From: Steroidobacter sp.
GTDB taxonomy: Bacteria; Pseudomonadota; Gammaproteobacteria; Steroidobacterales; Steroidobacteraceae
Reading direction: 5' to 3'
NCBI GenBank assembly: GCA_025929585.1
Contig: JAICPY010000030.1
Coordinates: 1-40,700, forward strand
DNA: 40,700 bases
Part shown: positions 1-40,700 of the stretch, piece after piece
Position numbering within the stretch: position 1 is the stretch's first letter
Layout of the letters: every line of letters starts with the position of its first letter
Translations under genes and position numbers: made by a program
The notes under the pieces: generated by a model
The model's database searches: none
What the model was told of the DNA's origin: nothing
The model's input: the letters and a program-made list of their open reading frames with translations, nothing else

Positions 1-20
1 GAGACCTTCTTCGCCTTCAT
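1..20 (-). CDS. possible start of the next gene downstream of urtA (urtB?)
   Basis: A minus-strand ATG at 20-18 opens a frame reading M-K-A-K-K-V to the window edge, 62 bases beyond the urtA stop. In urt operons urtB, the permease gene, normally follows urtA, so this could be its first codons. Only six codons are visible and no convincing ribosome binding site precedes them, so the identification rests on context alone. Confidence 0.2.
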
Positions 21-27
21 AGCCGGA

Positions 28-53
28 AACCCTCGTATGAACATACAAGGGTT
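28..53 (-). other. intercistronic hairpin after urtA
   Basis: Two 11-base arms (28-38 and 43-53) pair perfectly apart from one G-T wobble around a 4-base loop. The hairpin lies just past the urtA stop and has no T-run on the minus-strand downstream side. That suggests an mRNA-stabilising or attenuating stem between a highly expressed binding-protein gene and the permease genes rather than a full terminator. The structure is seen directly; the role is inferred. Confidence 0.6.
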
Positions 54-82
54 AGGGAGGGGGCCTCCTCAGCTCCGCACAA

Positions 83-1375
83 TCACTCGTAGTTTTGGCC
101 CGAGCACTTCTTGGTCTTAGTGTTGTAGTTGCCGCACTTGAGCGTCACCCAATCGGCTTCGATGTCCTTGCTGCCGGGCAGGTAATCCGACCATGCATCG
201 CCAGGCACCAGACCATCGGTCTGCCATACGGTGTCGAACTGACCATCGGCACGCACTTCGCCAATCAACACGGGCTTCGTCAGGTGATGGTTGGGCAGCA
301 TCTTCGCAACCCCGCCCGTGAGGTTCGGCACTTCGATGCCGATCATCGCATCGATCACTTTGTTTACATCGGTAGTCTTGGATTTCTCGACGGCCTTCAC
401 CCACATGTTGAAGCCGATCACATGTGCTTCCATCGGATCGTTCGTTACTCGCTTCGGGTTCTTGATGAAAGTGCGCCACTTCTTGATGAACTCCGCATTC
501 GCGGGGTCATCGACGCTCATGAAGTAGTTCCAAGCCGCGAGATGGCCGACGAGCGGCTTCGTGTCGATACCAGAAAGCTCTTCTTCTCCCACCGAGAACG
601 CGACCACAGGAATGTCTTCGGCAGAGATCTTTTGGTTACCAAGCTCCTTGTAGAACGGTACGTTCGCATCGCCATTGATCGTGGACACGACCGCGGTCTT
701 CTTGCCGGCGGAGCCGAACTTCTTGATATCCGCAACGATACGTTGCCAATCGGAGTGACCGAATGGCGTGTAATTGATCATGATGTCTTCTTCCTTCACG
801 CCCTTCGCCTTGAGGTAAGCCTCGAGGATCTTGTTGGTCGTGCGCGGATAGACATAGTCCGTGCCTGCAAGCACCCAGCGCTGCACGCCGACGTCATTCA
901 TTAGATAGTCGACCGCAGGAACTGCTTGTTGATTAGGCGCCGCGCCGGTGTAGAAGACGTTCTTCGAGGACTCTTCACCTTCGTATTGCACGGGGTAGAA
1001 CAACAGACCATTGTTCTTCTCGAACACCGGCAGTACCGACTTACGTGACACGGAGGTCCAGCAGCCGAACACGACGTCCACCTTGTCCTTGACCAACAAC
1101 TGTTCCGCCTTCTCGGCAAACAGCGGCCAGTTCGAGGCCGGGTCAACGACCACAGCTTCGAGCTTCTTGCCTAGGACCCCGCCTTTCTTGTTCTGCTCAT
1201 CGATCAACATGAGCACGGTGTCTTTCAACGTCGTTTCGGAAATCGCCATCGTGCCTGACAGCGAATGCAAGACGCCGACTTTGATCGTGTCGGCTGCTTG
1301 TGCCGCGCCGGCGGCAACGACTGCCACGGCAGCCGCAACTTTTGCGAGCCCACTCAGCATGCTTCTTCTATTCAT
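83..1375 (-). CDS. urtA: urea ABC transporter substrate-binding protein UrtA
   Basis: 430 residues, the usual UrtA length. UrtA is the periplasmic binding protein of the UrtABCDE urea importer and hands urea to the UrtB/UrtC permeases. The N-terminus is a signal peptide with a twin arginine (residues 3-4), a hydrophobic stretch and an AQA-A type cleavage site near residue 27, so Tat export is possible. The mature part begins with the IKVGVLHSLSGTMA motif of amide/urea binding proteins. The family phrases VFGCWTS, FYPVQYEGEE and MEAHVIGFNMW are present, and the C-terminus carries the two lysine-flanked cysteines (LKCGNYNTKTKKCSG). The gene starts 30 bases after the porin stop, so the two are probably co-transcribed. 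Identification is firm from the sequence; specificity for urea is family knowledge. Confidence 0.95.
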   Translation of the reverse strand: MNRRSMLSGLAKVAAAVAVVAAGAAQAADTIKVGVLHSLSGTMAISETTLKDTVLMLIDEQNKKGGVLGKKLEAVVVDPASNWPLFAEKAEQLLVKDKVDVVFGCWTSVSRKSVLPVFEKNNGLLFYPVQYEGEESSKNVFYTGAAPNQQAVPAVDYLMNDVGVQRWVLAGTDYVYPRTTNKILEAYLKAKGVKEEDIMINYTPFGHSDWQRIVADIKKFGSAGKKTAVVSTINGDANVPFYKELGNQKISAEDIPVVAFSVGEEELSGIDTKPLVGHLAAWNYFMSVDDPANAEFIKKWRTFIKNPKRVTNDPMEAHVIGFNMWVKAVEKSKTTDVNKVIDAMIGIEVPNLTGGVAKMLPNHHLTKPVLIGEVRADGQFDTVWQTDGLVPGDAWSDYLPGSKDIEADWVTLKCGNYNTKTKKCSGQNYE

Positions 1376-1405
1376 ATCGAAATCCTCGTGATGAAGTGGC
1401 AGCGT

Positions 1406-2494
1406 TTAGATTTGGATTTGGAGACCGAGGCCGATCTGGCTTGCGTCTCCGCCCGTGACAGGATCGAAGCTCACATCGATGTAAAACAGGCTGATGCGAG
1501 CGTTGAAGTCCTTGATGATGTAGTTGAGGTTCAGCTCGGCTGTCTCCTGATCCACATCGCCGATGAGGGTGTTGTCGAACGTTGCCTCGCCGTACTTGCC
1601 GAGTACTTGGAATTTGCCGATGCCGACCACTTGCGGGAACAGGTAAGCGCCTAGCAAGTAATAGCCGCCTGTCTCGTCATAGCCGCTGCCGGCGACCGGA
1701 GAGCCATAACCGCCCAGCCCGTCGTACAGCGCGTACTCCGCCTCGACTGTCACCACACCGTCGTTGCCGAGCTTCTTCTCGAGCAGGAAGTCGACGGAAT
1801 AGGCGTTGTCACCATCGGCGGTCTGTGCCGCAACACCCACCGCAAGCAAGTCCTTTGCGCCGTAGTACGTGCCGTTCAAGTAGTAGCCGGCTTCCGCATC
1901 CCAGAAGTCCATCTGGACACGACCTGCCGCGAGCACATCGGAATCACCCTTCGTGAGGTTCTCCATGTCGAACAAGCCAAAGGAAACTTTCGTGATGCCG
2001 AATTGACCCCAATACATCACGCCGTCCGCGCGGCCTGTGGTCTCGAATGGGTAGCCATCCTGGACACCATCGATGAACGTGCCCCAGTGGCTTGCATAGT
2101 ACGGGCCATACAAATTCGCGCGATCGCTCGGCGGCAGGAAGCGGCCAGCCCAAATGTTGAATTGATCGGAGAATGAGAACTGCGCGGCGGCATCGATGAC
2201 GCGAATCTCCTCGCTCACAGAGTCGTACTCCGTGTTCAACATCAGCCCGATGTCCTCGGTCACTTTGCCACTGACGTAGATCCGAGCGCTGTTGAGCTCG
2301 AAGTCGGAGATGTCATCACCGATGTCTGGGCTGGTGTGCGCGAAGCTGGTGCGCATGCCGGCGCCCACCGAGACCGGCGGCAAGTTCACATCGGCCGCCC
2401 AAGTCGTAGTGAGCGGCGAAGAAAGCAAAGCAGCTCCAACGATAGCGGTGCTGAGATTCCGCTTCGTGGACAGTTGTTTTGAATGCGACGGCAT
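1406..2494 (-). CDS. outer-membrane porin associated with urea uptake genes
   Basis: 362 residues from the ATG at 2494, which is preceded by a good AAGGAAA ribosome binding site. The open frame continues upstream but without signal-peptide character, so the longer reading is rejected. A 33-residue signal peptide ends ...TTTWA-ADV. The mature protein has the alternating, glycine- and aromatic-rich beta-strand pattern of a 16-strand porin, resembling the OprO/OprP-like family (phrases such as IWAGRFLPPSDRANLYGPYY). It ends in a hydrophobic strand, LGLQIQI. It lies immediately upstream of urtA in the same direction, so it probably lets urea or amides cross the outer membrane. That substrate is inferred from position only. 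Confidence 0.8.
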   Translation of the reverse strand: MPSHSKQLSTKRNLSTAIVGAALLSSPLTTTWAADVNLPPVSVGAGMRTSFAHTSPDIGDDISDFELNSARIYVSGKVTEDIGLMLNTEYDSVSEEIRVIDAAAQFSFSDQFNIWAGRFLPPSDRANLYGPYYASHWGTFIDGVQDGYPFETTGRADGVMYWGQFGITKVSFGLFDMENLTKGDSDVLAAGRVQMDFWDAEAGYYLNGTYYGAKDLLAVGVAAQTADGDNAYSVDFLLEKKLGNDGVVTVEAEYALYDGLGGYGSPVAGSGYDETGGYYLLGAYLFPQVVGIGKFQVLGKYGEATFDNTLIGDVDQETAELNLNYIIKDFNARISLFYIDVSFDPVTGGDASQIGLGLQIQI

Positions 2495-2659
2495 GCAGGT
2501 TTTCCTTTTTGAGCGAGTAAGAATGGCCAGGGATTCGCTGGACACAGACGCTAGTCGGCTCGACTCACAGCCGGTACGCGTCATTTGACGTACTTGCCTG
2601 CGTGCAATGACGTAGTGAGTGCGTGAATGCGCCATCACAGTGCGGCTCGCCGTTTCGCT

Positions 2660-2674
2660 GCACTTTGTTGGGGC
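2660..2674 (+). promoter_or_regulatory. possible NtrC-type enhancer site
   Basis: The sequence GCACTTTGTTGGGGC matches the NtrC consensus GCAC-N5-TGGTGC at all but one specified position. It lies about 170-185 bases upstream of the start site predicted from the sigma-54 promoter, a normal distance for an enhancer-binding protein. A single imperfect site is weak evidence on its own. Confidence 0.35.
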
Positions 2675-2817
2675 CTGAAGGCGCGCTGCGTGTGGTATGC
2701 GGCCTGTGTTGAAGAAGAATTGCGCCTTACGGCGCGCACGGCTCTTCACTTGCCCCAGCGCCCATTCGCGTGGATGCGTCCCACGCACGGCTCACGCCAC
2801 CTACTCGCACGCGCTCT

Positions 2818-2833
2818 TGGCACATCGCTTGCT
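2818..2833 (+). promoter_or_regulatory. sigma-54 (-24/-12) promoter for the sensor kinase operon
   Basis: TGGCACA-TCGC-TTGCT matches the RpoN consensus TGGCACG-N4-TTGCW at all but one specified position. The invariant GG (2819-2820) and GC (2831-2832) are separated by exactly 10 bases, as required. Transcription would start near 2844, leaving a leader of about 50 bases before the ATG at 2896. Sigma-54 control fits a nitrogen-responsive operon. Confidence 0.75.
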
Positions 2834-2895
2834 ACTACCCGATAGCCAAGGGGTCCTGGCGTCTTTCCGCTCACGCGGCATAACAACAACTACTC

Positions 2896-5800
2896 ATGAA
2901 TCCACGGCAGCGAATCGTTCGCGAACGTCGGCAGTACAACCAGTGGGTTGCGAGCCAGACGTTGGAGGACTATGCGCTGCGCTACACCGCCGGCCGGGCG
3001 CGCAAGTCTTCCTTTCGCGTCGGCAATACGGCATTCGGTCCGATCGCGTTCTTGGCCTGCGAAGCGATTGGCGGTGCACTGACGATAGCCTATGGATTCC
3101 CGAATACCGCCTGGGCGGTTCTCGCGTTCTCGGTGTTGATGTTCGCGATCGGTCTGCCGATCTGCTACTACGCCGCGAAATACGGTGTGGACATCGATCT
3201 GCTCACGCGCGGCGCTGGTTTCGGCTATATGGGCTCAACGTTGACCTCGCTGATCTACGCCTCGTTCACATTTCTGTTATTTGCGATCGAAGCGAGCATC
3301 ATGTCGATGGCGTTGCGAATGCTCTTCGATATTCCGCTGGCGATCGCACATCTGATCAGTTCGCTGATCGTCATTCCGATCGCGCTTTACGGAGTGAGTT
3401 TGATCAGCCGTATGCAAATCGCTACGCAGCCGATCTGGCTCTTCCTGCAGTTCGCCCCCATTGTCTATATCGCCTGGAACAGCCCTGCGGAGGTCTCCGC
3501 GTGGACGGATTTCTCGGGACAGCAAGGCAGCCCCACGGGCGATGTGGATCTGGTTCTATTCGGAATGGCTGCTTCGGTGCTGCTGTCGCTCCTACCGCAG
3601 ATTGGCGAACAGGTCGATTACTTACGTTTCCTACCAATTCGCACCAAGGCGAATCGCGCCGGATGGTGGACAGCCGTCATCGCGACCGGACCCGGCTGGG
3701 TCTTCCTGGGTGCGTTCAAGTTACTCGCGGGATCGTTTCTTGCGTTCCTCGCTTTGCGTCACGGCATCCCTGTGGAGCAGGCAGATGAACCGACGCAGAT
3801 GTATCTGCTTGCATTCAAGGAAACCGTCAGCTCACCAACGTTTGCGCTCGTTCTGACCGGGATCTTCGTCATCGTCTGTCAGATCAAGATCAACGTAACG
3901 AATGCCTATGCAGGCTCGATCGCCTGGTCGAACTTTTTTTCGCGGCTGACCCACAGTCATCCCGGACGCGTCGTCTGGCTCGTCTTCAACGTTTTGCTCG
4001 CGCTGCTGTTGATGCTCACCGGCATCTTTCAGGCAATCGAAATCATTCTGGTCATCTATGCGAATTTCGCCGCGGGTTGGATTGGGGCGCTCACCGCGGA
4101 TCTGGTCATCAACAAGCCGCTTGGTTACAGCCCCCGCTACATCGAGTTCAAACGCGCCCACCTCTACGACATCAATCCGGTCGGAGTCGGTGCGCTGCTC
4201 TTATCCGTGTTGTGCTCGAGCCTCGCGTTCTTGGGCGTATTCGGCAACCTCCCGCAGATTCTTTCGCCTTTCGTCGCGCTGGTGGTCGCCTTCATCGCCG
4301 CCCCTGTAATTGCTTGGTGGACGAAGGGACGGTACTACCTTGCACGTCCCGCTTCGGGCTTGGATGCGAACGCGAAGGAAATGCGCTGCACGATCTGCGA
4401 GAACGTGTTCGAGCGCAGCGATATGGCGCTCTGCCCTGCTTACTCAGGGCCCATTTGCTCGCTGTGCTGCACGCTCGAGGCGCGATGCAGAGATATGTGT
4501 AAGACCGAAAGTCGCGCCGCCGAGCAGCTCCACAGCTTCCTCGAAGCCGCATTGCCGCCGCGCATCGCTACAGCTCTGAACACTCGAGCAGGCCACTTTT
4601 TCGGATTGTTGGTGCTGTTCAGCCTCGCCAGCGGCCTGCTGCTTTCCTTCATCTATCATCAATACAGCGGCACCACCCCTGCCGATCGAGAAATCATCAG
4701 CGCGACCTTGTGGCTGGTCTTCTTGAGCCTGCTCGTGCTCTCCGGAGTTGCGGCCTGGCTCATCGTGTTGGCTCATGAAAGTCGCAGAGCGGCCGAGGCG
4801 GAGTCCGCGCGCCAAACGACGATGCTGATGGAAGAAATAGAGGCCCACCAGCGCACGGACACCGCGCTGCAGAAAGCCAAGGAGGTCGCTGAATCGGCGA
4901 ACGTCGCGAAGACACGCTATATCGTCGGATTGAGCCATGAGATCCGCTCGCCATTGAATTCGATCTTCGGCTACGCGCAACTGCTCGAACGCGGGCTCGC
5001 CGGTCCCGCCGACAATGCGATCCGTGTCATTCGACGCAGCGCCGAACATTTGGCGAACTTGATCGATGGCTTGCTGGATATCTCGAAGATCGAAAGCGGC
5101 ATGCTCAAGCTGTCGCGGGATCGCGTTCAGCTGCCGGAGTTCCTCGATCAGCTCGTCGATATGTTTCGACTGCAAGCGGCGAACAAAGGAATCGAATTCA
5201 ACTACCAAGCACCGTCGAACTTGCCGACGTATGTCCACACCGATCAGAAGCGCCTGCGACAGATTTTGATCAACCTGCTCTCGAATGCGATCAAGTACAC
5301 GGAGAAGGGCCAAGCAAGCCTGGTCGTGCGCTATCGAAATCCGATTGCGGAATTCGAGATCGCAGATACCGGCGTGGGGATTCCACCTGAAGACTTGGAA
5401 CGCGTGTTTCAGCCTTTCGAACGCGGCAGCGCGCCGAATGTCCGCTCCATTCCCGGGACGGGACTGGGACTCACGATCACCAAGCTCCTGACGCACATCA
5501 TGGGTGGCGAGATCGTCGCGCGCAGCACGCCGAACGTAGGTACGACATTCAACGTACGAGTGCTTCTGACGGAGGCGACTCAAACCGTGGCGCCGACAGT
5601 CACCGACCGCATCCTAGGCTACGAAGGTCGTCCGGTGACTGTGCTCATCATCGATGATGATCTGGTGCACTTGGATATCGTGCAGAACCTCCTGCGCTCG
5701 TTGAGCTTCATCGTGTTCACTGCAGCCGACGGACGCAGCGGCCTCGAGCTGGCGGAGCAATGTAAACCCGACATCGCACTCATCGATATCTCGATGCCCG

Positions 5801-6276
5801 ACATCTCCGGCTGGGAAGTCGCGAAGTCCTTGCGCGAGAGTATCGGCCACGAGCGCCTCAAGATCGTCATGGTGTCCGCGAACGCTCATGAATACACCGT
5901 AGGTGGCGGGGAGAATGAACCTCACGACGCGTTCGTCATGAAGCCGATCGACGTGCAAGTGCTGCTCGATGCCATGGCGAACACATTGACGCTGCAATGG
6001 AGATACGAGTCTCGTCCCGCAGCGAACGACAGTGCCTTTCAAGAATCCCTCGCCACACATCGCTTCTCGCCGCAGCACATTGCCGATCTGTATCAGCTCG
6101 GCCGCATCGGTCACGTGCGTGGCATTCAAGCGAAGCTCCAGGAAATTGAATCCGAGCATCCAGCGAATGCAGCGTTCGCCGCCCACCTGCGTCAGTTGAT
6201 CGGAAAGTTCGAGTTCAAGCGCTACATGAGCGCATTGCAGAACCCGGAAAGCCAAATTCCGCAGACGCCGACATGA
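2896..6276 (+). CDS. NCS1-transporter-like hybrid sensor histidine kinase/response regulator
   Basis: 1126 residues. Residues about 25-485 form a 12-helix domain resembling NCS1 nucleobase:cation symporters (TAGRARKSSFRVGNTAFGP at the front, VDIDLLTRGAGFGYMGS around 98-114). Residues 498-535 form a cluster of eight cysteines (498, 501, 513, 521, 524, 525, 531, 535) that could bind metal. Two more membrane helices (about 567-587 and 604-626) and a short coiled coil lead into a HisKA domain with phospho-acceptor His681 (LSHEIRSPLN). The ATPase domain has its N box (LLSNAIKYTEKG), G1 (DTGVGIP) and G2 (GTGLGL). A receiver domain follows, with acidic pair 920-922, Asp964 and Lys1016. The last 75 residues are a helical tail without an evident Hpt histidine. 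It probably senses a small nitrogen compound through the transporter-like part and phosphorylates the regulator encoded 30 bases downstream. The ligand is unknown; urea is suggested by the neighbours. Confidence 0.9.
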   Translation: MNPRQRIVRERRQYNQWVASQTLEDYALRYTAGRARKSSFRVGNTAFGPIAFLACEAIGGALTIAYGFPNTAWAVLAFSVLMFAIGLPICYYAAKYGVDIDLLTRGAGFGYMGSTLTSLIYASFTFLLFAIEASIMSMALRMLFDIPLAIAHLISSLIVIPIALYGVSLISRMQIATQPIWLFLQFAPIVYIAWNSPAEVSAWTDFSGQQGSPTGDVDLVLFGMAASVLLSLLPQIGEQVDYLRFLPIRTKANRAGWWTAVIATGPGWVFLGAFKLLAGSFLAFLALRHGIPVEQADEPTQMYLLAFKETVSSPTFALVLTGIFVIVCQIKINVTNAYAGSIAWSNFFSRLTHSHPGRVVWLVFNVLLALLLMLTGIFQAIEIILVIYANFAAGWIGALTADLVINKPLGYSPRYIEFKRAHLYDINPVGVGALLLSVLCSSLAFLGVFGNLPQILSPFVALVVAFIAAPVIAWWTKGRYYLARPASGLDANAKEMRCTICENVFERSDMALCPAYSGPICSLCCTLEARCRDMCKTESRAAEQLHSFLEAALPPRIATALNTRAGHFFGLLVLFSLASGLLLSFIYHQYSGTTPADREIISATLWLVFLSLLVLSGVAAWLIVLAHESRRAAEAESARQTTMLMEEIEAHQRTDTALQKAKEVAESANVAKTRYIVGLSHEIRSPLNSIFGYAQLLERGLAGPADNAIRVIRRSAEHLANLIDGLLDISKIESGMLKLSRDRVQLPEFLDQLVDMFRLQAANKGIEFNYQAPSNLPTYVHTDQKRLRQILINLLSNAIKYTEKGQASLVVRYRNPIAEFEIADTGVGIPPEDLERVFQPFERGSAPNVRSIPGTGLGLTITKLLTHIMGGEIVARSTPNVGTTFNVRVLLTEATQTVAPTVTDRILGYEGRPVTVLIIDDDLVHLDIVQNLLRSLSFIVFTAADGRSGLELAEQCKPDIALIDISMPDISGWEVAKSLRESIGHERLKIVMVSANAHEYTVGGGENEPHDAFVMKPIDVQVLLDAMANTLTLQWRYESRPAANDSAFQESLATHRFSPQHIADLYQLGRIGHVRGIQAKLQEIESEHPANAAFAAHLRQLIGKFEFKRYMSALQNPESQIPQTPT

Positions 6277-6306
6277 TTCGCCCCACGAATAGCAACCGAG
6301 GTTTCC

Positions 6307-7266
6307 ATGCGCCCTGAGCCGCTTGAATGGCATGCTCCGAAAAGCACCCTCGCGAGCGAGCCCCAGCGCCGCGATACTGTTTTGGTAGTGGATGACACAC
6401 CGGAAACCCTCGGCTTTCTGACCGATACTCTCGATCAAGCCGGATACACGGTTCTGATCGCTACCGACGGCGGCAGCGCGCTAGAGCTCGTCGATCAAAT
6501 CACGCCCGACCTTATCCTGATGGACGCGGTGATGCCCGGCATCGACGGCTTCGAAGCGTGTCGACGCCTAAAGCGCGAGAAGCTACTGGCCAACCTGCCC
6601 GTGATCTTCATGACGGGGTTGACCGAGACTGAACATGTCGTCGAAGGATTGACTGCAGGCGGTGTGGACTATGTGACGAAGCCGATCGTGATCGATGAGT
6701 TGTTAGCTCGAATCCGTGTACACCTCGCGAATGCCCGCGTTGCCTGCGGTACGCACGCCGCGCTCGACGCAACCGGAAGGTTTCTCATTGCTACCGATCG
6801 CAGCGGCTGTCTTCTTTGGTGCACCCCAAAAGCGAAGGCACTGCTCTCGGAGCTGCCATCCAACGGTGATGCCTGTAGCGTGGGTTTGCCCCCTTCACTC
6901 GTCAGTCAGCTGCTGCAAACGCGTGGCGAGACGGCATCCGCAAGCCGCGCAACCCTGCAAATTGCCGAACGGCGAATCGAAGTCTCTCTGGTGAGTCGCA
7001 TCGGCCAGGATGAAATCCTGTTCCGTCTCGCCGAAATCAACACTCGCGCCGACGAGCAGGTCCTCCAGCAGCGACTGGCCCTCACCTGCCGGGAAGCCGA
7101 AGTGCTGCTATGGATCAGCCGCGGCAAATCCAACCGCGAAATCGGCGAGATCCTCTCAATCAGCCCGCGCACGGTGAACAAACATCTCGAAACCGTGTTC
7201 GTGAAGATGGGAGTGGAGAATAGAGCGGCCGCCGCGGGGAGAGCGGTTAGGCTGTTGGCGGGATGA
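6307..7266 (+). CDS. LuxR-family response regulator, partner of the NCS1-like kinase
   Basis: 319 residues. The receiver domain spans about 24-142, with acidic residues D29/D30, phospho-acceptor Asp73 (LILMDAVMPG) and Lys125. Residues about 150-250 look like a small PAS-type domain (DATGRFLIATDRSGCLLW), which is unusual for a NarL/FixJ regulator. Residues 256-317 form a LuxR/GerE helix-turn-helix (LTCREAEVLLWISRGKSNREIGEILSISPRTVNKHLETVFVKMGV in register). The gene starts 30 bases after the kinase stop in the same direction, so it is in the same operon and is the likely phosphorylation target. Plausible target promoters are those of the porin-urtA and urease genes, which is inference. The stop codon directly abuts a palindromic repeat at 7268. 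Confidence 0.9.
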   Translation: MRPEPLEWHAPKSTLASEPQRRDTVLVVDDTPETLGFLTDTLDQAGYTVLIATDGGSALELVDQITPDLILMDAVMPGIDGFEACRRLKREKLLANLPVIFMTGLTETEHVVEGLTAGGVDYVTKPIVIDELLARIRVHLANARVACGTHAALDATGRFLIATDRSGCLLWCTPKAKALLSELPSNGDACSVGLPPSLVSQLLQTRGETASASRATLQIAERRIEVSLVSRIGQDEILFRLAEINTRADEQVLQQRLALTCREAEVLLWISRGKSNREIGEILSISPRTVNKHLETVFVKMGVENRAAAAGRAVRLLAG

Positions 7267-7267
7267 G

Positions 7268-7400
7268 GTGACGCGTGACGAGTGACGGGTGACGAGATCA
7301 GCCCCAGACGCGAAACAGATCATAGATCGCAATTGGGGCTTCCTTCGCACGTTGGATAAGGAACTTCCTTCTTGCCCGTCACTCGTCACCCGTCACTTCG
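7268..7400. repeat. heptad-word palindrome, GTGACGR family, copy 1
   Basis: The left arm (7268-7295) is four consecutive 7-base words GTGACGC/A/G/A. The right arm (7375-7400) reads CGTCACT, CGTCACC, CGTCACT. The arms can pair over roughly 25 bases around an 80-base centre that contains ACTTCCTTCTTG just before the right arm. The element fills the gap between the convergent regulator gene and ureG, and its right arm provides the TGA stop of ureG (7393-7395). Confidence 0.8.
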
Positions 7401-8013
7401 TGGCGCGCAACATTCCTTCCCTCTCAATAAACCCCACCACCTCACTCAACCCCTGTCCTGTCTTCAGATTCGTGAACACGAACGGACGATCGCCGCGCAT
7501 TTTTCGGGCATCTCGATCCATGACTTCCAAAGAGGCGCCGACGTGCGGTGCGAGGTCGATTTTGTTGATGATGAGCAGGTCGGAGCGAATGATGCCGGGG
7601 CCGCCTTTGCGCGGAATCTTGTCACCCGCTGCGACGTCGATGACATAGAGCGTTAAATCAGAGAGCTCCGGACTGAACGTCGCCGCGAGGTTGTCGCCGC
7701 CACTTTCCACGATGATCATGTCCAGTCCTTCGAACTCGCGCATCAATCCGTCGATTGCCGCGAGGTTCATCGAAGCATCTTCACGGATTGCCGTATGCGG
7801 GCAGCCGCCGGTCTCGACGCCTCGGATGCGTTCTTTCGGAAGAGCTTCGCTTCGAATCAGGAACTCCGCGTCCTCGCGCGTGTAGATGTCATTCGTAACC
7901 ACCGCGATGTTGAAACGATCGCGCATTTGCTTGCATAGCGAATCCACGAGCGCCGTTTTTCCGGAACCGACCGGCCCGCCGACTCCCAAGCGTAGAACGT
8001 CCGCCTTTGCCAT
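7393..8013 (-). CDS. ureG: urease accessory GTPase UreG
   Basis: 206 residues, typical of UreG, the SIMIBI-class GTPase that delivers nickel to urease together with UreE, UreF and UreD/UreH. The P-loop GPVGSGKT is at 13-20. The nickel-binding Cys-Pro-His motif is at 71-73, ESGGDN is at 103-108 and the guanine-specificity NKID is at 150-153, so every key motif is intact. No other urease gene is adjacent: a HupE/UreJ-type gene lies divergently upstream and the two-component regulator converges from downstream. The usual ureABC-D-E-F genes must be elsewhere. The gene ends inside the arm of a palindromic repeat. Confidence 0.96.
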
Positions 8014-8244
8014 ATTCGCGTATATCTAGTGATGAATAGGCAGCGGATCATACGATGACGGGCGTGCTAACGGCAGATGAGCGTGCGCGGGCTTATCACG
8101 TCGTTTGACGTATGGCGGATCTACTCGCACCTGCTTAGGTTGAGGATGCGGAAAGCTCGCTTTGCAAACGCTTGTGAGCGCAACAATCGTCGCTTAAAGT
8201 TCTCGACTAAAGTTTCTCAAGGACCTCACTCTCACAGAGATCTT

Positions 8245-8835
8245 ATGAAGTTGTCTGTTTTTCGTCCTGGATTGTTGGGCTTATTGCTGTCGATGCCGGC
8301 ATTGGCCTTCGCGCACACCGGAGCTGAGGGTGCGAGCTTCATACATGGCGTGGCGCATCCGCTGCAAGGCTGGGATCACCTGCTCGCAATGATCGCGATA
8401 GGTGTGCTTGCGAGTCGCATGGAGGGTGGCCAGCGTTTGCTACTGCCTGCTGCATTCATCTGTGCAATGGCAGCAGGAGGCGCGCTGGGGGCATCAGGCT
8501 ATCCTTTGCCTTGGGTCGAAACGTTCATTGCCTTGTCCCTCATTGCTTTCGGCGCCGCGATTTTTTTCGCGCGCCAACCTGCGCTTCCTTTACTTGCGAT
8601 CATCGCTGCGGGTTTCGCACTGTTTCACGGACATGCGCATGGTAGCGAGATGGTTGCAGGTTCCGTTGCGACCTACAGCGCCGGCTTCATGGTGTCCACA
8701 GCGACGCTGCACGGCATCGGCTTGTGGCTTTCATTACGCGTCCAGGCATTCGGTAACCGCGCTAAGACGCTGGTGCGCGTGAGTGGCGGTTTGATTGCGG
8801 CAAGCGGCCTCACGCTGTTGGGCATGGCTTTTTAA
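8245..8835 (+). CDS. HupE/UreJ family nickel permease-like membrane protein
   Basis: 196 residues from the ATG at 8245, chosen because it begins a clean signal peptide (about 22 residues, ending AFA-HTG). The open frame extends to 8077 but that part is charged and unlike the family. HupE/UreJ proteins are small multi-helix membrane proteins linked to nickel or cobalt uptake for hydrogenase or urease. The signature HPLQGWDH is present after the signal peptide, and a second histidine-rich segment (FHGHAHG) lies mid-protein. About six hydrophobic helices are visible. Its position divergent from ureG argues for a urease role (UreJ) rather than a hydrogenase role. The 230-base gap between them shows no clear promoter to me. 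Confidence 0.85.
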   Translation: MKLSVFRPGLLGLLLSMPALAFAHTGAEGASFIHGVAHPLQGWDHLLAMIAIGVLASRMEGGQRLLLPAAFICAMAAGGALGASGYPLPWVETFIALSLIAFGAAIFFARQPALPLLAIIAAGFALFHGHAHGSEMVAGSVATYSAGFMVSTATLHGIGLWLSLRVQAFGNRAKTLVRVSGGLIAASGLTLLGMAF

Positions 8836-8851
8836 GAAAGAAGCGCATTCG

Positions 8852-10987
8852 TCAGCCTGTCTTCGGCAGATCCGAGGGCGTGAATTGCTCGTGATAGAGC
8901 TGCGCGTACAGACCGCCTCGCGCCAACAATTCGTGATGACGCCCCATATCGGCGATTCGGCCTGCTTCCAACACCACAATTTGGTCTGCCCTCAGCACCG
9001 TGGATAGCCGGTGCGCGATTACGATCGAAGTCCGATTCTTCAGCAATCGCGCCGTGGCGGCCTGGATTCGTCGCTCGGCTTGCGAATCGAGCGCGGAAGT
9101 CGCTTCATCGAGAATCAGAATTTTCGGATCTTTGAGGAACGCACGCGCTATGGCTAGCCTTTGCTTCTGGCCTCCGGAAAGCACCGCACCGCGTTCCCCT
9201 ACTTCGGTCGCCAATCCGTCAGGAAGCTTCTGCACGAACTCCAACGCATTGGCCGCTTCCAGAGCGGCAACGATTTGCTCCTGAGTCGCATTCGGTGCTG
9301 CGAGCAACAAATTCTCGAGCACCGTGCCGGAGAACAGAATCGTTTCCTGATTGACGATGCCGATGTTCGCGCGAAGCGTGTCGAGCGCGAGCTCGCGCAA
9401 ATCATGCCCATCCAAGCGAATGACGCCCCCGGTTGGATCGTAGAACCGCGGCACGAGACTGGCCAACGTAGACTTACCCGCACCGCTCGGTCCAACAAAC
9501 GCGACCGACTGACCCGGCAGGATCGTCAAACTGATGTCCTTCAGAATGCTTTCATCGCCGTCGTAGCCGAACTGAACGTGATCGAATTCGATGCGGCCCT
9601 GGCATTCGGCCAGCCGTATCGGCTTTGCGTGCTCAGCCACATGAGGTTGCGTATCGAAGTACTCGAAAATGCGGTCGATGGCCGCTAGCGCGTTACTGAG
9701 CACGACACTCAAATCCGACAACCGCTGCAACGGCGAATAGAACATGCCCAGATACAAGAGGAATTGAGTAAGCGCGCCGACAGTGAGCTGACCGATCAGG
9801 ATCTGATGCACGCCATACCAAACCACCAAGACCGGTGCCGTGTGCACGACGAACCCGACGGCGACTTCGTTTGTGGCGGTGAACCGCACTGAATTCAGAA
9901 TCCGCTGCAGCAACTTGTTCGCATGCGATGCGAAACGCTTGGTTTCCGCCGACTCTCGCGCAAAGCCCTTCACGACCGCAACACCGGCCACCTTCTCATG
10001 CAGCTCGCCGGCGAGCACCTCGAGCCGCTGCTGCACTTCCTGACTGCTGTTACGAATCCTCGGTCCCATGGCACGCAGCGCGGCAATGTAGATGGGCATC
10101 AAGGACAAAGAAATCAGGGTCATCGTCGGATGAATCGAGATCAGGATCACGATCAACGCGATCAACAACGCGGCATCCATCCAGACATTCGTGAGCGCGG
10201 AGCCGACGAAGTTCTGCGCCAGACTGATGTCGTTGACGACGCGTGATGCAATTGCGCCAGTTTGATGCCGCGTGAAGAAGTCGTGCGACAAACGCTGCAC
10301 GTGACTGAACAACGCGACGCGAAGGTCTCGTATCAATCGATGCCCCGCAATTGCCGCGAATACGCTTCGATAATAGGTCGCAACCATCCATGCGACATTG
10401 ACCGCCAGCACGCCGCAAACCAGATAGAGAATCTTTCGATCGCGGGTCGCTGCGTCGATTGCCGTGTCTAACACCACATCGTCCAGCATCACCTTGAGCA
10501 TCCAAGGAAACGCGAGCGGTGCCAAAAACTTCACTAAGCCGCAGAACGTTGCCGCGCCGACGTAACGCAAGTAGGGACGCGCGTAGGCGAGGAATCGCCA
10601 GATCGGCGTGCGGCCCGTTTGAGTGATTTCGAAGCGATTGCGGATGGAGCCGCCAAAACCGTTTTTGACGTCACGGATTCGATGTGCACTGACATCGACT
10701 TCCGCGTACCACGAATGCTCCTGCAACTGGCGGATATCGTCCGGACGCAAGCTGCCAGGCAGCCGGCTTTCCGGAATCGCCGAAGCTGCCAACATGTCTT
10801 CATCTGCCTCGATGACGAGTGCGACATGCGGGTCGGTATCACCACCCGGCTGACGATACAGACCGCTCAACAGCAAAGCCGCATCGTGCCAGCGGCTAAA
10901 CATGTAATGACGGCCTTGCGAGCGAACCAAGCCTTTGGTCAGGAGTTCGCTGACTTCCGAGGTGCGACACAAATAGTAGACGATCAT
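8852..10987 (-). CDS. ABC exporter (fused permease/ATPase) with an extra N-terminal domain
   Basis: 711 residues from the ATG at 10987 (a TTG at 10990 is an alternative). Residues about 130-440 form a six-helix type IV exporter membrane domain (MsbA/LmrA-like). The ATPase domain has Walker A at 499-507 (GPSGAGKST), signature LSGGQ at 603-607, Walker B ILILDEAT at 623-630 and switch His659. Typical half-exporters are about 580-610 residues; the extra 115-120 N-terminal residues are discussed in the findings. They resemble the start of KptA/Tpt1-type ADP-ribosyltransferase folds but lack the histidine. The substrate is unknown: lipid, peptide or drug are all possible. It is monocistronic, with its stop 17 bases from the convergent HupE-like gene. 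Confidence 0.88.
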   Translation of the reverse strand: MIVYYLCRTSEVSELLTKGLVRSQGRHYMFSRWHDAALLLSGLYRQPGGDTDPHVALVIEADEDMLAASAIPESRLPGSLRPDDIRQLQEHSWYAEVDVSAHRIRDVKNGFGGSIRNRFEITQTGRTPIWRFLAYARPYLRYVGAATFCGLVKFLAPLAFPWMLKVMLDDVVLDTAIDAATRDRKILYLVCGVLAVNVAWMVATYYRSVFAAIAGHRLIRDLRVALFSHVQRLSHDFFTRHQTGAIASRVVNDISLAQNFVGSALTNVWMDAALLIALIVILISIHPTMTLISLSLMPIYIAALRAMGPRIRNSSQEVQQRLEVLAGELHEKVAGVAVVKGFARESAETKRFASHANKLLQRILNSVRFTATNEVAVGFVVHTAPVLVVWYGVHQILIGQLTVGALTQFLLYLGMFYSPLQRLSDLSVVLSNALAAIDRIFEYFDTQPHVAEHAKPIRLAECQGRIEFDHVQFGYDGDESILKDISLTILPGQSVAFVGPSGAGKSTLASLVPRFYDPTGGVIRLDGHDLRELALDTLRANIGIVNQETILFSGTVLENLLLAAPNATQEQIVAALEAANALEFVQKLPDGLATEVGERGAVLSGGQKQRLAIARAFLKDPKILILDEATSALDSQAERRIQAATARLLKNRTSIVIAHRLSTVLRADQIVVLEAGRIADMGRHHELLARGGLYAQLYHEQFTPSDLPKTG

Positions 10988-11125
10988 CAATGCTCTTCAG
11001 CTGCTAGATCGTCATCGTAACGCGCGAGAGTACGAAACTGGCCGTTGCGAAGTAGCACAACCACCGAGGGCTGGATAGCGATCGAGATTCGCGCCTTCGA
11101 GCTGCGCGATGCCGGGTGGGTTAAT

Positions 11126-11215
11126 TGGCGGAAGAGGTGAGATTCGAACTCACGGAGGGGTTGCCCCCTCGCCAGTTTTCAAGACTGGTGCCTTAAACCA
11201 CTCGGCCACTCTTCC
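11126..11215 (-). tRNA. tRNA-Ser, anticodon TGA
   Basis: 90 bases including an encoded CCA end. The acceptor stem GGAAGAG pairs with CTCTTCC and the discriminator is G. The D-arm is TGGCCGAGTGG. The anticodon arm CCAGT-CTTGAAA-ACTGG has TGA at 11181-11179, reading UCA and other UCN codons. The long variable arm (GCGAGGGGGCAACCCCTCC) is characteristic of serine tRNAs, and the T-arm carries GTTCGAATC. serS, the cognate synthetase, lies about 1.2 kb away. Confidence 0.97.
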
Positions 11216-11242
11216 GGAATTCAAGCCCATGCGGGCTTTCAT

Positions 11243-11345
11243 GGTGTGAATGTATCAAGGTGAAGACGTGTAGCGTCAGAAGTGCGCGCGGGCGCGCTCT
11301 GACTTTACACTTTACACGCCTTACACCTTTACACCGGCGCTAGCC
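11243..11345. repeat. octad-word palindrome, GGTGTAAA/TTTACACC type
   Basis: The right arm (11314-11345) is a run of TTTACAC/TTTACACG/CCTTACAC/CTTTACACC words. The left arm (11243-11274) is a decayed complement beginning GGTGTGAA. Between them is a strong inner hairpin, GTCAGA-AGTGCGCGC / GCGCGCTC-TGAC (11275-11313). It occupies the gap between tRNA-Ser and the Bax-inhibitor gene. The rest of 11216-11536 shows only a short AAGCCC/GGGCTT hairpin (11223-11238) and a promoter-like motif. Confidence 0.65.
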
Positions 11346-11426
11346 CCATGGGGGCGGCGCATTTTCCCCATTCCCTACCCCCGCCACAAGCGGTAAGTAC
11401 TTGAAAAGTGCGTTACCGTACCCAGG

Positions 11427-11457
11427 TTGCTCCGACGTCGGACAAAGTTGCTAGAAT
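11427..11457 (+). promoter_or_regulatory. possible extended -10 promoter for the Bax-inhibitor-1 gene
   Basis: TG-C-TAGAAT (11449-11457) is an extended -10 element with one mismatch in the hexamer. A weak -35 (TTGCTC, 11427-11432) lies 19 bases upstream. The leader to the ATG at 11537 would be about 75 bases. Confidence 0.4.
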
Positions 11458-11536
11458 CGGCGGCGTCGGCGGTTCGAACTCGAAGCCGCTGTTTAAGTCC
11501 AAGTTCGCTGTCGGGTTGTTAACCCAGGAGAGTCGA

Positions 11537-12208
11537 ATGGATCGTTATCCCAGTACTGTCGCCAGCACCTCGCGAGAATCCGCGCTGACGACTAACAAAG
11601 TACTTCGTAATACGTATTTGTTGCTCGGAGCGACGCTTGCGTTCAGCGCGGTGACGGCCGGGTTGTCGATGGCATTGAACGTTCCGCATTTCGGGTTGTT
11701 CACGTTGCTCGTTTACTTCGGCCTCCTGTTCGCGGTTCACAAGACGCAGAACAGCGGATGGGGCCTGGTCTGGACGTTCGCTCTGACCGGGTTCATGGGC
11801 CTGACCTTAGGTCCGATTCTGAATGCGTACTTGACGGCACTGCCTAACGGCGGCCAGATCGTGACGACTGCTCTGGGCACGACTGCGGTCGCCTTCTTGG
11901 GCTTGTCCGCGTACGCGGTCAAGAGCGGGCGCGACTTCAGTTTCATGGGCGGGTTCTTGGCGATTGGCGCAATCGGCGCATTCGTGCTCGGGATCGTAGC
12001 GATCCTGTTCAACCTTTCCACGCTTTCTCTGGTGGTGTCGGGAATGTTCTTGATCGTCAGCGGCGGCTTCATGCTCTATCAGACGAGCCAGATCGTGCGC
12101 GGCGGCGAGACGAACTACATTCTTGCGACGATCACGCTGTACGTCAGCATCTACAACATGTTCTTGAGCTTGCTGCACCTGCTCGGAGCCGCCTCAGGCG
12201 ACGATTGA
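11537..12208 (+). CDS. Bax inhibitor-1/YccA family inner-membrane protein
   Basis: 223 residues from the ATG at 11537, with AGGAGA seven bases upstream. The open frame begins earlier (11408), but that part reads across promoter-like DNA and is rejected. Seven hydrophobic segments follow a polar N-terminus, with the family's NKVLRNTYLLLGATLAFSA at the first helix, GLxLGP in the middle and the aspartate-containing end (LLGAASGDD). In Escherichia coli, YccA modulates FtsH-dependent degradation of SecY; other members (YbhL, YetJ) act as pH-sensitive calcium leaks. Which role applies here cannot be told. The gene is monocistronic and closed by a strong terminator. Confidence 0.9.
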   Translation: MDRYPSTVASTSRESALTTNKVLRNTYLLLGATLAFSAVTAGLSMALNVPHFGLFTLLVYFGLLFAVHKTQNSGWGLVWTFALTGFMGLTLGPILNAYLTALPNGGQIVTTALGTTAVAFLGLSAYAVKSGRDFSFMGGFLAIGAIGAFVLGIVAILFNLSTLSLVVSGMFLIVSGGFMLYQTSQIVRGGETNYILATITLYVSIYNMFLSLLHLLGAASGDD

Positions 12209-12231
12209 TCGCACGACGTAGGATGGCCAAC

Positions 12232-12263
12232 AAAAGGCGCTGCAGTTGCAGCGCCTTTTTTGT
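12232..12263 (+). terminator. rho-independent terminator after the Bax-inhibitor-1 gene
   Basis: A GC-rich 10-base stem AGGCGCTGCA / TGCAGCGCCT with a 2-base loop is followed by a run of T and preceded by a run of A. It can therefore also act on the opposite strand. It starts 24 bases after the stop codon. Confidence 0.9.
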
Positions 12264-12271
12264 TTGTAGCG

Positions 12272-12410
12272 AGTGATGAGGTGATGGAGTGATGGCGTCA
12301 GAAACGAGGTGATGAAGTGGTGAGGTCATGACGACAGAATAGAAGACCTTCCTCCTATTCTGTCGTTATCACCGCATCACCTTATCACTTCATCACCGCA
12401 TTACCGTGGG
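12272..12410. repeat. octad-word palindrome, GTGATGR type
   Basis: The left arm (12272-12330) contains 8-base words AGTGATGA, GGTGATGG, AGTGATGG, AGGTGATG, AAGTGGTG, AGGTCATG. The right arm (12367-12408) reads TATCACCG, CATCACCT, TATCACTT, CATCACCG, CATTACCG. The centre is a perfect 12-base stem ACGACAGAATAG / CTATTCTGTCGT (12331-12342, 12355-12366) capped by a loop containing CCTTCC. It lies between the Bax-inhibitor terminator and the convergent serS stop. Confidence 0.85.
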
Positions 12411-12414
12411 CTCG

Positions 12415-15137
<2,723 letters not shown>

Positions 15138-15149
15138 CGCAAATCCAAC

Positions 15150-15536
15150 TCAAGTCCGGCCGACGAGTTTTTCTACTCTCTGCGCCCAACCACCCAAGCC
15201 GAGCCAAGCGGCGATGAGTCCAGCGAGGATGCCTGCCGTGTTCGCGAACATGTCGTAAAGATCCGCCTGTCTTCCGTAAGACATGGAGCCCTGCGCCCAC
15301 TCGATAACGGCTCCGAGCAGAAACAATCCGATCCCGATGACGAGGTAGCGCGACTTCGGATAGATGCCGCTGAACCACAGCGCCATCAATGCGTACGCAG
15401 TCAAATGATGGACCTTATCACTCGCGCCGACGTGGGGAAGATTCTGGGCAGGGCTCAGGCTGGCGAGAATGGCTAACGCAATCAGCGTCCAGCCTCCCAC
15501 GAGCCACAATCGTGGATAACGCAATGGCAATAGCAT
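15150..15536 (-). CDS. VanZ-like family membrane protein
   Basis: 128 residues with four hydrophobic helices. VanZ-like features are the DKVHHLTAYALMALW segment after helix 1, GAVIEWAQG (the E-x2-Q motif) in helix 3, and GRQADLYDMFANTAGILAG before helix 4. VanZ itself gives low-level teicoplanin resistance, but most members have no known function. It lies tightly between lolA (4-base gap) and rarA (12-base gap) and is therefore part of the ftsK-lolA-rarA-serS transcription unit. It is absent from that position in Escherichia coli. Family membership is fairly secure; the role is unknown. Confidence 0.85.
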   Translation of the reverse strand: MLLPLRYPRLWLVGGWTLIALAILASLSPAQNLPHVGASDKVHHLTAYALMALWFSGIYPKSRYLVIGIGLFLLGAVIEWAQGSMSYGRQADLYDMFANTAGILAGLIAAWLGLGGWAQRVEKLVGRT

Positions 15537-15540
15537 GTCT

Positions 15541-16206
15541 CTACTGTTTGGCGGCAGCGCTGCCTGGGTCGCCGATCACATCGGCCCCGGGCGGCACTTT
15601 GAAAGTGAATCGGGAAGGATCGAGCACGGGATTGCGCTCGACATTAGTGAATTCCAAGCGCGTCGTTTGACCTAGCTTGTCGGCCAGATGCATGTGACGC
15701 AGGGTCGTGCCCTCGAAACCCAAGCGCACCGATTTGAAATCCGTGTCGTTGCGTTTCGGTTCCATCTGGACCCACTGGATCGGCCCGTCGGTTACGGTTT
15801 CCGTCACCGTGAAGTTGTCTTCCAGATTGCCTTCACCACTCAGCAGCATGGCTGGAGTGGCAGATAATGTATCGTCGAGTTTACGTACCGTGACTTGCTC
15901 CAAGTCGCTGTCGTAAAGCCAAACGCGAGAGCCATCCGCGACGATGACTTGCTCGTACGGCTCGCGATAATCCCAGCGAAAACGATTGGGACGCTTGATT
16001 GCAAGCACGCCGCTCGCCTCATCGATTGCACGGCCCGAGCGATCGGTCAGGACCTGATGAAACTGCGCCTGCAGGCCCTGCAGCTCGCCGAGAAAGGACT
16101 GAACACGATCTTGTCCTGCCTTCAAGTCGCCACTCGCGCCATGGGCGGACAACGATAGTGCAAGCAGCGCAAGGCCTGAGCAAATAGGAAGTCGAAAGAA
16201 GCTCAT
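15541..16206 (-). CDS. lolA: outer-membrane lipoprotein carrier protein LolA
   Basis: 221 residues with a signal peptide of about 24 residues (ends SAHGASG). LolA takes lipoproteins from the LolCDE transporter and ferries them across the periplasm to LolB. Family features include the LxGLxAQFHQ segment after the signal, GVLAIKRPNRFRWDYREPYEQVIVADGSRVWLYD, and the hydrophobic cavity strands ending in LRHMHLADKLGQTTRLEFTNVE. The position between ftsK and rarA is the conserved order. The ftsK stop lies 62 bases upstream on the same strand. Confidence 0.95.
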   Translation of the reverse strand: MSFFRLPICSGLALLALSLSAHGASGDLKAGQDRVQSFLGELQGLQAQFHQVLTDRSGRAIDEASGVLAIKRPNRFRWDYREPYEQVIVADGSRVWLYDSDLEQVTVRKLDDTLSATPAMLLSGEGNLEDNFTVTETVTDGPIQWVQMEPKRNDTDFKSVRLGFEGTTLRHMHLADKLGQTTRLEFTNVERNPVLDPSRFTFKVPPGADVIGDPGSAAAKQ

Positions 16207-16268
16207 GGAAACATAAATCCAATGGGTGAGCAGACACTACACAGACACGCGCAGGGCAAAACCGTCGG

Positions 16269-18590
16269 CTAATCCTCGATGGGCGGAGGTGCCAGGACTT
16301 CACGCGCCCCGTTCGACTGCAGCGGACCGACGAGACCGGCCGCTTCCATCGTCTCGATCATGCGTGCGGCGCGGTTATAACCAATTTTCAAACGCCGCTG
16401 CACGCCCGAGATCGACGCCTTGCGACTTTCGACGACGATTTTCACGGCTTGATCGTAGAGCGGATCCTGCTCTCCATCCGCGCCTTCTCCTTCGATGCCG
16501 CCGCCTTCGGAAGGTTCACCAGGCAATCCTGGAATCGGGCCGCTCGGTCCTTCGAGAATCTCGCGCACGTAGGAAGGCTCGGAGCCTTTCAACGCGCCGA
16601 CGACACGATGGACTTCTTGATCGGAGACGAATGCACCGTGAACGCGATTCGGTACCGAGGTACCGGGCTGCAAGAACAACATATCGCCATGGCCGAGTAA
16701 TTGCTCCGCGCCCATCTGGTCGAGAATCGTACGCGAATCGACTTTCGCAGAAACTTGGAAAGCGATGCGCGTCGGAATGTTCGCTTTGATCAAACCGGTG
16801 ATGACATCGACCGAGGGGCGTTGAGTCGCGAGGATCAAATGAATACCTGACGCGCGTGCTTTCTGCGCGAGTCGCGCGATCAACTCTTCCACCTTTTTGC
16901 CGACGATCATCATCATGTCGGCCAACTCATCGACGATGACGACGATGAACGGCAACGGCTCCAACAATGGAACTTGATTCGGATCGCCTTCGGGCCCGAG
17001 CTGCTTGATCAACAATGGGTCGCGAATCGGCTGGCCGGATTCGTGCGCATCTTTGATCTTGCGATTGAACCCCGCGAGATTCCGAACGCCCATCGCGGCC
17101 ATCAATTGATAGCGCCGCTCCATCTCCGCGACGCACCAGCGCAGCGCATTCGCCGCCTCCTTCATGTCGGTCACAACCGGTGCAAGCAGATGCGGAATGC
17201 CTTCATACACGGACAATTCGAGCATCTTCGGATCGATCATGATGAGTCGTACGTGCTCGGCCGTTGCCTTGTACAAGAGCGACAACACCATCGCGTTCAC
17301 AGCGGTCGACTTGCCCGAGCCTGTCGTACCCCCGACGAGCAAGTGCGGCATCCGGGCCAGATCGGCCACCACAGGAGCACCGCTGATATCCTTGCCGAGC
17401 ACCAACGCAAGCGGAGAAGTCATCTCATCGTACGCTCTGGACTTGATGATCTCGCCAAGCGTCACGAGCTCGCGCTTCTCATTCGGAATTTCCAACCCCA
17501 CCGTCGATTTGCCGGGGATGACCTCGACGATGCGCACGCTGATAGAGGACAGAGCGCGTGCCAGATCCTTCGCAAGGTTACTGATCTGACTGACTTTGAC
17601 GCCGGGCGCGAGTCGCAGCTCGAATCGAGTGATGATCGGACCAGGATGCACTTCGACGACTTCGGCTTCGACACCGAAGTCGCGCAACTTGAGCTCCACC
17701 AAGCGCGACATGGCTTCGAGCGCTTCGGCCGAATACCCGGCTTGTTGTTTCGGCGGATCGTCGAGTAGCGACAGCGGAGGCAGCTCTTTCGCTGCCGGCC
17801 GATCGAACAACGGAACCTGGCGCTCTTTCTCGACGCGTTCGCTCTTTTCGACTTTCTGTACAACGGGCTCGATCTTGGGTGGCGGTCGGCTGGCGACGCG
17901 ACGCTGCTCTTCGCGAATGACTTCGCTGCGCGCTTCCTTCTTCTCGCGACCGGCTTTGATCTCGCGTTCACTGGATACTTTGCGCCGCAGCCACTCCATG
18001 CCGCCGAGCGTGGCGCGCCCGACGCGATCCATGACTTCGATCCAAGACAAGCCCACGAAAAGCGACACGCCGGCGAGCCACAGCGCGAGCAACAGCAATG
18101 TCGCGCCGAGGAAGCTCAGTGCACCTTCCAACCCCTCACCGACGAGTGAACCTAAGACCCCGCCTGCGGAGCTCGGATAACTGTCGATGGTGAAATGCAA
18201 GCTCGCGAGTCCACAGCTCGTTGCCAACGTGAGCAGGAATCCAACGCCACGGAAGGCCAGCGTCGCGCGCGAAGGCGCATCGGCTTTGCTTCGATCTTGG
18301 TACAAGAGCCAGCCGGCGAACCCGATCATGATCGGAAACAGGAAAGCCGGCGCGCCGAACAACAGAACGAGGAGCCCAGCGAGATGCGCGCCGAACGGAC
18401 CGATCGCATTCGACAAGGGACCGGGCTCTCCAGTCGTCGCGAACGAGGGATCGTTGCGGTCATACGTCGCCAGCGCGGCAAGCACGATGAATGCGAGCGC
18501 GCCGAACACCCAAAGCGCACCTTCGCGCAACGAGCGCACGACCGCCGAGCCCAGCTTCATCCCCCCTTGCACTTCAGCGCGAGTCGCCAA
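16269..18590 (-). CDS. ftsK: DNA translocase FtsK
   Basis: 773 residues from a TTG at 18590 with GAGG upstream; an ATG at 18560 is the alternative start. FtsK couples chromosome dimer resolution at dif with septation. Four or five membrane helices lie in residues 25-190. The linker (200-290) is short, charged and rich in E/K/R. The RecA-like motor has Walker [11 protein letters not shown] at 420-429 and Walker [12 protein letters not shown] near 550. A winged-helix gamma domain (about 705-773, [19 protein letters not shown]) recognises KOPS and activates XerD. The linker is much shorter than in Escherichia coli FtsK and comparable to SpoIIIE-type proteins. An upstream lrp gene, usual in enterics, is absent. 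Confidence 0.95.
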
Positions 18591-18747
18591 CTTCGTTAAG
18601 CCTCAACTTGGTTTCGTAAACTGTTGATATTGGAGAGGACATTTGCCCGAAATGCAACAGTCCTCGCACTCGTGAATCTGCCGATCGGGGTTCGCGGAAA
18701 TTCACTGATTCCGCGAACCGGTAATGGCGGGCATTGAAGCGATCTAT

Positions 18748-18776
18748 TTGGCTGCCATAGTGGCTTTACTTACGAT
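18748..18776 (+). promoter_or_regulatory. probable sigma-70 promoter of trxB
   Basis: TTGGCT (18748-18753), a 17-base spacer and TACGAT (18771-18776) match the -35 and -10 consensus at four positions each. It lies about 55 bases before the trxB start, in the 242-base gap between divergent ftsK and trxB. Confidence 0.45.
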
Positions 18777-18829
18777 ACGCGCCCCACGCCCTATGCGCGT
18801 ACTCCTGAAGTGTCCAACGAGGTGAATGA

Positions 18830-19794
<965 letters not shown>

Positions 19795-19795
<1 letters not shown>

Positions 19796-19875
19796 GGATA
19801 GAAAGGCAGGGGATGGGGGATAGAAGATTCCGAGTGCTCATCCGTATCGCCTATCCGCTATCCCCTATCGCCTTC
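19795..19875. repeat. heptad-word palindrome, GGGGATA/TATCCCC family, copy 2
   Basis: The left arm (19795-19825) contains GAGGATA, GGGGATG, GGGGATA. The right arm (19841-19875) contains TATCGCC, TATCCGC, TATCCCC, TATCGCC and then TTCT. The right arm, including the final TATCGCCTTCT, matches copy 1, and the orientation is the same even though the flanking genes run the opposite way. It fills the trxB-acetyltransferase gap. Confidence 0.8.
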
Positions 19876-19885
19876 TAGCCCCATC

Positions 19886-21052
19886 GTGCCACTCACCATC
19901 GTCAGTTCGATCGAGAGCATTCCTAGCGTCGAATGGAATGCGCTCGAGCTGCACGGCAATCCAACTGTCAGCCATGAGTTCTTAGCGACGCTGGAACAGG
20001 AGCATTGTGTCGGGGGCCACAGCGGCTGGGCGCCTGCGCATGTAGTGGTCCGAGATGAGACCGGGACGCTCTGCGGGGCTGCCCCTGCGTACCGCAAAAC
20101 ACATTCGTGGGGAGAGTTCGTATTCGACTGGAGTTGGGCGCAAGCATATGCACAAGCCGGCATGCGCTATTACCCCAAGCTCACCAGCATGGTGCCCTTC
20201 ACGCCTGCACCTGGACCGCGATTACTCGTAAGAGCGACCGGTGATGCGGACCGCACGCGCGAAGCACTGCTGCGGCACCTGATCGAGATTGCAAAGTCGG
20301 ACAGCCTCTCCAGTTTGCACCTGCTGTTCTTGCAAGAGCAGGACCTTGCGATCGCAGTGAGCCAAGGTTTGCTGATTCGCAAGGACTGCCAATTTCATTG
20401 GTACAACCGTAATTACACGAGCTTCGACGATTTCATTGCGACCTTCCGTGCCGAGAAGCGCAAGAAAGCGCTGCGAGAACGCCGCCGAATCCGCGAGGCG
20501 GGAATAACGTTTCGCACCCTGGCCGGCGAGGAGATGGATGCGTCTTTGTGGAACATCGTGTTCGGCTTCTCTTCAGAGACCTTCGCCCTGCGAGGCCACG
20601 AGCACTACCTGAACGCCGCTTTCTTTCGCAAGCTATGCGCGAAGAAACCCAAGTGCGTGATGGTGAAACTCGCCGAATTCGATGGCGAGCCGATCGCGGC
20701 GGCAATCTTCTTCGTCGGACGAGATGCGCTCTACGGACGCTACTGGGGCGCGCGGGCGGAGTTCAACAGCCTGCATTTCGAGACGTGCTACTACCAAGGC
20801 ATCGAATACTGCATCGAGCAGGGTCTACAGCGCTTCGAGCCGGGTACTCAAGGCGAGCACAAGGTGCCGAGAGGCTTCGAGCCGACCGAAACCTGGTCGG
20901 CGCATTGGATTGCGGACCCGCGCTTTCGTCGTGCGATTCAGCACTACCTGAAGCAAGAGCGAGCAGCGATCGATAACTACATTGCCGAAGTGCAAAGTCA
21001 TGTACCCTTTAGGAGAGAGGCGTCCAATGACGCGGCGAGAGATCCCCCATGA
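19886..21052 (+). CDS. GNAT/FemAB-like N-acetyltransferase (DUF482 family)
   Basis: 388 residues starting at a GTG (19886). It resembles the DUF482 'peptidogalycan biosynthesis' proteins with a FemAB-like double-GNAT fold. Typical segments are GAAPAYRKTHSWGEFVFDWSWA, YYPKLTSMVPFTPAPGPRLL, FRAEKRKKALRERRRIREAGI, and GEHKVPRGFEPTETWSAHWI near the end. The function is not established, and the name derives from similarity rather than biochemistry. It overlaps aat by four bases (ATGA), so translation is coupled. Its position next to aat is common in Gammaproteobacteria without cydDC there. Confidence 0.85.
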   Translation: MPLTIVSSIESIPSVEWNALELHGNPTVSHEFLATLEQEHCVGGHSGWAPAHVVVRDETGTLCGAAPAYRKTHSWGEFVFDWSWAQAYAQAGMRYYPKLTSMVPFTPAPGPRLLVRATGDADRTREALLRHLIEIAKSDSLSSLHLLFLQEQDLAIAVSQGLLIRKDCQFHWYNRNYTSFDDFIATFRAEKRKKALRERRRIREAGITFRTLAGEEMDASLWNIVFGFSSETFALRGHEHYLNAAFFRKLCAKKPKCVMVKLAEFDGEPIAAAIFFVGRDALYGRYWGARAEFNSLHFETCYYQGIEYCIEQGLQRFEPGTQGEHKVPRGFEPTETWSAHWIADPRFRRAIQHYLKQERAAIDNYIAEVQSHVPFRREASNDAARDPP

Positions 21053-21753
21053 GAGGCTCCATCGTATGGTTGTCCGAGCGCGATTCTCCCCAAGCGTTCC
21101 CGCCGGTCGAGCGGGCCCTCAGTGAACCAGATGGCTTGCTTGCGGCTGGTGGCGATCTATCGCCGCCGCGTCTACTAGAGGCGTACCGGCGAGGCATCTT
21201 TCCCTGGTATTCGCGTGGTCAACCGATTCTGTGGTGGTGTCCGGATCCGCGCGCCGTTTTGATTCCTCAACGGCTAAAGGTCTCACGGAGCCTAGCGAAA
21301 ACACTGCGCAATCGCGGCTTCGAAACGCGTGTCGATCAGTCCTTCCGAGAAGTGCTGCGCTACTGCGGCAGCAGTGAGCTACGTCCGGGCGGTACTTGGC
21401 TGTCCCCTGAGATGCGAGCTGCCTACCTGCGCTTACACAAGCTCGGCTACGCGCACAGCGTTGAAACCTGGCGAGAAGGACAACTGGTCGGTGGTTTGTA
21501 TGGGATCGCTTTGGGCAGAGTGTTCTTTGGGGAATCGATGTTCAGCTTGGGGCGTGACGCTTCTAAAGTCGCGCTAAAGCGTTTATGCGATGAACTGGTG
21601 GCCCGCGAATATCACTTGATCGATTGCCAAATGGCGACCCCTCACTTGATGAGCCTTGGAGCCGAGCTGATCCCGCGCATGGAATTCATCGAGCTACTCT
21701 CTGCGCATGTCGGCGATGAACTCACTGCGCGTGAGTGGCTGCAGACGGCTTGA
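21049..21753 (+). CDS. aat: leucyl/phenylalanyl-tRNA-protein transferase
   Basis: 234 residues, the usual length. Aat adds Leu or Phe to proteins with N-terminal Arg or Lys, creating the N-degrons that ClpS delivers to ClpAP. Family phrases present are EPDGLLAAGGDLSPPRLLEAYRRGIFPWY, ILWWCPDPRAVL, GTWLSPEMRAAYLRLHKLGYAHSVE, GRVFFGESMFS and LIDCQMATPHLMSLGAE. clpA and clpS lie about 1-3 kb downstream on the other strand, so the whole N-end-rule pathway is clustered here. Confidence 0.97.
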   Translation: MRGSIVWLSERDSPQAFPPVERALSEPDGLLAAGGDLSPPRLLEAYRRGIFPWYSRGQPILWWCPDPRAVLIPQRLKVSRSLAKTLRNRGFETRVDQSFREVLRYCGSSELRPGGTWLSPEMRAAYLRLHKLGYAHSVETWREGQLVGGLYGIALGRVFFGESMFSLGRDASKVALKRLCDELVAREYHLIDCQMATPHLMSLGAELIPRMEFIELLSAHVGDELTAREWLQTA

Positions 21754-21865
21754 GGCCGGCGACCGGAGGGCCGTGCAAGAGTAAGAGAGTGCGCAAGGGG
21801 TTAGACCATCATTCTCGCCTAAAGTGGGCACTCCTGGGCGACGACGTGTAGCGCGCGTCTCTCAT

Positions 21866-21890
21866 CTATCCCGTATCCGCTATCCGCTTC
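21866..21890. repeat. orphan arm of the TATCCCC word family
   Basis: CTATCCCG, TATCCGC, TATCCGC and TTC follow the same words and the same orientation as the right arms at 13819 and 19841. I find no matching left arm upstream in the aat-infA gap. It may be a decayed or half element. Confidence 0.55.
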
Positions 21891-21904
21891 TTTCCGCGCT
21901 TTCA

Positions 21905-21934
21905 TTGCATTGACAGGTCCCTTTATGCACAATT
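21905..21934 (+). promoter_or_regulatory. possible infA promoter region
   Basis: TTGCAT with CACAAT 17 bases downstream, or an overlapping exact TTGACA (21910-21915) without a good -10, marks a likely promoter about 45-70 bases upstream of infA. The hexamers are weak and the exact start is uncertain. Confidence 0.3.
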
Positions 21935-21976
21935 CGCGCGCTTTCCGGCGCCGTCCGGGTAATTCATAGAGAGTGC

Positions 21977-22195
21977 ATGTCGAAAGAGGACGCAATTCAG
22001 ATGGAAGGACGTGTGGTCGACACGCTTCCCAACACGACCTTCCGCGTTCAGCTCACGAACGGCCACACGGTCATCGCCCATATCTCGGGCAAGATGCGCA
22101 AGAACTATATTCGCATCCTGACCGGCGATCAGGTCACCGTGGAGCTGACGCCGTATGACCTGACGAAAGGAAGGATTATCTATCGCGGGCGATAA
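21977..22195 (+). CDS. infA: translation initiation factor IF-1
   Basis: 72 residues, exactly the usual IF-1 length. It is a single OB-fold protein that binds the ribosomal A site during initiation together with IF-2 and IF-3. It begins [19 protein letters not shown] and carries the family's [20 protein letters not shown] and [17 protein letters not shown] segments. It is monocistronic, separated from aat by 223 bases and followed by its own terminator. The aat-infA-clpA neighbourhood is conserved. Confidence 0.98.
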
Positions 22196-22207
22196 AGCGC
22201 TTCGCGA

Positions 22208-22360
22208 GTTGGCAGTTGACGGTTGACCGTTGACGGCCAGAGAAGGACAAACCAAAAAAAGGCCGGCAATGCCGGCCTTTTTGTTTTCTGACTGCGAATT
22301 CTCAACGGTCGACGACAACCCACTTCTGCTTGCCAACCGTCAACTGTCAACCGTCAACCG
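22208..22360. repeat. heptad-word palindrome, GTTGACG family, copy 1
   Basis: The left arm (22208-22236) is GTTGGCA, GTTGACG, GTTGACC, GTTGACG. The right arm (22332-22360) is CAACCGT, CAACTGT, CAACCGT, CAACC. The infA terminator is nested in its centre, followed by TTTTCTGACTG. It lies between the convergent infA and clpA stop codons. Confidence 0.85.
22254..22287 (+). terminator. rho-independent terminator after infA
   Basis: A perfect 7-base GGCCGGC / GCCGGCC stem with an AAT loop is flanked by seven A on one side and a T-run on the other. It can therefore serve both infA and the convergent clpA. Confidence 0.92.
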
Positions 22361-22369
22361 GCGAAGCCC

Positions 22370-24646
22370 TCAGCTTCCTTCCAACAAAGCCTGCTCGCTA
22401 TCAGCGCGCGCTTCGACCTTGAGCTTGTCATCGTCGCCCAACGTCACGAAGGCATGCCCGCCGCCTATCAGGCGGCCGAACAACAACTCTTCCGCAAGCG
22501 GGCGCTTGATCGCTTCCTGAATGACTCGTGCCATGGGGCGCGCGCCCATCTTCGGATCGTAGCCCTTACGTGCAAGCCACTCGCGCGCCATATCGTCGAT
22601 ATGCAGCTGCACTCCCTTCTGCTCGAGTTGCGCTTCGACTTCCACCAGCAATTTATCGACGACGCGTTGAATGGTTCGCGGATCCAAGCCATTGAACTGA
22701 ATGATGCCATCGAGCCGATTGCGGAACTCCGGTGAGAACAACCGCTTGATTGCCTCCATTCCGTCGGAAGCATGGTCCTGCTGCGTGAAACCGATTGACG
22801 GTCGGTTCATCTCGAATGCGCCTGCGTTGGTCGTCATGACGATGATCACATGGCGGAAATCCGCCTTGCGCCCATTGTTGTCGGTCAACGTGCCGTGATC
22901 CATCACCTGCAGCAACAAGTTGAAAACATCGGGATGCGCCTTCTCGACTTCATCGAGCAGCAACACCGAGTGCGGATGCTTGTTGATCGCCTCAGTCAGC
23001 AAACCACCCTGATCGAACCCGACGTATCCGGGAGGTGCGCCTATCAGGCGCGACACTGTGTGGCGCTCCATGTATTCGGACATGTCGAAGCGAATGAGCT
23101 CCACACCCAGCGCGATCGCAAGCTGACGCGTGACCTCGGTCTTGCCGACGCCGGTTGGGCCTGCGAACAAGAATGAGCCGACTGGCTTACGCTGATCGCC
23201 GAGACCCGATCGAGCCATCTTGATTGCGGAGGACAGCGACTCGATCGCCGGATCCTGGCCATAAATCACCAGCTTGAGATTCCGCTCTAGATTCTTCAAA
23301 ACGTCTTTGTCCGTCGTCGAGACGTTCTTCGGTGGAATGCGTGCAATTCGCGCGACGACGTCTTCGATCATCGTCGTCGTCACTGTCGACTCGCGCTCGC
23401 CTTCCGGCTTCAGGCGCAAACGCGCGCCAGCCTCGTCGATTACGTCGATGGCCTTGTCCGGCAGCTGACGATCGTTGATGTGCCGCGCGGCTAACTCGGC
23501 GGCGGCTGTCAATGCATCATCCGCGTACTGCACGCCGTGATGTTCTTCGAAGCGCGAACGCAAACCTCTGAGGATTTCCACGGTCTCAGGAACCGAAGGC
23601 TCCACGATGTCGACCTTCTGGAAACGCCGCGCGAGGGCGTGATCCTTCTCGAAAATCCCCCGGTACTCGGTATAGGTCGTCGATCCGATGCAGCGCAGCT
23701 CACCATTGGCAAGCGCGGGCTTGATCAGATTCGATGCATCCATAACGCCGCCGGATGCGGCACCAGCGCCGATCACGGTGTGAATCTCGTCGATGAAGAG
23801 TATCGAGCCGGGTATTTTCTTCAGCTCAGACAAAACGCCCTTCAGGCGTTTCTCGAAATCGCCCCGATACTTCGTGCCTGCGATCAGCGCGCCCATGTCC
23901 AACGCGTAGACTGTGCAGTCCGAGAGCACGTCGGGCACTTTGTCCTCGACGATCATGCGTGCCAGCCCTTCGACCAGCGCCGTCTTGCCGACGCCTGCTT
24001 CACCGACGTACAGCGGATTGTTCTTGCGGCGACGGCAAAGAATTTCGACTGTTCGTTCGATCTCCAGCTTTCGGCCGATCAACGGATCGATGCGCCCCTC
24101 CATCGCGAGCTTGTTCAGATTCGTCGTGAACTTCTCCAGCGTCGTGCCGCCCTCGGACTCGCGCTCAGTCTCGGTGCCCGGCGCAGCCTCTTCCTTTTCG
24201 CTGCGGTCATCGGCGATCTTCGAGAGACCATGTGAAATGAAATTGACGACGTCCAATCTCGCAACATCCTGCATGGAAAGCAGGTACGCGGCGTGTGAAT
24301 GCTTCTCGCTGAAGATGGCGACCAACACGTTGGCCGCAGTCACTTCCTTCTTGCCGCTGGATTGGACGTGAAACACCGCTCGCTGCAGGACACGTTGGAA
24401 GCCCAGCGTGGGCTGTACCTCGCGGTCATCGTCTTCCTTCAAACGGGGGGTCGTCTGATCGATGAAGTCTTTCAAATCTTTGCGCAAACGCACGACGTCT
24501 GCGCCGCAGGCGCGGAGGATCTCACGCACTTTGGGTGTATCCACAATGGCGAGCAGCAAATGCTCGACCGTCATGAATTCATGCCGCGCTTCCCGAGCCG
24601 ATTGGAACGCTTCGTTGAGACAGATTTCGAGTTCGCTGCTTAACAC
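22370..24646 (-). CDS. clpA: ATP-dependent Clp protease ATP-binding subunit ClpA
   Basis: 758 residues from a GTG at 24646 with GGTGAG upstream, the same length as Escherichia coli ClpA. It is the AAA+ unfoldase that feeds substrates to ClpP. The N-domain is at 1-145, beginning MLSSELEICLNEAFQ. AAA module 1 has Walker A GEAGVGKT and Walker B ILFIDEIHTVIGAG. Module 2 has Walker A GPTGVGKTE, Walker B VLLLDEVEKAH, and the ClpP-binding IGF loop (MNRPSIGFTQQ) is visible. clpS lies 134 bases upstream in the same direction. The conserved order is clpS-clpA-infA-aat. Confidence 0.97.
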   Translation of the reverse strand: MLSSELEICLNEAFQSAREARHEFMTVEHLLLAIVDTPKVREILRACGADVVRLRKDLKDFIDQTTPRLKEDDDREVQPTLGFQRVLQRAVFHVQSSGKKEVTAANVLVAIFSEKHSHAAYLLSMQDVARLDVVNFISHGLSKIADDRSEKEEAAPGTETERESEGGTTLEKFTTNLNKLAMEGRIDPLIGRKLEIERTVEILCRRRKNNPLYVGEAGVGKTALVEGLARMIVEDKVPDVLSDCTVYALDMGALIAGTKYRGDFEKRLKGVLSELKKIPGSILFIDEIHTVIGAGAASGGVMDASNLIKPALANGELRCIGSTTYTEYRGIFEKDHALARRFQKVDIVEPSVPETVEILRGLRSRFEEHHGVQYADDALTAAAELAARHINDRQLPDKAIDVIDEAGARLRLKPEGERESTVTTTMIEDVVARIARIPPKNVSTTDKDVLKNLERNLKLVIYGQDPAIESLSSAIKMARSGLGDQRKPVGSFLFAGPTGVGKTEVTRQLAIALGVELIRFDMSEYMERHTVSRLIGAPPGYVGFDQGGLLTEAINKHPHSVLLLDEVEKAHPDVFNLLLQVMDHGTLTDNNGRKADFRHVIIVMTTNAGAFEMNRPSIGFTQQDHASDGMEAIKRLFSPEFRNRLDGIIQFNGLDPRTIQRVVDKLLVEVEAQLEQKGVQLHIDDMAREWLARKGYDPKMGARPMARVIQEAIKRPLAEELLFGRLIGGGHAFVTLGDDDKLKVEARADSEQALLEGS

Positions 24647-24780
24647 TGAACGGATCTCACCCTTTGGACGGCGAGCCTTCGCGTCGCGAAGCGTCGCCTA
24701 GAACTGTGATACGGACGATCTGCGATACATGAGACTGCGTGACGGGGGGGTTTTGTTCCGGCACACGCCTCATTCCAACC

Positions 24781-25098
24781 TCAAGCCTCTTCCATCGTGC
24801 ACAGCAAAGGATGCTGATGCTGTCGGGCGTAGGTGGTCACCTGAGCAACCTTGGTTTCGGCGATTTCGAAGGTGAAGACGCCGCAGACGCCCTTTCCTTT
24901 GGTGTGCACTTCAAGCATCACTCGCGTCGCCGTCGTTCGATCCATTGAAAAAATACGTTCGAGAACATCGACGACGAACTCCATCGGAGTGTAATCGTCG
25001 TTCAGTAACACGACCTGGTACAGGGGCGGGCGCTTGAGTTTAGGCTCGGCTTCCTCTGCAACCAGCTCGCGCTCATGTCGTGTGCTCTCTTCCGTCAT
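24781..25098 (-). CDS. clpS: ATP-dependent Clp protease adaptor ClpS
   Basis: 105 residues from the ATG at 25098 (a TTG sits one codon upstream). ClpS binds N-terminal Leu, Phe, Tyr or Trp and delivers the substrate to ClpA. The core is intact: [20 protein letters not shown] forms the degron pocket, followed by [19 protein letters not shown] and the C-terminal [21 protein letters not shown], which contacts the ClpA N-domain. The N-terminal 25 residues form the flexible tail. It pairs with clpA (downstream) and functionally with aat. Confidence 0.96.
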
Positions 25099-25253
25099 CA
25101 ACGTCGACGCATACTCGGTTCGGTCTCTTTATAGGGGGGAAAGGCAGACAATACAAGGCGGCATCGGACGCATAAAAAGGATGGCGTCACGGTTCGGTAG
25201 GGGGAACTCTCAAAAGGCGAAACTCGACTAACGACGTGGGAGGCCGAGATCTC

Positions 25254-25370
25254 AAGTCCCCAGTCTGCAGTCTGTAGTCCGTAGCAAGGAGTCAGCAGCC
25301 AATCAGCACCCGCACGCGGGTTGCGATCCAATTCTGGCCACGGACCAGGGACTGCAGACTTTGGACTCCC
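25254..25370. repeat. heptad-word palindrome, AGTCYGY family, copy 1
   Basis: The left arm (25254-25285) is AAGTCCC, CAGTCTG, CAGTCTG, TAGTCCG, TAGC. The right arm (25342-25370) is GGACCAG, GGACTGC, AGACTTT, GGACTCC, preceded by AATTCTGGCCAC. It occupies the middle of the 400-base gap between divergent clpS and gspC; the remainder shows only a possible gspC promoter. Confidence 0.8.
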
Positions 25371-25420
25371 CCTCTCCATTCGTCCTTTTGCGACAGTGTT
25401 TCGCTAATTGGAACAATCTC

Positions 25421-25450
25421 TTGTGACAACCTAACTCGACTCCTTATCAT
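25421..25450 (+). promoter_or_regulatory. possible promoter of the gsp operon
   Basis: TTGTGA, an 18-base spacer and TATCAT (five of six -10 positions) lie 50 bases before the gspC ATG. The predicted leader is about 43 bases. Confidence 0.4.
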
Positions 25451-25499
25451 GGCGCGCTGTTTTTACGCATTCCTCATCCAACACGCACTTACTCTATAA

Positions 25500-26471
25500 A
25501 TGTCGTTTACGGCCAGTTTGCGCGATCTTCAAAGCCAATCGGCACAGCAATGGCTGGACCGTGCGACCCGCACGCTGCCGCAAGCGCTGTCCGTGGTTCT
25601 TGTCATCGCCATCGCCTGGCAGTTGGTACAGCTGACATGGATGCTGTTGGAGCCTCCGCCGCAGGCGGAATTCGAGCCCCTGGTTGCATCCAGCACGCCG
25701 CCCTCCCGGCCCAAGGGTGTCGACGTGCAGGCAATCGTGAACGCGAAACTGTTCGGCACCGCGGAAGCCGGGCAGCCGGTCGAAGGGCCGGCGCCGGAAA
25801 CTCAACTTCCACTGGTGTTATCGGCGGTGTTCGCTGCCGATGATCCTCAGAAGGGACTCGCCGTGATCGGTGACTCCGCGCAGCAAGCGAAGGTATTCGC
25901 AGTCGGTGATGCGGTGCGTTCGGGCACTAAACTGCATTCCGTTTACGTCGATCGAGTGATCTTGGACCGAAATGGTGCACTCGAGACGCTAGCGTTGCCG
26001 AAGCGTAATACATCGACCATGACGGCCACGCGGGCGCCGGCGCCACCCCCACAATCCAGCCGATTCGCCGAGAACCTGCGCAACATCGCGGAAACCAATC
26101 CGACCGCGTTTGCCGAGATCGTGCGCCCGCAGCCTGTGTTCGCGAACGGCGTGCAGCGCGGCTATCGGGTGTATCCAGGTCGAAATCGTCAACAGTTCGC
26201 CAAGCTCGGACTGCAACCCGGCGACTTGGTTTTATCCATCAACGGTACGCCGCTGGATGATCCGCAAAGAGGTATGGAGATCTTCAACACGATCGGCAGC
26301 TCCGATCGTGTCCAGGTCACTGTGGAACGCAACGGCGAACCGCAAGATTTGACGCTCAACACCGCTCAGATCAGCTTGCCTGATCCCAAGGCTGCCCCTC
26401 CCCCGATACGAGGCCGCCCCGCTCCCGGTCGTAATGCTCCGGGCTTCACACCCACGCCGTCGGAGCAATAG
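25500..26471 (+). CDS. gspC: type II secretion system protein GspC
   Basis: 323 residues. GspC is a bitopic inner-membrane protein that links the inner platform to the GspD secretin and helps select substrates. One membrane helix lies at about 28-50, the HR domain at about 75-165 (VNAKLFGTA, LPLVLSAVFA, FAVGDAV), a proline-rich spacer near 180, and a PDZ-like domain at about 215-290 (GYRVYPGRNRQQFAKLGLQPGDLVLSINGTPL). It is the first gene of gspCDEF, with gspD starting 43 bases later. No good ribosome binding site is visible. Confidence 0.92.
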   Translation: MSFTASLRDLQSQSAQQWLDRATRTLPQALSVVLVIAIAWQLVQLTWMLLEPPPQAEFEPLVASSTPPSRPKGVDVQAIVNAKLFGTAEAGQPVEGPAPETQLPLVLSAVFAADDPQKGLAVIGDSAQQAKVFAVGDAVRSGTKLHSVYVDRVILDRNGALETLALPKRNTSTMTATRAPAPPPQSSRFAENLRNIAETNPTAFAEIVRPQPVFANGVQRGYRVYPGRNRQQFAKLGLQPGDLVLSINGTPLDDPQRGMEIFNTIGSSDRVQVTVERNGEPQDLTLNTAQISLPDPKAAPPPIRGRPAPGRNAPGFTPTPSEQ

Positions 26472-26514
26472 AGTCCAAATGGCGGCCGATGAAACACTGC
26501 TTTAAGGAACGTCA

Positions 26515-28740
26515 ATGACGCTCTGGAAAAATAACAAGGTCTCCTCGTCGGCGCGACAGCTTACCAATCGCAGCGCAGCGATTGGTCGCTCGCGTCCGGT
26601 TCTGCTCGCTTTAGTTTGCGCGCTCACTTGGAGTACGGGTTCCGCGCAGCAGCAACAGCAAACTATTACACCCGCATTTCGCGATGCCGACATCCAGCAG
26701 ATCATCGAGGCAGTAAGCACCATCACAGGGCGCACGTTTATTGTCGATCCGCGCGTGCGCGCGCAGGTCACGATTCTGTCCTCCACGCCGATGACGCCGG
26801 ATGCGTTCTATCAGGCGTTCCTCTCGATCCTGCAGGTACATGGGTTCATGGCCGTGCAATCGGGAAATATTACGAAGATCCTGCCGGATGCGAATGCGCG
26901 GCAAGTACCGTCGAACGATTTGCCGTCCAGCATCAGCTCTACTTCCGATGAGATCGTCACGCAAGTCATCGAAATCGAGAACGTCAACGCGGCGCAGCTG
27001 GTGCCGAGTCTTCGCCCGCTGATTCCTCAGCAGGGCCACCTTGCATACATCCCGGGCACCAACACGTTGGTGATTTCCGATCGCGCCAGTAACGTCGCGC
27101 GTCTGATGCGCATCATCGAGCGGCTCGACCGAGCCGGCGATGACGACATCGATCTAGTGCGCCTGGAGAACGCCAGCGCCGGAGAGATTGTGCGCGTGGT
27201 GAACACCTTGTTCGCGCCTGGCGCCGCAGCTCAGCAAGGCGGTGATCCCGGCAGTGCCGTTAAAGTTGTCGCGGACGATCGAACCAATAGCGTGCTCATC
27301 TCCGGTGAGCAGTCGCAACGTTTGCGTATGAAGGCGCTGATTACGCATTTGGATACGCCGTTGGAATCCGGCGGAGACACTCAGGTGCGCTACCTCGAGT
27401 ACGCCGATGCCGAGGAACTCGCTGGCAAGCTCAAGGAGCAGGTACAAGGCATCGTGCAGGCCGCTGCACCGGGCGCACCACCCGCCGCAGGCGGCGCTGG
27501 CGGAGCCGCTGCTGCAGATCGAAATGTGACGATTTGGGCCGACCCACAGAACAACGCTTTGATCGTCACCGCGCCACCGAAGATCATGCGTTCGATCATG
27601 TCGATCGTGGACAAGCTAGACATTCGCCGCTTGCAGGTTCAGGTCGAGGCCATTCTCGTCGAAATCACGGCGACCAAAGCCTCTGAGCTCGGCATCAATT
27701 GGGCAATCGACGGTACGAACTCCGATTCCACCGTTCCGGTCGGAACCTTCAACCAGCCGATCGGCGGCACCAGCATTCTGGACATCATTCAAGGTATTTC
27801 AGATCCGGAGAACATTCCTACCGGCGCGCTGCGCGGAGTGACCATTGGTGCTGGGCGTTTCGGCGATGACGGCACGAATTTCGCGGTGTTGCTGCGCGCT
27901 CTGCGCGGCGATGGCAACAGCAACATCATCTCCACTCCGTCGATCGTCACTATCGACAATGAGGAGGCCGAAATCAAAGTTGCTCAGGAAGTGCCGTTCA
28001 TCACCGGTCAATATGCGAATACCGGGGGCGGACAAGGCAACAACAACTTCGTCAACCCATTTACGACGGTGCAGCGTGAGGAAGTCGGCAATATCTTGAA
28101 GATCACACCACAGATCAACCGCGGCGACACCGTGCTGCTGAAGATCGAGCAGGAGTCTTCCTCGTTGAGTCAAGGTGTCGAAGGCGCGGTCGATTTGATT
28201 ACGAACAAGCGAACGATCTCCACCAAGGTGATGGTGGATGATGGCGGCATCATCGTATTAGGTGGATTGATCGACGATGAGGCACTTGAAAGCGAAAACC
28301 GATTTCCGATCTTGGGTTCCATCCCCATCATCGGTGAGTTTTTCAAGACGCGCAGCGGGCAAACCCGGAAGCGCAATCTGATGGTTTTCATCCGTCCGAC
28401 GATCATCCGTGACGGCGTGCAAGCAGCGATCGCCACGAATACGAAATACAATGTTCTGCGCGATCAGCAACTCAAGCGTCGCAATGGCAACGTCACGCTG
28501 CTGCCGGGCGAGCGACAGCCAACGTTGCCGCCGATCGAAGACTTGTCGCGCTACGGCGATCCAACGGCAGGCGCGGAGGAACCTGCGCCCGGAAGTGACA
28601 GAACCCAGGTGGAGCCGCGACAAACCGAGCCGCCGACACCTCCAGAGCAGGTTGAGGAAGGCGAGCCAGGCGATCAGCCGGTACCGCGCAATGTTCCCCC
28701 TCCGGATTCACCACAGGAATTGCGTCCTCGGGCGCAGTGA
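26515..28740 (+). CDS. gspD: type II secretion system secretin GspD
   Basis: 741 residues with AAGGA before the ATG. It is the outer-membrane channel of the type II system. The signal peptide ends at about residue 44 (STGSA-Q). Domain N0 spans about 50-125 and N1-N3 about 148-370, with a Gly/Ala-rich insert (317-335) in N3. The secretin core spans about 375-635, including VPFITG at 493-498 and VLGGLIDD at 581-588. The final 80 residues form a proline- and glutamate-rich tail where an S-domain for pilotin binding may lie. It sits between gspC and gspE. Confidence 0.96.
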   Translation: MTLWKNNKVSSSARQLTNRSAAIGRSRPVLLALVCALTWSTGSAQQQQQTITPAFRDADIQQIIEAVSTITGRTFIVDPRVRAQVTILSSTPMTPDAFYQAFLSILQVHGFMAVQSGNITKILPDANARQVPSNDLPSSISSTSDEIVTQVIEIENVNAAQLVPSLRPLIPQQGHLAYIPGTNTLVISDRASNVARLMRIIERLDRAGDDDIDLVRLENASAGEIVRVVNTLFAPGAAAQQGGDPGSAVKVVADDRTNSVLISGEQSQRLRMKALITHLDTPLESGGDTQVRYLEYADAEELAGKLKEQVQGIVQAAAPGAPPAAGGAGGAAAADRNVTIWADPQNNALIVTAPPKIMRSIMSIVDKLDIRRLQVQVEAILVEITATKASELGINWAIDGTNSDSTVPVGTFNQPIGGTSILDIIQGISDPENIPTGALRGVTIGAGRFGDDGTNFAVLLRALRGDGNSNIISTPSIVTIDNEEAEIKVAQEVPFITGQYANTGGGQGNNNFVNPFTTVQREEVGNILKITPQINRGDTVLLKIEQESSSLSQGVEGAVDLITNKRTISTKVMVDDGGIIVLGGLIDDEALESENRFPILGSIPIIGEFFKTRSGQTRKRNLMVFIRPTIIRDGVQAAIATNTKYNVLRDQQLKRRNGNVTLLPGERQPTLPPIEDLSRYGDPTAGAEEPAPGSDRTQVEPRQTEPPTPPEQVEEGEPGDQPVPRNVPPPDSPQELRPRAQ

Positions 28741-28827
28741 CGGCGAGCGCGTGAAGCGGCACAGTGACGGCCTCGTTTTGCAAGACCGAAGCGCGCAGCG
28801 CGTCCTCAGTGCTCGTGCGCAAATGAG

Positions 28828-30369
28828 ATGCCAATGAGCACACACGCTGAAATAGAACCCGCCTTGGCCAATGTTGCGATCGCAGCGCCGATGACCTTGG
28901 CCTCGGCTCAGCAAAAGCTGTCATTCGCTTTTTGTAAGCGGCATGGCGTGCTGATCCAGCGCATCGACGAGCACTGCGCAGAGGCCGTGTACCGCGCTGG
29001 AGCGCAGCCCTCGAGCATTGCGGAGGTGCGCCGCGTGCTCGGCATTCCTTTGCAGTTGCGGCGGGTAGACAGCGAGTCATTCGATCAGCTATTGCGCCAA
29101 CAATATGAGGGCGGCACGAATACCGCGATGCAGATGGTCGGCGGTATGGAAGACGATACCGATCTGGCTCATCTGGCGCAGGACCTTCCCGAGCCGTCGG
29201 ACTTGCTCGAAAGCGACGACCAAGCGCCGATCATCAAATTGATCAATGCGATCTTGACGCAGGCCGTCAAAGACAATGCATCGGATATTCACATCGAACC
29301 CTTCGAGAATCGCCTAGTGGTTCGATTCCGTGTCGATGGTGTGCTGAGAGAGGTTCTGCAGTCTCGTCGAGCGGTTGCATCGTTAGTCGTCTCTCGTATC
29401 AAGGTCATGTCCAAGCTCGACATTGCCGAGAAGCGATTGCCTCAAGACGGACGCATCTCGTTGCGTGTCGCTGGTCGCGCGGTCGACGTCCGCGTTTCCA
29501 CAATCCCGGCAGGACATGGTGAGCGCGTCGTGCTTCGCTTGCTCGACAAGCAGGCCGGCCGTCTCGAGCTCAACGCGCTTGGAATGGATCCTCGAACTCA
29601 GTCGTTGATGGACGAGCTGATTCACAAGCCGCACGGCATCTTGCTCGTGACCGGCCCCACCGGCTCGGGTAAGACGACGACGCTGTACTCGGCGCTGGAG
29701 CGTATCAACGACAATACGCGCAACATCATGACGGTCGAAGATCCAATCGAGTACTACATCGACGGGATCGGCCAGACTCAGGTCAATACAAAGGTCGAAA
29801 TGACTTTCGCCCGCGGGCTGCGTGCCATCCTGCGTCAAGATCCGGATGTAGTCATGATCGGCGAAATTCGCGATCTGGAAACCGCGCACATCGCGGTCCA
29901 AGCTTCGCTTACCGGCCACTTGGTGCTCTCGACACTGCATACAAACACTGCAGTGGGTGCCGTCACGCGCCTACGCGACATGGGTGTCGAACCCTTCCTA
30001 CTCTCTTCTAGCTTGATCGGCGTGCTCGCTCAACGGCTCGTGCGAGTTCTGAACCCAGATACAAAAGAAGCCTACCAAGCCGGCGAATACGAGCGGCGGT
30101 TGATGAACGTACCCGCTGGCGCAGCGTCGCCGACGCTTTATCGCCCCGGCAACGATCCGACGCACGGTTTCAAGGGACGCACCGGCATTTACGAGCTCGT
30201 GGTCGTGGACGACGCGATGCGCACCATGATCCACGACGGTTCGAGCGAGCAAGAGCTCGAACGTCACGCTCGCAAGCTCACACCGAGCATCCGCGACGAC
30301 GGTCGATCGAAGATCCTGTCGGGCGTCACGACGATCGAAGAAGTGTTGAGAGTGACAAGGGAAGATTAG
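28828..30369 (+). CDS. gspE: type II secretion ATPase GspE, lacking the tetracysteine zinc motif
   Basis: 513 residues. It is the cytoplasmic AAA-like ATPase that powers pseudopilus assembly. N1E-type domains lie at about 20-130. Walker A is GPTGSGKTT at 276-284, the Asp box is MTVEDPIEYY at 301-310, Walker B is DPDVVMIGEIRDLETA and the His box is STLHTNTA. The usual CxxC-(n)-CxxC module after the His box is replaced: where LCPDCK normally stands the sequence is LNPDTK (408-413), and no cysteine occurs up to the GRTGIYEL motif. The gap after gspD is 87 bases. The stop codon abuts a heptad-word palindrome that separates it from gspF. Confidence 0.94.
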   Translation: MPMSTHAEIEPALANVAIAAPMTLASAQQKLSFAFCKRHGVLIQRIDEHCAEAVYRAGAQPSSIAEVRRVLGIPLQLRRVDSESFDQLLRQQYEGGTNTAMQMVGGMEDDTDLAHLAQDLPEPSDLLESDDQAPIIKLINAILTQAVKDNASDIHIEPFENRLVVRFRVDGVLREVLQSRRAVASLVVSRIKVMSKLDIAEKRLPQDGRISLRVAGRAVDVRVSTIPAGHGERVVLRLLDKQAGRLELNALGMDPRTQSLMDELIHKPHGILLVTGPTGSGKTTTLYSALERINDNTRNIMTVEDPIEYYIDGIGQTQVNTKVEMTFARGLRAILRQDPDVVMIGEIRDLETAHIAVQASLTGHLVLSTLHTNTAVGAVTRLRDMGVEPFLLSSSLIGVLAQRLVRVLNPDTKEAYQAGEYERRLMNVPAGAASPTLYRPGNDPTHGFKGRTGIYELVVVDDAMRTMIHDGSSEQELERHARKLTPSIRDDGRSKILSGVTTIEEVLRVTRED

Positions 30370-30448
30370 TTGACCGTTGGCGGTTGACGGCCATGCGAGA
30401 ACAAGAATCACGCTTTCTTTTCTGACCGTCAACTGTCAACCGTCAACC
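30369..30448. repeat. heptad-word palindrome, GTTGACG family, copy 2
   Basis: The left arm (30369-30390) is GTTGACC, GTTGGCG, GTTGACG. The right arm (30425-30448) is ACCGTCAACTGTCAACCGTCAACC in 7-base register. The centre contains CTTTCTTTTCTGAC. It fills the gap between gspE and gspF within one operon, so transcription of gspF must pass through it. Confidence 0.85.
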
Positions 30449-30468
30449 GCAACCTTATACTTCCACCT

Positions 30469-31683
30469 ATGGGCGCTTTCGAATACACGGCTCTCGATCC
30501 CACTGGGCGCGAACGCAAAGGCGTTCTGGAAGGCGATACCGCGCGGCAGGTGCGCCAGTTGTTGCGCGAGCAGAGTCTGTTGCCTGTCGCAGTCACGGAA
30601 GTTGCGCAAACCGAAAGTCGTCGTAAAACGACGTTCACGATTCGCCGAGGCGTCTCCGCAAGCGACCTGGCGCTCATGACTCGTCAGCTCGCCACGCTCG
30701 TGCACTCAGGATTGCCGCTCGAGGAAGCCCTCATGGCGGTGTCCGAGCAATCCGAAAAGCCGCGAATTCGTACGATCGTCATGGGCGTACGCGCGAAAGT
30801 GATGGAAGGTCACGCGCTCGCCGATGGCCTCGCCGACTTCCCTACGGTCTTTCCGGAGATTTACATCGCCACCGTTTCAGCCGGCGAGCAATCAGGCCAC
30901 CTCGATACGGTGCTGGAGCGTCTCGCGGACTACACCGAGAATCGTGAGCAGATGCGCAGCCGAACGATCAACGCAATGCTGTATCCCGTGTTGTTGTTCA
31001 CGGTCTGTATCGGAATTGTGTTCATGCTGCTGACATTCGTGGTGCCTAAGATCGTCAAACAGTTCGAGAACTCCAAGGCAGAGCTGCCGATACTGACGCG
31101 CTCACTGATTGCCATCTCCGATTTTGTGCGGGACTACGGCATCTTCGTGATCGCCGGTCTCATCATCGGCGTCATCCTCTTCCGTCGCTGGCTTCGAGAC
31201 CCGAACGCGAAGCGTCGCTTCCATGCTTTCCTGCTACGCGTGCCATTGTTTGGGAAGGTCGTGCGCGGCACGAACACAGCCCGCTTCGCACGCACGTTTG
31301 CCACATTGACCTCGAGCGCCGTTCCAGTGTTGGATGCGCTGAGAATCTCAGGCGAAGTCGTGACCAACCTTCCGATGCGCGATGCTGTAGAAGTTGCCGC
31401 AACGCGCGTGCGTGAGGGCGCACCGATCGGCAAATCCCTTGGGGCATCAAAGATTTTCCCCCCAATGATGATCCATCTTATCGCGAGCGGTGAAACCAGC
31501 GGCGAGCTGGAAACGATGCTCGACCGTGCGGCCACGAATCAAGAGCGAGAGATGGATTCCATCCTTGGCGCCGTCGTCGGTTTATTGGGACCGCTGATGA
31601 TCTTGGTCATGGGTGGGCTCGTTTTGCTGATCGTGCTGGCCATGTTATTGCCGATCTTCCAGTTGAATGAGCTCATAGCGTGA
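30469..31683 (+). CDS. gspF: type II secretion inner-membrane platform protein GspF
   Basis: 404 residues, the standard GspF/PilC length. It is a polytopic protein of the inner-membrane platform that contacts GspE. It opens MGAFEYTALDPTGRERKGVLEGDTARQVRQLLRE in family register. Two cytoplasmic repeats follow, each with the GxxLEEAL / SGxVLDALR pattern (30-150, 265-355), and three membrane helices lie near residues 170-190, 220-240 and 370-395. The TGA stop is also the first base triplet of a GTGACG-family palindrome. No gspG-N genes follow. Confidence 0.95.
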   Translation: MGAFEYTALDPTGRERKGVLEGDTARQVRQLLREQSLLPVAVTEVAQTESRRKTTFTIRRGVSASDLALMTRQLATLVHSGLPLEEALMAVSEQSEKPRIRTIVMGVRAKVMEGHALADGLADFPTVFPEIYIATVSAGEQSGHLDTVLERLADYTENREQMRSRTINAMLYPVLLFTVCIGIVFMLLTFVVPKIVKQFENSKAELPILTRSLIAISDFVRDYGIFVIAGLIIGVILFRRWLRDPNAKRRFHAFLLRVPLFGKVVRGTNTARFARTFATLTSSAVPVLDALRISGEVVTNLPMRDAVEVAATRVREGAPIGKSLGASKIFPPMMIHLIASGETSGELETMLDRAATNQEREMDSILGAVVGLLGPLMILVMGGLVLLIVLAMLLPIFQLNELIA

Positions 31684-31758
31684 CGGGTGACAAGTGACGA
31701 GTGACGGGTAAGATCTCGAATGACGAGCTTCCTGCTCGTCACCCGTCACTTCGTCACC
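31681..31758. repeat. heptad-word palindrome, GTGACGR family, copy 2
   Basis: The left arm (31681-31708) is TGACGGG, TGACAAG, TGACGAG, TGACGGG, beginning with the gspF stop. An inner hairpin GACGAGC-TTCCT-GCTCGTC (31722-31740) runs into the right arm CGTCACC, CGTCACT, TCGTCACC (31737-31758). The orientation is the same as copy 1 at 7268. Confidence 0.85.
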
Positions 31759-31857
31759 CATACCGCTTTCCCCTCTTGCCGGCCTCTCCCCTACCCTTTA
31801 TATACTCGCACCGCTCGTATCCACTTCGTTCGACCTGCAACTCAAGCATGTGATTGG

Positions 31858-32106
31858 ATGAGCGAAAAACCGGAATCCGAAGAATTCGATGAGGAAGAGG
31901 ACGACGATGCGGCCGTCGATCCGGACGATCTCGATGTCGATCACCTCATAGAAGATCTCGACAAACGCAAGAAGGCGACCGTGAAGGTAGGCGAGCCCGC
32001 TTGGCGCCGGCTCGAGCGTATTCGCGAAGAACGCGAGACTGCAGAGCAATTGTCGGATTTCGACGATTACGATATCGGCGATGACCTCGAAGCCGAAGAG
32101 GAATAA
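31858..32106 (+). CDS. small acidic protein, PA3496-like
   Basis: 82 residues from the ATG at 31858; a longer reading would start inside the preceding repeat and is rejected. The protein is extremely acidic at both ends (EEFDEEEDDDAAVDPDD near the start, DFDDYDIGDDLEAEEE at the end). It has a basic helical middle, WRRLERIREERETAEQLSD, which recalls the PA3496 family of small gammaproteobacterial proteins sometimes named 'putative envelope integrity protein'. There is no signal peptide or membrane helix. The function is unknown and the family assignment is tentative. Confidence 0.65.
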   Translation: MSEKPESEEFDEEEDDDAAVDPDDLDVDHLIEDLDKRKKATVKVGEPAWRRLERIREERETAEQLSDFDDYDIGDDLEAEEE

Positions 32107-32208
32107 TCCTCCCGCATTCGATCGCAGCACTCGGCGACGCGCCACCTGGTCGTGACGTAGGGCTTTTGCTGCTGCCTTGCCTCACTGCAGCGCGCCTACA
32201 CTGCCTCG

Positions 32209-33432
32209 ATGAACTTGGATCAGAAACTGCGAATTCTCGCAGACGCCGCGAAATACGATGCTTCTTGCGCATCGAGCGGCTCCTCCAAACGCAACTCGCT
32301 CGGCGGCTCAGGGATCGGTTCGACGGAAGGTAATGGGATCTGCCATAGCTATGCGCCCGACGGGCGCTGCATCTCGCTGCTCAAGATTTTGCTGACCAAC
32401 TTCTGCATCTACGATTGCCACTATTGTATCAATCGAGTTTCCAGCAATGTGCCCAGGGCTCGGTTCGCTGCCGATGAGATCATCAAACTGACGCTCGACT
32501 TCTACTCGCGTAACTACATTGAAGGATTGTTCTTGAGCTCCGGCATCATTCGCGATGCGGACTACACGATGGAGCAGCTCGTGAGAGTGGCTCGCGAGCT
32601 GCGGGAGACTCATGATTTTCGCGGCTACATTCATCTCAAGGCGATCGCCGACGCCAGCGATGCATTGCTCGCCGAGGCGGGTCGTTATGCCGATCGCGTC
32701 AGTGTCAATGTGGAGCTAGCCAGCGAGACAAGCCTGCATCGCTTGGCGCCGCAGAAAGATGCGCAAACGATTAAACGTTCGATGGCGTCATTGCGTGAGC
32801 ACATCGATGAGTCGCGCAGCGAACCCAACGCGCCACGTTTCGCGCCCGGGGGCCAGAGCACGCAAGTAATCGTGGGCGCCGATACGACCCGGGATCGGGA
32901 AATACTCGAACGCAGTGAGACTCTGTATAGCGCCTATCGCCTCAGACGCGTGTATTACTCGGCATTCAGTCCAATCCCGGATGCATCGAAGCTTCTGCCG
33001 CTGCAGCCCGCGCCGCTGATTCGCGAGCATCGCCTTTACCAAGCCGATTGGCTGATGCGTTACTACGGGTTCCGAAGCGATGAGCTCTTCGATGCGACCG
33101 AGGGTATGCTCGATTTGGAAATCGATCCAAAACTCGCGTGGGCGTTGAGACATCGCGAGCAGTTCCCGGTCGATGTTAACGCCGGCCCTCGCGAGCAGTT
33201 GCTGCGCGTACCCGGATTGGGAGTGAAAACCGTCGAGCGCATCATTGCCGCTCGGAGGGTCCGACGCATTCATTACGATGACTTGCAGCGTCTGCATCTT
33301 CCACTGAAACGCAGTCTGCCGTTCATCAAAGTCCCCGGAGACCGCAAGCGTAAAATCATCGACAGCTCCATGTTGGATTCCGTGTTGCGGCCGAAGCAGG
33401 AGCAGCTCTCGCTTCTACCGGTGAATGCATAG
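32209..33432 (+). CDS. putative DNA modification/repair radical SAM protein
   Basis: 407 residues. It has the radical SAM cluster motif C66-x3-C70-x2-C73 (NFCIYDCHYC) after conserved ICHSYAPDGRCISLLKILLTN. The C-terminal third has a helix-hairpin-helix DNA-binding motif (REQLLRVPGLGVKTVERIIAARR, near 325-350). Proteins of this type are consistently encoded next to a uracil-DNA-glycosylase-like partner, as here. They are thought to act in DNA repair, but no reaction has been demonstrated to my knowledge. The stop codon overlaps the start of the next gene by eight bases, so the two are translationally coupled. Confidence 0.92.
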   Translation: MNLDQKLRILADAAKYDASCASSGSSKRNSLGGSGIGSTEGNGICHSYAPDGRCISLLKILLTNFCIYDCHYCINRVSSNVPRARFAADEIIKLTLDFYSRNYIEGLFLSSGIIRDADYTMEQLVRVARELRETHDFRGYIHLKAIADASDALLAEAGRYADRVSVNVELASETSLHRLAPQKDAQTIKRSMASLREHIDESRSEPNAPRFAPGGQSTQVIVGADTTRDREILERSETLYSAYRLRRVYYSAFSPIPDASKLLPLQPAPLIREHRLYQADWLMRYYGFRSDELFDATEGMLDLEIDPKLAWALRHREQFPVDVNAGPREQLLRVPGLGVKTVERIIAARRVRRIHYDDLQRLHLPLKRSLPFIKVPGDRKRKIIDSSMLDSVLRPKQEQLSLLPVNA

Positions 33433-34888
33433 CGTCACATTGATCTCTGCGACCGACTTCGCAGGCTGGCGCCGCGCAGCCCGACATTGCGTCAACATGG
33501 ATGTTGCGCCTGAGCACATTAGCTGGCGCGTGCAAGGCGACGTCGGTTCATTGTTCGATTCCAACCTATCGTCGATCGAGCCGACGGTCGAATCAGCGAC
33601 GGCCTTCACCGTACCGCGCTCTTTTCTTCAACTAGCCGAGCTCGTGATCTTGCACCGGCACGCAGCACGTTTCAGTGTCCTGTATAGATTGTTATGGCGC
33701 CTGCAGCGCGAGCCGCAACTCATGACGCTGTCCGTGGATGAAGATGTCGCACGTGCAAACGCGATGAAAGATGCCGTGCGGCGAGACATTCACAAGATGA
33801 AAGCCTTCGTACGCTTTCGCGAAGCGCCGTTTACGAGCCCTCCTCGCCTCATCGCCTGGTTCGAACCTCAGCACCATATCGTCGAAGCGGTGGCGCCATT
33901 TTTCATGCGCCGGTTTCCGACGTTGCAATGGTCGATTCTCACCCCGGAACGTAGCGTGCATTGGGACTTGAAAGAGCTTCGGTTCGGCACTGGAGCAAAT
34001 AAGTCCGAGGCGCCTGCGGACGATGCAGCAGAAAGCTTGTGGCTCAGTTACTACGCCAGCATCTTCAACCCCGCGCGGCTGAAGGTACATACCATGCAAG
34101 CACACATGCCTAAACGTTATTGGAGGAACTTGCCCGAGGCCGCACTCATTCCTCATCTAATCGCAAATGCAACGAGTCGTACCGAGGACATGCTTCACAG
34201 AACCCCTGCTGAACCTCGGCGCACGCGCCGCCCGACGCGCTCTTCACGAACGCCGTCGGCTGCAGTGTCGAGCAATGGCGATCAGGATCTAGACTCGTTA
34301 AGGACAGCGGTCCAGGGTTGTCGCGATTGTCCTTTGTGGAAGAACGCGACGCAGGCGGTATTCGGCGAGGGCCGCGAGCGAGCGAAGATCGTTTTCGTCG
34401 GCGAACAGCCAGGCGATCAAGAAGATCTGGCCGGCCGACCTTTCGTCGGACCCGCCGGCAAGATGTTAGATCGAGCGCTGGTCGAAGCCGGCGTCGATCG
34501 CAAACTCACTTACGTAACGAACGCAGTGAAGCATTTCAAGTTCGAGCCTCGAGGCAAGCGTCGGATCCACAAGAAGCCGAATGAGATGGAAATCGCAGCT
34601 TGCAATCAGTGGCTACAGCGCGAGTTGCTGGCCATCAAGCCGACCTTGATCGTGGCACTCGGCGCGACCGGTGCGCGCGCCGTCTTCGGGCGAGCGACCG
34701 CCATCGAGAAGAATCGCGGCCGAATCATTCCGTCGATCGAAGCGGCCGGCGGCGTACACACTACGGATGTGCTCGTCACGGTCCATCCTTCTTACCTTCT
34801 GCGCGTGCCTCCCGAGGATAAACAGAGCGCCTACGAACGCTTCGTCGCGGACCTGAAGCTCGCTCAAGGGTATGCCGGCAAAAGATAA
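33425..34888 (+). CDS. fusion of a DUF4130 DNA-metabolism domain and a UdgX-type uracil-DNA glycosylase
   Basis: 487 residues. Residues about 1-250 match the DUF4130-type domain linked to radical SAM proteins (DIHKMKAFVRFRE, FMRRFPTLQWSILTPERSVHWD, YYASIFNPARLKVHTM, MPKRYWRNLPEA). After a basic linker (260-285), residues 295-487 are a family 4/UdgX glycosylase. CRDCPLW is at 299-305, motif A GEQPGDQED at 326-334, and the UdgX-specific loop KRRIH at 378-382 has the histidine (His382) that in characterised UdgX becomes covalently bound to the abasic site. HPSYLLR is at 454-460. The cluster cysteines include 299, 302 and 393; I cannot place the fourth. It probably captures uracil in DNA together with the radical SAM protein. 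Confidence 0.9.
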   Translation: MHSVTLISATDFAGWRRAARHCVNMDVAPEHISWRVQGDVGSLFDSNLSSIEPTVESATAFTVPRSFLQLAELVILHRHAARFSVLYRLLWRLQREPQLMTLSVDEDVARANAMKDAVRRDIHKMKAFVRFREAPFTSPPRLIAWFEPQHHIVEAVAPFFMRRFPTLQWSILTPERSVHWDLKELRFGTGANKSEAPADDAAESLWLSYYASIFNPARLKVHTMQAHMPKRYWRNLPEAALIPHLIANATSRTEDMLHRTPAEPRRTRRPTRSSRTPSAAVSSNGDQDLDSLRTAVQGCRDCPLWKNATQAVFGEGRERAKIVFVGEQPGDQEDLAGRPFVGPAGKMLDRALVEAGVDRKLTYVTNAVKHFKFEPRGKRRIHKKPNEMEIAACNQWLQRELLAIKPTLIVALGATGARAVFGRATAIEKNRGRIIPSIEAAGGVHTTDVLVTVHPSYLLRVPPEDKQSAYERFVADLKLAQGYAGKR

Positions 34889-35017
34889 GTTCGCGCTTAC
34901 TAGCTGGAGCTAAACATATCTGAACACACCGACCCTGCTGCGCTTCGGCCAAAATGATCGTTGTGTATAAGATGCACAGCGGGAACGCCAGTGTTTGGCA
35001 GTTGTTATCGTCGGGCT

Positions 35018-36136
35018 ATGCATCGTTACACGACTCCAATAGTTTTGACCTTCGCTTGGATGCTGCTTGGATGCGAGCGCGAGAACACTGAAACGCTAAC
35101 CGAGCAAGCAGCCGGGACGCGCACCGAGGTAGAAGCGGCTGATGCATCGTTGTTCCTCGCTCAGCCGTTGGTATCGCATATCTACACGGCAGATCCTTCG
35201 GCGCACGTCTTCAACGGACGTATCTACATTTATCCCTCTCATGACGTGGACGCCGGCATCCCTCGGGACGATCTGGGGAGTCACTTCGCGATGCGCGACT
35301 ACCACGTCTTGTCCATGGACAAGATCGGCGGTGGAGTGGTCGACCACGGTGTAGTGCTCGATATCGAGAATGTGCCGTGGGCGAGCAGGCAAATGTGGGC
35401 GCCGGATGCGGCCGAGAAGGACGGCAAGTACTTCTTGTACTTTCCGGCCAAAGACAAGCAGGACATTTTCCGCATCGGGGTCGCAGTCAGCGACGTTCCG
35501 AACGGCCCTTTCCAGGCCCAGAACAAGCCGATCCAAGGCAGCTTCAGCACGGACCCTGCAGTATTCAAAGACACTGACGGCACGTACTACATGTACTGGG
35601 GCGGTCTTTGGGGCGGCCAACTGCAGCGGTGGACAAGCGGCGAATACAAGCCAGAGGATAGTTATCCCGCGAACGATGCGCCTGCACTCACGCCGAAGGT
35701 CGCACGCTTGAGCGATGACATGCTGAGCTATGCGGAGAAGCCACGCGATGTCCTCATCAACGATGAAAACGGTCGACCGCTCCTGGCAGGCGATCGTTCA
35801 CGTTCGTTCTTCGAAGCATCTTGGATGCACAAGTACAACGGCAAGTATTACTTCTCCTACTCCACGGGCGACACGCACTTCGTCGCGTATGCACTCGGTG
35901 ATTCGCCGTATGGCCCCTTCACGTACGTGGGCAAGCTTTTGGAGCCTGTACTTGGCTGGACAACTCAGCATTCCATCGTGGAGATCGACGGCAGATGGCA
36001 CCTGTTCTATCACGATAGCCAACTCTCGAGCGGTGAAACTCATCTTCGAAACGTGAAGGTAACCGAGCTCAAATACAACGAAGATGGCACGATTCAGACG
36101 GTGGATGCGTACTGGGAGTCGAGCTCGGGCAGCTGA
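35018..36136 (+). CDS. glycoside hydrolase family 43 lipoprotein
   Basis: 372 residues from the ATG at 35018; the upstream extension lacks a signal and is rejected. A lipoprotein signal peptide ends in LLGC with Cys19 as lipid anchor, so the enzyme is membrane-attached. A five-bladed beta-propeller GH43 domain follows. The base Asp59 lies in ADPSAHVFNGRIYIYPSHD, the pKa-modulating Asp179 in STDPAVF and the acid Glu266 in FFEASWMHKYNGKYYFSY. GH43 enzymes are beta-xylosidases or alpha-L-arabinofuranosidases acting on plant cell-wall sugars; the exact substrate cannot be told. The gene stands alone, but another glycosidase (GH95) lies 3 kb downstream. Confidence 0.9.
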   Translation: MHRYTTPIVLTFAWMLLGCERENTETLTEQAAGTRTEVEAADASLFLAQPLVSHIYTADPSAHVFNGRIYIYPSHDVDAGIPRDDLGSHFAMRDYHVLSMDKIGGGVVDHGVVLDIENVPWASRQMWAPDAAEKDGKYFLYFPAKDKQDIFRIGVAVSDVPNGPFQAQNKPIQGSFSTDPAVFKDTDGTYYMYWGGLWGGQLQRWTSGEYKPEDSYPANDAPALTPKVARLSDDMLSYAEKPRDVLINDENGRPLLAGDRSRSFFEASWMHKYNGKYYFSYSTGDTHFVAYALGDSPYGPFTYVGKLLEPVLGWTTQHSIVEIDGRWHLFYHDSQLSSGETHLRNVKVTELKYNEDGTIQTVDAYWESSSGS

Positions 36137-36151
36137 CGCTAGGAGCTCTCT

Positions 36152-36254
36152 CAGTCCGCAGTCTACAGTCCGTAGTCCGCAGCAAGAAAAAGGTCTGAAG
36201 CGGTAGCGTGAAATTTTGGCTTCGGACCAGGGACTGCGGACTGCAGACTCCCTC
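36152..36254. repeat. heptad-word palindrome, AGTCYGY family, copy 2
   Basis: The left arm (36152-36183) is CAGTCCG, CAGTCTA, CAGTCCG, TAGTCCG, CAGC. The right arm (36224-36254) is GGACCAG, GGACTGC, GGACTGC, AGACTCC, preceded by AATTTTGGCTTC. Both arms and the junction before the right arm match the copy at 25254. It lies between the convergent GH43 and small-lipoprotein genes. Confidence 0.85.
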
Positions 36255-36265
36255 CCATTTCTCTT

Positions 36266-36691
36266 CTACCTCGGCATATCCGGGCATACATACGGCACTG
36301 AGATCGATACATAAGTTTCTCGACCGCCGGTACCTACCGGCTCCAGCACGAGCTCGCGACTGCTTGGCTGAGAATATTCCGCTTCGATCGGAATCGTGTC
36401 TTCGATCCAGCGTATACGGGTGGGCGAGATAATTCCCCATTGGGATACCCGGAAAGTTTCGAAGCAAGAATCTTGCAAGACGGATTTATCCGGCAGAAAG
36501 ACCAGGATGGATCCGCGCGCGTGCCTCGGGGTCGTCGAAACCCAGATCTTGCCGACGAAAGAAGGCAACTGCTCCTCGCTGGATTCCGCCATCGCCGATG
36601 ACGCAGGCGCGGCGGGCGCTGGCTGCTGAGTGTCGCAGGCGCTCATGAGAACTAACGAGCAAAGCACACCGTATCGTTTGTAACCGTTCAT
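36266..36691 (-). CDS. small hypothetical lipoprotein
   Basis: 141 residues. The signal peptide carries the lipobox LMSAC with Cys19 as anchor, and a low-complexity Ala/Pro/Ser linker (24-45) follows. The remainder (FVGKIWVSTTPRHARGSILVFLPDKSVLQDSC...) has the alternating pattern of a small beta-barrel, similar in style to META/HslJ or lipocalin-like lipoproteins, but I recognise no family. Two cysteines (near 74 and 137) could form a disulfide. GAGG precedes the ATG. It is probably followed on the same strand only by the repeat at 36152. Confidence 0.7.
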   Translation of the reverse strand: MNGYKRYGVLCSLVLMSACDTQQPAPAAPASSAMAESSEEQLPSFVGKIWVSTTPRHARGSILVFLPDKSVLQDSCFETFRVSQWGIISPTRIRWIEDTIPIEAEYSQPSSRELVLEPVGTGGRETYVSISVPYVCPDMPR

Positions 36692-36727
36692 CGCAGCCTC
36701 GGTTTGATCAAGCAGTCATACAGTAGA

Positions 36728-37234
36728 TCATCTGTTCTTCAGCATCGTTCGCAGGCGAACGATGAAACGCTGGGGATCATCCGGAGTAATCACGATCCGC
36801 CGCTTGCCGTAATTCAGGATGACAGCACGCGATGGATCCGTAGCAAACGCTCGGTAGCGTCCGGTTTTGCGGTTCCAAAAATAGCCGCTGTACGACAGCA
36901 AGCCGCCGTTGCCTAGCAGTCGCAATGAGTTTGCCATTGCCTCGTTATCGCCGTTGACTGAGAGCAGACCTTCGATCGGCAAGCGATGAATCCATCCTAA
37001 ACGCTTCACGACAATCTCGCGCCCTGTGAGCACGTATCCTTGCACCATGCAGAGCGCGCAAACAACCAAGATAACGGGAGGCAACGCCACGGCGAGCAGG
37101 GTCATCGGAACCCGAGTCTGCCGCCAGGCAAATGCGGCGCCCACCGCCACAAGACACAGCGCGCCGACAGAAATCATCGACGCACGGCGCAGTCCTGGGC
37201 TCCAAGGAGCTTTGAATTCGATTGGGGCATTCAT
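36728..37234 (-). CDS. hypothetical inner-membrane protein with a bacterial PH-like domain
   Basis: 168 residues if started at the ATG at 37234; an ATG at 37252 is also possible and the ribosome binding site decides neither. Two membrane helices (about 23-40 and 48-68) form a hairpin. After it comes YVLTGREIVVKRLGWIHRLPIEGLLSV, the typical start of a bacterial pleckstrin-homology domain, and the protein ends KRRIVITPDDPQRFIVRLRTML, the typical end of that domain. The function of such proteins is mostly unknown. It lies 36 bases upstream of the small lipoprotein in the same direction, and divergent from the aldo/keto reductase. Confidence 0.7.
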   Translation of the reverse strand: MNAPIEFKAPWSPGLRRASMISVGALCLVAVGAAFAWRQTRVPMTLLAVALPPVILVVCALCMVQGYVLTGREIVVKRLGWIHRLPIEGLLSVNGDNEAMANSLRLLGNGGLLSYSGYFWNRKTGRYRAFATDPSRAVILNYGKRRIVITPDDPQRFIVRLRTMLKNR

Positions 37235-37398
37235 GGCAGTATTAAATACCATTGGGCGTTCTGGCCCAAGTAGCCTGCCGAATAGGATCACTGCGTCTAT
37301 ACTTCCGGCACCCGACTCGCAAATCTGCGATTCGAACCTGCCGCTTCGCAACAGCCTTCTGGCTGAACCTCGACTATCTCGACTTTAGGACTCGATCT

Positions 37399-38424
37399 AT
37401 GTATCTCGCGAATGAACGACGCTACCAAGAAATGAGCTATGCGCGCTGCGGACGGAGCGGTGTGCAATTGCCGAAGATTTCGCTCGGACTTTGGCAGAAC
37501 TTCGGCGGAGTGACCCCCTATGAAAATGCGCGCGAAATGGTGCTTCGCTCGTTCGATCATGGCATCACGCATTTCGATCTAGCAAATAACTACGGCCCTC
37601 CTCCCGGCTCGGCTGAAGAAAATTTCGGTCGCATCTTGAAAGCCGATCTCGCCGCGCACCGCGATGAGCTGATCATCTCCACGAAAGCCGGATATTTGAT
37701 GTGGCCGGGGCCATACGGCGAGTGGGGTTCGCGCAAGTATCTACTTGCAAGCTTGGATCAGAGCCTGAAGCGCATGGGTCTGGATTACGTGGACATCTTC
37801 TATTCGCACCGTGTCGATCCGAATACGCCATTGGAAGAAACGATGGGCGCACTAGATACCGCGGTACGCAGCGGTCGCGCTCTGTACGTTGGCATTTCCT
37901 CCTACGGTCCCAAGAAAACACGTGAGGCCGCAGCGATCCTGCGTGAGCTCAAGACTCCTTTCATCATTCACCAGCCTTCCTACTCGATGCTCAATCGCTG
38001 GGTCGAGGATGGTCTCTTGGATGTCCTCAAGGATGAAGGCATCGGATGCATCGCCTTCTCACCACTCGCTCAGGGATTATTGACCACGAAGTACTTGAAC
38101 GGAGTGCCTGAACGCTCGCGTGCCGCACTCGGCGGATCCTTCGGCAAGCATATGCTCAGCGAACAAAATTTGAACAACGTTCGTGCGCTCAATGATCTCG
38201 CTCAGCGTCGCGGCCAAACGCTCGCGCAAATGGCGATCTCTTGGGTCCTTCGCCAACCAGCCATTACCACAGCCCTGATCGGCGCAAGCCGCTGGTCGCA
38301 GATCGAGGAATGTATCAGCGCGATCAAAAGCGCCCCGTTCACTGCGGAGGAGCTCGCGGCGATCGACAAACACGCCTCCGACGGCGGATTGAACATCTGG
38401 GCAGCATCGAGTCAGTCAGGTTGA
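37399..38424 (+). CDS. aldo/keto reductase, YghZ/Mgr-like
   Basis: 341 residues from the ATG at 37399 with AGGA ten bases upstream; the upstream extension is rejected. It is an NADPH-dependent (alpha/beta)8 reductase. The catalytic tetrad is intact: Asp60 and Tyr65 (HFDLANNYGPPPGSAEENFG), Lys96 (ISTKAGY) and His137 (YSHRVD). The PPPGSAEENFGRIL segment and the 'MWPGPYGEWGSRKYLL' loop are typical of the AKR14/YghZ (L-glyceraldehyde-3-phosphate or methylglyoxal reductase) and voltage-gated-channel beta-subunit group. It may detoxify sugar-derived aldehydes, which fits the neighbouring glycosidases; the substrate is inference. Confidence 0.9.
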   Translation: MYLANERRYQEMSYARCGRSGVQLPKISLGLWQNFGGVTPYENAREMVLRSFDHGITHFDLANNYGPPPGSAEENFGRILKADLAAHRDELIISTKAGYLMWPGPYGEWGSRKYLLASLDQSLKRMGLDYVDIFYSHRVDPNTPLEETMGALDTAVRSGRALYVGISSYGPKKTREAAAILRELKTPFIIHQPSYSMLNRWVEDGLLDVLKDEGIGCIAFSPLAQGLLTTKYLNGVPERSRAALGGSFGKHMLSEQNLNNVRALNDLAQRRGQTLAQMAISWVLRQPAITTALIGASRWSQIEECISAIKSAPFTAEELAAIDKHASDGGLNIWAASSQSG

Positions 38425-38431
38425 ACAGCGG

Positions 38432-38524
38432 GTTGGGAGTTGACAGTTGACGGTTGACGGCAAAACGAGCAGCGTGGCTTTCTTCCGCTTCTGACTGTCA
38501 ACTGCCAACCGTCAACCGTCAACC
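38432..38524. repeat. heptad-word palindrome, GTTGACG family, copy 3
   Basis: The left arm (38432-38460) is GTTGGGA, GTTGACA, GTTGACG, GTTGACG. The right arm (38495-38524) is CTGTCAACTGCCAACCGTCAACCGTCAACC. The centre has CTTTCTTCCGCTTCTGAC, matching copies 1 and 2 at the junction. It starts eight bases after the aldo/keto reductase stop and ends eight bases before the next gene. Confidence 0.88.
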
Positions 38525-38531
38525 ATCCAAC

Positions 38532-38744
38532 GTGTTGCGCTCCATCACAGGTTTCCACCAAGACGATGAAAGGCATTGGGTTGCCGAGCTTGAGTGTGGG
38601 CATCAGCAGCACGTACGGCACAACCCTCCATGGATGGTGAGAACATGGGTGATGACACCGGAAGGTAGGCAATCCGCAATCGGACAAACGCTAGAGTGTC
38701 GGCTCTGCGATCAAGAACAGGCATCCTCGATGAAGGTAGACTGA
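38532..38744 (+). CDS. DUF3565 family small protein
   Basis: 70 residues from a GTG at 38532. The frame is open further upstream, but those codons are the repeat arm and the family begins at LRSITGFHQD, so the GTG is preferred. Family features are ITGFHQDDERHWVAELECGHQQHVRHNPPW in order and EGRQSAIGQTLECRLCD at the end. Cys and His residues (ECGHQQHVRH and CRLC) suggest a metal site. The function is unknown. It probably depends on read-through from the aldo/keto reductase gene across the palindrome. Confidence 0.8.
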   Translation: MLRSITGFHQDDERHWVAELECGHQQHVRHNPPWMVRTWVMTPEGRQSAIGQTLECRLCDQEQASSMKVD

Positions 38745-38792
38745 AACGTAGTTCTTCACGAGGAAGGCGCCAGAATCACAAGCGACAAGAAA

Positions 38793-38920
38793 TCTCTCGC
38801 AGAGTCGCGGAGAACGCAGAGATTCTCGGAAAACAAACAGAGCGGCGAACCTTCCGTTCTGTACTCGCATCTATCCGTTCCCTTTCTGTCTCTGCGCGCC
38901 CTGCGTCTCTGCGAGAGACC
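38793..38920. repeat. octad-word palindrome, CGCAGAG/CTCTGCG type
   Basis: The left arm (38793-38829) has CGCAGAGT, CGCGGAGA, ACGCAGAG. The right arm (38887-38920) has CTCTGCGC, GCCCTGCG, TCTCTGCG, AGAG. The inner part, ACAGAGCGG...ACCTTCCGTTCTGT, forms an imperfect second stem with CCTTCC in the loop, as in the 12272 element. It accounts for much of the 331-base gap before the GH95 gene; I see no other feature in that gap. Confidence 0.75.
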
Positions 38921-39075
38921 TTCTTGCGCTACGTTCCAGGCCATGCACCCGTAAAAGGCGACTATCGGTTTCCTCTGCGGCCGCTTGCATCCACCCTCCT
39001 CGCAGGCGAGTCTATACAGCTCCGGCCGAGCGGCTGGAAGATCAATGAACGCAGCCGCGATCCGGGGGGGACACC

Positions 39076-40700
39076 GTGCTCGTAAGATTCCTGATAGGGA
39101 TGACGCTTGCGTCGTCCACGATCGTTGCCGCGCGCGCCGAAATCGTGCCACTCGAGCTTTGGTATGAAGCGCCCGCTTCCGACTGGGAAAGCGAAGCACT
39201 GCCCATCGGTAACGGTGCCATGGGAGCGATGGTGTTCGGTGGCATCGATCAGGATCGGCTGCAACTCAACGAGAAGACGCTTTGGACAGGCGGACCGGGT
39301 TCGAAGAGCGGCTACGATTTTGGAATTCCCGAAGCGTCTCTCGATGAGATCGTGAATGAGATTGCGCAGGAACTCGACACAGCTGGCGCGCTTGCTCCCG
39401 AGAATGTCGCTCAGCGGCTAGGCCGCAAGGCTCGCGGGTATGGTGACTATCAGAGCGCAGGCGACTTGCTTCTGGACTTCGAACCAAGCACATCCCCCAT
39501 AGTCGACTATAGGCGCGAGCTCGATCTGCACGACGCGATCGCCCGCGTGACATTCACGCGCGATGGGATTCGTCATACGCGCGAATATTTCGCTTCCTAT
39601 CCTGACCGCGCAATAGTCGTAAGACTCTCCGCAGATCAACCGGGCCAGGTGCAATTTCGGGCGAAGCTCGCTGTACCGGACAATCGCACCGACATTAGTC
39701 AGATTGGCAACGGTCGGATAGCTGTCAGCGGCGCGCTGCATGACAACGGCCTTCGATACAACGCAGCCGTTCGAGTCGTAACCGAAGGTGGGTCGGTTTC
39801 CGACGAGGCTGCTGCCGTTCGAGTGCGTGGCGCCGATCGTGCGATGATCCTGATCGCTCTGAGTACCAACTACGCGCAAACCTATCCGACCTATCGCCAG
39901 GAGGCACCTCAGGACGTCGCTAGGCGGCTGGATAGCGCAACCAAGCTCGGGTTCACCGCGTTGCGTGATCGACACCTTGCGGACTATCGCACGCTCTTTC
40001 ATCGCGTCGCGCTGGACATCGGTCAAGGATCGCAGAAGCAGCCAACCGATCGGTTGCTGCGAGAGTACGAACAAGCAGCTCCCTCGCAGCGCCGCGCATT
40101 AGAGGCATTGTACTTCCAGTACGGGCGTTACCTGCTCATCGCCTCTTCCCGAGCCGGTTCATTGCCCGCGAATCTTCAAGGTGTGTGGAATCAGAGCGCG
40201 ACGCCGCCCTGGAACGCTGACTATCACGTGAACATCAATCTGCAGATGAATTATTGGCCGGCACAGACGACTCACCTCTCAGAGACCGCCGCTCCCTTGT
40301 TCGACTTCATCGACAACCTGGTCCCGCCGGGCCGCGAATCCGCAAACAGAATCACAGGCTCTTCAGGATGGACACTGTTCCTGAATACGAACGTATGGGG
40401 CTTCGCGGGGCTGATCGACTGGCCGACGGCATTCTGGCAACCCGAGTCTGCCGCTTGGCTTGCTCAGCATTATTACGAAGGTTATGCATTCTCGGGTGAT
40501 CAGACATTTCTGCGCGAGCGAGCGTGGCCGGTCATGAAAGGTGCTGCGCGGTACTGGCTCACTGCTTTGCGCGAAGATCCTCGCGATGGCTCATTGGTCG
40601 TCTCGCCCAGTTATTCGCCCGAGCATGGACCCTTCACAGCAGGCGCCTCGATGTCGCAGCAGATCGTGCTAGACCTATTCAAGAACGTCATCGAAGCCGC
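39076..40700 (+). CDS. glycoside hydrolase family 95 (alpha-L-fucosidase-type), 5' part
   Basis: The frame starts at GTG 39076, six bases after a G-run ribosome binding site, and remains open to the window edge (541 codons; the family is usually about 750-820 residues). A signal peptide of about 21 residues (MLVRFLIGMTLASSTIVAARA) directs export. The N-terminal beta-domain opens LWYEAPASDWESEALPIGNG and continues AMGAMVFGGIDQDRLQLNEKTLW, the hallmark GH95 start. Further on are LQMNYWPAQTTHLSE, ESAAWLAQHYYEGYAFSGDQTFL and VSPSYSPEHG in the (alpha/alpha)6 catalytic barrel. GH95 enzymes are inverting 1,2-alpha-L-fucosidases or alpha-L-galactosidases. The C-terminal catalytic residues lie beyond the window. 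Confidence 0.93.
   Translation, partial: MLVRFLIGMTLASSTIVAARAEIVPLELWYEAPASDWESEALPIGNGAMGAMVFGGIDQDRLQLNEKTLWTGGPGSKSGYDFGIPEASLDEIVNEIAQELDTAGALAPENVAQRLGRKARGYGDYQSAGDLLLDFEPSTSPIVDYRRELDLHDAIARVTFTRDGIRHTREYFASYPDRAIVVRLSADQPGQVQFRAKLAVPDNRTDISQIGNGRIAVSGALHDNGLRYNAAVRVVTEGGSVSDEAAAVRVRGADRAMILIALSTNYAQTYPTYRQEAPQDVARRLDSATKLGFTALRDRHLADYRTLFHRVALDIGQGSQKQPTDRLLREYEQAAPSQRRALEALYFQYGRYLLIASSRAGSLPANLQGVWNQSATPPWNADYHVNINLQMNYWPAQTTHLSETAAPLFDFIDNLVPPGRESANRITGSSGWTLFLNTNVWGFAGLIDWPTAFWQPESAAWLAQHYYEGYAFSGDQTFLRERAWPVMKGAARYWLTALREDPRDGSLVVSPSYSPEHGPFTAGASMSQQIVLDLFKNVIEA

Follow-up and report, generated by a model that had tools for sequence, protein, structure and literature searches.

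Dispersed palindromes of capped short-word arrays at gene ends in a Steroidobacter genome

Palindromes of the window

The window is the whole stretch of 40,700 nucleotides that was analysed (bases 1-40700 of contig C24) and belongs to a 5.13-Mb genome of Steroidobacter sp., here G000, which consists of 297 contigs and is 97.6% complete. Twelve gaps of the window were listed in a preliminary description as holding two reverse-complementary arms of consecutive short words, and all twelve were recognised when read by eye. The first element (7266..7399) lies immediately past the stop codon of a response-regulator gene, with arms of the word GTGACGR flanking a spacer. The second (11243..11335) adjoins tRNA-Ser, is built from 8-base words (GTGTAARG / TTTACAC type) and bears the caps GTCAGA and TCTGAC. 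An element of the 8-base word GTGATGAR (12272..12408) stands past the terminator of the Bax1-I gene. Two GSSGATA elements follow, one in the gap between serS and the gene of an MgsA_C (RarA-type) ATPase (13697..13850), the other past the stop codon of a pyridine nucleotide-disulphide oxidoreductase gene (19793..19873). The array scan also located the orphan GATA-type arm of the preliminary description, at 21867..21888 with the G-rich word on the minus strand.

The word GTTGACN forms three elements. They are found around an intrinsic-terminator-like hairpin at the downstream end of clpA (22206..22362), in the gap between T2SSE and T2SSF (30369..30452), two genes identified through Pfam, and past an aldo/keto reductase gene (38424..38527). 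AGTCYGY elements are situated upstream of the T2SSC gene (25252..25372) and past a gene of glycosyl hydrolase family 43 (36151..36253). A second GTGACGR element (31678..31762) overlaps the end of the T2SSF gene, and the last is a palindrome of loosely 8-base CGCAGAG-type words (38793..38918). The neighbouring genes appear to be unrelated in function.

The automated scan paired nine of the twelve, with starts at 7266, 12272, 13714, 19808, 22206, 30369, 31678, 36152 and 38430. For the elements at 11243, 25254 and 38793 the confirmation came from reading by eye; the last was missed by the automated pairing. The word-by-word tallies given earlier match this reading. The strict period of 7 or 8 bases needs widening: both periods are present, but period 9 also occurs and the 38793 palindrome is loose (8-10 bases). 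Two arms are present throughout, although the left arm is degenerate in the 13697 and 19795 elements. The TTCTG(A/T)C element described just before the right arm was correctly seen, and is the complement of an inner cap present on both arms. At the Rfam gathering score a tRNA is the sole match in the window, and the elements are without a match. Intrinsic terminators were rejected as an identity for the elements, as a T-run after the right arm was not seen in those read by eye.

Anatomy, pairing and location

The abundance of the arrays was assessed in a sample of 437,601 bases of G000, comprising the window and 20 further stretches (L031-L050). The window contains 13 arrays of period 7 and one of period 8, compared with none in each of five third-order Markov simulations. 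Across the sample, arrays of periods 7, 8 and 9 number 95, 25 and 20, against 3, 0 and 2 in one such simulation. The scan called 83 convergent pairs, whereas three simulated sequences yielded 4, 5 and 1. In 72 of the 83 both ends bear a listed word; among the remaining 11 are GC-rich coding matches. The 78 pairs shorter than 215 bp scale to about 915 in the genome, or roughly 900 elements. Three consecutive GTTGACN words gave 58 forward and 88 reverse matches over the whole genome, while the reversed control pattern gave 1 and 1. The presence of hundreds of paired elements at gene ends is confirmed, and the genome-wide abundance for which the preliminary description had proposed a scan is high.

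The words of G000 include GTTGACN, GTGACGR (7 bases), GTGACGRR (8), GTGATGNNN (9), GSSGATA, GCGGTTR, AGTCYGY and GTGTARRN, and on either strand it is the G-rich form of the word that points inward. The last word of the arm is immediately followed on its inner side by a cap, G[TC][CA][AG]GA. It is found within 8 nt of the word in 73 of the 128 arms of 64 pairs (38 left, 35 right), compared with 2.6% of random 8-mers. In GTTGACN arms the start of the cap is exactly one base past the last word in 36 of the 58 in G000 and 23 of the 31 in the relative G007. When counted word by word within 9 nt, where chance gives 3.4%, the cap accompanies GTTGACN in 38 of 50 arms of G000, GTGACGR in 13/25, GSSGATA in 13/36 and AGTCYGY in 9/23, and among the rarer words GTGATGNNN in 6/12, GCGGTTR in 2/7 and GTGTARRN in 3/7. 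The corresponding counts are 21/26 for GTTGACN and 13/19 for GGGGCYT in G007, and 11/16 for GCGGTTR but only 1/6 for GTTGACN in G008. The cap is word-independent for all words examined in the genus, and the shared design with differing words noted earlier is borne out by the same architecture and cap across word classes. In G423, of another family, eight arms of the word GGGAATC have a different inner motif, so the cap is not universal.

Anchoring the G007 arms on the last word and the cap reveals three further conserved words, with fixed letters mostly at 0.75-0.95, after which the next is background. The arms of G000 lose conservation sooner, the third further word standing at about 0.5-0.7. 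This conservation outward from the cap, together with the position of the cap, defines the arm as about four words with an inner cap. Exactly four copies are present in 10 of 16 GCGGTTR arms of G008. The arm length is about 34 nt and the median distance from arm to arm is 45 nt. The long perfect arrays seen on one arm, with about 13 copies in L050, resemble the outcome of subsequent slippage.

Adjacent arms separated by 8-250 nt nearly always have their caps inward, with 51 pairs convergent, three tandem and none divergent. The same word class is found in both arms of 46 of the 51 convergent pairs, where 16% would be expected, and three of the five mixed pairs join GTGACGR with GTGACGRR. A partner was found for 85 of 110 strict arms of G000, one of the 110 lying at the end of its stretch, and for 20 of 32 strict arms in the G007 stretches. 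The degenerate letters were compared between arms that fit the word pattern, the fixed letters thus being fixed by the selection of the data. At five of the six tested positions these letters match no more often than in shuffled partners. The exception is the second letter of GSSGATA, with a match of 0.775 vs 0.585, a value reached by 1% of shuffles. The cap variants of the left and right arm show no association in the 19 testable elements. The copying of one arm from the other was rejected on the mismatch at five of six positions.

It could be argued that host processes alone account for the elements. Slippage would build the arrays, template switching at a hairpin would make the second arm and ectopic gene conversion would carry a few words across the genome. 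The long perfect one-arm arrays do resemble slippage, heptamers are described as over-represented in many bacteria in the passages covered of Rehm et al. 2015 (PMC4692102), and no new enzyme is required, none having been found. However, template switching should give matching arms, which is at odds with the letters at five of six positions, although the second letter of GSSGATA runs the other way. The word-independent cap, the sharp length of four words and the constant cap-in orientation are also unpredicted by these processes, which makes such an origin rather unlikely.

Each element has its own spacer. Among 47 trimmed spacers, the sole matching pair was one element counted twice. A comparison of the spacers with their caps against all sampled DNA returned 50 rows at E<0.01, and the best 25 of 50 lay on words, caps or terminator stems. 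The copying of a master element was rejected as the spacers differ between elements. The internal sequence that copies of a MITE or IS-derived element would have in common is also missing here.

Locations were counted with crude gene calling and gaps of at least 30 nt. An element is present in 17 of 50 convergent gaps, 35 of 145 tandem gaps and 4 of 51 divergent gaps, and 21 of 78 elements fall outside any called gap. The median distance from the outer edge to an adjacent stop codon is 8 nt (n=69), with 68% within 15 nt, and that to an adjacent start is 22 nt (n=43). The elements fold at -0.497 kcal/mol per nt, compared with -0.297 for random segments (n=61). Single arms have a mean of -4.28 kcal/mol vs -3.57 when their letters are shuffled, and 31% of 124 arms are below -5.

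Word families and orthologous gaps in the genus

Word families were counted as exact three-word matches on both strands, and are patchy over 14 genomes of the genus. GTTGACN has 146 matches in G000, 113 in G007 and 11 in G008, and none in the other 57 of 60 genomes. GCGGTTR has 217 in G008, 160 in G000, 64 in G012, 21 in G006, 12 in G007, 10 in G003 and one in G011; its reversed control gives 18, 0, 5, 4, 0, 2 and 0 in the same order. GGGGCYT has 31 matches in G007, three in G004 and one in G013.

The same-genus relatives are about 71-83% identical in longer DNA matches, and their orthologous gaps were compared for an exchange of words, as had been proposed. Different words were indeed found. 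The T2SSE/T2SSF gap holds the GTTGACN element in G000, a GGGACTG-type right-arm array with a degenerate left arm in G013, and a palindrome of a GCCGCAAA-type word in G002. The same gap measures 5-42 bp and has no element in G001, G003, G008, G009, G010, G011 and G012; this comparison excludes G005 and G006, which were unreadable, G004, with a distant match only, and G007, with no match. In the stretch L032 seven of nine elements were comparable with G007, where five of the seven gaps have an element, always of another word. The gap at 16811 contains four different words in G000, G007, G013 and G008, and the gap at 15706 contains three in G000, G007 and G013, with one G013 arm degenerate. Both are empty in G011 and G006.

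The gap between Bax1-I and serS differs in its arrangement. The arms of the G007 element surround a terminator that is also present in G000, G011 and G013, so the spacer of that element consists of old DNA. The G000 element is located past this common terminator. Gap lengths were compared in 29 cases (10 elements with spacers of at least 40 nt); the arms were delimited manually, and 11 combinations of element and gap that contain another element were left out. The median residual is -27 nt for the gain of whole elements and +37 nt for the gain of arms only, which with its wide spread weakly fits whole-element gain.

The placement near stop codons, the scarcity in divergent gaps, the stronger folding and the use of the same gaps in several species would all be in keeping with selected functional sites. 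These would be protein-binding sites or hairpins at mRNA 3' ends that arise repeatedly at gene ends by selection. The degenerate letters do not covary between the arms, however, which indicates that arm pairing is not finely selected. About ten words in one genome would require as many binders, the neighbouring genes look functionally unrelated, and several related species are without any element in the same gaps. Selection for function is consequently an improbable origin, though one to be kept in mind.

Known repeats, putative factors and wider occurrence

The closest precedent is the study by Rehm et al. 2015 (PMC4692102), the passages covered of which report GGGAATC arrays in Xanthomonas, two genomes of which contain 70 and 75 convergent inverted pairs, and GGGGA(C/T)T repeats in Nostoc. 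Heptamer inverted pairs at gene ends are therefore, on the evidence of these passages, not wholly new. Both systems resemble the present one in their degenerate heptamers, short intergenic arrays of mostly four units and position near stop codons on the sense strand. Unlike the one word per genome described there, about ten words with periods 7-9 are found here. Further differences are a cap that does not depend on the word, degenerate letters that are unmatched between the arms, and orthologous gaps occupied by different words. The same passages place 83% of the repeats of one Xanthomonas species at the same place in another, which implies a slower turnover there than here.

In Xanthomonas the four-unit preference is linked to G-quadruplexes (PMC4692102, passages covered), four units being kept as four G-tracts fold into one. 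Some words here do contain G-tracts (GGGGATA, GGGGCYT and GGGAATC). However, GTTGACN and GCGGTTR have the same four-unit arms, pairing and cap without GGG runs, and no three-G run lies inside GTTGACN, GTGACGR, AGTCYGY or GCGGTTR. Words of the same design without G-tracts contradict the quadruplex as a general explanation, which is therefore very improbable.

In the passages covered of PMC3733652 and PMC3116915, REP dimers, or REPINs, consist of two inverted units of 20-40 nt separated by a spacer of 20-100 bp, lie between tandem and convergent genes and form many families per genus, all of which is similar to the present elements. In contrast to REP sequences as described there, the arms are tandem words and not stem-loops of their own, and neither a GTAG or CGTC end tag nor an element-flanked RAYT was seen. 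GTAG was found near 5 of 162 arms. CGTC lies within the word in the complements of GTTGACG and GTGACG and is not a single end tag there. Membership of the REP class was rejected on unit structure and tag, and the earlier likening to REP/BIME elements in location but not in structure is upheld, with placement and pairing alike and the unit different.

The TAACTGA repeats of Beggiatoaceae (MacGregor 2015, PMC4679880) are also intergenic heptamer arrays of a gammaproteobacterium. In the passages covered they differ from the present elements in having one word and direct repeats, with one inverted among 169 sets. Literal searches with the repeat strings gave no matching paper in open-licence literature, outside which most subscription journals lie. 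A word-independent cap, a multi-word vocabulary of inverted pairs in one genome or a change of word at orthologous gaps was not met in that literature either.

A telomerase-like or other templated polymerase has also been considered, which would write capped word arrays with the cap as the template boundary. There is a likeness between the present arrays, in which words of 7-9 nt are repeated up to a fixed end, and the products of DRT10 (PMC12632851), a phage defence system that makes RNA-templated extrachromosomal tandem-repeat cDNA with 9-nt repeats. In both cases a single short word is repeated in tandem in DNA and the array has a defined boundary, but dispersed chromosomal inverted pairs are not described for DRT10 in the passages covered. 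The sole match to RVT_1 (Pfam) in G000 is the maturase of a group II intron, interrupted by a TGA, and there is none in G005, G008, G010 or G013, although G008 is 98% complete and has 217 GCGGTTR matches. A reverse transcriptase of the kind that the Pfam RVT_1 model recognises was rejected as the writer, as the distribution of RVT_1 does not track the elements, and a templated polymerase is regarded as quite unlikely.

An associated RAYT, which the preliminary description had suggested looking for, did not emerge. The one Y1_Tnp gene of G000 has as its best NCBIfam match the REP-associated tyrosine transposase, below the cut-off (70.3 vs 80 bits). Its 3.3-kb locus contains no word arrays, the rest of the genome having been searched by family only. 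There are five Y1_Tnp genes in G002 and two in G010, both without GTTGACN, GCGGTTR and GGGGCYT, and none in the element-rich G007 (75% complete) or in G012. Y1_Tnp presence does not track the elements, and a RAYT was rejected as the writer.

The preferred reading, held tentatively and at somewhat under an even chance, is that these are several dispersed palindrome families which work like REP dimers, are differently built and are made by a putative trans-acting factor. The unit is an inverted pair of word-array arms with the caps inward and a locus-specific spacer between them. Such units may be gained at gene ends, mostly whole, through a factor that would recognise or produce the cap and could be respecified for the word. 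One word family would then spread in a lineage, decay and be replaced by another. That a single mechanism makes or copies the word arrays, as suggested earlier, is a fair inference, although no writer was found.

Several observations count against the trans-acting factor. A candidate did not appear in the RVT_1 and Y1_Tnp searches, and the unique spacers are unlike the ordinary copying of a master element. The gap lengths favour whole gain only weakly, and one G007 element surrounds an older terminator. Arms without a partner amount to 25 of 110 in G000 and 12 of 32 in G007. The slower turnover in Xanthomonas, with its 83% shared places (PMC4692102, passages covered), also points the other way.

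A more specific and decidedly doubtful version is that a dedicated writer places a capped array of four words at each edge of a gap, the word being set by an exchangeable specificity part such as a template RNA. If so, the vocabulary at a given gene boundary would be rewritten from lineage to lineage, through an activity akin to that at telomeres but internal to the chromosome. In the literature passages covered, bacterial heptamer repeats have been described word by word and explained via slippage or G-quadruplexes. The cap, the constant length of the arms, the pairing of like words whose degenerate letters are unmatched and the change of word at a given gap between related species point to one process behind many repeats. 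The old puzzle of why seven, why four and why stop codons would become testable through the factor that accompanies the cap.

Beyond the genus, GTTGACN matches among 369 genomes of the class are limited to G000 and one array in G309. The reversed GTTGACN control is itself a word in other genomes, with 43 + 63 matches in G067, 1 + 63 in G182, 16 + 1 in G389, 12 + 0 in G307 and 0 + 8 in G142. Stretches of G067, G182 and G389 contain several heptamer words, some of them paired. GGGAATC matches only in G000 and G423. The stretches of G007, G008, G067, G182, G389, G142, G307 and G423 were partly picked for their words, and densities there are biased. Spread by phage was rejected, as viral_contigs gave two pattern matches, neither with paired arrays in the stretch examined. 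Plasmids gave one weak 34-base match to one element.

The best named relatives of the G000 ClpA, among the matches listed, are unclassified Proteobacteria MAGs, at identities reaching 79%, after which come a Gammaproteobacteria MAG and MAGs of Woeseiaceae. The clpA surroundings of 80 named records gave 56 paired hits vs 30 simulated, many of which look coding. Four of them (L163, L196, L199 and L203) contain plain palindromes of other words by eye. Other gammaproteobacterial genomes and a betaproteobacterial record likewise contain paired arrays of other words.

Spacers and arms of the elements

The elements are built as two convergent arms, each of about four copies of a degenerate 7-9-nt word with an inner cap, around a locus-specific spacer. 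Beyond the caps, purines make up 0.57 of the first third of the spacers of the own genome and 0.43 of the last third; the first third is the higher one in 26 of 38 spacers and the lower one in 6. A single arm of the GATA type, for which no partner was found, lies at 21867-21888 of the window. On one side of it is a gene that ends at 21753, on the other the GTTGACN element at 22206.

One element near 48.3 kb of contig C111 of the own genome (L309) has a long GGGAATC array as its left arm and a long GGGAGTC array as its right arm, and each arm seems to have expanded independently. Nesting is seen in the DNA stretch L034 at about 11739-11962, where a GTGACGR element with about nine perfect copies in its right arm holds a GTTGACN arm within its spacer. 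Among the matches to the word pattern, two other species of the genus show GCGGTTR arms that converge over a distance of about 500 bp (G012:C10:1352933-1353481 and G003:C3:444578-445102), possibly elements with a longer insert.

Reverse transcriptase and transposase loci

Two gene families were weighed as possible makers of the elements. The reverse transcriptase family RVT_1 has a single match in the own genome, at L234 (contig C77, about 47.6-48.2 kb). This gene is of the group II intron maturase type and is split by an in-frame TGA, and the locus contains no word array. The REP-type transposase family, Y1_Tnp, is represented at L251 (contig C175 of the own genome, 2392-2724), which contains two related stretches. 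Against the REP-associated tyrosine transposase model, the 290-aa frame at this locus scores under the cut-off, and no word arrays were found near it. The DNA around the locus resembles a repeated segment, with similar sequence on either side.

Word arrays in other genomes

Paired arms of a 9-base word, CACGGAGNN, are found in two genomes of the genus, G002 (L133) and G008 (L117). In both, TTTCA lies on the outer side of the arms; the inner ends are TCGGA or TCCGA-like. Three genomes of other families, G067 (L298-L302), G182 (L303-L304) and G389 (L305-L306), have their own sets of several heptamer words, some of them paired; the words across these stretches are CAGTTGT, ACGAGKN, CTAGGTG, CAGTTGG and CAGCACT. 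In G067, the spacers look alike in parts from one element to another.
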